Source: a virus. From it: a stretch of 51,382 nucleotides of DNA. A program made the translations under genes and the position numbers. Of this stretch, positions 1 through 51,382 are shown piece by piece. The notes beneath the pieces were generated by a model. The model was not told the DNA's origin. It did no database searches and worked only from the letters and a program-made list of their open reading frames with translations. The DNA lies in the IMG/VR virus record IMGVR_UViG_3300047481_002136, positions 1-51,382 of that record; one strand, 5' to 3'. Every line of letters starts with the position of its first letter. Position 1 is the first letter of the stretch.

Positions 1-37
1 GTTATATATTATTAACTATAAACATACAATATGGAAA

Positions 38-262
38 GTGACAGTTGGCTCAAAAAAAATATTACATCAAAACTTAGCAAAGTGGTGCTTAATGTTAGCA
101 CTTTTTTTCAACCCATTTGGTTTCGACATAGTACAGTATTGGTTGATACTATTGACTGGGAATCTTTGGTATGCCAACATCGTATTGTATTGCTTGGCGG
201 GTGTATTTTTTGGGCTATCCATCTACTATCACAATAAGCTAAGAAAAAATGATAAAGCTTAA
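38..262 (+). CDS. small two-helix membrane protein, possibly cut by the window edge
   Basis: This is a 74-residue reading frame from a GTG start with two hydrophobic stretches, roughly residues 15-35 and 40-62, and a basic tail ending KLRKNDKA. It looks like a small inner-membrane protein. The frame stays open to the left edge of the window with no stop, so the true start may lie upstream and the protein may be longer. A second frame starting with ATG at 31 covers the same DNA but has a poorer hydrophobic pattern, and it lacks the tight overlap with the next gene, whose ATG at 249 lies inside this frame. No function is recognised. Confidence 0.5.
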   Translation: MTVGSKKILHQNLAKWCLMLALFFNPFGFDIVQYWLILLTGNLWYANIVLYCLAGVFFGLSIYYHNKLRKNDKA

Positions 263-494
263 AGACATACTAAACGAAGACTTTGGAGGTCCTGGCAAAG
301 CAGAGTATCCATCAACACACAAAGCTGGAATGGAAGTGCCAAAAGGTGGTTCAATGTGTGCAAATTGTGGTTTGTGGGAAAAAAAAGGTAACATTTGTTT
401 ATCTAAGCATTGGATAAAGTGGCATGGTGGAGATGAAAAAATACCATACCCAGCTGATCAGTATTGTTGTAATTGGTGGGAATGGAATAAATAG
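249..494 (+). CDS. small Cys-cluster protein with a capsid-targeting-like N terminus
   Basis: The protein has 81 residues. Its first ten, MIKLKDILNE, form a short amphipathic helix ending in L-N-E, a fit to the (I/L)-x-E cleavage rule of T4-type prohead proteases. The rest is a Cys- and Trp-rich domain with C37-x2-C40, C50 and an adjacent pair C73-C74 followed by N-W-W. Five close cysteines in so small a domain suggest a metal or Fe-S centre. The spacing loosely recalls high-potential iron-sulfur proteins, but that is only a resemblance. It overlaps the preceding membrane-protein gene by 14 bases. If the N terminus is a targeting peptide, this would be a minor internal capsid protein. Confidence 0.6.
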   Translation: MIKLKDILNEDFGGPGKAEYPSTHKAGMEVPKGGSMCANCGLWEKKGNICLSKHWIKWHGGDEKIPYPADQYCCNWWEWNK

Positions 495-511
495 TATATA
501 TATATTAGTAT

Positions 512-955
512 ATGAACGAAGAATCAAAAGGACTTTGGCACAACATAAGAGCTAAACGAGCTCGAGGTGAAAAACCAGCTCGTAAAGGTTCAAAAGCCTA
601 CAATAAAGCAGTAGCAGCTGCTAAAAAAATAAATGCAAACGAAGAAGTCCATTTATGCAATGAATGTGCAATTGCACTACTTGAAGATATTAAAGCTGGC
701 AAGTTTTTAATGACAGAAGCTGAATATCAAGGACGTGATGTACCACTTGGTAAACCAATGGCAGGTGATGTAAAAAAATTCAAAGTATACGTGAAGAATC
801 CACAAGGCAACGTGGTAAAAGTAAACTTTGGACAAAAAGGAATGAAAATTAAAAAAAATAATCCCGAAAGACGCAAATCATTTAGAGCAAGACACAATTG
901 TGATAACCCAGGTCCAAGACACAAAGCAAGATATTGGAGCTGCAGGAAGTGGTAA
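512..955 (+). CDS. basic two-part phage protein with a conserved RKSFRARHNC...YWSC tail
   Basis: The protein has 147 residues and is strongly basic. The N-terminal part (residues 5-40) contains GLWHNIRAKRARGEKPARKG and an Ala/Lys helix. A short C49-x2-C52 segment follows. The C-terminal half (about 68-147) runs from an EYQGR motif through a beta-rich stretch to NPERRKSFRARHNC with a terminal YWSCRKW. From memory, both ends resemble segments common in uncultured marine T4-like phages, where they sit in small virion-associated or hypothetical proteins. No biochemical role is known to me. C49, C52, C130 and C144 could bind a metal. A TATATATA tract lies about 10 bases ahead of the ATG. Confidence 0.6.
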   Translation: MNEESKGLWHNIRAKRARGEKPARKGSKAYNKAVAAAKKINANEEVHLCNECAIALLEDIKAGKFLMTEAEYQGRDVPLGKPMAGDVKKFKVYVKNPQGNVVKVNFGQKGMKIKKNNPERRKSFRARHNCDNPGPRHKARYWSCRKW

Positions 956-961
956 TTAACT

Positions 962-1540
962 ATGATTAAATTACAAAAAATATTACAAGAGCTTTCAAAG
1001 ACTGGTGTAATGACCGGATCACAAGAAAAGATATTTAATACGGGTTTAAGAAAAATACACACATCACAAGCTGATATGTATAGGGATCAAATCACAAAAA
1101 AAACACCACATAGCGAAATTAATTATGGTGGATGTGGAATATTTGCAAAGTTGTTGTACTACAACATGAAAAAATATTTAAACATAACACCCGAAATAGT
1201 ATGTTTTGATTGGCCAGGTACCGAGTTACCCAAAGGTGGTATTAATAAGTATAAATCGCTAGTGGAATTTAATAATGCAGGCTATACTTGCATACACATA
1301 ACGTTAAAAATAAACGATTACTACATAGACTCATCAGGTGTACATAAATTAGAATGGTATAATAAAGTATATGGCTACGGACAAGGCTTTGATATACACG
1401 AAGGGATGACAATACAAACATTAACAAAATGGGTATCAAATAGTACTAGTTGGAATTCAACATTTAACCGCTACACAGCTGGTGACATAAATAAAGACAT
1501 GATAAAAGTTGTAAAAGAAGTAGCAAAACTTGAACCATAA
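962..1540 (+). CDS. putative papain/transglutaminase-fold cysteine hydrolase with a targeting-like N terminus
   Basis: The protein has 192 residues. It begins MIKLQKILQE, nearly the same as the start of the gene at 249, ending in L-Q-E. The body then shows NYGGCGIFAKLL around Cys58, with a Cys at the start of a helix as in papain-like and transglutaminase-like enzymes. A strand pair follows with His112 (CIHITLKIN) and Asp123 (YYIDSSG), spaced as in a Cys-His-Asp triad. This is a fold-level guess from motif order, not recognition of a known enzyme. The substrate could be a peptide, an amide or a peptidoglycan crosslink. A targeting sequence would place it inside the head for injection or early action. 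It starts seven bases after the preceding stop. Confidence 0.6.
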   Translation: MIKLQKILQELSKTGVMTGSQEKIFNTGLRKIHTSQADMYRDQITKKTPHSEINYGGCGIFAKLLYYNMKKYLNITPEIVCFDWPGTELPKGGINKYKSLVEFNNAGYTCIHITLKINDYYIDSSGVHKLEWYNKVYGYGQGFDIHEGMTIQTLTKWVSNSTSWNSTFNRYTAGDINKDMIKVVKEVAKLEP

Positions 1541-1553
1541 CAAAAAAACACAA

Positions 1554-1561
1554 TACTTATA
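1554..1561 (+). promoter_or_regulatory. variant late-promoter-like octamer TACTTATA
   Basis: A one-base variant of the recurrent TATTTATA element lies eight bases ahead of the ATG at 1570, in the only appreciable gap between these genes. The same variant precedes the gene at 18001. Confidence 0.3.
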
Positions 1562-1569
1562 TATAGCTT

Positions 1570-1929
1570 ATGCCATACGAATTAAGAAAACAAGATGGAG
1601 GATATAAAGTTGGTAAAAAAGGATCAAACAAAACCTTTTCCAAAAAACCTTTATCTAAAACAAAAGCAAAAGCACAATTAGCAGCACTACACATTAACGC
1701 ACCAAAAGAATCAATAAACATGAAAAGAAAAACAACAAAAGAACAGCTTTTAAGAGAGTATATTCGTAGAGCTGTTAAAAAAATCCTTCGTGAAGAAGAA
1801 GCTAAACCAGATTATCTAGATATGGATAAAGATGGCAACAAAAAAGAACCAATGAAAAAAGCAGTGAAAGATAAAGAAACCAAGACTGAAGAAAAAAGCA
1901 GAAGCACCAAGAGAATCACCAAAAGATAA
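1570..1929 (+). CDS. two-module basic protein with an internal targeting-like helix
   Basis: The protein has 119 residues in two modules. Residues 1-45 (MPYELRKQDGGYKVGKK, then FSKKPLSKTKAKAQLAAL) form a small module I associate with short proteins of marine viruses. From Met51 a second module begins, MKRKTTKEQLLREYIRRAV and KKILREEE, which closely resembles the (I/L)-R-E helices opening other genes here. It is followed by DMDKDGNKKEP, an Asp-rich loop resembling a Ca-binding DxDxDG turn, and then a Lys/Glu-rich tail. An ATG at 1720 could start the second module as a separate product. I call the longer frame because an octamer variant precedes it. Function is unknown. Confidence 0.6.
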   Translation: MPYELRKQDGGYKVGKKGSNKTFSKKPLSKTKAKAQLAALHINAPKESINMKRKTTKEQLLREYIRRAVKKILREEEAKPDYLDMDKDGNKKEPMKKAVKDKETKTEEKSRSTKRITKR

Positions 1930-1941
1930 ACAACATTAAGA

Positions 1942-2352
1942 ATGAAACTAATTAATCTAATACCACTAAAGGAGATTGATGATGCCGAAGCAACAACACC
2001 AGCATTAATAGCCACTCCATACTTTCGCGAATTTCAAACAGCTCACGGATATAAACCTTTATTTAGGTACATTGGTACAAAAAACGATCAACACATTTTT
2101 GTAGCAGATCTACACGATTTTGGTTCATTAGATTTAATTATTAAAGAAGCAAAATTATTTGCAAAAATAACCGAAAAGGAAGCTGTTTTTGGCATTGTTT
2201 ACACTTTAACAGGATTAGAGCAATTTGATGCAACCGTTTGCAAATTAAAACAAAAAGACGGTAAAATGGAACGAATTATGTTTGACAATAAAGACAAGAA
2301 AAACTTCGACGCAAAAACAACTAACTTTATAGATTTACTTGACAAGCAGTAG
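1942..2352 (+). CDS. hypothetical protein with a targeting-like N terminus
   Basis: The protein has 136 residues and begins MKLINLIPLKEIDD, whose L-K-E fits the prohead-protease rule. The remainder alternates strands and helices (FRYIGTKNDQHIFVADL, AVFGIVYTLTGLEQ) as in a compact alpha/beta domain, but I recognise no family. It starts 12 bases after the previous stop and ends two bases before the next start, so it is part of a tight transcription unit. Its placement among small helix-led genes suggests the same fate, packaging in the head, but this rests only on the N terminus. Confidence 0.55.
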   Translation: MKLINLIPLKEIDDAEATTPALIATPYFREFQTAHGYKPLFRYIGTKNDQHIFVADLHDFGSLDLIIKEAKLFAKITEKEAVFGIVYTLTGLEQFDATVCKLKQKDGKMERIMFDNKDKKNFDAKTTNFIDLLDKQ

Positions 2353-2354
2353 TC

Positions 2355-3008
2355 GTGTTTGAAATATTAAAAACAAATATAACAAACATAAAACTAACAC
2401 AACCAATCAACTACAGCGATTGGGAGTTTCAAACGTGTCAACTAACACAATTTGACAGAGAAGGGTACGAACTGCTACCAATTGAACAAGAATATTACAA
2501 AGCTAATGGTATTACTCTACATCGCGAAGATGTTTTAGCACACGAAAGTGGTCAAACCCAAGCTTGGTTTGCACGGAGTTGTCCTTGGATAACACAAGTA
2601 CAAAAACATCCAAACTTATATTTAGATCACGCAATTGTTGTAAGTAGACCAAGCTTTGAAGGAGAAGCATTAAAGCAGTTAAAACACCAAGCTCAATACA
2701 GACCTGAACTATTAAAATTAATAAACACAAGAGCAAAGTGGGGACATGATTTTTGTTTGGACTGGATAGATGAACACAGTGTAACAGAAGTTATACATTG
2801 GGAGTGGGATTTTTTAGATTTTAATGATTTTCAAAATCATCGCCTGCAAATGGAAAATCTAATACAAAATACAAATTGGATATCTCACAGTCATGATGTA
2901 ATAAAAAAATATCAAAACCACAAAACTGAGACGTCAGAAGAACTTGGTGATGCAAAAGCAGCAGAGCTGGGTTTACAAAAAGCTTTTCGTCTATACAAGA
3001 CTTTGTAA
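2355..3008 (+). CDS. conserved-looking protein of unknown function
   Basis: This is a 217-residue soluble protein from a GTG start directly after the previous stop. It is rich in Trp and His (WARS-like turns are absent; visible are WFARSCPWITQ, WGHDFCLDWIDEHS and VIHWEWDFLDFNDF). There is no signal peptide, membrane segment or recognisable nucleotide-binding motif. The C-terminal 40 residues are Glu/Ala/Lys-rich and probably helical. It lies three genes upstream of the large terminase, so a role near DNA packaging could be imagined, but no small-terminase signature is visible. I leave the function open. Confidence 0.55.
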   Translation: MFEILKTNITNIKLTQPINYSDWEFQTCQLTQFDREGYELLPIEQEYYKANGITLHREDVLAHESGQTQAWFARSCPWITQVQKHPNLYLDHAIVVSRPSFEGEALKQLKHQAQYRPELLKLINTRAKWGHDFCLDWIDEHSVTEVIHWEWDFLDFNDFQNHRLQMENLIQNTNWISHSHDVIKKYQNHKTETSEELGDAKAAELGLQKAFRLYKTL

Positions 3009-3017
3009 AACCCAGAC

Positions 3018-3025
3018 TATTTATT
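3018..3025 (+). promoter_or_regulatory. late-promoter-like element within an inverted repeat
   Basis: TATTTATT lies 16 bases before the ATG at 3042 in a 33-base gap. It sits in the inverted repeat CTATTTA-TTAT-TAAATAG (3017-3034). It differs from the recurrent TATTTATA only in its last base. Confidence 0.4.
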
Positions 3026-3041
3026 ATTAAATAGCAATATC

Positions 3042-3344
3042 ATGAACCCATCAGAAAAAATATTACGGGAATACATTAGAGAGTATTTAAAACAACTTAA
3101 AGAAGCAGAGGAACAAGAAAAAGATGCAACAGTTGTAGATGAACCACAACAAGATCAATCTATACAAACCATTATTGAACCACTTGTTAACTCTTTTATT
3201 AGAAAAATAAAAAACAATATGGTAGAAGTAGATGGTGAAGTACTGCACGAAATAATAGTAGAGATGCTAAACGCACTAATACCTAGTAATGATGAAAAAT
3301 TATCAATATTAAAAAATGTAAAAAATACACTAATAGGTTATTAA
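3042..3344 (+). CDS. small acidic protein with a targeting-like N terminus
   Basis: The protein has 100 residues and starts MNPSEKILREYIREYLKQLKE, a charged amphipathic helix with three successive (I/L)-x-E sites: L-R-E, I-R-E and L-K-E. A Glu/Gln-rich linker follows to about residue 45, then a helical C-terminal domain (IIEPLVNSFIRKIKNN and LHEIIVEMLNALIPS). It has the size and layout of T4-type internal or core proteins but no identifiable function. It has its own octamer-like element upstream, and it ends one base before the start of the next gene. Confidence 0.6.
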   Translation: MNPSEKILREYIREYLKQLKEAEEQEKDATVVDEPQQDQSIQTIIEPLVNSFIRKIKNNMVEVDGEVLHEIIVEMLNALIPSNDEKLSILKNVKNTLIGY

Positions 3345-3345
3345 A

Positions 3346-3714
3346 ATGAGTAATGCTTTAGATAAAGTTACAAACACAAATTACACAATTACAATTAATC
3401 AAGTAACTTTAATAGCTTGCATTATAGGTTTAATTGTGCTTGTATTTTTAGTTAAAAGTTGTAAAGAAGACGTTACACTACCACCAGTAGACACAACCAA
3501 CGTACAACCTTACCTAAATAAAATAAAGCAACAAGATAGTTTAATACAAATATATCAAAACAACATAGTATTACTATCAACAAAACAAGAACAATTAACA
3601 AATAAACTAATACAAACAAGAAAAGAATATGAAATTAAAATACAAAATATTAAGCGTTACACTCCTACTCAGCTTGACAGCTTTTTCGCAAACCGTTACA
3701 ACAAACTTAAATGA
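3346..3714 (+). CDS. probable inner-membrane spanin (Rz-like)
   Basis: The protein has 122 residues. It has a short cytoplasmic N terminus, one transmembrane helix at about residues 20-37 (TLIACIIGLIVLVFLV), then a periplasmic Gln/Lys/Ile-rich segment with heptad-like spacing, ending YTPTQLDSFFANRYNKLK. A single N-terminal anchor plus a periplasmic coiled coil is the layout of Rz-type i-spanins, which help disrupt the outer membrane at lysis in Gram-negative hosts. The next gene starts inside its 3' end in another frame (86-base overlap). That is the nested arrangement usual for spanin pairs. No endolysin or holin is seen nearby, so the lysis role is inferred from topology and overlap. Confidence 0.6.
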   Translation: MSNALDKVTNTNYTITINQVTLIACIIGLIVLVFLVKSCKEDVTLPPVDTTNVQPYLNKIKQQDSLIQIYQNNIVLLSTKQEQLTNKLIQTRKEYEIKIQNIKRYTPTQLDSFFANRYNKLK

Positions 3715-4063
3715 CAGTTGTGTAATAAAACTATCGTGTAACATTGCACGACAAGTAGCAGTTGATTTAGTATCTTACGACTCACTAAAAAATGAACAAA
3801 GTATTTGTGAACAAAGATGCGAGTTGTATGAAAAAAGTATCCAAGAATATATTAGTATAAACAATAGTTACGAATCTATTGTAAACGAGTATAGTTTATT
3901 GGAAAAAGCTTATGATGCGCAAGAAAAAAAATTAATAGATCAAATTAACGGTTTAAGCAAGCAAGTAGTAAATCAACAAAATGCAATAAAGTTTTTTAGA
4001 ACAGGATTTATTATTAGCACAACAGCCCTTGCATCTGGGGCACTGGTGCTTTACTTAAAATAA
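3629..4063 (+). CDS. secreted coiled-coil protein with C-terminal membrane helix, probable spanin partner
   Basis: The protein has 144 residues. The N terminus MKLKYKILSVTLLLSLTAFS before QTV is a clear signal peptide, with the S/A-x-S-Q ending characteristic of Bacteroidota exported proteins. The mature part is a long helix with heptad spacing (SLLEKAYDAQEKKLIDQING) and three or four cysteines. It ends in a hydrophobic helix (FIISTTALASGALVLYL). This suggests attachment at both membranes or insertion of the C-terminal helix. No lipobox Cys follows the signal peptide, so it is not a classical o-spanin lipoprotein. It overlaps the 3' end of the preceding spanin-like gene by 86 bases. Confidence 0.6.
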   Translation: MKLKYKILSVTLLLSLTAFSQTVTTNLNDSCVIKLSCNIARQVAVDLVSYDSLKNEQSICEQRCELYEKSIQEYISINNSYESIVNEYSLLEKAYDAQEKKLIDQINGLSKQVVNQQNAIKFFRTGFIISTTALASGALVLYLK

Positions 4064-4072
4064 TTACACAAC

Positions 4073-4080
4073 TAGTTATA
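4073..4080 (+). promoter_or_regulatory. variant late-promoter-like octamer TAGTTATA
   Basis: TAGTTATA, preceded by AC, lies four bases ahead of the terminase ATG. The same variant occurs seven bases ahead of the gene at 36591. It fits a relaxed consensus TA-N-TTATA. Confidence 0.3.
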
Positions 4081-4084
4081 CAAG

Positions 4085-5662
4085 ATGGGAGACTCAGCTA
4101 AGAGTTTAAAAGAAATTGTAAGAGAAGAATACATTAAATGTGTATCCTCTCCAGCCTACTTTATTAAAAAATACTGTATTATACAACATCCAACAAAAGG
4201 TAAAATGCCTTTTGAACTTTACAGATTTCAAGAACAAAGCATACAAGACTTTCAAGACAACGATCGTGTAATAATACTGAAGTCACGCCAGTTAGGTATA
4301 TCAACAACAGTAGCAGCTTATGCACTTTGGTTAATGTTGTTTCACAGTGATAAAAATTGTTTGGCAGTAGCGATTGATCAATTAACATCCAAAAACTTGA
4401 TTACAAAGTTGCATGTGATGTATGAGCATTTACCAAGTTGGTTAAAAATAAAAACAACAGAAAGTAATAAACTATCAATTAGATTAGCAAACGGATCACA
4501 AATTAAAGCAGTTGCATCAACAGGAACAACAGGACGTTCAGAAGCATTGTCTTTAGTGATTATGGACGAAGCTGCATTTATTGATGGTGCTGATGTGTTG
4601 TGGGCTTCTTTACAACAAACCCTTAGTACCGGTGGTAAAGCTATAATATTATCTACACCAAATGGTACCGAAAACTTTTTTCACAATACTTGGACAAAAG
4701 CAGAGGCAGGTGAAAATGGTTATAAAACAATAAGACTACCTTGGCAAGTACATCCAGATAGAGATCAAGCTTGGCGAGATAAACAAGACACAGAGTTGGG
4801 TGTAAGATTAGCAGGACAAGAGTGTGATTGTGACTTTTCAACATCAGGTAACACTGTTGTAGCCCCAGAAATCATTACATACTACCGAAATACTTATGCC
4901 CAAGACCCATCAGAAAAAAGAGGCTTTGATGGTAATTTATGGATTTGGGAAACACCCGACTACAGTAAAAATTACATAGTCGCAGCCGACGTAGCTAGAG
5001 GAGATGGCTCTGATTATTCTGCTTTTCATGTGTTAGACGTAGAAAGCTGTAGACAAGTAGCTGAATATAAAAGCCAAATAACAACAAAAGAGTTTGGAAA
5101 CCTACTAGTTGCTGTAGCAACGGATTACAATGATGCACTACTATCGATAGAAAATGCAAACGTAGGTTGGGCAACAATACAACAAGTAATAGAAAGAGGT
5201 TATAAAAATCTATACTATTCACACAAAAGCGACATATTGGACTCGGATAAATTTTTATTACGAGGCTATGACATAACAAGTAAAGGTGACATGATTGCTG
5301 GTTTTACAACTAGTCAAAAAACAAGACCTTTAATGATTAGTAAAATGGAATTATTGTTAAGAGAAAAGGAGATAGCAATACGTAGTAAGCGTATGTTAGA
5401 TGAATTAGCTGTATTCAGATGGAGAAGTGGAAAAGCAGAAGCAGCACCAGGCTACAATGATGATTTAGTGTTAGCTTATTGTCAAGGTTTGTGGGTAAGA
5501 GAAGTCGCAATAAGATTACGTCAAGCAGGAATTAACTTAAATAAACTTGCAATGACAAACACAAAATCTACATTATCAATGTATAAACCAACCAATGATA
5601 ACAATAGTTGGAAAATAAAAAATCAATTTGGTCAAGACGAAGATATAACTTGGCTATTATAG
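4085..5662 (+). CDS. gp17: terminase large subunit (gp17-like)
   Basis: The 525-residue DNA-packaging motor has ATPase and nuclease domains. The ATPase P-loop is KSRQLGIST at residues 66-74, Walker B is VIMDEAAF (Asp161, Glu162), and the coupling motif is LSTPNG around 190-194. The nuclease domain has RNase H-like acidic residues at Asp302 (VAADVARGDGSD), Glu356 (LLSIENAN) and Asp459/Asp460 (GYNDDLVLA). All catalytic elements are present. The length is a little short of T4 gp17 (610 residues). It begins 21 bases after the spanin-like gene and is followed by the portal. No small-terminase gene is recognisable in the window. Confidence 0.95.
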   Translation: MGDSAKSLKEIVREEYIKCVSSPAYFIKKYCIIQHPTKGKMPFELYRFQEQSIQDFQDNDRVIILKSRQLGISTTVAAYALWLMLFHSDKNCLAVAIDQLTSKNLITKLHVMYEHLPSWLKIKTTESNKLSIRLANGSQIKAVASTGTTGRSEALSLVIMDEAAFIDGADVLWASLQQTLSTGGKAIILSTPNGTENFFHNTWTKAEAGENGYKTIRLPWQVHPDRDQAWRDKQDTELGVRLAGQECDCDFSTSGNTVVAPEIITYYRNTYAQDPSEKRGFDGNLWIWETPDYSKNYIVAADVARGDGSDYSAFHVLDVESCRQVAEYKSQITTKEFGNLLVAVATDYNDALLSIENANVGWATIQQVIERGYKNLYYSHKSDILDSDKFLLRGYDITSKGDMIAGFTTSQKTRPLMISKMELLLREKEIAIRSKRMLDELAVFRWRSGKAEAAPGYNDDLVLAYCQGLWVREVAIRLRQAGINLNKLAMTNTKSTLSMYKPTNDNNSWKIKNQFGQDEDITWLL

Positions 5663-5681
5663 TTTTGTATTAATTTACCTA

Positions 5682-5689
5682 TATTTATA
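5682..5689 (+). promoter_or_regulatory. late-promoter-like octamer TATTTATA
   Basis: A perfect copy of the recurrent element lies five bases before the portal ATG at 5695, in a 32-base gap. As a -10 element this would give a nearly leaderless transcript. Confidence 0.5.
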
Positions 5690-5694
5690 TATAC

Positions 5695-7533
5695 ATGGCT
5701 GAAACAAGATCAAATTTATTTAATAGATTAAAAAAACTATTTTCCACAGACGTTATTATTAGAAACGTAGGTGGAAATCAGTTACGAGTTATTGACACAG
5801 ACGGCATACAAGCCGATGGTAACATTAAAACAAATAGAAGGATAGACCGATATAGTAGATTACTATCTGCTACTCCTTATTCACCATCAACCGGACAACT
5901 ACAACTATACACTCGCTTAGAATTATTTAGAGACTACGAGGCAATGGATACTGATAGTATAATTGCATCAGCTCTTGATATATATGCGGATGAATGCACA
6001 GCTAAAAATGAATTTGGTGATGTACTAACAATTAAAACACAAAACGAAGCTGTACAAAAAGTATTACATAATCTTTATTATGATGTACTTAACATAGAGT
6101 TTAATTTGTGGCCTTGGATTAGAAACATGTTAAAGTATGGCGATTTTTACCTACATCTAAAGGTAGCGGAAAAATATGGTGTAATAGGTGTAGAACCAAT
6201 TTCAACTTATGAAATGATAAGGGAAGAAAATATGGATCCACAAAATCCATATCAAGTAAGATTCAAAAGAGATTTCACAGCTTTGTCTAGCACAATGTCA
6301 ACATCAATGACAAACAAAGAAGAAGACATATATGACAACTATGAAATAGCACATTTTAGGTTACTCGGTGACACAAATTTTTTACCTTATGGAAGAGCTT
6401 TAATAGAACCATCACGTAAGGTTTGGAAACAAATAGTGTTAATGGAAGATGCAATGTTAATACATCGTATCATGAGAGCACCGGATAAAAGGGTATTTAA
6501 GATTGATATTGGTAACATACCACCAAGTGAAGTTGATGCATACATGGAGTCTATCATTAGCAAAATGAAAAAAGTACCATATATGGATCCTGAAACAGGA
6601 CAATATAATCTCAAGTACAATATGCAAAACATATTGGAAGATTTTTATCTTCCTGTACGTGGAAGTGAAAGTGGTACAACAATAGACACGCTAGCTGGAG
6701 TACAATACGATTCTATACAAGATATAGATTATTTAAAAAACAGATTACTTGGTTCTTTAAAAATACCTAAAGCATATTTAGGATACGAAGAAGATACAAC
6801 CGGTAAAGCCACTTTAGCTTCACAAGATTTTCGTTTTGCACGAACAATAGAAAGAATACAAAAAATAGTAATATCTGAACTGTATAAAATAGGTTTGGTT
6901 CATTTATACACACAAGGTTTTAAAGACGAAAACTTTATAGATTTTAGCTTAGAGTTAACAGCACCATCTTCAATCTATGAAAAAGAAAAAGTTGAATTAT
7001 GGACATCTAAAGTAACTTTAGCTGGGGACATGATAGAGAAAAAGTTGTTTGGTAGGTCTTGGATTTATGAAAACTTATTTAATATGACTGAAGAACAGTA
7101 TTTAAAACAATTAAATGAAATAATAGAGGATACAAAAAGAGGATTTAGATTAAAACAAATTGAAGAAGAAGGTAATGACCCAGTAAAAACAGGTCAATCA
7201 TTTGGTACAGCTCACGATATAGCAAGTTTATACAAAGGTAACGGTGGAGTACCAAGAGGATACGACGAAAGAACAACAGAAATGCCACAAGGTGGTTGGC
7301 CAGGAGCAGGGAGACCAAAAGAACCAGGTACATATGGTAAACACTCACATCCACTTGGTTGGGACCCACTTGGTATAAAAGTATCAACAAATGTTTCAGA
7401 AAACGAGGTACAACAAATAAAAAAATCGTTAGATAGTAAAAATGAAGCTATCAAAGCTACGTATTTACAAGAAAATATATCAAAGAGTGAAAATTTACTT
7501 GATGAAAAGTTAATATTAGATGAAGATTTGTAA
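5695..7533 (+). CDS. gp20: portal protein (gp20-like)
   Basis: The 612-residue portal would form the dodecameric ring at the head vertex through which DNA is packaged and ejected. Gp20-type blocks are visible: MRAPDKRVFKIDIGNIPPSE (about residues 259-278), a YMDPETGQY segment, and LKNRLLGSLKIPKAYLGYEE before a helix with FRFARTIERIQ. T4 gp20 is 524 residues. Here the extra length is mainly a C-terminal Gly/Pro-rich tail (about 505-560, with GGVPRGYDERTTEMPQGGWP) and a Glu/Ser-rich end. It sits directly between terminase and the prohead genes. Confidence 0.93.
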   Translation: MAETRSNLFNRLKKLFSTDVIIRNVGGNQLRVIDTDGIQADGNIKTNRRIDRYSRLLSATPYSPSTGQLQLYTRLELFRDYEAMDTDSIIASALDIYADECTAKNEFGDVLTIKTQNEAVQKVLHNLYYDVLNIEFNLWPWIRNMLKYGDFYLHLKVAEKYGVIGVEPISTYEMIREENMDPQNPYQVRFKRDFTALSSTMSTSMTNKEEDIYDNYEIAHFRLLGDTNFLPYGRALIEPSRKVWKQIVLMEDAMLIHRIMRAPDKRVFKIDIGNIPPSEVDAYMESIISKMKKVPYMDPETGQYNLKYNMQNILEDFYLPVRGSESGTTIDTLAGVQYDSIQDIDYLKNRLLGSLKIPKAYLGYEEDTTGKATLASQDFRFARTIERIQKIVISELYKIGLVHLYTQGFKDENFIDFSLELTAPSSIYEKEKVELWTSKVTLAGDMIEKKLFGRSWIYENLFNMTEEQYLKQLNEIIEDTKRGFRLKQIEEEGNDPVKTGQSFGTAHDIASLYKGNGGVPRGYDERTTEMPQGGWPGAGRPKEPGTYGKHSHPLGWDPLGIKVSTNVSENEVQQIKKSLDSKNEAIKATYLQENISKSENLLDEKLILDEDL

Positions 7534-7542
7534 AATGAGCTA

Positions 7543-7550
7543 TATTTATT
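7543..7550 (+). promoter_or_regulatory. late-promoter-like element TATTTATT
   Basis: TATTTATT lies 15 bases before the ATG at 7566 in the 32-base gap after the portal gene. It differs from the consensus only in its last base. Confidence 0.4.
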
Positions 7551-7565
7551 AGCATAGTAAGGTGC

Positions 7566-8420
7566 ATGAAAAACGTTAATCACTCGAAGTATAAAAATAC
7601 GGGAATATTGTTTGAACTGTTAACAAGGCAGATCACAGCAGACATAATGCAAGGAGTACAAAATTCACCTGCACTACAAATAATAAAAAAGCATTTTGAC
7701 AAAAATAAACACTTGGCAAAAGAGTTATTAATGTACCAAACATTAATTAATGAACGCTACGTTAATAAAGAAAAAGCTGAGTATTTGTTGGAAACCGTTT
7801 GTAAACTACACACTAAATTAAATGAAAAAAAGCTCAAACAAGAAAAGTATGAGCTTATAAAAGAGATCAAGAACAGTTATGATCTTAAAAAGTTTTTTTT
7901 AACAAACATAGACAAATATAAGCTTCACGCAGCAATATATTGTGTATTTGAAGAAGTACAACCAACAAACGTATCACAAACCGTAAAAAGCAAGTTTACA
8001 ATATTAGAGCATTTAGTTAGAAAAGCTAATCAACCTGACACAAAAAAAGATCAAGTAATACTAGAGTACACAAAGCAAGATAAAGAAATTAGATTATTAG
8101 CCTACAAAGCTTTGGTGGATAGGTTCAATGAAAAATATAGCTCTTTAAACATAAAGCAAAAAAGAATACTTAAAGAATATATAAATAGTGTTAGCAACTC
8201 AACAATATTAAAAGATTACGTAAAAGAAGAAGCAGCTAAATTAAAAGTTCTATTAGTAAACCAAACAAAACCTGTTAATGATCAAGTTGTAAAAATTAAA
8301 TTAAAAGAAGTTACCAACATGCTTGATCGATTTAACACTATAAAGAAAGTGAAAGATGATGACATACTATCTTTGCTACTATATCATAACTTACTTAAAG
8401 AGTTAAAAAATGCAAAATAG
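7566..8420 (+). CDS. head-module protein of unknown function
   Basis: The 284-residue protein is Lys-rich and almost entirely helical. It starts MKNVNHSKYKNTGILFELLT, a segment I believe recurs in T4-like environmental phages between portal and protease genes. There is no membrane segment, signal or nucleotide-binding motif. Position and helical character suggest a prohead core or assembly factor, roughly where T4 has genes 67 and 68, although no sequence likeness to those is evident. Its 3' end overlaps the next start by 11 bases. Confidence 0.65.
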   Translation: MKNVNHSKYKNTGILFELLTRQITADIMQGVQNSPALQIIKKHFDKNKHLAKELLMYQTLINERYVNKEKAEYLLETVCKLHTKLNEKKLKQEKYELIKEIKNSYDLKKFFLTNIDKYKLHAAIYCVFEEVQPTNVSQTVKSKFTILEHLVRKANQPDTKKDQVILEYTKQDKEIRLLAYKALVDRFNEKYSSLNIKQKRILKEYINSVSNSTILKDYVKEEAAKLKVLLVNQTKPVNDQVVKIKLKEVTNMLDRFNTIKKVKDDDILSLLLYHNLLKELKNAK

Positions 8421-9156
8421 ATTGTCTAAAGAAGAGTTGGAAGAAATTAAACGCTTTATTAAAAAAACAAAAAAAGCTAAAAACGAAGGATCAACAACAG
8501 CCGGAGTTCCAGGATTTGCAACACCAAAAGCATTTGTTGGTGATGAAACAGCTGATGGTACACAAGCTATTGATTTACAAGATGATCAATATAGCTATTC
8601 AAAGAAGCCTAGCAAAAAGAAAAAGCACTTTATTAAGCTACACGAAATATCGTATAAAACTTTTAAACAGGATGATACTTTAACTGAAGTGCAAAAAGTA
8701 AACAGAAGGATACTAGAAGTTAGTAAAAGACTTCGTGAGATTTCACAAGCATTAGATCACAGCATCAAACTAAAACAAGAGTCCTCACTAGACAATACAG
8801 CTTATTGGAAACGTACAAACGAAGCAATATTAAAAATACACAAACGAGTTTCGGAAGTAATGAAAAAAACAACAAAGCTTGCAAACTTAAAAGAATTGGC
8901 AGCAAATAGTCTCAAGGATCAAATTGTAAAATTACTTAGAAAGGCTGGAATACCAATACAAGCTAGCGATATATCACATAATCAAATTGGTTCGGATTCG
9001 TATGAATTAGATATATATATAGGAGGCGAACCTTATGGTATAGATTACGTTAATGGTGAATTAATATACCAAGACGTGGATAAAGAAGTACCTTTAGGTT
9101 TGCTAAAAGACCAAGAAGCCGTAATTAACAATATTAAAAAAACGTTTAACGTATGA
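8410..9156 (+). CDS. prohead-associated protein of unknown function
   Basis: The protein has 248 residues. It has a Lys/Glu-rich helical N terminus (LSKEELEEIKRFIKKTKKAK), then a flexible Gly/Ala/Asp segment and a KKPSKKKKH basic patch around 60-70. Helices follow to about 175, and then a compact C-terminal alpha/beta part (SYELDIYIGGEPYGIDYVNG). It overlaps both neighbours: 11 bases with the gene upstream and four (ATGA) with the protease gene, so it is probably translationally coupled. A role in head assembly is inferred from context only. Confidence 0.6.
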   Translation: MQNRLSKEELEEIKRFIKKTKKAKNEGSTTAGVPGFATPKAFVGDETADGTQAIDLQDDQYSYSKKPSKKKKHFIKLHEISYKTFKQDDTLTEVQKVNRRILEVSKRLREISQALDHSIKLKQESSLDNTAYWKRTNEAILKIHKRVSEVMKKTTKLANLKELAANSLKDQIVKLLRKAGIPIQASDISHNQIGSDSYELDIYIGGEPYGIDYVNGELIYQDVDKEVPLGLLKDQEAVINNIKKTFNV

Positions 9157-9761
9157 ACTTATTAGTTGACTTTATAGGATCGCTACAAGTAACACCTGAA
9201 TATGTTAATGAGTCAATTAACAAAAACAACGGTAAGTTAATTGTTAGTGGTGTAATGCAACGTGGTAGTACAAACGAAGATAAAAACTTTAATCAAAATG
9301 GTAGAAGCTACCCGTTACCAATACTAAAAAGAGAAGCAGAAAAATATAAACGAGGCTTTATTGCTGAAAATCGTGCGTTAGGTGAATTAGATCATCCTGA
9401 CTCATCCGTAGTAAACTTAGCTAATGTATCACACAATGTATTAGACCTTTGGTGGGATGGTAGTGATTTAATGGGTAAAATTGAAATACTACCAACACCA
9501 TCAGGAAACATAGCAAAAGAATTACTTAGATCAGGAATACGCTTGGGAATTAGTTCAAGAGGTATGGGAAGTGTAAAAAATTTAGGAGAGGGTAAAGTTG
9601 AAGTAGAAGATGATTTTGAAATTGTTTGTTGGGATTTGGTATCCAATCCATCAACACAAGGAGCTTTTATGGACAACTTACAAGAAGGAGTTAAAAAAAC
9701 AAAAAGTGATAAATACGCACAAGTACACACAATTATTAACGATATAATATCAATAGCATAA
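9153..9761 (+). CDS. gp21: prohead maturation protease (gp21-like)
   Basis: This is a 202-residue serine protease of the T4 gp21 (U9/S80-type) class. The herpesvirus-assemblin-like fold is indicated by His81 in GELDHPD and the nucleophile region GISSRGMGS (Ser134/Ser135), followed by DFEIVCWDLVSNPSTQGAF, a typical ending for this family. In T4 the enzyme cleaves scaffold, capsid and internal proteins after (I/L)-x-E. That rule matters here because many small proteins in this window carry such sites near their N termini. It starts by ATGA overlap and is followed by two small core-like genes and the scaffold. Confidence 0.92.
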   Translation: MNLLVDFIGSLQVTPEYVNESINKNNGKLIVSGVMQRGSTNEDKNFNQNGRSYPLPILKREAEKYKRGFIAENRALGELDHPDSSVVNLANVSHNVLDLWWDGSDLMGKIEILPTPSGNIAKELLRSGIRLGISSRGMGSVKNLGEGKVEVEDDFEIVCWDLVSNPSTQGAFMDNLQEGVKKTKSDKYAQVHTIINDIISIA

Positions 9762-9762
9762 C

Positions 9763-10122
9763 ATGAAACTCAAAAAACTAAAAGAAGAATTAGACCGTAA
9801 ATCTAACATAAACGAAAAAGCAGCATTTCTCGAAGAAATTGCAAAGTTTAATGAATATGGTGCTAGAATATATCGTACACAAGGTTTACGAGAAGCAGCT
9901 GCTGCTATCAATAAAATTATTGAAGGAGCAGAGCATCTAGTAATACAAGAAACGGAGGAGTGGTTTGATGAAGTAACAATTAAACGTAACATGAAAGAGC
10001 TTAAAAGAAAAAATGAAGACTTCATGAAAACAGTAAATGAAGTTACAAGATTACAACAAAGACTAGAGTCACTATACGAAGAAATGGGTCACACACTATC
10101 TAGGTACTATGAGATACGGTAA
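9763..10122 (+). CDS. small helical core-like protein
   Basis: The 119-residue protein is almost wholly predicted helix with heptad spacing in its second half (MKELKRKNEDFMKTVNEVTR and LQQRLESLYEEM). The start MKLKKLKEELDRKS contains an L-K-E site near the N terminus. It lies between protease and scaffold genes, where T4-like phages keep small prohead-core components, so a scaffold or core role is likely. No direct family recognition. It overlaps the next gene by 14 bases. Confidence 0.6.
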   Translation: MKLKKLKEELDRKSNINEKAAFLEEIAKFNEYGARIYRTQGLREAAAAINKIIEGAEHLVIQETEEWFDEVTIKRNMKELKRKNEDFMKTVNEVTRLQQRLESLYEEMGHTLSRYYEIR

Positions 10123-10546
10123 AAGTTTATTAGAACGACATATACGCAAAATTATAAAAGAGTATCTTCGCGAAGAAGAAGAAGGAGGAGGAAATCCCTT
10201 TGCAGCTGCAGCAGGTGAAGAAGGAGGTGGAGAAGAAGGTGGAGAAGATTCAGGTGGTGGAGAAGCAGCTGCCGATACTGGTGGAGATGAAGGTGGTGAA
10301 GAAGGTGGAGAAGAAGAAAAAACTGATACCAAAAAAGGTGAAGCACCACAAGGAGTACCAGTTAAATTTAACATAAGCCGAGTTAAAAAATATAACAATG
10401 CTAAGTTTTTAGGTGATGAAGGGATCTTAAAAAGCATAAGTAAAAAAGGATTAGTTGTTACTGTACAGCCTGATAATGTCGATATACTTGTTAATTTTGA
10501 CGATATTACAGAAAGTGTAAAAAAATTTTTCAAAAAAAGACGCTAA
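10109..10546 (+). CDS. Gly/Glu-rich core-like protein with a targeting-like N terminus
   Basis: The protein has 145 residues in three parts. Residues 1-27 form the basic helix MRYGKSLLERHIRKIIKEYL plus REEEE, with I-K-E and L-R-E sites matching those of other small genes here. Residues 28-75 are a low-complexity Gly/Glu/Ala/Asp linker encoded by GGA/GAA repeats. Residues 85-145 form a basic, beta-rich domain (VKFNISRVKKYNNAKFLG, then VVTVQPDNVDILVNFDDITE) ending KKFFKKRR. Location just ahead of gp22 and the cleavage-like sites suggest a prohead core protein trimmed during maturation. Confidence 0.6.
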   Translation: MRYGKSLLERHIRKIIKEYLREEEEGGGNPFAAAAGEEGGGEEGGEDSGGGEAAADTGGDEGGEEGGEEEKTDTKKGEAPQGVPVKFNISRVKKYNNAKFLGDEGILKSISKKGLVVTVQPDNVDILVNFDDITESVKKFFKKRR

Positions 10547-10679
10547 TTTAGCACTTTTCAAATATTCGTGCATATATATAGTAGAATATGCTATCCTAAT
10601 ATAGCATTAATTTTACTATTTTCGCGATTACAGTTTCTTGAATAACTGTATATAAAAATCAAAACAAACAAAAAAGAAC
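10547..10679 (+). promoter_or_regulatory. structured leader ahead of the scaffold and capsid genes
   Basis: This 133-base gap holds no gene. It contains TATATATA at about 10573-10580 and two inverted repeats. The first is ATGCTAT-CCTAAT-ATAGCAT at 10588-10607, flanked by further pairing TAGTA/TACTA (10579-10583 with 10614-10618). The second is TACAGTT-8 bases-AACTGTA at 10629-10650, followed by TATAAAAA and an A-rich ATG context. No T run follows either stem, so they are unlikely to be terminators. They may be mRNA 5' structures or operator sites serving the two most abundant head proteins. Confidence 0.45.
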
Positions 10680-11738
10680 ATGAACAAATTATTAAAAGAT
10701 GCTATTGCTGATGCAAAAGCTGTGCGTGAAACAGCGCTAGCAAATGCTAAAGCAGCTCTCGAAGAAGCATTTGCACCTAAATTACAATCCATGCTTTCTC
10801 ATAAAATTAAAGAGGAAATGGAATCTAGTGAAGAAGGTGAAGAAATGCCAGAAGACGAGATGCAAAAAATGAAAGAGTTAGCAGGTATTGTTTCTGAGGA
10901 AGGAGACGAATCAGAAGAAGAAATGCCAGCTGATGATGACATGGGTTCTGAAGAAGAGGACATGGACATGGATTCCGGTGAGGAAGATATGGATATGGGT
11001 TCTGAAGAAGAGGACATGGACATGGGCTCTGATGACGAAGAAATGCCATCCGATGATGAAGAAGTGCCATCTGATGACGAAGAAATCTCAGACGAAGATC
11101 TTGATGAAATTTTATTCGAACTAGAAGCAGACGCCGAAGAAGGCGAAGAAAAAGACATGATGGAAGCCGAAGATCCAGAAGCTAAAGATGAAGACATGAT
11201 GGAAGCTGAGGAAGAAGAAGACACAATGGACGAAGAAATTGACTTAAATGAGTTAATTAATGCTTTACGTGAAGGTGACGATGAAGATAAAGAACTTACT
11301 CCTGAAGAAGAGGATGCTCTTGAATCCGACAGAAAAGCTCAAATGGAAGCAAAAAAATACAAAATGAAGTCAAGAAAAATGGAAGCACAGCTTAATGAAG
11401 CTTATTCAGCAGTTAAGTACTTACGTACAAAACTAAACGAAGTGAATCTACTTAACGCTAAATTACTTTTTGTAAACAAGCTTTTCCGTAATCAAACTTT
11501 ATCCGAAAGTCAAAAGGTAAAAATCATTGAAACTTTTGATCGTGCAAAAAGTGTACGTGAAGCTAAATTGATTTACTCAACTTTACTAGAATCTGCAACA
11601 GCTCCAAAAACAAAAAAATCTTTCAAACTTAACGAAGGTTTTGCTTCTAAAGCTCAAAAAGGAACAAATGTTATACCTCAAACAAACGAGTTGTACAAGC
11701 GTTTCAACGATTTAGTTAACTATAACTCAAACAAATAA
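10680..11738 (+). CDS. gp22: prohead core scaffold protein (gp22-like)
   Basis: The 352-residue protein is the internal scaffold around which the capsid would assemble, degraded by the gp21-like protease on maturation. An N-terminal helix (MNKLLKDAIADAKAVRETAL) is followed by an extremely acidic, Met-rich low-complexity region, about residues 45-190, with repeated SEEEDMDM and PSDDEE units. A 28-base direct repeat (10943-10970 and 10997-11024) underlies part of it. The C-terminal 130 residues are a conserved-looking helical domain (MEAQLNEAYSAVKYLRTKL; FDRAKSVREAKLIYSTLLES) and contain FKLNEG, an L-N-E cleavage-type site. T4 gp22 is 269 residues. The position directly before the capsid gene is diagnostic. 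Confidence 0.88.
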   Translation: MNKLLKDAIADAKAVRETALANAKAALEEAFAPKLQSMLSHKIKEEMESSEEGEEMPEDEMQKMKELAGIVSEEGDESEEEMPADDDMGSEEEDMDMDSGEEDMDMGSEEEDMDMGSDDEEMPSDDEEVPSDDEEISDEDLDEILFELEADAEEGEEKDMMEAEDPEAKDEDMMEAEEEEDTMDEEIDLNELINALREGDDEDKELTPEEEDALESDRKAQMEAKKYKMKSRKMEAQLNEAYSAVKYLRTKLNEVNLLNAKLLFVNKLFRNQTLSESQKVKIIETFDRAKSVREAKLIYSTLLESATAPKTKKSFKLNEGFASKAQKGTNVIPQTNELYKRFNDLVNYNSNK

Positions 11739-11772
11739 CCAATTTCAAAACTAAAACAAACAATTAAAAAAC

Positions 11773-13410
11773 ATGATGAATGATTTATTCAAAAATCTTG
11801 GAAATACAAACCGCGCAGAGGAAGTAAAACCTTTGATTTCCAAGTGGGCCAAAACTGGTCTTTTAGAAGGTTTAAGAAACAGCAACGAAAAAACAACAGT
11901 AGCTGTACTCTTAGAAAACCAAGCAAAGCAGCTTATTAAAGAAGGATCTGTATCCATGGCTTCAACAGCTGGTGGTGCAGGTTTTGAGCAATACCATGGT
12001 GTAGCTTTACCGCTTGTACGCCGTGTGTTTGCAGAAATCGCTGCTAAAGAATTTGTATCTGTACAACCAATGAATTTACCTTCTGGTCTTGTGTTCTACC
12101 TTGACTTTAAGTATGGTAATGACAAAAAGCCATTTGGATTTGCTCCAACTGACAGAAACCAAACTGGTACTTTACAAGGTATCACATCAGCTTCTGGAGA
12201 CCCTTCAGATGGTCTTTATGGTGCTGGTCGTTTTGGATATTCAACAAATGCCAACATTATTACGGGAGTTAACGTAACAACTGGATCTGTATCACAGACG
12301 GATGTTTATTTTGATGGATTCTACACAGCTTCAATAGGTACATACAAAAAGCTTACCTATAATGGGTTCTTCTCAGCAGCTTCTGCATCAACAGCCGATC
12401 CACTTGCAGTACGTGCATTTGTTCCAGTATCAGGATCAACTACATTTGCAGCAGGAACACAATATTACCCAGCATTCACAACTCGTCCTGCAGGAACAAA
12501 CGATCTTGTGTTTATCGTAACTGGTAGTGCAATTGGAGCAGCTGCAACCTTTACTTCAGCAGTATCTTACTCAATTCAACCAACTAACGATGCTCGTCAA
12601 GACTTTGAAAGTACTGGTGTAACTTCAACTGCACGCTCACTCGACACAGATCTTAAAATACCTGAAATTGAATTGCAAATGCGCTCAATTCCGGTAACTG
12701 CTAAGACTCGTAAGTTAAAAGCAAGCTGGACACCTGAATTTGCTCAAGACCTTAACGCTTACCACTCAGTAAATGCTGAAGGTGAATTAACAGCTATGTT
12801 GTCTGAATATGTTTCCATGGAAATAGATTTAGAAATCTTAGACATGTTGATATCATCCGCTGCTACAACTGAATATTGGTCAGCTAAGATTGGTCGTGAG
12901 TATAACTCAGCTGGTGCAACATTACAAACCCAGGAATACACAGGTACTGCGTACATTCAAGGTACTTGGTATCAGACATTAGGAACTAAATTGCAAAAAG
13001 TTTCTAACAAAATACATGCTAAAACCCTTCGTGGTGGTGCTAACTTCTTAGTTTGTTCTCCTGACGTATCAACTATTTTGGAATCAATTCCAGGATATGC
13101 TGCAGATGGTGATGGTGAAAAAATGAAGTATGCAATGGGTGTACAAAAAGTAGGTGCTTTAACTAGCCGCTACCAAGTGTATAAAAACCCTTACATGCAA
13201 GAAAACACCGTATTGATGGGCTTCCGTGGTTCTCAGTTCTTAGAGACAGGTGCTGTTTATGCTCCTTACATTCCATTGATGTTAACACCTCTTGTGTACG
13301 ATCCATTGAACTTCATTCCACGTCGTGGAGTGATGACTCGCTACGCAAAAGTTGTTACGAGACCCGAGTTTTATGGAAAAGTATACGTAGCAGATTTGAA
13401 CACTCTGTAA
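11773..13410 (+). CDS. gp23: major capsid protein (gp23-like)
   Basis: The protein has 545 residues; T4 gp23 has 521. The N-terminal 57 residues are a removable propeptide ending NQAKQLIKE before GSVSMAS, so maturation cleavage is predicted after Glu57 by the gp21-like enzyme. T4 gp23 is cut after Glu65 at a comparable place. Conserved gp23-type blocks follow: GGAGFEQYHGVALPLVRRVF, FVSVQPMNLPSGLVFYLDF, a region near EIELQMRSIPVTAKTRKLKA, WTPEFAQDLNAYH, and a C-terminal DPLNFIPRRGVMTRYAK. The leader is A-rich without a Shine-Dalgarno. An intrinsic terminator follows. No gp24-like vertex paralogue is seen. Confidence 0.95.
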   Translation: MMNDLFKNLGNTNRAEEVKPLISKWAKTGLLEGLRNSNEKTTVAVLLENQAKQLIKEGSVSMASTAGGAGFEQYHGVALPLVRRVFAEIAAKEFVSVQPMNLPSGLVFYLDFKYGNDKKPFGFAPTDRNQTGTLQGITSASGDPSDGLYGAGRFGYSTNANIITGVNVTTGSVSQTDVYFDGFYTASIGTYKKLTYNGFFSAASASTADPLAVRAFVPVSGSTTFAAGTQYYPAFTTRPAGTNDLVFIVTGSAIGAAATFTSAVSYSIQPTNDARQDFESTGVTSTARSLDTDLKIPEIELQMRSIPVTAKTRKLKASWTPEFAQDLNAYHSVNAEGELTAMLSEYVSMEIDLEILDMLISSAATTEYWSAKIGREYNSAGATLQTQEYTGTAYIQGTWYQTLGTKLQKVSNKIHAKTLRGGANFLVCSPDVSTILESIPGYAADGDGEKMKYAMGVQKVGALTSRYQVYKNPYMQENTVLMGFRGSQFLETGAVYAPYIPLMLTPLVYDPLNFIPRRGVMTRYAKVVTRPEFYGKVYVADLNTL

Positions 13411-13430
13411 GAGTTTGAGTCAAATTAATT

Positions 13431-13467
13431 AAAAGACCCCTCCCTTAAAAGAGGGGTTTTTTATTTT
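13431..13467 (+). terminator. intrinsic terminator after the capsid gene
   Basis: The stem ACCCCTC / GAGGGGT (13436-13442 with 13451-13457) has an 8-base loop, is flanked by A/T pairing, and is followed by a T-rich tract. It lies 26 bases after the capsid stop and limits read-through of the most expressed gene. A TATTTATA element follows six bases later. Confidence 0.9.
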
Positions 13468-13472
13468 ACCCA

Positions 13473-13480
13473 TATTTATA
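13473..13480 (+). promoter_or_regulatory. late-promoter-like octamer TATTTATA
   Basis: A perfect copy lies immediately downstream of the capsid terminator and 14 bases before the phoH-like ATG. A terminator followed by this motif argues that it restarts transcription. Confidence 0.6.
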
Positions 13481-13494
13481 AGAAAGTACAATAC

Positions 13495-14172
13495 ATGGAA
13501 GAGTTGCACAATGATCACCTTAAAAAAAAGCCTAAGAATCCAATCAAGTTTCAAATTCAATTAAACGAAGAACAAAAACAAGCAAAGGCAGCAATACTAG
13601 AAAATACAATAACAGTTTTAAGAGGAGCAGCAGGTAGTGGTAAATCGTGTGTATCAGCTCAAGTCGCATTGGATTTATTGTTTAGAAGAGAAGTTGAAAA
13701 AATAGTATTAACAAGACCCGTAGTGACATCAGGAGAAGACATTGGATATTTACCAGGCGATAAAGATGCAAAATTGGCACCTTACACAGCAGCTATATAT
13801 GATAACATGTATAGGTTATACAAACGTGAATTAATTGATAAAAACATACAAGAAGGTAATATAGAAGTAATACCACTTGGATTCATGAGAGGTAGAAATC
13901 TAAGTAATTGTTGTGTAGTTGTAGATGAAGCTCAAAATATCACAGACAGACAAATGGAGCTGCTACTAGGTAGATTGTGTAAAGGTAGTAGAATGATATT
14001 GTGTGGTGACTCAGCACAAATAGATTTAAAAGATAAAAAATTATCTGGATTTGATTTTATTTGCAAACACATGAAGGACATACAAGGTTTTGGAGTTGTG
14101 ACTTTAAAAACAAATCATCGTCATGACATAGTAGAATCTATAATAAAAGTTTACGATGAGTACAGAACGTAA
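13495..14172 (+). CDS. phoH: PhoH-like P-loop ATPase
   Basis: The 225-residue single-domain ATPase has Walker A GAAGSGKS at residues 44-51, Walker B VVVDEAQN at 141-148, and the family blocks VLTRPVV and LPGDKDAKLAPYTAAIYDNM. This covers the whole PhoH ATPase core, without the RNA-binding or PIN domains of some bacterial homologues. PhoH genes are very common in marine phages and their role there is unsettled (phosphate stress or RNA metabolism have been proposed). Here it sits inside the structural cluster behind its own late-type element, not with nucleotide-metabolism genes. Confidence 0.9.
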   Translation: MEELHNDHLKKKPKNPIKFQIQLNEEQKQAKAAILENTITVLRGAAGSGKSCVSAQVALDLLFRREVEKIVLTRPVVTSGEDIGYLPGDKDAKLAPYTAAIYDNMYRLYKRELIDKNIQEGNIEVIPLGFMRGRNLSNCCVVVDEAQNITDRQMELLLGRLCKGSRMILCGDSAQIDLKDKKLSGFDFICKHMKDIQGFGVVTLKTNHRHDIVESIIKVYDEYRT

Positions 14173-14192
14173 TATATATATGTAAAGACAAC

Positions 14193-14678
14193 ATGGCTGA
14201 CCTACAAGTAACTATACAAGAGCTGATCACCTTACCAAATGGCAATAAAGAGCAAATGCTTAATACTAAAGTCATAAGTGGTGTGAATCAAACTTTAAGA
14301 CATATTGACACAATCAGCACAGCTTTTAGCGGATCAGGAATTGAAATATTGAAATTTGTAGATAGCGAAAACGAACAAACAGCTGGATCTTTTTTAAAAA
14401 CAGATGTTAAGTATGTGAGAATAACAAACTTAGATAGTGCAAATTATGGATTAATTTACTTAGTTAGTACTGGACAAGAAAGTGTAATCTTCAAACTAGA
14501 AGCGGGAAAATCGTTAGTATTTGGTAACGCCGACTTTAATGCTAGTAGTAATACAAACTATGTACTGGAAGGTATTTGGGACCCAGACTACTACTCCACA
14601 TTCACAGCATTCGATACAATAAAAGCAAAAGCAGTAAGTTCAAGTATTCAAGTTGAATACTTTGTAGCATCAGCATAA
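14193..14678 (+). CDS. probable small virion protein, beta-rich
   Basis: The 161-residue protein begins MADLQVTIQELITLPNGNKE and continues as alternating strands (YVRITNLDSANYGLIYLVST; VIFKLEAGKSLVF). The ordering 'TIQE-L...T-S-I-T', an RITNLD block and an LEAGKS block resembles small structural proteins that I associate with T4-like environmental phages. It is all-beta, soluble and lacks motifs for catalysis. Location between capsid/phoH and neck genes supports a head-surface or neck decoration role. That is inference. A TATATATA tract lies in the short gap before it. Confidence 0.5.
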   Translation: MADLQVTIQELITLPNGNKEQMLNTKVISGVNQTLRHIDTISTAFSGSGIEILKFVDSENEQTAGSFLKTDVKYVRITNLDSANYGLIYLVSTGQESVIFKLEAGKSLVFGNADFNASSNTNYVLEGIWDPDYYSTFTAFDTIKAKAVSSSIQVEYFVASA

Positions 14679-14686
14679 AACAAGCA

Positions 14687-14694
14687 TATTTATA
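14687..14694 (+). promoter_or_regulatory. late-promoter-like octamer TATTTATA
   Basis: A perfect copy lies 21 bases before the ATG at 14716, in a 37-base gap, and is followed by an A/C-rich leader. Confidence 0.5.
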
Positions 14695-14715
14695 TAAAAC
14701 CACACACAAAATAAC

Positions 14716-15015
14716 ATGGCACTAACATACAGAGGAGATTTAACTAGACCATTAACTACAACAGAAATTGATGGTAACTTTGCACACTTTACTGGCTCAC
14801 ATGCAATAACCGGATCGTTAGTTGTTTCTGGATCTCCAGCAATAACAACACAAGGAACATTAACAGTGACCGGAACAAATGCAACATTGGTATTACCATA
14901 CACATCTGCAAGCCAACCAACTTCACCTTTGACGGGAAGTATGTATTTTGATTACGCTCAAAATCTACTATACGTTTATAATGGTACTGCTTGGAAGTCA
15001 TCATCTTTAGTATAG
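14716..15015 (+). CDS. short fibre-like protein
   Basis: The 99-residue Ser/Thr/Gly-rich protein begins MALTYRGDLTRPLTTTEIDG. It has a run of short strands (AITGSLVVSGSPAITTQGTL) and ends with a module around SMYFDYAQNLLYVYNGTAWK, a pattern common at the ends of phage fibre and appendage proteins. It shares the SGSxxITG flavour with the large fibre gene at 18001. It may be a short head or neck fibre, or a remnant cassette. It is closed by an intrinsic terminator. Confidence 0.5.
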   Translation: MALTYRGDLTRPLTTTEIDGNFAHFTGSHAITGSLVVSGSPAITTQGTLTVTGTNATLVLPYTSASQPTSPLTGSMYFDYAQNLLYVYNGTAWKSSSLV

Positions 15016-15034
15016 TATAAAATAATCATAAGGT

Positions 15035-15068
15035 AAAGAGACCCTATACAAGGGTCTTTTTATTTTTT
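15035..15068 (+). terminator. intrinsic terminator before the neck genes
   Basis: The stem AGACCCT / AGGGTCT (core 15039-15045 with 15051-15057) has a five-base loop ATACA and further A/T pairing, followed by a T-rich tract. It lies 20-odd bases after the stop of the small fibre-like gene, and a TATTTATA copy follows within six bases. Confidence 0.9.
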
Positions 15069-15073
15069 AATCA

Positions 15074-15081
15074 TATTTATA
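15074..15081 (+). promoter_or_regulatory. late-promoter-like octamer TATTTATA
   Basis: A perfect copy preceded by CA lies just after the terminator at 15035-15068 and 16 bases before the GTG of the neck gene. Confidence 0.6.
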
Positions 15082-15097
15082 TCAAATCAATTAGCTC

Positions 15098-16243
15098 GTG
15101 AATATACCTATATGGCCCGGATCAAGTTCATTTTCACCAGGGAAAACTTCTTTTGGGTATTATGACTATGACACTCAATTTCAACTGAGTGCCGATAAAG
15201 TAGCTGATTGGTGTGCAAAGAGGTTGGGATATCCAATCATGGAAGTTGAACTACAAGATTTAAACTTTTATACTGCATTTGAAGAAGCAATAACAGAGTT
15301 TGCAACTCAAGTAAACATGTCTAATGCAAAAGACAATATGCATATGTTGATTGGCACTTCTACAAACAACGAATTAAGTGGTCGTGTAGTGACTCCTAAT
15401 TTAGGTAGAACAATTGAATTGGCAAAAGCATATGGTAGTGAAGCAGGTAGTGGTGGAGCTGTGGATTGGAAAAAAGGATATATAGAATTACAACCTGGAT
15501 CACAAAGCTATGATTTAAACACGCTTTGGGCTAATCCAATAGAAAATAGTGCATCAATTGAGATTAAACGTATCTACCATGACTTTACACCAGCAATAGC
15601 AAGATATTTTGATCCATATGTGGGTACAGGCGCAGGTACACAACAATTGTTAGATAGCTTTGGTTGGGGATCTTATTCACCATCCGTGTCATTTTTAATA
15701 ATGCCAATCTATGCAGATCTGCTTAGAATGCAAGCAATTGAGTTAAATGATACAATACGTAAATCATCTTTTACATTTGAATTACGCAATAATAAGCTAC
15801 GTATTTTCCCAATACCATCAACAAGAATAAATCTTTGGTTTGACTATATAATAGTTAAAGACAGAAATAATCCACTCTCAACAGCTTATCCAACCGGTTC
15901 TGTAAGCGACTTGTCAAACATACCATATAATCGTATACCGTACGGAAACATAAAAGATATAGGAATACAGTGGATTTATAAATATACTCTAGCTATTTGC
16001 AAAGAAATGCTTGGTTTAATAAGAAGCAAATATACAACAGTACCAATTCCTGGAGCAGAAACAACCTTAAATGGACCAGATTTAGTAGCTCAAGGTAGAG
16101 AAGACAAAGCAAACTTAATTGCAGAATTAAAAGAATTACTACAAGGTTTAACTAGACAAGGTCAAACTGAACAAGAAGCAGCAGTAGCAGCATCGTTACA
16201 ACAACAATTAAATAAAGTTCCACTCTTTATATACGTAAAATAA
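15098..16243 (+). CDS. gp13: neck protein (gp13-like)
   Basis: The 381-residue protein starts at GTG; T4 gp13 has 309 residues. The N terminus (WPGSSSFSPGKTSFGYYDYD), then a helix with WCAKRLGYPIMEVELQDLNF and FEEAITEF, followed by an extended beta region (YIELQPGSQSYDLN) and YKYTLAICKEMLGLIRSKY, match the T4-like gp13 neck protein. This protein seals the portal after packaging and forms the tail-docking platform. The C-terminal 40 residues are a Gln/Ala-rich helix. It is followed seven bases later by the gp14-like gene, the usual pairing. Confidence 0.8.
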   Translation: MNIPIWPGSSSFSPGKTSFGYYDYDTQFQLSADKVADWCAKRLGYPIMEVELQDLNFYTAFEEAITEFATQVNMSNAKDNMHMLIGTSTNNELSGRVVTPNLGRTIELAKAYGSEAGSGGAVDWKKGYIELQPGSQSYDLNTLWANPIENSASIEIKRIYHDFTPAIARYFDPYVGTGAGTQQLLDSFGWGSYSPSVSFLIMPIYADLLRMQAIELNDTIRKSSFTFELRNNKLRIFPIPSTRINLWFDYIIVKDRNNPLSTAYPTGSVSDLSNIPYNRIPYGNIKDIGIQWIYKYTLAICKEMLGLIRSKYTTVPIPGAETTLNGPDLVAQGREDKANLIAELKELLQGLTRQGQTEQEAAVAASLQQQLNKVPLFIYVK

Positions 16244-16250
16244 AAATTTA

Positions 16251-16760
16251 ATGGCTTTATTCGGTTCATCCAGAGATATAAGCATGTTTAGAAAAGTAAA
16301 CAATGAATTGTTGGATAACATAATTCAACAAGAGGTAGATTACTATAAATATTTTCTTACGGATACTAAAAGCTCCAATGCTGCAAACTTGTACGGAGAA
16401 GGCTCAGCTCAAAAAAGCTATTTCACACCAGTGCGAGTTACTTGTTTATTAGAACGTGGAGATCAAACATACATACAAGAAGATCAATTTGGTATTGATG
16501 TTACACAACAAATGACCATAAGGTTCTTAAAACCAAAACTACGAGAAATAAACTTAGTACCAGCAGCAGGAGATATATTTGAAGTTAGAGGTTCTTTTTA
16601 TGAAATAGATCAAGTAAATGAAAATACTTTTGTATTAGGTAAGGATAATGATTATGGAAAGAGTGTTGGTCCAAACTTTGGTGAAAGCTGGAGTATTATA
16701 TGTACTGCTCACTACACAAGAACAACTAGGTTACAAATCATTAGAGATAGACATCATTAA
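16251..16760 (+). CDS. gp14: neck protein (gp14-like)
   Basis: The 169-residue protein begins MALFGSSRDISMFRKVNNEL. It shows VDYYKYFLTDTKSSNAANLYGE, which resembles the gp14 family signature of Y-K followed by an N-x-Y-G-E turn, then a beta-rich body and a C-terminal TRTTRLQIIRDRHH. T4 gp14 is larger (256 residues), so this is a compact version. It partners gp13 in the head-tail connector. It is eight bases from the next gene. Confidence 0.75.
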   Translation: MALFGSSRDISMFRKVNNELLDNIIQQEVDYYKYFLTDTKSSNAANLYGEGSAQKSYFTPVRVTCLLERGDQTYIQEDQFGIDVTQQMTIRFLKPKLREINLVPAAGDIFEVRGSFYEIDQVNENTFVLGKDNDYGKSVGPNFGESWSIICTAHYTRTTRLQIIRDRHH

Positions 16761-16767
16761 GTAGGTC

Positions 16768-17979
16768 ATGTACACAAGAAAGAAATTACCAAAAACGCAG
16801 TACGAATTAAGTACGGGAAGGGAACAAAAAACATACCAAAGGGAAAATGATGTACGTCGTGACAACGATAAATTAAAGCCATTTACCACAGGTCTATATG
16901 ATTTAGATTTTGCCGTAAAATATTATTTTGATAATGTAATTAAACCTGAGATAGATGACCTAGGATCAAAAATAAAGGTTCCTGTAATGTATGGATCACC
17001 GGAAAAATGGAAAAACGTACAAGCTGATGGTTACATAAGAGATAAAAACGGTAAAATACAAGTACCACTTATAGCTTATAAAAGAAACACAATCGAAAAG
17101 GATAGAACTTTAAGTAATAAAGTTGATCCAAATTACCCACACATATATTACAATCAAGAAGTTAAATACACAAAAGAAAATGTATACGATCAGTTTAGCA
17201 AGTTAACAAACTCCAAACCAATTAAAACGTACATAAACACAGTTGTACCTGATTTTGTTACCGTAAGCTATGATGTATTAATTTGGACAGACTATGTAGA
17301 GCATATGAATAGTATTGTTGAAACAGTATTATACACGGAAGGAGCTTATTGGGGAGAGAAGGAAAGATTTAAGTTTCGTGCAAAAATAGATAGTTTTACA
17401 AACACAACAGATTTATTACAAGATAGTGATAGAGTAATTCGTACGAATTTCACACTTACATTATATGGTCAAATCTTCACAGAGAACCTAGCAAAAGAGT
17501 TTAGCTACAAACAATCTGAAAAAACATTTGACATAAGGCAAGTTGTGATTGAAACGGAAGTAGATCCAGACCCAGACTTATTCAAAACCACAGATAGAAT
17601 GGAAACAAAGTTTCCTTCACCATCAATACAACCATCACAATCACCAATTGCACCAAATCCAGTATTAGTTGGTATTAATCAAGACATGCTAAACTACTTA
17701 GCAGCTAGTCTAGCAATACCTGCAGTATCAATAACGAGTAACACTGCAATCTTTAGTGGATATAGATTTTATCCAAGACCAAATGCTTTACCACCAACAT
17801 CTCAAGATGGTTTTAGCTTTTTTATAAATGGACAATATGTAGAACCTAGTGCAGTAATATCGTTCGTTGATTATGGTAGTGGTGTGTGTACACTAATACT
17901 AGATACAGTTGCTTTAGGATTTGAATTAGAACAAACAGACGAGGTTGTAGCAGTAGGTAAGTTTCTCAGTGTTATATAA
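16768..17979 (+). CDS. gp15: tail terminator / sheath-stabilising protein (gp15-like) with extra C-terminal domain
   Basis: The protein has 403 residues. The N-terminal 260 residues contain the block FTTGLYDLDFAVKYYFDNVI, then YPHIYYNQEVKYTK, VSYDVLIWTDYVEHMNSIVE and FRAKIDSFTNTTDLLQDSDR. This fits the gp15 family, which caps the tail tube and joins it to the neck. T4 gp15 is 272 residues. The remaining 140 residues (from about 265) are Pro/Ser-rich and end in a beta-rich module (YRFYPRPNALPPTSQDGFSF) that may be an added surface domain. Gene order 13-14-15 supports the call. Confidence 0.7.
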   Translation: MYTRKKLPKTQYELSTGREQKTYQRENDVRRDNDKLKPFTTGLYDLDFAVKYYFDNVIKPEIDDLGSKIKVPVMYGSPEKWKNVQADGYIRDKNGKIQVPLIAYKRNTIEKDRTLSNKVDPNYPHIYYNQEVKYTKENVYDQFSKLTNSKPIKTYINTVVPDFVTVSYDVLIWTDYVEHMNSIVETVLYTEGAYWGEKERFKFRAKIDSFTNTTDLLQDSDRVIRTNFTLTLYGQIFTENLAKEFSYKQSEKTFDIRQVVIETEVDPDPDLFKTTDRMETKFPSPSIQPSQSPIAPNPVLVGINQDMLNYLAASLAIPAVSITSNTAIFSGYRFYPRPNALPPTSQDGFSFFINGQYVEPSAVISFVDYGSGVCTLILDTVALGFELEQTDEVVAVGKFLSVI

Positions 17980-17987
17980 TATAAGAC

Positions 17988-17995
17988 TACTTATA
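17988..17995 (+). promoter_or_regulatory. variant late-promoter-like octamer TACTTATA
   Basis: GACTACTTATA lies five bases before the fibre-gene ATG at 18001. It matches GACTATTTATA seen at 26425 and 48250 except for one base. Confidence 0.35.
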
Positions 17996-18000
17996 GTTAG

Positions 18001-21000
18001 ATGGGATTACTCTACTCAAAGCAGTTTAAACAGCCACTTAGTATAACTGGTTCTTTATATGGTACATCTTCTTGGGCCATATCATCATCATATACATTTA
18101 CAGCGTCTTACGCATTAAATGCAGGAGTAACACTAGAAACTGGGTCGTTAGTAACAACAAGTTCGTTTAATGCATTTACGGCTTCTTATAACGTATTTTC
18201 AAGCTCCTACAACACAGGATCATTTTTAGGCTCATTTACAGGAAACGTAACAGGAACAGCATCATATAGCAATAATGCAACACTAGCATCAACAGCTAGC
18301 TTTGTTAATTTATTACAAGGACCCGGTATTATTATAAACGGTCTACAAATAACAGCTTCAGTGAGAACTGTTAATGGTTCCGGACCAGATATTAATGGAA
18401 ACATAAGCACTGCATTATCCGCAACAGTAACTGGACCATCATCATCATTAGTTGTGTCTTCATCAGGAGCAGTAACAGCCTCTCTTAGTGATGGATTAGT
18501 TTGGATAGTAGCGGGTGATCCAAACGCAGCAAACAACGGTGATACTTACATTTGGAGTGTGAGTTCGTCTAGATGGTATGAAGTTGCGCCTTTAGACCAA
18601 GTAGCTGGAGATGCCAGGTATTTAATGCTAACTCCACAAGCACCTTTAGCCGGTAATTTAAGTTTAGGTGGTTTTAATATTACAAATGTTGGTACAATGT
18701 TTGGTACTGCAAGTTGGGCTTTAAATGCTAGTCAAGCTATAACCTCATCTTACGCAATTACAGCTTCGCATGCTCTAAATGTGCAAATTATTGATACCGG
18801 ATCTTATACAACAACCTCAAGTTTTAACAGCTTTACAAGCTCCTATAATACAGGATCTTTTACGGGATCTTTTAATGGATATTTAACCGGTACTAGCTCT
18901 TACAGTGATTACAGTACAACAGCAATAACAGCTTTAAACGCTATTGGTGCAGTAACAGCTGAAACAGCCTCTTTTGTAACATCTTCTAATGTTTGGGGTC
19001 CATTTGGATCAAATAGTATTTTATCGGCTTCATATGCAATAACTGCTTCATATGCCCTAAATGCAGGATCAGCTGCATCAATTGATACTGGTTCCTTATT
19101 AAAAACAGCTTCTGTAGCATTAAACACAATAACCTTTACAAAAGGAGATAATAGTCAATTTAATATAACCGTAGATACAGGGTCTATACCAATTGTTACG
19201 GGCTTTCTTACAACTTCTTCTTTTTATGCTTGGACTGGATCAACAAACTCACAATTTGCAGGAACAGCCAGCTTTGTTAATCTGCAACAAGGTCCAGGCA
19301 TTACAATTAATGGATTAGCTATTACTGCTTCGGTAAGATCTGTTAATGGAGTGTTTCCAACTAACGGTAACATTGCAACATCACTAACAGCAACAACTAC
19401 AGGCACCTCGGCATCCTTAATTTTATCGTCTTCCGGAAACATTACATCATCATTACAAGATGGCTTGGTATGGATAGTAGCGGGTGATCCAACACCAACT
19501 AATAATGGACTTTCCTACATTTGGAGTTCTGGATCTAATCAATGGTACATACTATCAACTTTAGACACCGCAGGAGGTGATGCACGTTACTTAATGTTAA
19601 CTCCACAAGCTCCACTAGCTGGTAATTTGAATCTTGGAGGTTTCAACATAACAAACATTGGATTACTAGTTGGTACAGCAAGTTGGGCTCAGAATGCTAT
19701 AACATCATCTTATGTATTAAGTTCAAATGTTTTTGGTCCGTTTGGAGGTAACTCAATATTAAGTGCTAGTTATGCATTAACAGCATCAATAGCTGTAAGT
19801 TCATCTTATGCATTAAGTTCTTCATTTAGCTTAAGTTCTTCTTATGCTTTAAGTGCATCATATGTTTTAAGTTCTTCTTATGCATCAACAGCTTCGTTTG
19901 TATTAAGCTCATCCTACGCAGCAACAGCATCAACAGCAACAATAGCTTCAATAGCTTTAGTTGCAAATAATGCACTAACTGCAAATACTGCATCCTACGT
20001 TAAATTAGTACAAGGACCAAATATAACTATTAATTACACACCCACCGGGATTGAAATAAGTGGTTCAGGTGGTAGTGGAGGTGGTAGTGGTGCTACAGAC
20101 ATAGCTGCTGTAAATACAACACAAATACGGTTAATATCGGGTAGTACTCCTATAGGAAGTGCATTAACAGTACCATTTGCAACCACGGCATCTTACATAA
20201 CAGGTTCAAATGTTTTTGGTCCATTTGGAGCTAACTCGGTATTAAGTGCTAGCTATGCATTAACAGCATCATTTGCCTTGAACGCATCCATAAACACAGG
20301 ATCTCTTGTTACAACTAGTTCGTTCAATGCTTATACATCAAGCATAAACTCTTGGACTGGTTCAGCAGCATCACAGTTTGCAGGAACAGCTAGTTTTGTA
20401 AATTTAATACAAGGGCCTGGAATAACAGTAAATGGACTAGCAATTACAGCATCTGTTAGATCTGTAAACGGTTCATTCCCGGGATCTAACGGTAATATCG
20501 CAACAGCTTTATCAGCAACAACAACTGGTACATCAGCATCCCTAGTTGTGTCTTCATCAGGTAATATAACAGGGTCACTACAAGATGGTTTAGTGTGGAT
20601 AATATCAGGTGATTCAACTCCTGCAAATAATGGGGATACATACATTTGGAGTTCTGGATCAAAGCAATGGTATGAAATATCTCCTTTAGATGTTGCAGCT
20701 GCAGATGCTAGATACTTAAAACTTACACCACAAGCTCCATTAGCTGGTAATTTGAGTTTAGGTGGAAATGATATAACTAATATAGGTCTACTAGATGGTA
20801 CAGCTAGTTGGGCATTAAAAGCATTAACAGCTTCGTTTTTACCAGTAGGTACATACAACATCACGTCAAGTTGGGCATTATTAGCAACTAATGCAATATC
20901 ATCATCATATGCATTAAGTTCATCTTACGCTGTGTCAGCATCTAATGCCATAAGTTCATCTTATGCACTAAGCTCATCTTTTGCTTTAAGCTCTTCTAGA

Positions 21001-21660
21001 GCAGTTAGTGCATCTTTTGCAACAACAGCATCTTATATTAGATTGTTAGAAGGTTCAAATATTACTATTAATTATACTAATGCTGGTATAGCAATTTCAT
21101 CGTCAGGTGGAGGAGGAGGTGGTGGAACACCAGGAGGTAATACAACAGAAATTCAATATAATGATGGTGGGTCCTTTGATGGTTCTCCTAATTTTACCTT
21201 TGATGAAAACACAAACGTTGTAACTTTAAATGGTATACTATATGTAAATGATGGTGGTAAACCAAACATAGACTCAGATAGTAGAACTTTATATGATGTA
21301 AATGGTACATCCTCTTTTGAGTGGGTTAGCAGAACAATGATTGATGACACAGCTACCTTAGCTGTGGATTGGCAAAGTAGATATGCATATGATTCTAACG
21401 GTGTTGTTATACTGGAATGGGGAAATAAAAGTGCCTATGATAGTAGTAGCAATCTTTCGATTGATTGGCAAAATAGAACATTAAGGGATATAGATGGAGC
21501 ATTAACAATACTCAAATGGTCAACAACAAGCTCAGCATTCTTTACTGGATCTGTTTATGGTACAGCTAGTTGGGCCCAAAACGTAATAAGCTCATCTTAT
21601 GCAATCACAGCTTCGTATGCAATAACAGCATCCTTTATAGATGGAGGTACCTTTAATTAA
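18001..21660 (+). CDS. very large repeat-built tail fibre or appendage protein
   Basis: The 1219-residue protein is dominated by Ser, Ala, Thr and Tyr. The N terminus MGLLYSKQFKQPLSITGSLY probably anchors it. Three copies of a ~143-residue module (from TASFVNLxQGPGI to GTASWA) are separated by Ser/Ala/Tyr hexapeptide tracts of the type SYALSS. A Gly-rich hinge GGGGGGGTPGG then leads to an EIQYNDGG unit. The C-terminal part has three or four units of the form Y/D-D-x-x-G/S-x-x-x-x-x-W-x-x-R, as in phage fibre shafts. No endosialidase or chaperone domain is visible. Host-adhesion fibre is the best call. Its partner is the next gene, with the same hinge. Confidence 0.75.
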   Translation: MGLLYSKQFKQPLSITGSLYGTSSWAISSSYTFTASYALNAGVTLETGSLVTTSSFNAFTASYNVFSSSYNTGSFLGSFTGNVTGTASYSNNATLASTASFVNLLQGPGIIINGLQITASVRTVNGSGPDINGNISTALSATVTGPSSSLVVSSSGAVTASLSDGLVWIVAGDPNAANNGDTYIWSVSSSRWYEVAPLDQVAGDARYLMLTPQAPLAGNLSLGGFNITNVGTMFGTASWALNASQAITSSYAITASHALNVQIIDTGSYTTTSSFNSFTSSYNTGSFTGSFNGYLTGTSSYSDYSTTAITALNAIGAVTAETASFVTSSNVWGPFGSNSILSASYAITASYALNAGSAASIDTGSLLKTASVALNTITFTKGDNSQFNITVDTGSIPIVTGFLTTSSFYAWTGSTNSQFAGTASFVNLQQGPGITINGLAITASVRSVNGVFPTNGNIATSLTATTTGTSASLILSSSGNITSSLQDGLVWIVAGDPTPTNNGLSYIWSSGSNQWYILSTLDTAGGDARYLMLTPQAPLAGNLNLGGFNITNIGLLVGTASWAQNAITSSYVLSSNVFGPFGGNSILSASYALTASIAVSSSYALSSSFSLSSSYALSASYVLSSSYASTASFVLSSSYAATASTATIASIALVANNALTANTASYVKLVQGPNITINYTPTGIEISGSGGSGGGSGATDIAAVNTTQIRLISGSTPIGSALTVPFATTASYITGSNVFGPFGANSVLSASYALTASFALNASINTGSLVTTSSFNAYTSSINSWTGSAASQFAGTASFVNLIQGPGITVNGLAITASVRSVNGSFPGSNGNIATALSATTTGTSASLVVSSSGNITGSLQDGLVWIISGDSTPANNGDTYIWSSGSKQWYEISPLDVAAADARYLKLTPQAPLAGNLSLGGNDITNIGLLDGTASWALKALTASFLPVGTYNITSSWALLATNAISSSYALSSSYAVSASNAISSSYALSSSFALSSSRAVSASFATTASYIRLLEGSNITINYTNAGIAISSSGGGGGGGTPGGNTTEIQYNDGGSFDGSPNFTFDENTNVVTLNGILYVNDGGKPNIDSDSRTLYDVNGTSSFEWVSRTMIDDTATLAVDWQSRYAYDSNGVVILEWGNKSAYDSSSNLSIDWQNRTLRDIDGALTILKWSTTSSAFFTGSVYGTASWAQNVISSSYAITASYAITASFIDGGTFN
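18292..20814 (+). repeat. three diverged ~429-base coding repeats
   Basis: Module copies lie at 18292-18720, 19264-19689 and 20386-20814 (142-143 codons each). Each runs from the same TASFVN start through GLVWI, YIWS and LTPQAPLAGNL to GTASWA. Synonymous differences are plentiful while the protein is kept, so the triplication is old and under selection. Confidence 0.9.
19785..19942 (+). repeat. 18-base coding repeats for SYALSS-type hexapeptides
   Basis: About eight consecutive six-residue units (S-Y/F-A/V/S-L-S-S/A) are encoded in phase. A second, shorter run lies near 20890-21030. The even spacing of aromatic and aliphatic residues suggests a repetitive beta structure in a trimeric shaft. 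Confidence 0.8.
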
Positions 21661-21670
21661 AAAACTACAA

Positions 21671-21678
21671 TATTTATA
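21671..21678 (+). promoter_or_regulatory. late-promoter-like octamer TATTTATA
   Basis: A perfect copy lies in the 25-base gap after the large fibre gene, seven bases before the next ATG. Confidence 0.5.
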
Positions 21679-21685
21679 TACATAG

Positions 21686-24043
21686 ATGGCACAAAATTCA
21701 ATTATTATAACAAAGTGGGGTACGGGATCAAATGCATCCCCTACAACATTGCGTACTGGAGAATTAGCTATTAATATTGAGGATGGTAGGCTTTATTATG
21801 GTAGTGCATCAATAGTAAAAACAATAACAGCTTCTTACGCAATTACAGCTTCGTTTGCTTTGAATGGAGGGGGAGGAGGTGGCGGAGGAACACCAGGAGG
21901 ATCTGTTAATGAATTTCAATATAACGCAGGGGGTGGTAACTTTGGAGGAGCTTCTTCTTTAACATATGTTAGTGCAACACAAATAAAAGCATCAGGATCA
22001 TTTACAGGTTCTTTTGTTGGAAACCTAACTGGTACAGCTTCGTATGTAAGTGGAAATATTTTTACCAATAGCAATCCTGCTTTAAGTGCATCATATGCAT
22101 TAACAGCTTCGTATGTTAATCCACTTAATCAAACAGTAATCTTAACAGGATCACTACTAGCTACCCAATCATTTATTTCAACAGTAGATTATGTTGATTG
22201 GACTATATTAACCACAGCTCAAGCACCAACTCACAACGAAGGTAGAGTACATTGGAGTGATGATGCTAAAACACTTGAGATTGATACTGACGTAAACAAC
22301 TTTATGATTGAAGTTGGTCACGTAAATGTAGTTAGAGTGACTAATCAAACAGGAGCACCACTAGCTGCAGGTAAAGTAGTTTATATTTCGGGCTCTCAAG
22401 GCAACCGTCCAAAGGTAGTAACAGCTAGTTGGGATGGTGACACGACATCTGCTACTACACTGGGATTTGTAGCCCAAACTATAAACGATAACAATAACGG
22501 ATATGTTGTTACTAGTGGCTTATTACGAAATATTAACACAAACGCTTATCCAGTTGGTACCCAATTATATCTATCATCGAGTGGTGATTGGACATCAACA
22601 GTACCAGTATCACCAAAACATGAAGTTCGTTTAGGTAAAGTAATTACACAAAATACAACTACTGGTATTATTTATGTAGATATAATGAACGGTTATGAAT
22701 TGGGTGAATTACACAATGTGTTAATTACAACTCCAACTAACGGACAATCATTAGTTTATAGTTCTAGTTTGTGGGTTAATGGAACTCCAATAAGCGCTTC
22801 ACACGCACAAACAGCTTCAAATGGACTACCACCAGGTACATCAGGTCAAATTTTACAAATTGATACATCAAATCAATATCAATTACAAACTCAATTAAAA
22901 GATAGTGCTGGAACCACATCCGTAGATTTTGAAGGTAGAGTACTACGCGATACTGTATTTACCCGATCAGTAGACTATGAAGCTAGATTACTGATGGATA
23001 CTGTACAAGGAACATCAGTAGACTATCAAAACCGAATCCTACACTATCCAGATGGAACTACCCCAGCTCTTACATATGGAGTTCAAGATAGAATTGATAT
23101 AACAGGTTCACTGTTTGTTAGTGGTGCAGCTGAATCAGGAGGCTCAGGTCACGTTTTAACTTACAACACAGCATCTGGTTTATTTACATATACAGCCTCT
23201 AGTGCAATAGGTGGTGGAGGATCAGCAACACCAACAGGAAGTTTACTAATAACAGCATCTGCTAACAAAGATACAATTACATTCACAAAAGGAGATAATA
23301 GTACTTTTCCAATCACAATTGTACCATTCGTAATAGCAACAGCAAGTTTCACAGCGTCAGTAACACCAACAACATTTACAATCACAAGTGCAAGTATAAC
23401 AGAACTTAGTGTAACCGGTACTGGAATTACAATAGGAAATGCATTAACAGACACACACAAAATAACTGGATCTCTAGCAATCACAGGATCAACTTTAGGT
23501 GGTGGTTCAGGACACGTATTAACATACAACACATCATCAGGTTTAATATTCTTCACAGCATCCTCAGCAATAGGTAGTGGAGGAGGAGGTGGTGGTGGAA
23601 ACTCTATTGGTGAATTAACCGGAGATGTAACAGCAGGACCTGCCTCATCACCAGCAGAATCTTTAGCAGCAACACTTAAACCAAACCTAAAAAGTGGAAG
23701 CTTTGGTATTACAGTAGATGGTGCAGGTGGTGTTATTTCAACTGGTCAAAAAGGATATGTCACAATGCCATATAGTGGTTCAATTTTAAGTTGGACACTA
23801 TTGGGTGATCAAGCAGGTAGTTGTAATATTGACATTACGAAATCAACATACAGTGGATTTCCGACTCAAACTTCAATCACAGGCTCAGCTCCAATCACAT
23901 CAACAAGTGCACAAAAAGCAACTTCAGCAACTTTAACTGGTTGGACATCATCCTTTGATGTTGGTGATGTGTTTGGGTTTAATATAGTTAGTTTGAGTGG
24001 ATACACAAGATTCAATTTATTTATATCAACAGTAAAATTTTAA
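21686..24043 (+). CDS. second large fibre or appendage protein
   Basis: The protein has 785 residues. It begins MAQNSIIITKWGTGSNASPT and LRTGELAINIEDGRLYYG, a standard opening for phage fibre proteins. A hinge with eight glycines and TPGG plus EFQYNAGGG, shared with the preceding gene, follows. The middle has a HWSDDAKTLEIDTDVNN and VVYISGSQGNRP domain (about 190-340), then D-x-x-R units (DFEGRVLRDTVFTRS) and two SGHVLTYNTxSGL repeats. It ends in a beta-rich domain from about 650 on. The shared hinge and units make it a paralogue in part of the gene at 18001. It probably forms another section of the same fibre or an alternative one. Confidence 0.7.
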   Translation: MAQNSIIITKWGTGSNASPTTLRTGELAINIEDGRLYYGSASIVKTITASYAITASFALNGGGGGGGGTPGGSVNEFQYNAGGGNFGGASSLTYVSATQIKASGSFTGSFVGNLTGTASYVSGNIFTNSNPALSASYALTASYVNPLNQTVILTGSLLATQSFISTVDYVDWTILTTAQAPTHNEGRVHWSDDAKTLEIDTDVNNFMIEVGHVNVVRVTNQTGAPLAAGKVVYISGSQGNRPKVVTASWDGDTTSATTLGFVAQTINDNNNGYVVTSGLLRNINTNAYPVGTQLYLSSSGDWTSTVPVSPKHEVRLGKVITQNTTTGIIYVDIMNGYELGELHNVLITTPTNGQSLVYSSSLWVNGTPISASHAQTASNGLPPGTSGQILQIDTSNQYQLQTQLKDSAGTTSVDFEGRVLRDTVFTRSVDYEARLLMDTVQGTSVDYQNRILHYPDGTTPALTYGVQDRIDITGSLFVSGAAESGGSGHVLTYNTASGLFTYTASSAIGGGGSATPTGSLLITASANKDTITFTKGDNSTFPITIVPFVIATASFTASVTPTTFTITSASITELSVTGTGITIGNALTDTHKITGSLAITGSTLGGGSGHVLTYNTSSGLIFFTASSAIGSGGGGGGGNSIGELTGDVTAGPASSPAESLAATLKPNLKSGSFGITVDGAGGVISTGQKGYVTMPYSGSILSWTLLGDQAGSCNIDITKSTYSGFPTQTSITGSAPITSTSAQKATSATLTGWTSSFDVGDVFGFNIVSLSGYTRFNLFISTVKF

Positions 24044-24058
24044 TAATTAATATATTAT

Positions 24059-24307
24059 ATGGGAACACAAGCAACAATACTATCAAAAAGAGCAGAAGAA
24101 GAGACAATCATAACAGTAGTACAATATGACTACACAGATGATTTTGTAGGTACAACAACCGTTGAAGTTTATCATTACAGACCTTTAACAGTTGATGAGA
24201 TTGTAATTGGAATCGTAAATAGAGGCGAAAGTGAAAAGCGTAAGTTACAATCATTAGAAGTTGTACAAGATTTGCTTAATGACATACCAACACAAATAAA
24301 TGGATAA
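24059..24307 (+). CDS. small hypothetical protein in the fibre cluster
   Basis: The 82-residue protein has a beta-rich N-terminal half (ETIITVVQYDYTDDF and TTTVEVYHYRPLTVDEI) and a helical C-terminal half (ESEKRKLQSLEVVQDLLN). It starts 16 bases after the long fibre gene and ends eight bases before the next gene, so it is part of the fibre operon. It may be a fibre assembly factor or a small structural component. I recognise no family. Confidence 0.5.
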   Translation: MGTQATILSKRAEEETIITVVQYDYTDDFVGTTTVEVYHYRPLTVDEIVIGIVNRGESEKRKLQSLEVVQDLLNDIPTQING

Positions 24308-24315
24308 AACTAGTT

Positions 24316-26067
24316 ATGCCAACATATTATTTTGTTAATCCAACAAATGCAAATTTATCTTGGAGCTTAGCTAGTAGCTGGGCAACATCAAGTGGAGGTA
24401 CAGCTGGTACTTTAAGCTTTCCAACTGCAAGTGATGATGTACTTTTTGATGCTAGTAGTGGTACAGGAACCTGTAGTATATTTGTAGCAGCTAGCTGCAG
24501 ATCCTTAGACTTTACTGGATATAGTGGTACTATTAATTTTCCAGGTCAGCTATTAACACTAACTTCCTCAGCAAGTACTTTAGCATCACAAGCTAAGTTA
24601 GTACTAAGTTCAACAATGAATATGACTGGTAGTGGTGCTATTTCAGCACAAGGGTTACGGATTAATGGATCATATCAAATTACGAGTAGTGGTAAAATTT
24701 GGGAAAGATCAGTATTATCATTTTCAGTACCGGGTACCGCCTCATTAGCTGACAATCTTATAGTATCAGGAGGATTATACTTTATAGGAACCGGCACCAC
24801 GAATTTCAGATCATCAAATACTAACGTAACAGCATCTATTGCTGGGAACTTAGAAACTAGTGCAACGCTAACTGTTAATTTTACCGGAATCCCAGTTATA
24901 TTTACAGGAAGTGCAGTACAAAGCATGTCATTCAGTAATGGTACACTAAGAACTCCATCATTAACAATTGATAAATCACCAACATCACGAATTGGTCCTG
25001 TTGGTAGTGCTATAAATTTTAGTACTGATGCGTTTGAATTAAAAGGCGGAATACTAAGCTTTAGCACCTCATTCCCCCTTGTACTAAATGCATCTAGTAG
25101 CACGGGAGTACAGACTTTTAAAACAAACGGAAACATAGTTGGATTTTCAGGAAGTGAATTACGTTTAGGAATGGGGGCAGGAACTGGTCGTAGCTTAACA
25201 TTACTAGATGATTTAAAATTATTTAGTGGATCTGCACTGCGAATAAAGAATGATACTGGTACACAGACAATAAACGGACCAGGAGATTTTTATTTTGGAG
25301 ATGGCACTAATGTTATATCAACAGCCCTAACCTTTAATACAGGACTAATAAGTGGTAGTGCTAGACTATTACTACAAGGTTCAGGATCCCTTACATGGAC
25401 TCTTGGCAGTGCCGGCGGACCCGCAACAAGTTACTTTATAGCTAGTCCAATGGTTATAAACATGGTAGGTACATTGGCTTTTTCTAATAGTGACAATTCT
25501 TTTCCATATGGACATAATACCCTTACTAATTCACCTACTCTTACATACACAGCAGGAACAATTGGATCAATAATACTACGACCAGCTAACTGTACATTAC
25601 AAACAAGTGGAATAACTTGGAATCAAGTATTGCTAGCTGTCGCAAACAGCAACGTTAGGTTAAATAATACACTACAAGCAACCACAATAACAGTATCAGT
25701 AAACACAACATTCACAGGATCAGCTGGTTTCACAGCGAGTAACTACACACAAACAACAGCTGGAACCATCGCAACTTTCCAAAACGGTAATTCATACTTA
25801 GTAACAAATACCTTACAGGGAATTGGTACAGCGACTTTAGCGGGAACACAATTTGTATTTTTCAGAGCATCATCATCAAATGCACCAAGAGCAATATTTA
25901 CACTCAGCAATACGGGCACACAACAGATGATATTTGCAAGCGGTAGTTGGATTGATAGTTCACAAGGTCAAACAATTTATACAGTTGGAGGAGGAATAAA
26001 TAACACAATTAATTGGAACCCAACAGGAACTACACCGACCGGTTCTGCTTATGTATTTGTGAATTAA
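24316..26067 (+). CDS. beta-helix-like adhesin or receptor-binding protein
   Basis: The 583-residue protein is rich in Ser, Thr, Gly and Asn. Its start, with SWSLASSWATSSGGTAGTLS and ASDDVLFDASSGTGT, is a familiar opening of phage appendage proteins built as right-handed beta-helices. The body is a long series of short strands with turns such as GSGAISAQGLRINGSYQITS and no charged catalytic cluster. A host-binding or glycan-binding role is likely. It starts directly after the small gene at 24059 and ends with a clean beta domain (NTINWNPTGTTPTGSAYVFVN region). Confidence 0.6.
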   Translation: MPTYYFVNPTNANLSWSLASSWATSSGGTAGTLSFPTASDDVLFDASSGTGTCSIFVAASCRSLDFTGYSGTINFPGQLLTLTSSASTLASQAKLVLSSTMNMTGSGAISAQGLRINGSYQITSSGKIWERSVLSFSVPGTASLADNLIVSGGLYFIGTGTTNFRSSNTNVTASIAGNLETSATLTVNFTGIPVIFTGSAVQSMSFSNGTLRTPSLTIDKSPTSRIGPVGSAINFSTDAFELKGGILSFSTSFPLVLNASSSTGVQTFKTNGNIVGFSGSELRLGMGAGTGRSLTLLDDLKLFSGSALRIKNDTGTQTINGPGDFYFGDGTNVISTALTFNTGLISGSARLLLQGSGSLTWTLGSAGGPATSYFIASPMVINMVGTLAFSNSDNSFPYGHNTLTNSPTLTYTAGTIGSIILRPANCTLQTSGITWNQVLLAVANSNVRLNNTLQATTITVSVNTTFTGSAGFTASNYTQTTAGTIATFQNGNSYLVTNTLQGIGTATLAGTQFVFFRASSSNAPRAIFTLSNTGTQQMIFASGSWIDSSQGQTIYTVGGGINNTINWNPTGTTPTGSAYVFVN

Positions 26068-26086
26068 TAAAAATTAAAAACCACAA

Positions 26087-26094
26087 TATTTATA
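26087..26094 (+). promoter_or_regulatory. late-promoter-like octamer TATTTATA
   Basis: A perfect copy preceded by ACAA lies 19 bases before the ATG at 26114, in a 46-base gap. Confidence 0.5.
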
Positions 26095-26113
26095 TAAAAG
26101 GTTATAACTTAAC

Positions 26114-26389
26114 ATGGAAAAAACACAACAACTAGACGCAAAAGACGTTACAAGAATTAAAGAAATGCGTGATGAATACGCAAAGTTAGGTACAAAAAGT
26201 GTACAACTAACAATTACAAAACAAGAAATCCAAAAACAACTAGACACTATTAATACACAAATAGTAGATTTAGAAACAGCAATTGGTACTTTGTTTAACG
26301 AAGAACAAACTTTAGCTCAAGAACTACAAAAAAAATATGGAGCTGGTGTATTGGATTTAGAATCCAACACATTTACAAAAGGAGAGTAA
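26114..26389 (+). CDS. small coiled-coil protein
   Basis: The protein has 91 residues. About residues 8-75 form a continuous coiled coil (QLTITKQEIQKQLDTINTQI, VDLETAIGTLFNEEQTLAQE), followed by KKYGAGVLDLESNTFTKGE. The size and single helix-turn-helix shape are prefoldin-like, so it could be an assembly chaperone for the preceding fibre proteins or for sheath. I recall similar small coiled-coil proteins in related phages, all unassigned. It has its own octamer element and precedes the sheath gene by 90 bases. Confidence 0.55.
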   Translation: MEKTQQLDAKDVTRIKEMRDEYAKLGTKSVQLTITKQEIQKQLDTINTQIVDLETAIGTLFNEEQTLAQELQKKYGAGVLDLESNTFTKGE

Positions 26390-26427
26390 AAACTAATAAC
26401 CACCATTAATTTAGGAAAATACTAGAC

Positions 26428-26435
26428 TATTTATA
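26428..26435 (+). promoter_or_regulatory. late-promoter-like octamer TATTTATA ahead of sheath
   Basis: GACTATTTATA lies 44 bases before the sheath ATG, in a 90-base gap that has no other feature. The leader after it is A/C-rich, with no Shine-Dalgarno. Confidence 0.6.
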
Positions 26436-26479
26436 TGTGTATATCTAACACACACATAAAAAACCTAAATTAAAAAGAA

Positions 26480-29206
26480 ATGGCGACTAGTGAAAAAATT
26501 GTAAGTCCTGGTGTTTTTACGAATGAAAAAGATTTATCATTCTTACCAGCCGGTATAGCTGCTATTGGAGCAGCAATAATTGGTCCCACACCACAAGGAC
26601 CAGCTTTTGTACCAACCATAGTTGAAAATTTTGATGATTTTACAGCACGTTTTGGAGGATTAAGCGAAGAAACTTACGTACCCTACGCTGTAGAAAGTTA
26701 TTTAAAAGCAGCCAGTACAGTAACTGTAATTCGTGTATTACCTGACGGTGGATACAAAGCTGGATCAGTATTCTTATATCACACAGTAGCTGAATTATCG
26801 GCTTCAACCTTTTACGAGGTAAAAACGCCAATAAACAACGATACAGGTAGCAGTTTTGCAAATGTAGGCCCTTTAGCAGGCCCGCTTAGTACAAAATTTG
26901 TAAAAATACAAGTAGCCACAGAATCAGTAGATTTAGTAGATACAAGTTTGTTACAAAACCTTGTTTTTTATTCCGGTTCAACACCAGTAGCTTTAACACC
27001 AACGGGATCAATATTCGTATCCGGAGGTTTTTATGCAATGTTGATTACCGGATCAGCTGTTCCACCATACGTGAATGGTGATAGCTATACAAACGTATTT
27101 AAAAAGTATGCACCATCAGCAACAGCAACAAACTTAGTTGGTGTAATTAATCCAACAGTAACATTATTATCTTCAACTGGAAAAGACTACACAACCTCGG
27201 TTTTTCCAAGCATGGCTTTACCCAACACAGGATCAAGTGGATTAATAAACTTCACATTATCAGGTTCAGGAATAACAGCAGCTGGATATACGGCATCTGT
27301 TAATCCAACAGTAGCTAGCTCCTTTGATAAAGTTTTAAGCACTTCAGTAAAAGGAACAAAAAAGGGTTACATGTATACTTGGTTCAAAGATTACTTAGGT
27401 AGTGCAACTGGTTTAAGTGGTGTTATAACATTTGATTCATCTTCAAATGCAAACGTAAATTTATCCGGATCAGCAGATGGTACTTGGAGACCAGCTTACA
27501 CACCTTGGATACAAACTCAAACAATAGGTGGTGCATTCCAAGATCTATTCCGTTTTGCAACTTTATCTGATGGTACAGATACAAACACTACATTAAAAGT
27601 AAGCATAGTCAACACAGTATTACCAGGAGTAAATCCAGGATCACCTTATGGTTCTTTTACGGTAGTTATAAGAGAGTACGATGATACAGATAAAAGACAA
27701 ACAATATTAGAAACATACTCTAACGTAAATTTAGATCCAGATTCAGTTGATTACATAGCACGTCGTATTGGAGATCGTTCCTTTAACGTATCAACAGCAG
27801 GTGTTGTAACTTTAACTGGAGATTATAATAATGTATCTAAGTATGTTCGTGTAGAGGTATCAGATGAAGTAGGTACAAAAACAATGACTACAGCTGCAAG
27901 ACCTTATGGTTTTAAAGCACCAGTAGAAACAGTAGCTTCAAGCTATACACTGCCAACCGCATCTTACATAACATCAGCACCACAAATAGATGGATTCTAT
28001 AACAAACGTGCTAATTATGGTTGGAACTTTGCATCAAACGATAATGCACAATACAATAAACCACTACCATCCGGTTCAACCGTAGGCAACAACGTAGCAT
28101 TTAATTTAGATAATTGTTTTGTACACCCAAGCGCTTCTGCAGGAAATAGTAATTCAGTTTTTGTTGGAGGACAAAGTATCTCAGGTTCAACTTTTGCAGG
28201 CTTAGATGTAGCAAACATACTTAAATTTACTGTAGCTTTCCAAGATGGTTTTGATGGAATGGATCCAGCAATACCAAAGAAAGTTGGTGAAGATATTGAA
28301 TCTACAAATGTATTTGGTTTAAATTGTGCTAACAGTTCAACAGATGGTACAATAGCTTATACAAAAGCACTAAACACAATCAGTAACGGTGATGAGTATG
28401 ATGTAAACTTAATAGCAATACCTGGTATCAATGCAAATAATCACTTACCCGTTGCAATCAAAGCAATAGAAGTGGCAGAAGATAGAGGTGATGCGTTTGC
28501 AATCATAGATCCAGTAAAACTTGGAAGATCTTTAAACGAAACGATCTCAGCAGTACAACTTAGTAATATTGAATCAAACTATGTAGCAATGTACTGGCCT
28601 TGGGTTAAAGTAATAGATCGTGATAGAAACAAACCAGTATGGGTACCACCTTCAGTAGTATTACCACGTGTATATGCAAATAATGACACGGTAGCTTACG
28701 AATGGTTTGCACCAGCAGGTTTAAATCGTGGTGGTATACGTGATGCTGTAGATGTAGAAACAAAATTAAGTCAAGCAGATCGTAATGACCTATACGAAAA
28801 TAGAATCAATCCAATAGCATCATTCCCAGCTCAAGGAATATGTGTATGGGGTCAAAAAACAATGCAAGCAACTCCTTCAGCATTAGATCGTGTGAACGTA
28901 AGACGCTTATTAATAGCTTTGAAGAAATATATTGCTAGTAGTGCTAGATACTTAGTATTTGAAAACAACACAGCAGTAACTCGTCAACGCTTCATTAATA
29001 TTGTGACTCCATATCTTGAGACCGTTAAATCACGTCAAGGTTTATATGCTTTCAAAGTAGTAATGGATGAAACAAACAACACACCAGACATAATTGATCG
29101 TAACATATTATATGGTCAAATTTACTTACAACCTGCAAAAGCTGCCGAGTTTATAGTGTTAGACTTTAATGTACTTAGAACAGGAGCAACATTTGAAAAC
29201 GCTTAA
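26480..29206 (+). CDS. gp18: tail sheath protein (gp18-like), enlarged
   Basis: The 908-residue contractile-sheath subunit is much longer than T4 gp18 (659). The N terminus has IVSPGVFTNEKDLSFLPAG and AAIIGPTPQGPAFVPTIV, the usual sheath opening. The C-terminal third carries the conserved fold that holds the tail lattice: DRNKPVWVPPSVV, FAPAGLNRGGIRDAVD, INPIASFPAQGICVWGQKTM, VRRLLIALKKYIASSARYLV and a final DFNVLRTGATFENA. The central part (about residues 120-500) is a Ser/Thr/Gly-rich beta region that accounts for the extra length and is probably exposed on the tail surface. The tube gene follows. Confidence 0.93.
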   Translation: MATSEKIVSPGVFTNEKDLSFLPAGIAAIGAAIIGPTPQGPAFVPTIVENFDDFTARFGGLSEETYVPYAVESYLKAASTVTVIRVLPDGGYKAGSVFLYHTVAELSASTFYEVKTPINNDTGSSFANVGPLAGPLSTKFVKIQVATESVDLVDTSLLQNLVFYSGSTPVALTPTGSIFVSGGFYAMLITGSAVPPYVNGDSYTNVFKKYAPSATATNLVGVINPTVTLLSSTGKDYTTSVFPSMALPNTGSSGLINFTLSGSGITAAGYTASVNPTVASSFDKVLSTSVKGTKKGYMYTWFKDYLGSATGLSGVITFDSSSNANVNLSGSADGTWRPAYTPWIQTQTIGGAFQDLFRFATLSDGTDTNTTLKVSIVNTVLPGVNPGSPYGSFTVVIREYDDTDKRQTILETYSNVNLDPDSVDYIARRIGDRSFNVSTAGVVTLTGDYNNVSKYVRVEVSDEVGTKTMTTAARPYGFKAPVETVASSYTLPTASYITSAPQIDGFYNKRANYGWNFASNDNAQYNKPLPSGSTVGNNVAFNLDNCFVHPSASAGNSNSVFVGGQSISGSTFAGLDVANILKFTVAFQDGFDGMDPAIPKKVGEDIESTNVFGLNCANSSTDGTIAYTKALNTISNGDEYDVNLIAIPGINANNHLPVAIKAIEVAEDRGDAFAIIDPVKLGRSLNETISAVQLSNIESNYVAMYWPWVKVIDRDRNKPVWVPPSVVLPRVYANNDTVAYEWFAPAGLNRGGIRDAVDVETKLSQADRNDLYENRINPIASFPAQGICVWGQKTMQATPSALDRVNVRRLLIALKKYIASSARYLVFENNTAVTRQRFINIVTPYLETVKSRQGLYAFKVVMDETNNTPDIIDRNILYGQIYLQPAKAAEFIVLDFNVLRTGATFENA

Positions 29207-29227
29207 AACAGATTCTCAACACACAAC

Positions 29228-29242
29228 TATTTATCATAAATA
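29228..29242 (+). promoter_or_regulatory. palindromic late-promoter-like element
   Basis: TATTTAT-C-ATAAATA lies 17 bases before the tube-gene ATG. It is unusual in containing seven bases of this phage's octamer together with the T4 late-promoter sequence ATAAATA on the same strand. Confidence 0.5.
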
Positions 29243-29258
29243 AAACAACTTAAATAAA

Positions 29259-29747
29259 ATGGCAACTTTAATAGAAAATGACGAAATATTTTACACGCCG
29301 TACGAACCAAAAGTACAAAATAGGTTCATACTCACAATCGATGGTATCCCAGCGTTCTTGTGCAAAAAAGTGTCTCGTCCTCAAATTGACTGTGGTGAAG
29401 TAGTACTCGATCATATCAACCTTATACGTAAGCTTAAAGGCAAATGTAAGTGGCAAGATATCACAGTAACAATGTATGATGCAATTGTACCATCAGGAGC
29501 ACAAGCAGTAATGGAATGGGTACGTACAGCTCATGAATCAGTAACGGGTCGTGATGGCTATGCAGATTTCTACAAGAAAGATTTTGACATTACGGTTTTA
29601 GGACCAGTTGGTGACAAAGTTGAAAATTGGAAAGTTAAAGGTGCTTACATTAAGACAGCTCAATTTGGTGATATGGACTGGAGTACTGAAACACAAGTAG
29701 AGATCTCATTAACAATCGGTTTGGATTATTGTATATTGGAATACTAA
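29259..29747 (+). CDS. gp19: tail tube protein (gp19-like)
   Basis: The 162-residue protein is the same length class as T4 gp19 (163). FTYxPxxxNRF-type opening: YTPYEPKVQNRFILTIDGIP. A beta-barrel pattern follows with the block WQDITVTMYDAIVPSGAQAV, then WVRTAHESVTGRDGY, DFDITVLGPVGDKVE and WKVKGAYIKTAQFGDMDWS. It would stack as hexameric rings inside the sheath. Pairing with gp18 and a downstream terminator agree with high-level structural expression. Confidence 0.93.
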   Translation: MATLIENDEIFYTPYEPKVQNRFILTIDGIPAFLCKKVSRPQIDCGEVVLDHINLIRKLKGKCKWQDITVTMYDAIVPSGAQAVMEWVRTAHESVTGRDGYADFYKKDFDITVLGPVGDKVENWKVKGAYIKTAQFGDMDWSTETQVEISLTIGLDYCILEY

Positions 29748-29774
29748 TACACACACTACAAATCAAAGATTAAT

Positions 29775-29810
29775 AAACTCCTACAATATTTTGTGGGAGT
29801 TTTCTTTTTA
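29775..29810 (+). terminator. intrinsic terminator after the tube gene
   Basis: A twelve-base stem (29775-29786 with 29791-29802, one G-T pair) has loop TATT and is followed by TTTTCTTTTTA. It lies 27 bases after the tube stop. Confidence 0.92.
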
Positions 29811-29852
29811 TATATGTTGCTAGTGTGGTATATATTTAGTATATTACATATT

Positions 29853-30263
29853 ATGAATCTACTATTACCACTTATCTTTTTAGGACTAGCAGCAATGTCC
29901 AAGTCGTGTATGGATGTGTTTATTACCCAATCTAAATGGGAAAAAACAATATTTAAACCAATAGTATATAAAACTAAAAATAAATTTTGGCGTAACTTTT
30001 GGAGCTATATTGACATGAGTTATGTAAATAAGTATAAAGATATTAGAAGCTTAGAACCAAAGTTTGTTGGTAGCACAACTATATTTGTGTTTTTAACTGA
30101 TGCTTGGCACTTTTTTCAGTTCCTAACATATGCATTTTTATTTATTGCAATTGTTACAAATATGCCACAATACAGTTTAATTATAGATTTTATTATTTTA
30201 CGAGTATTTTTTGGTATCACTTTTTCACTTACGTACTATTTATTAGTAGAAGAAACAAAATAA
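29853..30263 (+). CDS. membrane protein with about three to four helices
   Basis: The 136-residue protein starts at the ATG at 29853. An in-frame upstream start near 29793 would lie inside the terminator hairpin and is rejected. There is a hydrophobic N terminus (MNLLLPLIFLGLAAMSKSCM), an amphipathic stretch with KFWRNFWSYIDMS, then DAWHFFQFLTYAFLFIAIV and two more hydrophobic segments to the end. From memory, small membrane proteins with an N-terminal SK-x-x-D motif and a DAWH-type motif occur in many phages of unclear function. Its promoter region (TATATTTAGTATATTA at about 29831-29846) differs from the late octamer. The product may act at the host inner membrane. Confidence 0.65.
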   Translation: MNLLLPLIFLGLAAMSKSCMDVFITQSKWEKTIFKPIVYKTKNKFWRNFWSYIDMSYVNKYKDIRSLEPKFVGSTTIFVFLTDAWHFFQFLTYAFLFIAIVTNMPQYSLIIDFIILRVFFGITFSLTYYLLVEETK

Positions 30264-30264
30264 T

Positions 30265-30471
30265 ATGTTACAAAAGCTAAAGGATTTTTTAATAAACTGG
30301 TACATCACAAGCCCAGCAGCAGTTTATAGAGTAATATTGACACTATTCTTTTTTGCACTAGTGTTTTTACACCCTTACATAGGAACAACATCACTATTAA
30401 TTATTGTAGCTTTGTGTTTTGTAGCTGGGCTATATTACTATTTCTTTTTTGTAAATAAACCAAGAAAATAA
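30265..30471 (+). CDS. small two-helix membrane protein
   Basis: The 68-residue protein starts one base after the previous stop. It has two transmembrane helices (YRVILTLFFFALVFLH and LLIIVALCFVAGLYYYFFF) with a short loop and a basic tail KPRK. The topology is that of a class II holin or a small superinfection-type protein, but no lysis gene is adjacent, so this is speculative. It may work with the membrane protein upstream, with which it is tightly coupled. Confidence 0.6.
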   Translation: MLQKLKDFLINWYITSPAAVYRVILTLFFFALVFLHPYIGTTSLLIIVALCFVAGLYYYFFFVNKPRK

Positions 30472-30474
30472 AAC

Positions 30475-31338
30475 ATGTCGACAGTCGTAAATCAAAACTA
30501 TCCTAAGAAGGATGGTGTATTATCAGATGATGATATCAAAGCAAAAGTGATAAACGAGCTTAATACACAACAAGTAGTATCATCAAACGTACCAACAGAA
30601 GTTATATCTTTACCTTCAAAAGGTTGGTTTTATCCGGAAGGACATCCACTAGCATCAGGTAAAATAGAAATGAAGTACATGACTGCTAAAGAAGAAGATA
30701 TCCTAGCTTCACAAAACTTAATTAAACAAGGTGTTGTTATTGATCGATTATTACAATCATTAATTGTTACCCGCATTAATTACAACGATCTACTAACAAT
30801 TGATAAAAACGCCATATTCATTGCAGCTCGTATACTTGCTTATGGAAAAGACTATGAAGTTGAAATTACTTGTCCAAGCTGTGGAGAAAAATCAAAGCAT
30901 GTTATAGACTTACAAGAGTTTGATGAAAAAACAATTGATTGGTCTCTTTTTACAAAAGGACAAACAACCCATAAATTTACTTTACCAATAAGCAAAAAAA
31001 CACTTGAGTTAAAGTTTTTAACACACGGTGATGAAAAACTAATTGAAGAAGCTGTAAAAGCAAATAAAAAACTTTCTAAAATACTAGGAGTAGATCCAGA
31101 ACTAACAACAAGATTAAAACACTTGATTGTTAGTTACGATGGTGTTACTGATACAAAGGAAATTGGAAAAAGTGTTGACAATATGCTTTCACGAGATTCG
31201 CTAGCATTACGAAGTCATTTAAAAGAAGTCACACCAGATATAGATACTACTTTTAGCTTTACTTGTCCACATTGCGATTTTGTTCAAGAAAAGATGGCCT
31301 TGCCCATCGGTGTAGGGTTTTTTTGGCCTAGCCTCTAA
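30475..31338 (+). CDS. gp26: gp26-like baseplate hub / tail assembly protein (zero-frame product)
   Basis: The 287-residue protein is of the T4 gp26 family (T4 gp26 has 208). Family blocks are VISLPSKGWFYPEGHPLASG, MKYMTAKEEDILASQ and KQGVVIDRLLQSLIV. Two CPxC pairs (C133/C136 and C264/C267) could form one zinc site. It ends PIGVGFFWPSL. The seven-T run at 31318-31324 near its end, and an open +1 frame beyond, suggest a programmed frameshift extension. Tail chaperones encoded as a short and a frameshift-extended form just ahead of the tape measure are a known theme in tailed phages, and that is the arrangement here. Confidence 0.8.
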   Translation: MSTVVNQNYPKKDGVLSDDDIKAKVINELNTQQVVSSNVPTEVISLPSKGWFYPEGHPLASGKIEMKYMTAKEEDILASQNLIKQGVVIDRLLQSLIVTRINYNDLLTIDKNAIFIAARILAYGKDYEVEITCPSCGEKSKHVIDLQEFDEKTIDWSLFTKGQTTHKFTLPISKKTLELKFLTHGDEKLIEEAVKANKKLSKILGVDPELTTRLKHLIVSYDGVTDTKEIGKSVDNMLSRDSLALRSHLKEVTPDIDTTFSFTCPHCDFVQEKMALPIGVGFFWPSL

Positions 31339-31531
31339 TTATAGAGGCATTCTGCAAGATGAGATATTTGATCTCATGTACTATGGGAAAATGGGATTCA
31401 CATATACCGAGTTGTATTGTATGCCAGTTCACATCAGAAGATACTTTTACAGAAAGTTATCTGAAATAAAGAAAAAAGAGTACGAAGCAGAAAAAGCTGC
31501 TTATGAAAAAGCAAAATCTGGAAAAAGATAA
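31325..31531 (+). CDS. probable frameshift extension of the gp26-like protein
   Basis: The +1 frame is open from 31316 to the TAA at 31529-31531. After a +1 slip on TTT-T (or a -2 slip on the T run) the ribosome would add about 68 residues, starting GLASNYRGILQDEIFDLMYY and continuing through a GFTYTELYCMPVHIRRYFYR segment to a Lys/Glu/Ala-rich helix ending KSGKR. The -1 frame closes after two codons. A free-standing start is possible only at the ATG at 31376 (51 residues), which lies inside the conserved-looking part. The extension is helical, basic at the end and positioned just before the tape measure, like the second part of lambda G-T or Mu chaperones. Confidence 0.6.
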   Translation, partial: GLASNYRGILQDEIFDLMYYGKMGFTYTELYCMPVHIRRYFYRKLSEIKKKEYEAEKAAYEKAKSGKR

Positions 31532-31561
31532 TACTCTCTACTAAAAACAACAGAAAGTAAA

Positions 31562-31600
31562 AGAAAGCCAATCCTAAAAAGTTGGCTTTTTTATTTTATA
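31562..31600 (+). terminator. intrinsic terminator after the chaperone genes
   Basis: The eight-base stem AAAGCCAA / TTGGCTTT (31564-31571 with 31582-31589) has a ten-base loop and is followed by a T-rich tract. It lies 30 bases after the frameshift-extension stop, which supports that stop as the true end of the gene. Confidence 0.88.
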
Positions 31601-31602
31601 AC

Positions 31603-31610
31603 TATTTATA
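31603..31610 (+). promoter_or_regulatory. late-promoter-like octamer TATTTATA
   Basis: A perfect copy preceded by AC lies just after the terminator and 18 bases before the GTG at 31629. Confidence 0.6.
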
Positions 31611-31628
31611 AGTAAAGCCATACTTCAC

Positions 31629-31943
31629 GTGACAAAAGAAGAATTACATAGAATTATTCAAGAAGAATTTAAAAATGAAATTATGTTAGAAGGTATAACA
31701 AGCTGGCTCGTAGATAAAGTAGCTAGTGGATTCAAATCGTATGTAAATAAAAAAACGGGATACCAATACGATGCATTGGTAAACGACAAAGAATTTAAAA
31801 GCTTAGCATCTAAGTATGGTTATAAAGATGAGGAGCAATGGGCAAAAAAAGCAAGAGAGCTTATTAACAAAGATCCAAAAAGATTTGCAGACATACTAGC
31901 GTACGATGTAAAAAAAGGTGCGTTTGGTAAATATTACAAGTAA
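31629..31943 (+). CDS. small protein with a targeting-like N terminus
   Basis: The 104-residue protein starts at GTG and begins MTKEELHRIIQEEFKNEIML, a helix with I-Q-E, closely like the starts of the genes at 40745 and 48501. The rest is helical and basic (WLVDKVASGFKSYVNKKTGY; LASKYGYKDEEQWAKKAREL) and ends VKKGAFGKYYK. It has its own late-type element and sits two bases before the tape measure. It could be an internal head protein or a tail-lumen protein. The shared helix favours the first. Confidence 0.6.
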   Translation: MTKEELHRIIQEEFKNEIMLEGITSWLVDKVASGFKSYVNKKTGYQYDALVNDKEFKSLASKYGYKDEEQWAKKARELINKDPKRFADILAYDVKKGAFGKYYK

Positions 31944-31945
31944 AA

Positions 31946-34279
31946 ATGAAATTAGAAGATTATTTACCAAAAGATCTGGTTAATGAAATAGCTAAGATGA
32001 TGGCAGCAGGTATTAAAAAGGGAGCCAAAGAAGGCTTCACTGCTGGAAATTTTTTGGGAGATCTTCAAGATCAGATGGATCAATTTGCTAAAGATCAACA
32101 GGCATATCTCATCAACGAAAAGGTTAAACAAAGATCCTTAGATAAGACACTAGATGTCAGAGAAATCGAGCTCGATGTGTTGAAGGAGACGGCTATTGAG
32201 CAAAATAAAAGTATAATCCAAGACCTAAAGGCACTAGCCGTAACGCAAAAAAGAGCAATAGTGTACGCTCAGCTACAAGGAAATATGCAAGCTTTCTACC
32301 AAGCACTGTTTGATTTAGATGAAACAGAAAAACAAATTGGAAGCTTACATAAACAGAATAATTTATTAGAAATTGCAACAAAAGAGCGTAAAAAACAACT
32401 CAAAATACAAATAGATCAAGAAAAACAACAAAAGTTAGAAGAACAGAGATCAGAAAAAATAAAAGAACTAGAGGAAAAGCGTAAAGAGATTTTAGATAAA
32501 ATAGGAGTTAATACAAGCTTAATTAAAGACTTTTTGCAAGGTGGTGTAGCTAGAACACTAGCTATAACAATAGCTGCAGAAAAGATGGGTGAAGCTTTTG
32601 GTGAAGCTTTCAAAGAACTGCAAGGAGAAGGATTATCAGCAACACAAGCTGCACACGAAGCAATGACTTCATTTACCGACTCCATGAAGACTGGATTCTT
32701 GGCATCATCTGAAGAAATACGAAAGGCAAGAGCGGCAGTAATGGAAACAGGAGGCACACTGCACGATGCTGAAGAGGCAGGTAAAGGAGCAGCAATGATG
32801 GCTAAAGTTTACGGAGGTAGCTTAGAAGATGCAGGTAAAGCCATAGGAAATTTACAAAAGATTCCAGGCGTAATGAAAGAATCAGCTCAGAGTACAGCTG
32901 AGTTTGGAGCCAAATTATCAATAGCAGCAGGAGTACCAGCCGATACAGCAACAAAAGCAATTGCTAATAATATGGATGCAGTTGCAAAAGCAGGTCCAAC
33001 TATGGTAAAAAGCTTTCAAGTTGCTGCAATAAATGCTAAAAAAATAGGTGTTGAGTTTTCTGTTATAACTGGAATGGCTGATAAGTTGCTGGATTTTGAA
33101 AATAGCATTAATGCTCAAATGGAAGCAAGTGTAATGTTAGGAAAACAAATAAATCTTGACAAAGCAAGAGAAGCTGCGTTAAATGGTGATTACTTAACGG
33201 TACAAAAAGAAATACTCAAACAAGTTGGATCGGAGGCTGAATTCACAAGAATGAACGTACTGCAAAAACAAAAACTTGCAGAAGCAATCGGTGTGAGTGT
33301 ACCTGATTTAGCCAAGATGGTGAAAGGTCAAGGAGAGTTGTCAGATGGTACTAAGTTAGAAGCTGAGGCAAGAAGTAAAGTTAGTGAAGGGCTTGAAACT
33401 AGTGTAGCCTTTATGTCTAAATATTCGGGAGCAGTTGGAGCATTAGTGGGTGGTGTGATAAGTGCTATACCACAATTTATGACTTTCAATGCTATGAAAA
33501 AATTAAATAGCACACTCACAGGTGAAAATACCATCTCACAAAATACAAATTCCGGAGCAATAAATAGAAATAGTTTATCCATGCAACGAGCTGGTTTAAT
33601 GGCAAAAGGCGCAGCAACAAGCATGCTAGCTTTTGGAGGAGCTGTGTTAATGATTGGAGGAGGTATTGCACTTGCTACATTAGGTATAGCACAACTGGCA
33701 GAAGCAATGAAGGGTTTATCACTTCCTGAATTTATAGGTTTAGCAGCTATACTTATAGGTATAGGTGTAGGAATATACTTTTTAGCAACCGCAACAGCCA
33801 CCGCGGCACCATTACTGTTTACAGGAGGTACGGCATTACTTTACTTTGGTGGAGGACTTGCATTAATAGGCCTTGGCATAGGCATAGCTGCAGCAGGAAT
33901 GGCTTTGTTTGTAAACTCAATAGGAAATCTAGCTAATGAAGAGGTTGTTAAAAATTTATATGGAGTTGGAGGTGGTTTATTTTACATAGCAAAAGCATTA
34001 GGTGCAGTAGCTCTAGGTAGTGTAGCAGTACCAACATTGGGAGTTATAAAGAGTCTTGGATTGAGTGGTATAGGTGAACAAGAACCATTGAGTGGTATAG
34101 GTGAACAAGAACCTAAGACAGAAGAAGGTCAGTTTAGCGTTTTACAAAAAGGAGTGGATGACTTAAATAGTACGATGATTGAGATAAAAAAGATAATATC
34201 AAAGGGTAGCAAAGTTGTTATAGATTCAAAAGTTCTTGGTGAAATCATAGCCAATCAAATGCAACTTAAAACATCATAA
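31946..34279 (+). CDS. tail tape measure protein
   Basis: The 777-residue protein has an N-terminal half that is long helical and coiled-coil (about residues 50-190, Gln/Lys/Glu-rich). A helical middle (about 200-480) contains repeated Ala-rich segments (EAFGEAFKELQGEGLSATQA). The C-terminal region at about 559-658 is strongly hydrophobic with Gly-rich membrane-like helices (AFGGAVLMIGGGIALATLGI; LAAILIGIGVGIYFLATA). This combination, placed after the chaperone and before baseplate genes, is typical of tape measures that set tail length and help DNA cross the inner membrane. T4 gp29 is 590 residues. Near the end SGIGEQEP occurs twice in tandem. Confidence 0.8.
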   Translation: MKLEDYLPKDLVNEIAKMMAAGIKKGAKEGFTAGNFLGDLQDQMDQFAKDQQAYLINEKVKQRSLDKTLDVREIELDVLKETAIEQNKSIIQDLKALAVTQKRAIVYAQLQGNMQAFYQALFDLDETEKQIGSLHKQNNLLEIATKERKKQLKIQIDQEKQQKLEEQRSEKIKELEEKRKEILDKIGVNTSLIKDFLQGGVARTLAITIAAEKMGEAFGEAFKELQGEGLSATQAAHEAMTSFTDSMKTGFLASSEEIRKARAAVMETGGTLHDAEEAGKGAAMMAKVYGGSLEDAGKAIGNLQKIPGVMKESAQSTAEFGAKLSIAAGVPADTATKAIANNMDAVAKAGPTMVKSFQVAAINAKKIGVEFSVITGMADKLLDFENSINAQMEASVMLGKQINLDKAREAALNGDYLTVQKEILKQVGSEAEFTRMNVLQKQKLAEAIGVSVPDLAKMVKGQGELSDGTKLEAEARSKVSEGLETSVAFMSKYSGAVGALVGGVISAIPQFMTFNAMKKLNSTLTGENTISQNTNSGAINRNSLSMQRAGLMAKGAATSMLAFGGAVLMIGGGIALATLGIAQLAEAMKGLSLPEFIGLAAILIGIGVGIYFLATATATAAPLLFTGGTALLYFGGGLALIGLGIGIAAAGMALFVNSIGNLANEEVVKNLYGVGGGLFYIAKALGAVALGSVAVPTLGVIKSLGLSGIGEQEPLSGIGEQEPKTEEGQFSVLQKGVDDLNSTMIEIKKIISKGSKVVIDSKVLGEIIANQMQLKTS

Positions 34280-34297
34280 CATAAATACCACACAAAA

Positions 34298-36262
34298 GTG
34301 AATAAACCGTTTAAACATATAAGCTTAATTGAAAGGTATAAAACTAGTGGATTAGGTATTAACACAAACCCAACAACAACAAAACAAAGTCCTACACCAA
34401 CTATAACACCAATTAAGTACACACCTAACCAAGGTAGTACAACAATAGGTTTATTTAATTTTACTCCAACACAAGGTAGTACAACACCAAAACCCTTTAT
34501 TATATTTCCTAGTCAAGGCGGAGTAATACCTAAAACTTTTTTGTTTAAACCACAATACACAACACCGACAATAAGATATGACTTTCCAGATCAACTAAGT
34601 TTAAAAGATAGAGTAGAACAAAGAAATTTAGGAACAACAAAGCACTTACCACAATTCTTTTTATCGGATGTTTATACCGATTACATAAAGATTGTACCCT
34701 TTGGAATATTTAATCACACAAGCACAATTGTAGTAAAACCCTTTGGTATTTTTGAACACACAAGTGATACTATTGTTAATTCCTTTGGTATTTTTACACA
34801 CACAAGTGATGTAATTACCATACCATTTGGTATTTTTACACACACAAGTAATATAATAGTAACAACCCCAATACAAGACGTAAGTGGGTTACAAGGTATA
34901 GTAGTGTTACCAAATGGTGTAGCACCAACAAATTCATTTATTGTTTTAAGTACACCAACACCATTAATACAAAGTCCATCACCGGAAATAGATCTTTTTA
35001 ATTTCACACCAAATCAAGGTAGTGTTATTATTAATACTATTAATTTTACACCTAACCAAGGTAGTACAACTGTAGATGCTTTTGACTTTACACCTAACCA
35101 AGGTAGTACAACTGTGAGTTTATTTGACTTTACTCCAGAACAAGGTGGTGTACAATATAAAAACTTTATTGTTAAAGTAAAGCAGTATGATCCAAATGTC
35201 AAATTTGAGTTGTTTAACTTTGTGCCTGAATACAACACTATACAAATTAAAACCGTCAGATACACAGCTGACAGGTTATTAGCAACGGTAACACCAAAGA
35301 TAAAACACGGTAGTGCTGATTTACCATACTCCATGTTTGAACCAGATAAAGGTAAGGAAGATCAAGACCCAGGAATACTATTCACCGAAATTAAGAAAGC
35401 AGAACAACAAGCTCAACGAGATATACTAATAAGAGGTAGGGATAAAGAAACTTCTTACAAAACAGTAAGTACTGCATTAAATTTAAAATATAAAGCAACA
35501 AAATTAGATTTTGAAGACTTTGGTTATAAAACAACTAATCAAGAGCAGTTAGAGGATTTACGAAAACGAGCTGATGATAATTTTGATTTCAAAGATTTTA
35601 GAGAAAGTTTAGAAGCTGATTTTGTTCCTACCTTCAATACAAATCCAAGTAGGTTTATTATCAAGTATATTGATAATATTAAACCATCAGAGGTTATAGA
35701 AAAGTACGGCACAGTAGACCAAAGAAAAAAAGATCCAGATACAGCAAATCCGGATTTAATTGATTTTATAATAGGATCTAGACGGAACTCAGATCAAACG
35801 GTCCAATTTACAGCATACTTAACCACTTTTGGTCACACCATAACCCCAAACTGGAGTGATATAAACTACGTAGGTCGTCAAGATACTTTGAGAGCTTTTA
35901 AGGGCGTAACACAAGGTGTATCATTAGGTTTTATAACAGTCGCCTTTGATAAAGAAGATATGCCAAAAATGTATGACAAACTAACAAAATTAGCTAGAAT
36001 AACATCCTTTGGTGAACCAGCAGGCACATACTTAAAAGGACCTGCTTGTGACATAACAGTTGGAAAGTGGTTTGTTAAAACCCCTTGCATATTTACAAAT
36101 GTAAAATACGATATAGAAACAGCTGAGTATCCTTGGGATATTGATAGAGATATACAAATGCCACATTATATTAGAGTGAGTCTTGAAGTAGTATTACTTG
36201 GAGATAATAAAGGAGAACCACTAGGAGCTAATCCAAAAATATTTAATTACGGAAACGATTAG
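34298..36262 (+). CDS. baseplate protein with 14-residue repeats in its N-terminal half
   Basis: The 654-residue protein starts at GTG. The N-terminal half contains three arrays of 14-residue units: type A around F-x-F-T-P-N-Q-G-S-T-T (residues 38-93 and 233-288) and type B around P-F-G-I-F-x-H-T-S (134-189). A linker of charged helices follows (about 350-460). The C-terminal 190 residues are a conserved domain with IDFIIGSRRNSDQTVQFTAY, WSDINYVGRQDTLRAFKGVT and YPWDIDRDIQMPHYIRVSLE. I associate this with a baseplate or tube-connector protein of T4-like environmental phages. The pairing with a gp53-like gene downstream agrees. Confidence 0.65.
   Translation: MNKPFKHISLIERYKTSGLGINTNPTTTKQSPTPTITPIKYTPNQGSTTIGLFNFTPTQGSTTPKPFIIFPSQGGVIPKTFLFKPQYTTPTIRYDFPDQLSLKDRVEQRNLGTTKHLPQFFLSDVYTDYIKIVPFGIFNHTSTIVVKPFGIFEHTSDTIVNSFGIFTHTSDVITIPFGIFTHTSNIIVTTPIQDVSGLQGIVVLPNGVAPTNSFIVLSTPTPLIQSPSPEIDLFNFTPNQGSVIINTINFTPNQGSTTVDAFDFTPNQGSTTVSLFDFTPEQGGVQYKNFIVKVKQYDPNVKFELFNFVPEYNTIQIKTVRYTADRLLATVTPKIKHGSADLPYSMFEPDKGKEDQDPGILFTEIKKAEQQAQRDILIRGRDKETSYKTVSTALNLKYKATKLDFEDFGYKTTNQEQLEDLRKRADDNFDFKDFRESLEADFVPTFNTNPSRFIIKYIDNIKPSEVIEKYGTVDQRKKDPDTANPDLIDFIIGSRRNSDQTVQFTAYLTTFGHTITPNWSDINYVGRQDTLRAFKGVTQGVSLGFITVAFDKEDMPKMYDKLTKLARITSFGEPAGTYLKGPACDITVGKWFVKTPCIFTNVKYDIETAEYPWDIDRDIQMPHYIRVSLEVVLLGDNKGEPLGANPKIFNYGND
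34409..35161 (+). repeat. 42-base coding repeats in three arrays
   Basis: Arrays of four units each lie at 34409-34576, 34697-34864 and 34994-35161, each unit 42 bases (14 codons). The unit at 35036-35077 and the next differ by few bases, so recent slippage or unequal exchange is likely there, while the outer units have drifted. Confidence 0.85.
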
Positions 36263-36267
36263 TTGAT

Positions 36268-36570
36268 ATGAGATACAAAGATATACCATTAATTAAATCA
36301 ACACCACAAAGCAAAGTCACAACAAGAGCTGTTCTATATCCATCTATACCAAGAGATTTGAATGATATATACGTTAGAACAAATAGTGAAGATAGATTGG
36401 ATATGTTAGCTTACAAATACTATGGTGATGTAAATGATTGGTGGATTATTGCAGAAGCAAATGGTTTAGGTAAAGGTACTTTAAAAGTAGAGGGTGGTTT
36501 ACAATTAAGAATACCAACTAACATCGAAAAGATAAAAAACGAATACACTACACTAAACGAGTTTGTTTAA
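36268..36570 (+). CDS. gp53-like baseplate wedge protein with LysM-like domain
   Basis: The protein has 100 residues. The segment at 55-95 has SEDRLDMLAYKYYGDVNDWW, then IIAEANGL and LRIPTN, the pattern of a LysM-type fold as found in T4 gp53 and in small phage baseplate proteins. In T4, gp53 clamps adjacent wedges around the hub. This is a minimal version (T4 gp53 has 196 residues). It sits between a baseplate protein and a hub-like protein, which agrees with the call. Confidence 0.7.
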   Translation: MRYKDIPLIKSTPQSKVTTRAVLYPSIPRDLNDIYVRTNSEDRLDMLAYKYYGDVNDWWIIAEANGLGKGTLKVEGGLQLRIPTNIEKIKNEYTTLNEFV

Positions 36571-36576
36571 GAATAA

Positions 36577-36584
36577 TAGTTATA
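36577..36584 (+). promoter_or_regulatory. variant late-promoter-like octamer TAGTTATA
   Basis: TAGTTATA lies in the 20-base gap, seven bases ahead of the ATG at 36591. It is the same variant as at 4073. Confidence 0.3.
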
Positions 36585-36590
36585 TAATAT

Positions 36591-38843
36591 ATGGCAAGTC
36601 CCTTCGATAAAACTTCCGTACCAAATACGGTAAAAACAGAAATAACAGCTAGGCAAGGTAAAAATGGAATATTGTGGACAGCACAACGATTTCCTTGGAT
36701 ACAAATAAAAAGTATGAGTACTTTGTGTACTAACTATGTAACTTTAGACTCCAAACCAACAACAGCATTATACGAAGCTAATTATGTAAGACCACGACCG
36801 GTTGTAACACAAGTTAGCGTTAAAAAGAAAGGTAACTTAGGAACAACAAAGCAAGTTACAGTTAATATAACAGCCTTTACAGACGAACAGCTGATTGAAT
36901 TACAAAAATGCTATTTTATACCAGGTTTAAGTGTTAGGGGAGAGTGGGGATGGTCAATACAAGCGAATGGATTACAAAAAACTAGTGGTCCAATTGATGC
37001 TAGTATTGAATTGGATTGTTTAGCAATACCAGCAATAATAAAAAAACAAGACTCTGATCCTAGTTACAGTGGTGTACAAGGTGTTGTAAGTAATTTTAGT
37101 TATAACTTAACATCCGAAAATACTTGGGACTGCACTTTAGAAATTACAGGAGTAGCGGAAGCTTTTGCATTTACATCAATAACAGACAATCCATGCAACT
37201 GTCCTAGAAAAGTAAAAAAGGAAGGGAGTGATGATGAAGTGGTGCGTGATGTATCACCGTTTTTGGCTTGGTGCATAGATTTATTTAGCTTGTCATCAAC
37301 AAAGAGAACAAATTACTTAAATCAAATTAAAACAACAAGTAAAGGCCCTATAAGCGAGTTGTCAAAACAATATAACGGACCTCTACGAAAGATAACCGGG
37401 GCCGAAAAAACACTCTTCTCAGCTGATTTTTTCTCGGTACTAGCGAACAAAGCCACTGATAACGTACGAGAGCTTTTTGTAAATTTTGCTTATGTAGAAG
37501 CAGCTGCAAATTATCTTTTTGCAAAAAGAGATAAACAACCAACAAGCACTGCCCCCTTTACAGGAGCTGTGACCAACTTTGTCCAAACACAATCACAAAT
37601 ACTCCAACAAGCTATTAACAATAGTAATCGACTTCTTGGCAAACCAACACAAAATACAACAACAACAAACAACAAGTGTGGATCTGTATCAGATTTAGGA
37701 TCAATGAATAGTTCCGAAACCTTATTAAAGTGGTACGCAGCAACCACCTCGGTAGATCCTCGCGTATGCCTTTTACCAGGAGCATTATACCAACCTGTAG
37801 AATCCTTTTCACAAAACGTTGACTCTTGTATAACAACAGTGGGGAATATAAAGTACATAAAACTGTATAATATATACGTAAACATTGTAGCTGTATATAA
37901 TGCGTATCAAAGTGCGGCTGGTAGTGGAGAACCAACAATAGATGCTTTTTTTAGAAACTTGTTAGGTCAAATAAACGATGCTTGTGCGAATCCGTGGGAT
38001 TTTGATATAGTAAGTAATACTAACTCAACCACACCCGAATTAACAATCATTGATTTAAACCTGAGATCTCCACAATCAGTACAAGCATATGCATTACCAG
38101 GAAAACCAGCAAACTCAATACTAAGAAGTTTAAACGCTGATCTAAAGCTGACAGAAGCAATGAAAACACAAGCTATTTATGGTACAAACACAAACACAAA
38201 CAATCAAAAAGATCAAACAAACAAGTGTTTACAAACTAATTTTCAAGCTTTTACATTAACTCAAGATCTTAGCGAAATTAATAAAGGAATAGCTTATGTT
38301 AAGCCAACAAATCCACTGCCAATGTGTGATGGGTGCGAAGCTGTTACGGATAGCGGTGACAAAGAAAAAGGCGAAGAAAAAGCTTTTCCAACTTATATTG
38401 CGGAATTACAAAAATACGCTGACGATGAAAGTGTAGCCGCAGCAAGAGAAAACTTATCAAAAAAGTATAATAACACTGTAAGTACTCTTAATAATTGCTC
38501 TGGAACACCACTACCATTTAATTATAAATTTAGTTTAGATGGTATAGGTGGTTTTAAATTTGGCCAAATGGTTACTTGCGATAGAATACCACAACAAGTA
38601 CAAAAAAGTTTTGAATTTCAAGTTACATCTGTTAGTCACACAATAACGGTAAATGATTGGATTACCGAAATTGAAACAATTGCAAGACCTCTTGTAACAA
38701 ATTTTACACAAGCTCAAAGTGAACAAGTAGAACAAATAAAAAAAGAAGAACAAGAACAACAAGAAGTAAAGAAGAAACGAGATGAAGAAGCTAGAAGACT
38801 ACAAAATAAAGTAAACAGGAGCCTCGGACCAGGCAAAATATAA
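36591..38843 (+). CDS. large baseplate hub-like protein
   Basis: The 750-residue protein has an N-terminal domain with NYVRPRPVVTQVSVKKKGNL, VNITAFTDEQLIELQKCYFI and PGLSVRGEWGWS. I recall this block order (a 'G..R.A.V.I...' strand set, then LEWGWS) from hub or central-spike proteins of many large phages. The middle is helical with clustered Cys (NPCNCPRKVKK; NKCGS; ADDGCEA-type turns), and a later block reads FSLDGIGGFKFGQMVTCDRI followed by FQVTSVSHTITVNDWITEIE, typical of gp27/gpD-like hub folds. The C terminus is a charged coiled coil (EQVEQIKKEEQEQQEVKKKR). It is probably the hub that carries the spike. Confidence 0.65.
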   Translation: MASPFDKTSVPNTVKTEITARQGKNGILWTAQRFPWIQIKSMSTLCTNYVTLDSKPTTALYEANYVRPRPVVTQVSVKKKGNLGTTKQVTVNITAFTDEQLIELQKCYFIPGLSVRGEWGWSIQANGLQKTSGPIDASIELDCLAIPAIIKKQDSDPSYSGVQGVVSNFSYNLTSENTWDCTLEITGVAEAFAFTSITDNPCNCPRKVKKEGSDDEVVRDVSPFLAWCIDLFSLSSTKRTNYLNQIKTTSKGPISELSKQYNGPLRKITGAEKTLFSADFFSVLANKATDNVRELFVNFAYVEAAANYLFAKRDKQPTSTAPFTGAVTNFVQTQSQILQQAINNSNRLLGKPTQNTTTTNNKCGSVSDLGSMNSSETLLKWYAATTSVDPRVCLLPGALYQPVESFSQNVDSCITTVGNIKYIKLYNIYVNIVAVYNAYQSAAGSGEPTIDAFFRNLLGQINDACANPWDFDIVSNTNSTTPELTIIDLNLRSPQSVQAYALPGKPANSILRSLNADLKLTEAMKTQAIYGTNTNTNNQKDQTNKCLQTNFQAFTLTQDLSEINKGIAYVKPTNPLPMCDGCEAVTDSGDKEKGEEKAFPTYIAELQKYADDESVAAARENLSKKYNNTVSTLNNCSGTPLPFNYKFSLDGIGGFKFGQMVTCDRIPQQVQKSFEFQVTSVSHTITVNDWITEIETIARPLVTNFTQAQSEQVEQIKKEEQEQQEVKKKRDEEARRLQNKVNRSLGPGKI

Positions 38844-38845
38844 CA

Positions 38846-39406
38846 ATGGGAACAAGCAAATACTCAGCAAGAAGTAATAACGTACAAAATATACACCTTT
38901 ACACTAAAGGAAAACAATTTAGCTTAAGTGGTGTAGAGTATGTTGGTGAGTATCATTTACGTGAAGATGGTCCTTGGACTGAACCAATTAAAAGTGACAC
39001 AAGTGAAAAACTACAAAAGTATTACACAAATAAAGATCACTATGTTTATGATCGTGTTAAGGAGTTTGTAACACCACCTTACCAATATGTATCACCAACC
39101 CCGATCATTTACAGACCTACACAACAAGCATACACAACAGGTCAAGATATACGTTACTTTGTAGAAAAAATAAACGATGAAAAAAGTTACGCAATTGAAA
39201 TAGATCAAAAGCAGTTTGATAGGTTAGGTAAAAATGGTGGTATTGATAGTGGTATATATTTATACACATCAATATTGTGGAAATTAGTTGGTACTTTGGA
39301 AGAAGTTAGTACCTTTAACGAAACACAAATACAAAAAGCAAAAAGAATTGTACCAACAATCGACTATGCAATACCCAATTTAATACAATTTGCAATTTTG
39401 AAATAA
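38846..39406 (+). CDS. virion-associated protein next to the hub
   Basis: The protein has 186 residues. It contains GVEYVGEYHLREDGPWTEPI, a 'Y-x-G-x-Y-H-x-x-x-D-G' segment seen in small structural proteins of T4-like phages next to baseplate genes. A LxKYYTNKDH turn follows, and then a mixed alpha/beta C-terminal part (IRYFVEKINDEKSYAIEIDQ). No enzymatic motif is visible. It starts two bases after the hub-like gene and closes the structural block before replication genes begin. Confidence 0.6.
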   Translation: MGTSKYSARSNNVQNIHLYTKGKQFSLSGVEYVGEYHLREDGPWTEPIKSDTSEKLQKYYTNKDHYVYDRVKEFVTPPYQYVSPTPIIYRPTQQAYTTGQDIRYFVEKINDEKSYAIEIDQKQFDRLGKNGGIDSGIYLYTSILWKLVGTLEEVSTFNETQIQKAKRIVPTIDYAIPNLIQFAILK

Positions 39407-39425
39407 AAGTTGTATATTATGATTT

Positions 39426-40748
39426 GTGTATATAGATAATGTCTTAAAGTTACAAGATATACAAGATCACAATCTATTTGTATATCCAGTCACTAATGAT
39501 AGCAGACTGCACAACTCACAAAACAATATTATTGGATTAATTATTATTGAGTGTGGTTCACAAAAAGTACACATAGTTGGCACAACACATCCTGAGACTC
39601 ACAAACAAGTTTTTGACTATAGTATATTTAAAGACAAAACAATCTATTGTTACAATAAAAACTTATTAAGATACAAACAAATAAAAGAAGCACAAGATTT
39701 TATTGATGTAGAATTACAATATTATCTTTACACAAATCAATCTTTAGATACCGTTGAGCTTCCAATCATTAAACATTACACACACAAGTATCCAAGTTGT
39801 CACCAAGTAAACAAATTAGTTAGTTTATCAAAGCATGCTGAGATAGCTAAAAGCATATTTGAAAATGGTTGGGTAAAACAAAAACAAGCAGGATTAGAAT
39901 TCTACGACAAAGAATTAATACCGGCACTATATAATATAGAAAAAGAAGGATTGCACGTAGATAGTTTACTATATAAACAATGCTTTGGTAATAGTATGGG
40001 TTTGGTAAAAGATAAGTGCTACACACAATACAATTACTATACAGCAACAGGAAGACCTAGCAATAGATTTGGAGGTATAAATTACGCAGCACTAAACAAA
40101 GAAGATGCTTCACGAGAAGTATTCACATCACGATTTGCAAATGGTACTTTAGTTGAAATTGATTTTAACTCCTATCATCCAAGATTAATAGCACAACTTA
40201 TAGACTATGACTTTGGTGATAATAATGTGTATGAGTACTTAGCAAGATATTACTATAACACAAGTAATCCAACCCAAGACGAAATTGAAAAAGCAAAAGA
40301 AGAAACCTTCAAACAAATTTATGGTGGTGTAAGACAACAATACACACACATACCCTTTTTTAATAAAGCAAATACTTTAGTAACTTATTTATGGAATCAA
40401 ATGGAAGAACAAGGTTATGTAGAAAGCCCAATATCAGGTAGAAGATTACACCAAAGTAACTACGCAGATATTGACAAGCATGTGTTATTTAATTATTTTA
40501 TACAAATGTTTGAAACTGAAATGAATACACTAACATTAAATAAAATACACACACAATTGCTTACAATGGAGTCAAAGGCAGTATTATACACATATGATAG
40601 TATCCTATTCGATGTACCACAAAACGAATTAGAGGATCTTATCCACAACATAATACCAAAGTGTGTAGATTTAAAAAAATATCCAATTAAAGTAAAAACC
40701 GGTAAATGTTACAAAAACATGACTACTTATATAAAAGAGCTAGTATGA
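39426..40748 (+). CDS. short, divergent family A DNA polymerase
   Basis: The 440-residue protein starts at GTG (nearby ATGs are out of frame). The polymerase core is present: the TATGRPS turn (206-212), motif A LVEIDFNSYHPRLIA with Asp246, motif B K291-x3-F295-x3-Y299-G300 (KEETFKQIYGG), and motif C LYTYDSILF with Asp391. Motif C lacks the usual H-D-E: the Glu is Ser392. Residues 1-170 resemble a shrunken 3'-5' exonuclease region without obvious D-x-E metal sites. It is half the length of bacterial Pol I. Both palm aspartates remain, so catalysis is possible, but proofreading is doubtful. No family B (gp43) polymerase is in the window. Confidence 0.75.
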   Translation: MYIDNVLKLQDIQDHNLFVYPVTNDSRLHNSQNNIIGLIIIECGSQKVHIVGTTHPETHKQVFDYSIFKDKTIYCYNKNLLRYKQIKEAQDFIDVELQYYLYTNQSLDTVELPIIKHYTHKYPSCHQVNKLVSLSKHAEIAKSIFENGWVKQKQAGLEFYDKELIPALYNIEKEGLHVDSLLYKQCFGNSMGLVKDKCYTQYNYYTATGRPSNRFGGINYAALNKEDASREVFTSRFANGTLVEIDFNSYHPRLIAQLIDYDFGDNNVYEYLARYYYNTSNPTQDEIEKAKEETFKQIYGGVRQQYTHIPFFNKANTLVTYLWNQMEEQGYVESPISGRRLHQSNYADIDKHVLFNYFIQMFETEMNTLTLNKIHTQLLTMESKAVLYTYDSILFDVPQNELEDLIHNIIPKCVDLKKYPIKVKTGKCYKNMTTYIKELV

Positions 40749-40930
40749 AGAGATCAGACCTTGTGAGAATTATACGCGAAGAAATAAAAGCTGTGTTAGA
40801 ATTAACACAAGCTGAAAAAGTAGCTAATGTAAAAGCAGCAACTGCGGACATTGAAGCAAAGAAAATTGCACTCAAAGGAGCTCAGGAAAAACTCAAAAGA
40901 GCAAATACAACACCGGTAGATCAGAAATAA
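40745..40930 (+). CDS. small protein with a targeting-like N terminus
   Basis: The protein has 61 residues from an ATG that overlaps the polymerase stop (ATGA). An in-frame upstream start at 40706 lies deep inside the polymerase and is less likely. It opens MKRSDLVRIIREEIKAVLEL, with I-R-E, and the remainder is an Ala/Lys/Glu helix (AEKVANVKAATADIEAKKIA). The opening is nearly the same as at 48501 and 31629. Unlike those, no octamer precedes it, so it may be expressed with the replication genes. Function is unknown. Confidence 0.6.
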   Translation: MKRSDLVRIIREEIKAVLELTQAEKVANVKAATADIEAKKIALKGAQEKLKRANTTPVDQK

Positions 40931-41313
40931 TGAGACAACAGTTACTATGTACCTTTACATTTCAAGATAATATCTTACACACACTCGACGAGATTTACGA
41001 GGCATACACATCAGAGTCAGTAAGTAACTTAAAGTGTTATTTTTACACACAATCTCCTAATAACTTTATTTGTGTGTATAATATTAACAATAATGCAAAC
41101 AAAGCAAAAAACACAATACTAATTAATAAAAAAGCAGAATCAAATACGCTGTATAGTATTAATGCGTTGAATAGTATTATCCAAGAATTAAATAATGGTA
41201 TCTTAGATAAAAGATACATTATAGATTGGTCACAATACAAAGACAACCTACTACTTACAGATAAAGAAACAGGGTACAAGAAAATACACATTACAGAATT
41301 AAAAAGTTGGTAA
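40930..41313 (+). CDS. hypothetical protein
   Basis: The 127-residue protein starts in a TAATG overlap with the previous stop. It is Asn/Ile/Lys-rich and alpha/beta in character (QQLLCTFTFQDNILHTLDEI; NNFICVYNINNNANKAKNTI). No Cys cluster, membrane segment or known motif is visible. It lies between the polymerase and the ssDNA-binding protein, so it may be a replication accessory, but there is no direct evidence. Confidence 0.5.
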   Translation: MRQQLLCTFTFQDNILHTLDEIYEAYTSESVSNLKCYFYTQSPNNFICVYNINNNANKAKNTILINKKAESNTLYSINALNSIIQELNNGILDKRYIIDWSQYKDNLLLTDKETGYKKIHITELKSW

Positions 41314-41409
41314 TTTTAAAAAGTTTTAGTATATTAAACATAGAGCAGTAAAAAGTAATAGCTCAGTAATTAAATAATTTTTTAACCATTTTAAACAAAA
41401 ATCAATCTT
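41314..41409 (+). promoter_or_regulatory. leader of the replication operon without the late octamer
   Basis: This 96-base gap ahead of the gp32-like gene has AAGTTTTAGTATATTAAACATAG (core TAGTATATTA at about 41327-41336) and an A-rich ATG context. There is no TATTTATA. TAGTATATTA also occurs at about 29837-29846 before the membrane-protein gene. It may be an early or middle promoter. Confidence 0.35.
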
Positions 41410-42183
41410 ATGGCAGTAAACCTAGATCTAATCAAGAAAAAGTTACAGCAAATGCAACAACAATCCACTGGAAGTGGTAACAAGTCAAATGAAAACATTT
41501 GGAAACCACCAGTAGGAAAATCCCAAATCCGTATTGTTCCTTACAAATTCGACAAAGGTAATCCTTTTCAAGAATTATACTTTCACTATGAAATAGGAAA
41601 GAAAACAATGATGTCACCTACATCGTACGGTAAACCAGATCCAATTGTAGAGTTTTCAGATAAATTAAAACGATCAGGAGACAAAGACGATTGGAAGTTA
41701 GGTAAAAAAATCGAACCAAAGTTTCGTGTACTCGTACCAATTGTTGTACGTGGTGAAGAAGAAAAAGGTGTAAAGTATTGGTCATTTGGTAAACAAATCT
41801 ACACAGAGTTGTTAGGTATTATGGCTGATCCTGACTATGGTGATATCACAGATCCAATTAATGGTCGTGACATTACAGTAGAGCATGTGGCTCCAGAAAA
41901 AGAAGGTGCATTTCCAACTTATTCAATTCGCGTGAAACCAAACACATCAGCAGTAACAACAGACAAAGAAATTGCAACTAAAATCATGACAGAGCAAGTT
42001 GAAGTTAAATCTTTGTTTACCGAGTTCTCTTATGAAGAGTTAGCTGAAAACTTACAAAAGTGGTTGGATCCATCAAATGAAGATAGTGGTAAAAAACCAA
42101 GTAACAAAGTTAGCACAGCACCAACAGCAACTCAGTCTGATGACATTTCAAGTGCATTTGACGAGCTTTTTAACAACAAATAA
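41410..42183 (+). CDS. gp32: single-stranded DNA-binding protein (gp32-like)
   Basis: The protein has 257 residues. The N-terminal basic helix (LDLIKKKLQQMQQQ) corresponds to the cooperativity domain. The core has WKPPVGKSQIRIVPYKFDKG, FHYEIGKKTMMSPTSYGKPD and FRVLVPIVVRGEEEKGVKYW, a typical gp32-like OB fold. The C terminus is Ser/Asp-rich and acidic and ends SAFDELFNNK, suited to binding other replication proteins. The zinc-binding Cys/His set of T4 gp32 is absent: there is no Cys in the core. It is directly followed by uvsX. Confidence 0.85.
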   Translation: MAVNLDLIKKKLQQMQQQSTGSGNKSNENIWKPPVGKSQIRIVPYKFDKGNPFQELYFHYEIGKKTMMSPTSYGKPDPIVEFSDKLKRSGDKDDWKLGKKIEPKFRVLVPIVVRGEEEKGVKYWSFGKQIYTELLGIMADPDYGDITDPINGRDITVEHVAPEKEGAFPTYSIRVKPNTSAVTTDKEIATKIMTEQVEVKSLFTEFSYEELAENLQKWLDPSNEDSGKKPSNKVSTAPTATQSDDISSAFDELFNNK

Positions 42184-42192
42184 TAATTGGTA

Positions 42193-43347
42193 ATGAAAAA
42201 GCAATCAAAACCAACCCAAGAAATTTTGGGTAGAGATGAACTAGCTGTACAACTAGCTGACAACTTAAATAAAAAGTTTAAAGATTTTAAAGCTGTTCAC
42301 TTTCTTGATGGCGAAGAATCAACACCGGTAGATTTAACAGAGTGGGTCTCAACAGGATCCACTCTTTTAGATTTAGCTATTTCAAATAGACCTAACGGTG
42401 GTTTACCGGTAGGAAGAATAGTTGAGTTTACTGGATTGGAGGCATCAGGTAAAAGTTTAATTATGGCACACTTGTTAGCAAACACTCAAAAGAAAGGTGG
42501 ATTGGCAGTTTACATAGATACTGAAAATGCACTTAGTGAAGAGTTTTTACGAGCTATTGGTGTTGATGTAACAAACATGCTTTACATACCTTTAGAAACT
42601 GTGGAAGATATATTTGAAGCAATTGAAAGTATTATTGAATCCATTCGCAAATCATCAAAGGATCGGTTAGTAACAATTGTTGTTGATTCAGTTGCTGGTG
42701 CAACTACTAAAATAGAACAAGATGCAGACTATGAAAAAGATGGTTGGGCAACTTCAAAAGCTATTGTAATGTCTAAAGCAATGCGTAAAGTAACTGGTAT
42801 GATTGGTAAGCAACGTATATTGTTAGCTTTCACAAATCAGCTTAGAGAAAAACTTGGTGTAATGTTTGGAGACAAATACACAACATCAGGTGGTAAGGCA
42901 TTAGGATTTCACTCAACTGTACGTGTACGACTAAGTTCAGTTGGTAAAATTAAAGTTAAACAAGCAAACGGTAAAGAAGAAATTGTTGGTGTACAAACAG
43001 AGGCAACAATTATTAAGAATCGTGTTGGACCACCATTTAAAAAAGCACAATTTGAAATTTACTTTAACTCTGGTATAGATGATGTTAATAGCTGGTTATC
43101 AGTATTAAAAGAATATGAGCTACTAAAACAATCAGGTGCTTGGTATGAAATAGTATATGAAGATACAGGTGAAGTGTTTAAGTTTCAATCTAAAGATTGG
43201 AAAGATATTCTACAAAAGAATGACGGACTAAAAACATATTGTTATAACAAAATCTGTGAAGCAATTATATCAAAGTATAAGTCTGAAGGAATAGATCCCG
43301 ACAATTTAAAATTAGATGACACAGACTTAGCCGGACTAGATGAATAA
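42193..43347 (+). CDS. uvsX: RecA/UvsX-like recombinase
   Basis: The 384-residue strand-exchange ATPase has Walker A GLEASGKS at residues 81-88, a following AVYIDTENAL block, Walker B TIVVDSVAG and a loop region with TNQLREKLGVMFGDKYTTSG. I take the ATG at 42193 as the start. A TTG six bases earlier is in frame but weaker. It overlaps the nuclease gene by eight bases. It would pair with gp32 in recombination-dependent replication, as in T4. Confidence 0.93.
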   Translation: MKKQSKPTQEILGRDELAVQLADNLNKKFKDFKAVHFLDGEESTPVDLTEWVSTGSTLLDLAISNRPNGGLPVGRIVEFTGLEASGKSLIMAHLLANTQKKGGLAVYIDTENALSEEFLRAIGVDVTNMLYIPLETVEDIFEAIESIIESIRKSSKDRLVTIVVDSVAGATTKIEQDADYEKDGWATSKAIVMSKAMRKVTGMIGKQRILLAFTNQLREKLGVMFGDKYTTSGGKALGFHSTVRVRLSSVGKIKVKQANGKEEIVGVQTEATIIKNRVGPPFKKAQFEIYFNSGIDDVNSWLSVLKEYELLKQSGAWYEIVYEDTGEVFKFQSKDWKDILQKNDGLKTYCYNKICEAIISKYKSEGIDPDNLKLDDTDLAGLDE

Positions 43348-44371
43348 GCGTTACTTAAAACTATTAGAAGAAGTTATGGAGTCAAAATCAGAACCCTTGC
43401 ACAAACACTCAAGGGTTTTGATTATTGACGGTTTAAATACATTTATACGTAGTTACGCTGCAAGTCCCGTAACAAACAATGATGGGGTACATGTAGGTGG
43501 TATTACAGGGTTTTTAATGAGTGTTGGATCAGCAATCAAAACAATTAACCCAACACAAGTTATAGTCGTGTTTGATGGAAAGAATGGTAGTAGTAGACGT
43601 AGACAAGTGTATCCAGATTACAAAGCAAAAAGAAAAGTAAAAATAAGATTAAACAGAGGTGATGGATCAGTTGATCAAGACAATCAACTACAACAACTAG
43701 TACGTTTAATTACTTATTTAGAAACTTTACCATTCAAGGTAATCACAATTGAAAACACTGAGGCAGATGATGTAATAGCTTACCTAGCTAGTGACTACTT
43801 TAAGGATAAAGGAACTCAAGCATACATCATGTCCTCCGATAAGGATTTTTTTCAACTTGTTAATGACGATATCCACATTTGGAGTCCAACAAAAAAGAAA
43901 CTTTACTTCACACAAGACGTACAAGAAGAATTAGGATTACCACCACAAAATGTAGCTATTTACAAAGCTCTCGTTGGAGATTCAAGTGACAACATACCAG
44001 GAGTACAAGGAGTAGGACTAAAAAGTTTATTAAAGTGTTTACCCGATATTGGTACAACACCAATGACAGTAGATCAGTTTTTAGACTACACAAAACAAAA
44101 AAGTGAAGAAAGCAAAGGAGCAATCTACAAAAAAATATTACAGTCAGAGGGTGACTTTAGATTATATTATAGTATAGTTCAATTAGCAACAAGTAATATC
44201 AACACAGCTAGTAAACTTAGAATAATAGATTTAGTGCAAAACGAAATTAACAAAACACAAAAAGCTACCTTCTATAAACTATTGACTGAGGATAGAATGC
44301 TTGGTGCTATCAAAAATCCGGACATGTGGTTACGAGAAATAACACAAAAGCTGGATATGTTTACAACTTAA
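43340..44371 (+). CDS. 5'-3' exonuclease / FEN-type RNase H
   Basis: The 343-residue metal-dependent nuclease of the T4 RNase H / FEN family removes RNA primers from lagging-strand fragments. Acidic ligands are Asp30 (LIIDGLN), Asp79 (VVFDGKNG), Glu141, Asp143 and Asp144 (NTEADDV), Asp167 and Asp169 (SSDKDF), and Asp214 and Asp217 (VGDSSDN), followed by the helix-hairpin-helix IPGVQGVGLKS. All are intact. RRRQVYPDYKAKR is the basic helical arch. It overlaps the recombinase gene and is closely followed by the helicase. Confidence 0.9.
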   Translation: MNKRYLKLLEEVMESKSEPLHKHSRVLIIDGLNTFIRSYAASPVTNNDGVHVGGITGFLMSVGSAIKTINPTQVIVVFDGKNGSSRRRQVYPDYKAKRKVKIRLNRGDGSVDQDNQLQQLVRLITYLETLPFKVITIENTEADDVIAYLASDYFKDKGTQAYIMSSDKDFFQLVNDDIHIWSPTKKKLYFTQDVQEELGLPPQNVAIYKALVGDSSDNIPGVQGVGLKSLLKCLPDIGTTPMTVDQFLDYTKQKSEESKGAIYKKILQSEGDFRLYYSIVQLATSNINTASKLRIIDLVQNEINKTQKATFYKLLTEDRMLGAIKNPDMWLREITQKLDMFTT

Positions 44372-44382
44372 ATAACAATCAA

Positions 44383-45747
44383 GTGCAAGATACTTTACAC
44401 ACATATGGAACAAGTTTCCAAACCAAATTGCTAGCTTCATTAATGACGGATAGGTTATTTTTGCAAGAAGTTCACGACATATTGGATCCAAAGTTTCTAA
44501 CTTCAGATTCAGGTCAGTGGATAGCAAAAACAATCATGTCTTATTTTAACGATTACAAGTCACCACCAACCTTAGAAGTAATGAAAGTACACTTAGAAAG
44601 TGTACAACCTGACACACTAAAATCTGTAATTATTGAGCATCTAAAAGATGTATTAAGACTCGTAGATTCAAATGATTTAGATTTTATTAAAGACACTGTA
44701 AAAGACTTTTGTAAAAATCAAAAACTAAAAGGTGCAATTTTAAAATCTGTTGAGTTGTTAAAGTTAGGTAAGTATGATGAAATTAAACTAACTGTTGATG
44801 AAGCAATGAAGGCTGGAACAAGTAGGGAAATAGGACACGAATACATAGAGCATGTTGCATTAAGATTTGTTGATAATAAAAGAAGCACAATACCTTCACC
44901 TTGGGATGTAATAAATGAAATAATGGATGGTGGATTAGGTGTTGGTGAAATGGGAGTGTTTGTTGCACCAGCCGGTATTGGTAAGTCAATGGCGTTAGTA
45001 AATATAGCAGCTTACGCAGCAAAGCAAGGATTAAATGTAATCTATTATACTTTAGAGTTAAGTGAAACTTATGTAGGTGCTAGATTTGATTCACACTACA
45101 CAGGAATACCATCCCAAGATTTGAAGTATCATGTTGAAGAAGTAACAGATGCTTTAAAAAAGGTGAAAGGCAAATTAATTATTAAATACTACCCAACAAA
45201 AACAGCAACAGTAAATACAATATCAGCACACTTAGACAAGTGTATTATGCAAGGTATTAAACCTGACTTAGTTATTATAGACTATGCTGATTTATTAAAA
45301 GACACTGGAATAAAGGGATCTGTACGTAACGATATTATGCTCGGTAATATATACGAAGACTTGAGAGGTCTAGCAGGCACATATCAAATACCTTTATATA
45401 CGGCGTCACAAGCAAATAGATCGGCTTTAGAACAAGATATTATTGAAGCTGATAAGATTGCCGAGTCTTATGCAAAGGTGATGGTTGCAGATTTTGTTGT
45501 TTCACTATCAAGAAAGACTGCAGATAAAATATCCGGTACAGGAAGATGGCACGTAATAAAAAATCGTTTTGGACCAGATGGTTTAACTTTTCCAAGTAAA
45601 ATGAATATGGCAACAGCTAAAATTGATATCTATGCTGAAAACACAGTGCTTGGTAAAGAAGCAAAGCAATTAATGCAAAATGATACGGAAGTAGTTAGAC
45701 AAGCACTAGCAAATAAATTTGCTGAGTTGAATAATCTAGTTCAATAA
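44383..45747 (+). CDS. gp41: replicative DNA helicase (gp41/DnaB-like)
   Basis: The protein is 454 residues from the GTG at 44383, 12 bases after the nuclease stop. An in-frame GTG at 44326 lies inside the nuclease gene and adds residues that do not fit the family. The N-terminal helical domain (about 1-150) is followed by a RecA-like core with Walker A APAGIGKS (195-202), YYTLELSETYVGARF, Walker B DLVIIDYADLL (Asp300) and LYTASQANRSA. The hexameric helicase would unwind DNA at the fork. A partner primase (gp61) is not in the window. Confidence 0.9.
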   Translation: MQDTLHTYGTSFQTKLLASLMTDRLFLQEVHDILDPKFLTSDSGQWIAKTIMSYFNDYKSPPTLEVMKVHLESVQPDTLKSVIIEHLKDVLRLVDSNDLDFIKDTVKDFCKNQKLKGAILKSVELLKLGKYDEIKLTVDEAMKAGTSREIGHEYIEHVALRFVDNKRSTIPSPWDVINEIMDGGLGVGEMGVFVAPAGIGKSMALVNIAAYAAKQGLNVIYYTLELSETYVGARFDSHYTGIPSQDLKYHVEEVTDALKKVKGKLIIKYYPTKTATVNTISAHLDKCIMQGIKPDLVIIDYADLLKDTGIKGSVRNDIMLGNIYEDLRGLAGTYQIPLYTASQANRSALEQDIIEADKIAESYAKVMVADFVVSLSRKTADKISGTGRWHVIKNRFGPDGLTFPSKMNMATAKIDIYAENTVLGKEAKQLMQNDTEVVRQALANKFAELNNLVQ

Positions 45748-45753
45748 GCTAAC

Positions 45754-45761
45754 TATTTATA
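45754..45761 (+). promoter_or_regulatory. late-promoter-like octamer TATTTATA
   Basis: A perfect copy preceded by AAC lies 36 bases before the reductase ATG, in a 50-base gap. The leader after it is A/C-rich. Confidence 0.55.
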
Positions 45762-45797
45762 CAAACATATTCACAACCTAAACAAAACATATACAAA

Positions 45798-47654
45798 ATG
45801 AACATTAGCCAACAAATCCTATCTGAAATCACTATCTTCTCAAAGTACAGTAAATATGTACCACAATTACAACGTAGAGAAACTTGGGAAGAATTAGTGA
45901 CACGCAACAAACAAATGCACTTGAAAAAATATCCACAACTTGCAAGTGAAATCGAAAAAGTATACAAACTAGTTTATGACAAAAAAATATTACCTTCAAT
46001 GCGTAGTATGCAATTTGCCGGAAAGCCAATTGAAATCTCACCTAACAGGATTTACAATTGTGCCTACGCTCCAGTAGATGATATTAGAGTGTTTGGTGAA
46101 ATAATGTTTTTATTGTTAGGTGGCACAGGAGTTGGATACTCAGTACAAAAACATCACATAGAAAAATTACCTGAGATTCGTAAACCAAACACAAAACGTA
46201 CAAAAAGATTTTTGATTGCTGATAGTATAGAAGGATGGGCTGATGCAGTGAAAGCTTTAATTAAAAGTTACACAAATGGTTCATCTACCTTAGTATTTGA
46301 CTTTTCCGATATTAGACCAAAAGGTGCTAGATTAGTTACATCAGGTGGTAAAGCACCAGGACCACAACCACTACGTGAGTGTTTAGTAAAAGTACAAGGT
46401 ATTTTAGAAGCAAAAGAAGATGGAGATAAGTTATCACCAATTGAAGTACACGATATTATTTGTCATATTGCTGATGCTGTGTTAGCAGGTGGTATACGTA
46501 GAGCAGCTTTAATTAGTTTATTTTCTGCAGATGACGATGACATGATAGCTTGTAAGTCAGGTAATTGGTGGGAAAACAATCCACAACGAGGCAGAGCAAA
46601 TAATTCAGCAGCTTTACTACGTCACAAAGTAACAAAGGAATTCTTTATGGATTTGTGGAAACGTGTGGAATTGAGTGGTGCAGGAGAACCTGGACTTTAT
46701 TTAACGAACGATAAAGATTGGGGAACTAATCCTTGTTGTGAAATAGCACTAAAACCTTTTCAATTTTGCAATCTTTGTGAAGTAAATGTATCGGATATTA
46801 CATCACAAGAAGACTTGAATGAAAGAGTAAAAGGAGCAGCATTTATTGGTACACTACAAGCTGGATATACAGACTTTCATTACTTAAGAGATGTTTGGAA
46901 ACGCACTACAGAAAAAGAAGCTTTGATTGGTGTTTCGATGACAGGAATAGGATCAGGAGCTGTATTAAAATATAGCATGAAAGAAGCAGCTAAAGTAGTT
47001 GAAGCAGAAAACGAAAGAGTAGCACAACTAATTGGTATTAATAAAGCAGCTCGTTGCACAACTGTGAAACCAGCTGGTACAACATCTTTAACATTAGGAA
47101 CATCAAGTGGCATACATGCTTGGCATAATGATTATTACATACGTAGAATGCGTATAGGTAAAAACGAAGCTCTTTATAGCTACCTAGTAATAAACCACCC
47201 AGAACTAATCGAAGATGAATATTTTCGTCCTCACGACACAGCTGTAATATCCGTACCACAAAAAGCACCGGATGGAGCAATACTAAGAACTGAGTCACCT
47301 TATGACTTACTAGAACGTATTAAGTTAGTTACAAAAGATTGGATTAGACCAGGACACAGAAGTGGTAATAACACACACAACGTATCAGCTACTATTAGTA
47401 TAAAAGGAGATGAGTGGGATGGTGTTGGTGAGTGGGCTTGGGATAATAGAGAATACTATAACGGTTTATCCTTTTTACCATATGATGGGGGATCTTATAT
47501 ACAAGCTCCATTTGAAGATTGTACTAAAGAACAATATGAAGAGATGTTAAAGTATTTGCATAACATAGATTTAAGCAAAGTAGTTGAAATAGATGACAAC
47601 ACAGAACAAAAAGAAAACCTTGCCTGTGCAGGTGGGGTATGTGAAATAGTTTAA
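45798..47654 (+). CDS. nrdJ: B12-dependent (class II) ribonucleotide reductase
   Basis: The 618-residue enzyme would make deoxyribonucleotides with adenosylcobalamin. The layout matches the monomeric triphosphate type: NCAYAPVDDIRVFGEIMFLL with active-site Cys88, LLGGTGVGYSVQ, NPCCEIALKPFQFCNLCEVN (Cys313/Cys314, Glu315, Cys324), TVKPAGTTSLTLGTSSGIHA, and the redox pair Cys610/Cys615 (CAGGVC) at the extreme C terminus. It is somewhat shorter than the Lactobacillus-type enzyme (about 740). A class II enzyme needs no oxygen and no second subunit. It is followed by a Cys-rich small protein and dUTPase, forming a nucleotide block. Confidence 0.92.
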   Translation: MNISQQILSEITIFSKYSKYVPQLQRRETWEELVTRNKQMHLKKYPQLASEIEKVYKLVYDKKILPSMRSMQFAGKPIEISPNRIYNCAYAPVDDIRVFGEIMFLLLGGTGVGYSVQKHHIEKLPEIRKPNTKRTKRFLIADSIEGWADAVKALIKSYTNGSSTLVFDFSDIRPKGARLVTSGGKAPGPQPLRECLVKVQGILEAKEDGDKLSPIEVHDIICHIADAVLAGGIRRAALISLFSADDDDMIACKSGNWWENNPQRGRANNSAALLRHKVTKEFFMDLWKRVELSGAGEPGLYLTNDKDWGTNPCCEIALKPFQFCNLCEVNVSDITSQEDLNERVKGAAFIGTLQAGYTDFHYLRDVWKRTTEKEALIGVSMTGIGSGAVLKYSMKEAAKVVEAENERVAQLIGINKAARCTTVKPAGTTSLTLGTSSGIHAWHNDYYIRRMRIGKNEALYSYLVINHPELIEDEYFRPHDTAVISVPQKAPDGAILRTESPYDLLERIKLVTKDWIRPGHRSGNNTHNVSATISIKGDEWDGVGEWAWDNREYYNGLSFLPYDGGSYIQAPFEDCTKEQYEEMLKYLHNIDLSKVVEIDDNTEQKENLACAGGVCEIV

Positions 47655-47830
47655 TGAAAGAAGATTGGATATATCAACAATATGTAAAGGAGCTCGTACA
47701 AAAAAAGTATGAGCCCCTTTCTGTTGACATACTAATACAAAGAGGTAAGTGCTGTGGTAGTCGTTGTAAAAATTGTCCATACGAACCAAAACATATAAAA
47801 GGAAGTACAAATGTTACCAATAAAAGTTAA
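47654..47830 (+). CDS. 58-residue Cys-rich protein (CCGxxCxxCPY type)
   Basis: The ATG at 47654 overlaps the reductase stop (TAATG). The 58 residues begin MKEDWIYQQYVKELVQKKYE and end with RGKCCGSRCKNCPYEPKH and a short polar tail. The C-C-G-x-x-C-x-x-C-P-Y core is that of small DUF5522-type proteins frequent in Bacteroidota, of unknown function, probably metal-binding. It overlaps the dUTPase start by 20 bases, so all three genes are coupled. Its position behind a thiol-dependent reductase makes a redox or metal role conceivable, but that is a guess. Confidence 0.7.
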   Translation: MKEDWIYQQYVKELVQKKYEPLSVDILIQRGKCCGSRCKNCPYEPKHIKGSTNVTNKS

Positions 47831-48242
47831 AAAATTAGACCCAAACGCAGTTATACCAAACTACGCTAAACCAGGAGATGCAGGATTAGATTTAACTGCA
47901 ACATCAATGCAAATAATAGATAATCCACAATATGGTTACATAGAGTATGGTACAGGATTAGCTTTTGAAATACCACAAGGATATGTTGGATTAATTTATC
48001 CAAGAAGCTCGATATCAAACACAGGATTACTATTAAGTAATAGTGTTGGAGTAGTTGATAGTGGATACAGAGGTGAAGTAAAATTTAGATTCAAGTATGT
48101 TAAAAACACTGCACACTATGGAGTAGGAGATCGTGTTGGACAATTAATAATAGTACCTTATCCACAGATACAGCTAATAGAATCACAAGAGCTTTCAGAC
48201 ACACAAAGAGGCGAAGGTGGTTTTGGGAGTAGTGGAAAGTAA
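47811..48242 (+). CDS. dut: dUTPase
   Basis: The 143-residue trimeric dUTP pyrophosphatase shows all five family motifs in order: GDAGLDLTA, YPRSSISN, VGVVDSGYRGEV, VGDRVGQLIIVP and RGEGGFGSSGK. The length is normal for the family. It would remove dUTP and supply dUMP for dTMP synthesis. It starts inside the small Cys-rich gene. Confidence 0.95.
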   Translation: MLPIKVKKLDPNAVIPNYAKPGDAGLDLTATSMQIIDNPQYGYIEYGTGLAFEIPQGYVGLIYPRSSISNTGLLLSNSVGVVDSGYRGEVKFRFKYVKNTAHYGVGDRVGQLIIVPYPQIQLIESQELSDTQRGEGGFGSSGK

Positions 48243-48252
48243 AAAAATAGAC

Positions 48253-48260
48253 TATTTATA
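48253..48260 (+). promoter_or_regulatory. late-promoter-like octamer TATTTATA
   Basis: GACTATTTATA lies 12 bases before the ATG at 48273. Confidence 0.55.
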
Positions 48261-48272
48261 TCAAATTAAGCT

Positions 48273-48476
48273 ATGGCAACCCTCGAAACCCAATACCAAA
48301 ACTACCTAAAGGCAAACCCAACATCCATCTTAACTTATGATGAATGGATGGACCAAGTTTGGGAACCTAAAATATCTGATGATTTCCAAATTGGACCTGA
48401 TGGTGCATTTGAATATACTGATGAAGATTTATCTGATTGGGATGCTACTTTGATGGATGGATTAGAAGACGAGTAA
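48273..48476 (+). CDS. small acidic protein
   Basis: The 67-residue protein begins with a helix (ATLETQYQNYLKANPTSILT, then YDEWMDQVW), followed by an Asp/Glu-rich tail ending DWDATLMDGLEDE. The 'YLK-x-N-P-x-S-x-x-T-Y-D/E-E-W' opening resembles small proteins found in many phages of Bacteroidota and marine bacteria, of unknown role. The net charge is strongly negative. It has its own octamer element and is likely expressed late. Confidence 0.55.
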   Translation: MATLETQYQNYLKANPTSILTYDEWMDQVWEPKISDDFQIGPDGAFEYTDEDLSDWDATLMDGLEDE

Positions 48477-48477
48477 A

Positions 48478-48485
48478 TATTTATA
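48478..48485 (+). promoter_or_regulatory. late-promoter-like octamer TATTTATA
   Basis: A perfect copy starts just after the previous stop and lies 15 bases before the ATG at 48501. Confidence 0.55.
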
Positions 48486-48500
48486 ATAAAATCAGAAACC

Positions 48501-48737
48501 ATGAAAAAATCAGAATTACAACAAGTTATTAGAGAAGAAGTTAAAAACTCACTAACTGAAATCGGTAATACTAGTAATGCTCACCCGTGGGTATTAAGAG
48601 CCATGGAGGAATTAAAAGACTCGTTAGAGTACTATCTAGGCCCAAAAAATCAATATGCCGGTTCTGCCATTGATTTTGATCTTCTAAAAAAGCAGATGGT
48701 TGAATTGACAAAACTGATTAAAAAATATCATCCTTAA
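48501..48737 (+). CDS. small protein with a targeting-like N terminus
   Basis: The 78-residue protein opens MKKSELQQVIREEVKNSLTE, with I-R-E and L-T-E sites, closely like the openings at 40745 and 31629. The remaining 55 residues are a helical, weakly acidic domain (HPWVLRAMEELKDSLEYYL; FDLLKKQMVELTKLIKKY). It has a perfect octamer element. The combination fits a late-made protein delivered into the prohead. No function is known. Confidence 0.65.
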   Translation: MKKSELQQVIREEVKNSLTEIGNTSNAHPWVLRAMEELKDSLEYYLGPKNQYAGSAIDFDLLKKQMVELTKLIKKYHP

Positions 48738-48744
48738 ATTTATA
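48737..48744 (+). promoter_or_regulatory. degenerate late-promoter-like element AATTTATA
   Basis: AAATTTATA lies 11 bases before the ferritin-like ATG at 48756 and differs from the consensus at the first position. It is weak on its own. Confidence 0.25.
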
Positions 48745-48755
48745 CAAAATAATAA

Positions 48756-49298
48756 ATGGAACTACCAAATTCAACAGTACAAAACGTAGTATCAGAACAA
48801 TCAAGCATACTACTACCAAAAACATTAACTCCCGAAATTGTAGAAATGTTAAACTCCGCAATAGCAGAAGAGTATACAGCACACTACCTATATAGAGGAG
48901 CAGCCAACTGGTGCAACGGTGTTGCTTATATCAAAGCAGGAGCATTCTTCGAAGCAGAAGCAAATGCAGAATTAGAACATGCACTAAAACTACAAAAGTA
49001 TTTAGTTGATTGGAATTGTACACCTAAACTACCATCAGTAAAATTCTCAGGTGAGTTTAAAAGCTTAATTGATGTAGTAAACAAAGCTTATGCAATCGAA
49101 TATAGTTTGGGTACTAAATACATGAATTGGGCATCCCAAGTGTTTAGTAAGCATTTAATGACTTTTAACTTTTTGCAAGGATTTGTTGATATACAGAATG
49201 AGTCAATCGCAGAAATGTCGGATAAATTGAATGCGGCACAATTAGTTGATGTAAATAATAAATTAGATTTGCTCCACTATGAAGAACGATATTTCTAA
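48756..49298 (+). CDS. ferritin-like diiron protein
   Basis: The protein has 180 residues. Four helices carry a ferritin-type ligand set: Glu39 (AIAEEYTAHYLYR), Glu72-x2-His75 (EANAELEHALKLQKYL), Glu115 (AYAIEYSLGTKY) and Gln147/Glu149 (DIQNESIAEM). The E-x-x-H in helix 2 and the Y-rich helix 1 match ferritins rather than Dps, and the length is right for a 24-mer subunit. It would oxidise and store iron or protect DNA. The N-terminal 25 residues are an extra Ser/Val-rich arm. It overlaps the start of the next gene by 20 bases. Confidence 0.75.
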   Translation: MELPNSTVQNVVSEQSSILLPKTLTPEIVEMLNSAIAEEYTAHYLYRGAANWCNGVAYIKAGAFFEAEANAELEHALKLQKYLVDWNCTPKLPSVKFSGEFKSLIDVVNKAYAIEYSLGTKYMNWASQVFSKHLMTFNFLQGFVDIQNESIAEMSDKLNAAQLVDVNNKLDLLHYEERYF

Positions 49299-51381
49299 CA
49301 CAATAGACCTAGACAGCATACTACAACCACAACAAGAAGTAGTAAAAGAAGTGGTTACACAAACTAATGAGCCTATTGTAGTTGATTGGGATGAGATTCT
49401 TACTGAGTGGTCTTACAGATGTCCAAAAGGATATCCTACTGTGGTGGATGGTAAGTTTGTAGATAGAGAAGAGGTAGAGATCCTCAATGAGATTATGGAG
49501 GAGAGGTTTGCTACTACAATGCCTTTACCTGAGGCAAAGCCAGAAGCAAAAGCCAACAAACCTGCACCAAAGAAATCAAAAGCTGTGCTGAAACCAGAAG
49601 CATTTGCTAAATGGTGGAATAGTGATATGGCAGATGCAAACAAAAGAACTAAGTTTTTCGAGCTTATTCCAATAGTACAGGCATTACAACCAAATAAACC
49701 AGTAACAGTTCAAAGCTTATTATCAACGATTTCCAAACATTCCAACTTAGACTGGGGAGAGATAGATTTTATCACCAAGCCGCTGGAGAAGTTTATCAAA
49801 GCAAAGGATACCGTTACTTATCTAGATGATTACTATTTCGCAGGAAAGAGTGAGGAGTCTCCAATTCCTAAGACAGGAGGTATGGTTTCCATATACAATA
49901 ATCTGCCCATTAATTCGTTCATATGGAGTAAGGTAAAGTCGTTTTACAAATTAGTAAATGAATCAAAGAGTGAGAAAGGAAGTGAAAACAAGGTATTTAC
50001 TGCGGACGTAATATTATTTTGGGGAGTAGATAATCCAATCAACTCAAGTGGTGAAATTGAATCAACGCTAAAAGCTAAAATACAAAAAGCAATCGACAAT
50101 CCCAAAATGGCAAAAGGAAGTACCAGTGTAGTTGATTTAGGGGGAGATCAATTTATGGCGTGCGTTAGTTTGAAAGCCGGTCACGGAAGAATGGGCAAGA
50201 TAACAACCTACATGAACAACTTTGTACAACTATCCCCAGACGAAGTTGACGACACAATACCTGAAGGGTTCTTTGGCGATCTAGGATCTACCACTTTACG
50301 ATCATCAGGCGCATTTGTAGATAACCTAAAGTCGGTAGCTAATGCTATAGGAGGCAAGATTGCAAAAGCATGGAATAGTATAAAAGAGTTTTTTGCAAAC
50401 CTCGTAACAGATGCCGAAGAGGGTAGAGACAAAGCTGTTGCTGATGCTGATAGTATTAGTGATAAGTTAAGTGAATTTTTGGAAATTGTTCAAGATGCTG
50501 ATCCTACTTTTGATCTTAATGAGACTCTACAAGAGGGAGATGATGGGCTAATCACTTGCAATTCGTGCATGCAACAAAAAGTGAAAGACATGAAGACCTT
50601 TATGAATAAATTTCTAGACGGCACAGCTCTGAATGAATTTGAGGCAAAAATCAAGGAATTATCAGCCCAACCTGGTTTTGTGTATAAATTTGAGAAGTTA
50701 GATGTAAAGGTGGCAAAAGTAAAAGAAGCAATTCAACTCACAAAGAAAGTGGTTGCTAAGATCGAAAAAGCAAAGGTGAAGACTACGCAAGCTGGTAGTA
50801 AAAAAATAAAATGCGAACTATTAGATCTTGAACTAAACAAATCTGAGTTGAAAAATATCTTTTTCATAAACGCTAATCAAAACGCTATAACAGCAATAAC
50901 AAACATGCTAAATCATGTCCTTCCCAAAGGCGTAACAAAGCCAGCTAAGGCAATGGAAGCTTTTTTGGAGTTAGCTGTTGATCTAAATGCACAATCGGTA
51001 TTTGGAAAGTCTGGAAATTTGCCATTGGTTAAATTTACTGGTATAGCTACGCCACAGCAGTTAGGGACAAAACAAGATTATAAGACCAAGCTATTGAACG
51101 TAAATAAGCAGTATACTAGCAAATTAACCAAACAAAAGCTACCTGTCATAGGTCTAAAAATAACACCATCTGCCGGTAAAAAGTCAGAAAGCCCTTATTA
51201 CTACAACGTTGTTCTCTACACACTATACACAATCAACGCAAACGAAGCAGGAGAGGTGTCACCGCAAAGCTTCTCCTATGCTCTAATCGCCTTTAATGCC
51301 AATAGAGGTAGTCAGTTTTCCTTTGTTGTAGAAGCCAATAAAGAAGAGTCTGGTGACAAAGTGATGAAAGCTTTTACATAA
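49279..51381 (+). CDS. 700-residue protein of unknown function
   Basis: The protein starts inside the ferritin-like gene and ends at the window edge with a true stop. Residues 35-75 (VVDWDEILTEWSYRCPKGYP; VDREEVEILNEIMEE) form an N-terminal segment that, from memory, recurs in assorted proteins of marine phages. A Lys/Pro/Ala linker (90-105) follows, then an alpha/beta region to about 330 (VFTADVILFWGVDNPINSSG; VVDLGGDQFMACVSLKAGHG), helices with Ala/Asp repeats (about 350-410), C-x2-C near 432, and a C-terminal beta-rich domain. There is no membrane anchor and no recognisable enzyme motif. The size suggests a virion or host-directed effector, but this is open. Confidence 0.6.
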   Translation: MKNDISNTIDLDSILQPQQEVVKEVVTQTNEPIVVDWDEILTEWSYRCPKGYPTVVDGKFVDREEVEILNEIMEERFATTMPLPEAKPEAKANKPAPKKSKAVLKPEAFAKWWNSDMADANKRTKFFELIPIVQALQPNKPVTVQSLLSTISKHSNLDWGEIDFITKPLEKFIKAKDTVTYLDDYYFAGKSEESPIPKTGGMVSIYNNLPINSFIWSKVKSFYKLVNESKSEKGSENKVFTADVILFWGVDNPINSSGEIESTLKAKIQKAIDNPKMAKGSTSVVDLGGDQFMACVSLKAGHGRMGKITTYMNNFVQLSPDEVDDTIPEGFFGDLGSTTLRSSGAFVDNLKSVANAIGGKIAKAWNSIKEFFANLVTDAEEGRDKAVADADSISDKLSEFLEIVQDADPTFDLNETLQEGDDGLITCNSCMQQKVKDMKTFMNKFLDGTALNEFEAKIKELSAQPGFVYKFEKLDVKVAKVKEAIQLTKKVVAKIEKAKVKTTQAGSKKIKCELLDLELNKSELKNIFFINANQNAITAITNMLNHVLPKGVTKPAKAMEAFLELAVDLNAQSVFGKSGNLPLVKFTGIATPQQLGTKQDYKTKLLNVNKQYTSKLTKQKLPVIGLKITPSAGKKSESPYYYNVVLYTLYTINANEAGEVSPQSFSYALIAFNANRGSQFSFVVEANKEESGDKVMKAFT

Positions 51382-51382
51382 T

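Follow-up and report, generated by a model that had tools for sequence, protein, structure and literature searches.

The window, that is, the whole stretch of 51,382 nucleotides analysed here (IMG/VR record IMGVR_UViG_3300047481_002136; G+C 0.345), is the record of a T4-like virus and carries a portal, an S77 (gp21-type) prohead protease and a gp23-type capsid protein. Its genes around the protease are the following, with p values taken from the profile test described below:

8410 to 9156, + strand: gene before the protease; 46 matches; p=0.02 in the window
9153 to 9761, + strand: prohead protease, Peptidase_S77 (gp21 type); PF03420 E 2.4e-25, phrog_207 E 6.7e-52
9763 to 10122, + strand: head-core gene adjoining the protease; p=0.0014
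10680 to 11738, + strand: scaffold-like protein in the gp22 position, named from position only; KLNEG motif at residue 316
11773 to 13410, + strand: major capsid protein, gp23 type; PF07068 E 8.6e-75
11773 to 11943, + strand: presumed propeptide of the capsid protein, residues 1-57, ending in QLIKE before G58; conserved [ILV]xE

The two sites that the initial annotation had pointed to in structural proteins, QLIKE before G58 in the capsid protein and KLNEG in the scaffold-like protein, are both read in the sequence. The capsid [ILV]xE site is conserved in every one of the 83 sequences aligned, that of the window among them, and is followed by A in 47, S in 21, G in 11 and another residue in 4. 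The scaffold-like protein has 79 matches including itself, and family searches with it gave nothing better than E 0.03. Homologues of the gene at 8410-9156 begin with varied charged helices, and immuto gp072 (MKKSQIVKAVQEVLEE, then MSTTG) resembles its product by eye. The S77 protease is found in 20 of 20 selected relatives and also in the cultured relatives immuto and Mel-JY01; among the papers listed for these two there was no virion study.

At least eight genes scattered over the window had been proposed to open with one common charged helix carrying (I/L)xE, with a ninth copy lying internally at 1720. Each of the eight listed start sites is found in the sequence together with its motif, and so is the internal copy:

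249 to 278, + strand: class C tag MIKLKDILNE of gene 249-494 (81 aa, CxxC-containing body); beats 4947/4947 nulls
962 to 991, + strand: class C tag MIKLQKILQE of gene 962-1540 (192 aa); beats 4947/4947 nulls
1720 to 1794, + strand: tag-like helix inside ORF 1570-1929, seen in the sequence; fusion or internal start
1942 to 1974, + strand: class C variant MKLINLIPLKE of gene 1942-2352; weak alone, p=0.032
3042 to 3104, + strand: class A-like tag with ILRE, YIRE and QLKE, gene 3042-3344; p=0.003
10109 to 10174, + strand: class A-like tag with IIKE and YLRE, head-core gene 10109-10546; p=0.0065
31629 to 31691, + strand: class A tag with IIQE, GTG start, gene 31629-31943; p=0.0002
40745 to 40801, + strand: class A tag MKRSDLVRIIREEIKAVLE with IIRE, gene 40745-40930; beats 4947/4947 nulls
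48501 to 48560, + strand: class A tag MKKSELQQVIREEVKNSLTE with VIRE, gene 48501-48737; top score of the window, beats 4947/4947 nulls

The recurrence of the tag therefore stands, but the single helix does not, because the copies fall into at least two families: class A (31629, 40745 and 48501, loosely also 3042, 10109 and 1720) and class C (249, 962 and 1942). The body of gene 249-494 has a homologue at L125:6502-6732 with another N-terminus, reading KLQE, and the profile match begins at position 13, downstream of the tag. Orthologues of gene 1942 (L105:14934 and L322:2762) carry the canonical class C tags MIKLKSILKE and MIKLKSILFE, those of gene 3042 (L029, L291, L002) retain a charged helix at the N-terminus with Glu-rich sequence behind it, and the orthologue of gene 31629 (L148:2387-2692) begins with MKKSELHKIIREEIQNHMIEE, then G. 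Gene 48501 has an orthologue at L203:11797-12030, and gene 40745 starts at an internal ATG, 13 codons into ORF 40706-40930. The stretch behind the 1720 helix (KPDYLDMDKDGN) has a similar counterpart in L024, L025 and L036; this copy lies too deep within its ORF to be included in the profile scoring.

The profile was trained solely on tags of other uncultured phages, with the training proteins absent from the tested genomes, and was compared with a null of 4947 internal-methionine starts at the 99% level. We found 11 of 57 window genes above the 1% null (0.6 expected; binomial 1e-11). Seven of them (48501, 40745, 249, 962, 31629, 3042 and 10109) belong to the eight genes initially listed, 1942 alone failing; taken singly, the copies at 3042 and 10109 are weak as well. 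The others are the head-core gene 9763, the terminase gene 4085, 30265 and 31946, the last three of which are taken as false positives. The T4 terminase is not known to be packaged, and the terminase N-terminus here, KSLKEIVREEY, scores p=0.003, which indicates that tag-like helices are imperfectly specific. The cultured relatives immuto and Mel-JY01 were above background (18/240 and 4/44 genes). Immuto is a Flavobacterium phage with Flavobacterium sp. LMO8 as isolation host, and its tagged candidates include KNV73_gp231 (MIKLIDLLTE, then S), gp095, gp094, gp093, gp087 and gp082. In T4, gp24 (MAKINELLRE, then S) ranked 1 of 246 genes, and none of ipI, ipII, ipIII and alt was in the top 12 of the 246. 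The bare [IL]xE motif is too common to serve as evidence in its own right, being present in 313 of 1105 N-terminal stretches (28%) compared with 2290 of 11577 internal 23-mers (20%). Collectively, the full tags significantly exceed chance, while (I/L)xE alone is weak evidence.

Two other approaches bear on the same point. Early regular expressions, which also match terminase and scaffold starts and are superseded by the profile test, matched 30/1236 starts and 14/4147 internal methionines for class A, and 53/1236 and 78/4147 for class C. An unsupervised N-terminal motif search returned only a fuzzy charged helix and hit the upper limit on site share; its log-likelihood (480 for 647 N-termini versus 282 for 400 internal segments) corresponds to a hardly higher gain per sequence, and we take it as a hint only.

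Across the relatives, and among the matches listed, the class C consensus MIKLKDILNE (10 residues) precedes at least 83 body clusters, and the class A consensus MKKSELRQIIREEIxKxLxE (about 20 residues) at least 109. Class A members were fetched on residues 1-13 only, and in the 109 listed clusters the information drops to about 0 beyond residue 20. An [ILVM]xE ends at residues 16-22 in 89/109 of these clusters, with 12, 11 and 11 in the next three 7-residue bins; the narrower interval 18-21 accounts for 72/109 (65 with I or L only), whereas the three bins of four residues that follow, starting with 22-25, contain 8, 4 and 6. For class C we used 42 N-terminal proteins selected by MIKL alone, so that position 4 is set by the selection. 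In these, [ILVM]xE ends at residue 10 in 29/42, no other position between 6 and 20 reaching more than 7, and a hydrophobic residue occupies position 7 in 39/42, position 8 in 39/42 and position 9 in 9/42. Synonymous codon use within the tags is similar to that of the bodies, indicating that selection acts on the protein. Among the papers listed by our literature searches, in a library that covers a minority of subscription journals, none described tags of this type from uncultured phages, and no paper contained the tag strings.

Tags are also present on head-core genes. The gene at 9763-10122 has 52 matches including itself, and at least 16 of the 40 matches listed carry a class C-like tag; gene 10109-10546 is placed with the protease on one side and the scaffold-like gene on the other. 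Orthologues of gene 10109 carry a class A tag in L011 and class C-like tags in L008, L029 and L010. Furthermore, a core gene that we call X has class C tags in L035, L037, L038, L081 and L054 and class A tags in L015, L016, L020, L026, L028 and L044. Outside the core genes, one class A and class C pair of bodies shares 32% identity over 145 residues past the tag. These results show that orthologous head-core genes swap one tag class for the other. Such natural swapping lends indirect support to the idea that a tag might by itself bring a foreign protein into the head.

The bodies behind the tags are mostly unrelated to one another, as the cluster counts above indicate, and most of those sampled occur once. 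Enzyme matches among them include NUDIX, RNase_T, HD, RimK and the ADP-ribosyltransferase family. The class C set gave one ADPrib_exo_Tox match (PF03496, E 2.8e-6), and 0 of 10 proteins matched PF03496 when scanned singly. One tagged family of relatives, HFT, gave a structure model with pLDDT 64, which aligned with KptA/Tpt1 (Z 10.7 over 114 residues, rmsd 3.5) and DarT (Z 8.0 over 136 residues, rmsd 4.0). With the same model the best Foldseek E value was 7e-3, none being below 0.001; the HFT members scanned matched no Pfam family at E 0.01, and no HFT-family gene was found within the window. A resemblance of the gene 962 body to papain-like cysteine enzymes (GGCG, HITLKINDYYIDSSG) was an impression only and gained no supporting match: this body has no relative in the viral contigs, no hit among solved structures was better than E 0.25, and Pfam returned nothing up to E 1.

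Next, we compared tagged and control contigs. Co-occurrence with S77 in large contigs was discarded as proof, since it does not separate the groups: 15/23 tagged contigs (>=60 kb; drawn from 80 loci listed per scan, out of at least 120) and 5/7 controls contain S77, as do 6/15 controls of >=40 kb. The eight tagged contigs lacking S77 have a Gp23 match in 0/8 (control genomes being equally negative there), and sheath and terminase matches are each absent in 7/8, so that they look like fragments missing the virion block. All 14 of the tagged contigs of >=60 kb examined that have a capsid gene belong to the capsid clade of the window (45-61% identity), compared with 1/6 control contigs with S77 (p=0.0004).

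Taken together, the unrelated bodies behind a constant tag whose conservation ends at (I/L)xE, the tags on head-core genes near the protease, the class exchange, the invariant capsid site and the gp24 match argue, on the level of sequence, for the sorting tag originally proposed and for its removal by the S77 protease. We thus consider it very probable, on these sequence patterns, that the N-terminal tags are capsid-targeting propeptides cut by this protease. Under this hypothesis, the tag would bind the scaffold or core during assembly of the prohead core and carry its protein into the prohead. After shell closure, the protease would cut behind the terminal (I/L)xE, at a predicted residue 10 or 11 in class C and about 19-21 in class A, which would free the body inside the head alongside the DNA. 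The data suggest that numerous proteins with nothing else in common are loaded into the capsid of this phage; by analogy with the T4 IPs and Alt, the freed proteins may be delivered to the host cell.

Alternatively, the tags could be assembly handles only, with tagged core and scaffold parts joining the prohead and then being degraded, as T4 gp67, gp68 and gp22 are degraded and lost after prohead assembly, and with no cargo delivered. Such a role would fit the presence of head-core genes next to the protease and the scaffold-like gene among the tagged ones, as well as the two or three (I/L)xE sites in several tags; it does not fit the largely unrelated bodies, and enzymes would be odd in a disposable scaffold, which makes it unlikely. 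Less likely still is that the helix serves membrane binding, oligomerisation or adaptation to a host protease, (I/L)xE being incidental. The class A-like helix of the terminase does place tag-like helices beyond the presumed cargo, but conservation stops at (I/L)xE in both classes, the tags recur on head-core genes, a site of this type is conserved in the capsid protein, and the control phages lacking S77 are near background.

Finally, the tags might be an artefact of gene starts rich in lysine and AT, given the low G+C of the window and the mild enrichment of bare [IL]xE across N-termini in general. This is contradicted by the null of the profile test as well as by the control phages: four Bacteroidota phages of 29-38% G+C without S77 had only 5/327 genes at the 1% null, one of them, phi10:1, contributing 3/98 at this level and 0 at 0.5%. 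In addition, one scrambled pattern, slightly shorter than that of class C, gave 68 matches in the whole collection, all single, against at least 120 stretches for the pattern of either tag class, many with multiple matches, and codon choice varies inside the tag. We regard an artefact as extremely improbable, and return to capsid-targeting propeptides as the preferred reading.

Injected phage proteins are usually identified by virion proteomics in cultured phages and can act ahead of phage gene expression; counter-defence factors such as T4 IPI are among them, as are enzymes that modify the host, such as T4 Alt. The balance tips slightly towards an entire T4-like clade, with relatives cultured on Flavobacterium and Microcystis, that uses two interchangeable tags as a general means of loading the capsid, each phage bringing from several to twelve or more proteins, largely strain-specific and with enzymes included, into the host at infection. 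If so, sequence alone would be enough to list, by way of the tag, what uncultured phages inject, and many unannotated small genes of a large, mostly uncultured clade would become candidate injected effectors. Exchange of cargo would be visible as well, because orthologues swap tags and most sampled bodies occur once.

Capsid-targeting tags are known from T4, where the review PMC9026906 describes the work of Mullaney and Black on the CTS of IPI, IPII, IPIII and Alt and assigns residues 4 and 7 of IPIII to targeting and 8 and 10 to processing. Replacement of residue 10 by Asp inhibits the processing of IPIII. The likeness comprises an N-terminal propeptide, here a presumed one, of 10-19 residues, the (I/L)xE end, diverse bodies and a gp21 (S77) protease. 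Class C resembles IPII and IPIII in its hydrophobic positions 4, 7 and 8 and Glu 10, position 4 being fixed by the MIKL selection, but the sequences differ (MIKLKDILNE here, MKTYQEFIAE in T4). The longer class A is a second type that does not align with any T4 CTS, and tagged genes are apparently more numerous per genome here. The propeptide of T4 gp24 (first 10 residues removed, according to PMC9958956) is a near fit to class C, although gp24 belongs to the shell and is not cargo. The class C tag before an ADP-ribosyltransferase-like model in relatives recalls T4 Alt, a packaged ADP-ribosyltransferase, but the nearest folds are KptA and DarT, at a model confidence of only 64 and with none in the window. 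The ejection proteins of SPN3US/phiKZ-type phages are likewise numerous head proteins, and some of them are cleaved by a prohead protease and believed to reach the head by means of their propeptides; in passages of PMC5694885 and PMC10052503, most of the N-terminal propeptides of SPN3US span 111-254 residues, two are of 20 and 24, and no common short tag is described.

We found the T4-type portal (PF07230, E 5.5e-67), the gp21-type prohead protease S77 (PF03420, E 2.4e-25) and the gp23-type capsid protein (PF07068, E 8.6e-75) in the window, a virus record of 51,382 bases. The initial annotation had listed eight genes that open with a capsid-targeting-like helix carrying (I/L)-x-E, and all eight starts are present in the sequence with their motifs, together with the internal tag copy at 1720, the capsid-protein site QLIKE before G58 and KLNEG in the scaffold-like protein (residue 316).

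The bare [IL]xE motif does not set these helices apart from chance, being carried by 313 of 1105 N-terminal stretches versus 2290 of 11577 internal 23-mers (window and seven relatives); it is for the complete tags, by profile and by pattern scans, that the claim of a non-random signal is borne out. For this, a profile built from scanned tags, with no training protein from the window, the seven relatives, immuto or the Mel-JY01 stretch, was run on gene starts against a null of 4947 internal-methionine sets. At the 99% level this profile search, of the kind proposed beforehand, recovered 11 of 57 gene starts in the window and 18 of 240 in the cultured Flavobacterium phage immuto, compared with 5 of 327 in the controls together (four Bacteroidota phages, first 50 kb each, G+C 0.29-0.38). 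At the 99.5% level the figures are 10/57 for the window versus 1/327 for the controls. S77 was found in immuto and in Mel-JY01, cultured on Microcystis, and in none of the four control phages (whole records searched in each case).

Gene starts above the 99% level of the tag profile
Relative G001: 4/50
Relative G002: 14/148
Relative G005: 6/171
Relative G007: 19/205
Relative G010: 7/113
Relative G011: 17/250
Relative G012: 18/242
immuto: 18/240
Mel-JY01 (first 50 kb): 4/44
Control phi14:2: 1/70
Control phi38:1: 0/94
Control crAss001: 1/65
Control phi10:1: 3/98
T4 (parts of genome): 7/246

The best T4 match is gp24 (MAKINELLRE, then S), from which the prohead protease removes the first 10 residues (PMC9958956). 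The T4 internal proteins and Alt, whose N-termini read MKTYQEFIAEA (IPII and IPIII) and MELITELFDED (Alt), are absent from the top 12 T4 matches.

Within the window, seven of the eight listed genes stand by profile and 1942 alone does not:

249, above every null of 4947; body recurs in L125:6502, with a different N-terminus that reads LQE
962, above every null
1942, p=0.032; body behind canonical class C tags in L105:14934 and L322:2762
3042, p=0.003
10109, p=0.0065
31629, p=0.0002, start codon GTG; body behind a canonical class A tag in L148:2387
40745, above every null; starts at an internal ATG of ORF 40706-40930
48501, above every null

Such orthologues, fetched from other phage stretches (L numbers), rescue the weakly scoring window genes. 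Terminase 4085 (p=0.003), 30265 and 31946 also pass the threshold and are probably false positives of the profile. The terminase (4085-5662) has an N-terminal helix, KSLKEIVREEY, very like class A tags, and in relatives this helix is kept along with the sequence behind it; the likeness could be chance, or could reflect shared binding to portal or core. By eye, a hairpin and T run resembling an intrinsic terminator lies at about 31562-31598, just 5' of gene 31629. The module KGLWHNIRAKRARGEKPARKGS at 512-955, which resembles other phage families at their start, middle or end, is untagged in the window; in L373:9140-9757 a class C tag is followed immediately by a version of this module. Gene 43340-44371, probably a 5'-3' exonuclease from its neighbour order versus immuto, is extended at its N-terminus by MNKRYLKLLEEV, and similar starts occur in G002 and G011.

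When IMG/VR was scanned, the class A pattern MKKSELxx[IL]IREE and the class C pattern MIKLKx[IL]LxE each matched at least 120 stretches, and one scrambled control pattern matched 68 in the whole collection, once apiece. The upstream frame was readable for 163 of the 164 class A matches listed; in 147 of these no other ATG precedes the matched one, and in 152 a stop codon lies in frame within 30 codons, indicating that the tag is N-terminal. Likewise, an upstream ATG is absent in 126 of the 134 class C matches listed (duplicates removed). Of the loci listed, 26 of 120 for class A and 18 of 119 for class C have two or more tagged genes, with a maximum of eight, and L200 holds seven class A tags within 13.9 kb. 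Arrays of tagged genes are seen in L200, L321, L311, L315 and L316, with codons varying inside the tags.

Among the matches listed, the bodies behind the tags are for the most part unrelated, as initially proposed: 124 distinct class A proteins form 109 clusters (101 single) and 133 class C proteins form 83. Class A proteins were selected by residues 1-13 only. With one protein taken per cluster, residues 15-20 carry 0.5-0.9 bits of information, a value that drops to about zero from residue 21. Furthermore, [ILVM]xE ends at residues 16-22 in 89 of 109 clusters, versus 12, 11 and 11 in the following three 7-residue bins (first against next, Fisher 2e-27), and at 18-21 in 72, versus 8, 4 and 6 in the following three 4-residue bins. 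Because Glu10 belonged to the class C scan pattern, we used an independent set of 42 N-terminal proteins starting with MIKL, some mutually related, from loci outside those retrieved by the class C scan. There [ILVM]xE ends at residue 10 in 29 of 42, and no other position from 6 to 20 has it in more than 7; a hydrophobic residue occupies positions 7 and 8 in 39 proteins each and position 9 in 9. The site [ILV]xE is present in 83 of 83 aligned capsid proteins, window included, with mostly V or I at P3, P2 free, and A (47), S (21), G (11) or another residue (4) following the Glu; A, G and S are likewise commonest after class A tags. By these patterns, both tag classes end at a cleavage-like site. 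Tags and bodies are alike in their synonymous codon use, and the constraint therefore acts on the protein.

The head-core genes, 20-67-68-21-22-23 in T4, are ordered in the window as portal, 7566, 8410, protease, 9763, 10109, scaffold-like and capsid. For gene 9763 there are 52 matches, counting itself, and at least 16 of the 40 listed, some of them nearly identical, open with a class C-like tag. Gene 10109 has 8 matches, counting itself and one fragment; the start is of class A in L011, class C-like in L008, L029 and L010, and of another kind in L002 and L003. At the same position in other relatives lies a gene with 13 matches (query and one fragment included), which carries class C tags in L035, L037, L038, L081 and L054, class A tags in L015, L016, L020, L026, L028 and L044, and another start in Mel-JY01; matches across the swap are 29-34% identical. 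Outside the core, a class A body (A35, by list order L164:1590-2090) and a class C body (C57, L316:2599-3060) share 32% identity over 145 residues. Most simply, two classes that swap at one position would do the same job. Capsid proteins can also have tag-like starts (MNIKSILNES in G010, MDIKNILTS in Mel-JY01). When a tagged core gene was modelled, residues 1-26, ahead of the confident helices, scored pLDDT <50, as expected of a detachable tag.

Of the 15 tagged contigs that reach 60 kb and carry S77, 14 encode a capsid protein 45-61% identical to that of the window, and the fifteenth stops 264 bases past its protease match. Among control contigs with S77, 1 of 6 does so (53%) and five are at 31-38%. 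This difference (14/14 vs 1/6, p=0.0004) indicates that the tag dialect follows the capsid clade of the window rather than S77 in general. In G009, a 368-kb phage (L056 record), the S77 match at about 71514-72392 is broken in two inside a single open frame of 367 residues and may contain an insertion. In control contig G050 (C1:34576-35064) the S77 match reads through one in-frame TGA, as does a second capsid-like match; a recoded stop is possible.

Pfam recognised 24 families among 86 class C proteins, mostly once each, including RimK ATP-grasp, NUDIX, RNase_T, HD, AAA_33/Zeta toxin, ADPrib_exo_Tox and metallopeptidase families; among 105 class A proteins it recognised four, three of unknown function. 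HFT is invariant in one class C family (L094:5249, L304:3039, L303:5016, L164:884), whose AlphaFold2 model (pLDDT 64) is closest to tRNA 2'-phosphotransferase (Z 10.7, 114 residues, rmsd 3.5), with DarT at Z 8.0 (136 residues, rmsd 4.0) and a best Foldseek E of 7e-3. These matches point to an ADP-ribosyltransferase fold but do not prove it. Of the 14 top-scoring immuto genes listed, 10 carry the annotation hypothetical and one is a 5'-3' deoxyribonucleotidase, its tag beginning four codons into the annotated gene. Nucleotidyltransferase-like proteins with tag-like helix starts occur at G010:34008-35582, G002:77631-78374 and L083:11243-13162; two share one cluster, Mel-JY01's is annotated cytidylyltransferase-like, and an NMNAT-like motif was seen by eye only.

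We propose that the tag would dock its protein to the prohead core, that the S77 protease would cut after the final Glu, and that the body would remain with the DNA; packaging, cutting and delivery of the tagged proteins are what we infer. The T4 capsid-targeting sequence and internal proteins are long known, and we did not find in the open-access literature two short tags spread over about 190 body clusters and exchanged between orthologues. In T4 IPIII the first ten residues are described as sufficient for incorporation, with targeting depending on residues 4 and 7 and processing on 8 and 10, and T4 internal-protein propeptides as 10-19 residues long (PMC9026906). Class C matches at positions 7, 8 and 10, position 4 being fixed by the MIKL selection, and class A is nearly as long as the T4 propeptides. 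The immuto annotation includes, beside tagged genes, a 7-deazaguanine DNA-modification set (QueC, QueD, QueE, FolE, DpdA), a possible parallel to T4 modified DNA and internal protein IPI, and the possible ADP-ribosyltransferase fold behind a class C tag in relatives would resemble T4 Alt.

Follow-up and report, generated by a model that had tools for sequence, protein, structure and literature searches.

A conserved, probably programmed frameshift with a favored +1 direction in a putative gp26/gp51-type tail chaperone gene of a tailed virus

The window analyzed here is the complete 51,382-nucleotide stretch of the IMG/VR virus record IMGVR_UViG_3300047481_002136, and Table 1 collects the features around the locus of interest. 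This locus contains a gene whose product matches PF12322 (T4_baseplate, gp26/gp51-type) over residues 59 to 271, with an E value of 1.9e-14 and a score of 54.3 bits that is well above the curated cutoff of 24.5 bits, as well as phrog_150, annotated as baseplate hub (E value of 1.4e-18). This gene is placed between the tail tube gene and a tape-measure-like gene, the position characteristic of a tail assembly chaperone pair; the latter gene was recognized by its location and by BLASTP, in which 105 residues matched the protein annotated as tape measure in Flavobacterium phage immuto (E value of 3e-15). The order of tail tube, chaperone, and tape measure is identical in the phages SP-15, immuto, and LIS04. 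The initial annotation had put the chaperone gene ahead of the tape measure; it is indeed upstream, but a 104-amino-acid open reading frame (ORF) at 31629 to 31943, with no match in Pfam or PHROG, separates the extension from the tape-measure-like gene. The terminator proposed after the stop of the extension was found as a terminator-like stem.

Table 1. Coordinates of the features discussed in the text (positions within the window)
Feature	Position	Strand	Evidence or remark
Tail tube gene (context)	29259..29747	+	phrog_4542 tail tube, E 6.8e-27
Zero-frame gene, 287 aa, putative TAC-N/gp26-type chaperone, short product	30475..31338	+	PF12322, phrog_150
Predicted frameshift product TAC-NC, 351 aa	30475..31531	+	Read through skipping one base
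Putative slip site: non-U G31317, UUU 31318-31320, U31321; second UUU 31321-31323, then U31324	31317..31324	+	
+1-frame extension, 68 aa, TAC-C-like domain, including stop	31325..31531	+	Conservation, substitution pattern, predicted fold
RNA hairpin, 7 bp, 4-nt loop, overlapping the zero-frame stop	31331..31348	+	Covariation
Terminator-like stem 3' of the stop of the extension	31561..31592	+	
Tape-measure-like gene, 777 aa	31946..34279	+	BLASTP match, position

Other elements were observed in the same region. The interval from the tail tube gene to the chaperone gene contains two short hydrophobic ORFs of 156 and 68 amino acids (29793 to 30471), with a strong terminator-like stem (29775 to 29802) ahead of them. 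Near the end of the tape-measure-like gene there is a perfect 27-bp tandem repeat (34060 to 34113), and the gene next to it (34298 to 36262) contains degenerate 42-bp repeats (34696 to 35146), which together yield repeated FTPNQGSTT and FGIFTHTS motifs.

The last codons of the zero-frame gene are GTA GGG TTT TTT TGG CCT AGC CTC TAA, with a run of seven T at 31318 to 31324, and the coordinates of the initial annotation all agreed with direct reading. The frame that would be entered by a +1 or a -2 shift continues behind the run as GGC CTA GCC and is closed on its 5' side by a TAG three codons before GGC. It contains no ATG, GTG, or TTG before an ATG at 31376, in line with the claim that it has no good start of its own, and initiation at this ATG would lose the conserved first 17 residues of the extension. 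The -1 frame of the window closes after two codons, as had been stated, and does the same in 99 of the 119 relatives, and a -1 shift of the lambda type (X XXY YYZ) was thus rejected for the window. By itself, the motif TTTTTTTGG is unremarkable (2.3 occurrences expected in the window and 1 found); judged across the sequences compared, its conservation, combined with an open coding frame downstream, goes beyond chance.

Relatives were gathered by scanning IMG/VR, where the best 80 of at least several hundred were kept, and by further scans with other family members. Among the matches listed, 119 of the 121 distinct loci in which both parts could be placed had the extension in the +1/-2 frame relative to the gp26-type gene. 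The slip codons of these 119 loci were TTT TTT TGG (77 loci), TTT CTT TGG (27), TTC TTT TGG (8), and TTT CTA TGG (3), plus one locus each with TTT TTT TAC, CTT TTT TGG, TTT CTA TTC, and TTT CTT TAC, and the next codon was always CCT. Every one of them had a zero-frame UUU (once CUU) preceded by a base other than U and followed by U or C. The same frame relation, the nearly fixed slip site, and the conserved extension strongly support the earlier proposal of a programmed shift into the +1/-2 frame, and the suggested comparison with related phages recovered the T run with both frames, with all seven T in 77 of the 119 loci. A single unbroken frame, one of the two outcomes that would have contradicted the proposal, was never seen among the relatives; the other, two independent genes, appeared only in a derived clade of two members (L183 and L188) and in the T4 paralogues. 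A scan of genome contigs added two sequences (L308 and L309), both with a seven-T site identical to that of the window. These contigs are filed as bacterial metagenome-assembled genomes, one of them Flavobacteriales, but their seven-T chaperone gene makes it probable that both are of phage origin and were binned together with the host.

Codon usage at the slip site was unusually constrained. On a tree of 111 rows, synonymous changes occurred once in the first slip codon and never in the second, versus 5 to 31 in the other two-fold columns. The proline codon of the slip site was CCT in 109 of 109 sequences with no changes, while five other proline columns changed 24 to 40 times; this fixity is partly due to the last two bases of CCT encoding a conserved leucine in the +1 frame. 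For the phenylalanine codons of the slip site, overlap with +1-frame coding does not appear to explain the constraint fully. The base before the UUU run was also biased: Asn, Ser, and Asp codons at this position ended in C in 50 cases and in T in none, against a background in the same genes of 3229 T to 1180 C. A T before the run was found only in part of the TTC-TTT clade, where slippage would occur on the second codon, which has a C before it.

The extension was conserved across 46 aligned relatives, and differences between close pairs fell on the first, second, and third codon positions of the +1 frame in the ratio 3366:1688:6757, i.e., it evolves as a protein in that frame, with change mostly at third positions. 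Its predicted fold was a three-helix domain (pLDDT of 90.6) that, alone, had no significant match among viral folds (best E value of 0.043). The extension often has no start of its own, 44 of the 119 relatives lacking even a GTG or TTG through codon 10. A conserved C-terminal segment that lies in another frame and lacks its own start is also a mark of tail assembly chaperone pairs. The short form was predicted to adopt a mixed domain (pLDDT of 87.8), with a baseplate hub subunit of Bacillus phage SP-15 as its best viral structural match (E value of 8e-19). No sequence relative was found among solved structures, and a fold search of the PDB gave nothing below an E value of 0.001, the chaperone of HK97 (2ob9) being a weak match (E value of 1.5; TM score of 0.44 on the target). 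The two predicted products fit the TAC-N and TAC-NC tail assembly chaperones. Public annotations treat the out-of-frame extension as an independent short gene that starts internally in L085 (4812 to 4931), L088 (4899 to 5054), L207 (1602 to 1784), and L208 (2256 to 2399).

Within the window's clade, a hairpin begins 6 nt past the T run. Over 33 sequences, its stem had 23 double-change cells versus 9.3 ± 2.9 in shuffled alignments and 7 or fewer in slid controls. The stem of the window itself differs on both sides, pairing CCTC with GAGG, where most relatives pair GGCC or GGTC with GGCC. On the same alignment, RNAalifold returned a weak four-pair consensus. Mean local folding energy at the hairpin was -11.7 kcal/mol, compared with ca. 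-2 to -5 kcal/mol over most of the surrounding sequence. This peak was absent at the corresponding position in the other clades, and the hairpin was discarded as a general signal; one clade probably acquired it as a stimulator. Column counts of the slip-site loci were also searched for a conserved upstream Shine-Dalgarno-like stimulator, and none stood out.

By these comparisons, the arrangement is real and conserved, and it very likely represents a programmed frameshift. The reading that we consider likely is that two tail chaperones are made from one start, the long form by a +1 slip of tRNA-Phe on UUU. Most ribosomes would terminate at the zero-frame stop and release the short form, TAC-N, while a minority would slip forward with tRNA-Phe in the P site on the first UUU (or on the second). 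The anticodon would re-pair with the overlapping UUU one base downstream and decoding would continue into GGC, giving the long form, TAC-NC, with its helical C-terminal domain. A base other than U before UUU would block the usual backward slip, and in the window's clade, the hairpin would probably slow ribosome movement. If the two products work like lambda G and GT, the tape measure protein would be coated with the short form, and tail tube subunits would be brought in through the extension.

The initial annotation had left the direction as either +1 or -2. The shared target frame stands, and of the two directions, +1 is favored on account of variant sites without -2 re-pairing and of the avoidance of U before UUU. 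At the seven-T run of the window, both re-pairings are possible, and slippage by -2 on the second UUU, with the 3' hairpin of the window's clade as its stimulator and the G/GT counterpart of phage Mu as its parallel, would agree with the retention of all seven T in 77 of 119 loci, with the covarying hairpin 6 to 7 nt downstream, and with the precedent of Mu (PMC5009743). At this distance, a hairpin would be expected more for a backward shift, which is a point against +1. However, -2 re-pairing fails in homologues with the same frame relation, namely, TTC-TTT-TGG (eight loci in one clade, L173 to L182), TTC-TTT-CGT of Streptococcus phage GXN1, and CTG/CTA-TTT-C in 13 Streptomyces-type loci (e.g., CTG-TTT-CGC), and all of these let tRNA-Phe advance by one base from UUU onto UUU or UUC. 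Re-pairing of the P-site codon in +1 is possible in all 119 loci and in SP-15, LIS04, GXN1, RM378, and the 13 Streptomyces-type loci. The tree gives three origins for TTT-CTA-TGG, a variant that agrees with +1 slippage at the first UUU. In addition, a -2 slip on the second UUU gives no reason for avoiding U before the first, and the hairpin is absent from most seven-T clades, so we regard -2 as improbable, although it is the strongest competitor of the +1 slip.

The remaining explanations dispense with ribosomal slippage. RNA polymerase could slip on the T run and produce mRNA that lacks one U or has two extra U and that ribosomes read straight through, a known alternative (PMC5009743) for which the seven-T homopolymer would be suited, but the frame relation is kept where the run is interrupted (TTTCTTT in 27 loci, TTTCTA, and CTGTTTC), and the RNA hairpin, like the avoidance of a U 5' of the run, speaks for an event on the ribosome. 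Transcriptional slippage is thus disfavored, and we consider it very unlikely. Less probable still is independent translation of the extension as a small gene of its own from an internal or weak start, the view of most annotators (SP15_046, LuckySocke 91, and BRock gp135). Such genes do exist: in L183 and L188, which form one derived clade on the tree, the extension is an ATG-started gene directly after the zero-frame stop, and in T4, genes 26 and 51 are distinct. Nevertheless, the split forms L183 and L188 have lost the slip site (TTC TTG TAT CCT and TTC CTT TGG CCA), the conserved part of the extension starts at the slip site (GL..Y), ahead of any start in the window, and the synonymous constraint on the slip codons would be left unexplained; independent initiation, seen only in those two relatives, is disfavored. 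Finally, the homopolymer at the junction invites the idea that a sequencing error split one gene, yet the same split is found in more than 100 independent contigs or isolates, including isolates without a long homopolymer, and this general occurrence refutes it, leaving it the least credible of all.

In more distantly related family members, the shift is predicted to be -1. The loci related to Methylophilales phage Melnitz (Kyanoviridae) had T_TTT_TTN in 60 of 60 distinct loci, and the -1 frame was open for 36 to 66 codons past the zero-frame stop in all but one of them. A T before TTT with an open -1 frame was also present in XacN1, RAS14, Phosso, PA5oct, Atu_ph07, PBECO4, CBB, and LR756511, so that every -1 member examined had U_UUU_UUN. 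On a tree of 23 representatives, there were about two changes of direction (bootstrap range of 2 to 3), with LR756511 nested among +1 members. We give an even chance to the idea that one base sets the direction, UUU without a 5' U and followed by U or C leading to +1 and U_UUU_UUN to -1. The rule is consistent in all members examined and rests on few independent switches because direction is clustered on the tree. If true, phages could switch direction by altering the base before the run along with the frame of the extension, and one clade would have added a 3' hairpin to a +1 site. Signals for +1 slippage in bacteria are poorly defined, with no general motif known (PRFect, PMC10885494), and in this chaperone family nature provides many +1 and -1 sites on one protein, with a simple, checkable rule. 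The finding also corrects annotations, in which the extension usually figures as a small gene of its own (SP-15, LuckySocke, BRock, and Melnitz).

The finding is ordinary in its theme and unusual in its direction. Frameshifting in tail chaperone genes is well known, and -1, -2, and +1 shifts have all been reported (PMC5009743). In lambda, G and its -1-frameshift-extended form GT serve the tape measure and tail tube proteins (PMC5009743); as in the window, a short and an extended chaperone come from one start, but lambda slips -1, whereas the window would slip into the +1/-2 frame at UUU. Phage Mu (-2) and the haloarchaeal HSTV-2 (very likely +1) (PMC5009743) make their chaperone pairs via the same target frame as the window, although the shift of Mu is -2 and the slip sites of both are different. 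The chaperones of Vandenendeviridae and Andersonviridae (phage Adele) resemble the window in belonging to contractile-tail phages, in their T-rich slip site, and in an extension that annotators had called a separate ORF, but they shift -1 at GTTTTT (PMC12846349). That paper cites Vladimirov et al. (doi 10.1016/j.virol.2021.11.003) for polyT -1 signals (PMC12846349). Slippage of +1 at UUU_C has a precedent in influenza A PA-X (UCC UUU CGU; PMC8310308), which shares with the Streptomyces-type and immuto-type sites a UUU followed by C and differs in its eukaryotic ribosome and unrelated protein.

A further comparison is with T4, whose gp26 (208 amino acids) and gp51 (249 amino acids) are both full members of PF12322. 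The gp51 protein matches the gp26 profile with an E value of 2e-22 and is gp26-like with ca. 48 additional C-terminal residues, gp26 ending where this extension starts. The extension of the window type aligns best, weakly, to positions 220 to 252 of the gp51 profile (E values of 0.003 to 0.014, versus 0.19 to 0.23 for the reversed null). Vladimirov, Gautam and Davidson reportedly identified the tail assembly chaperone genes of T4-like phages in 2022, and they are also reported to describe frameshifting as retained in several groups of T4-like phages. In T4, gp26 and gp51 are both catalogued as chaperones of hub assembly, the latter being needed although the particle does not contain it (PMC3004832). 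The PRFect paper, which cites Vladimirov et al., notes that some T4-like phages do without frameshifting and carry two genes, a short one and a longer one that is the fused copy (PMC10885494), and a 2016 review considered G-T frameshifting conserved in long-tailed phages except T4 (PMC5009743). What may be new here is the +1 direction in the PF12322 chaperone family, the flanking-base rule, and the hairpin. T4 has two separate genes, whereas the window has one gene with a probable frameshift, and as relatives of gp26/gp51 keep the frameshift, many apparently in the less common +1 direction, the arrangement of T4 looks like one of several solutions.
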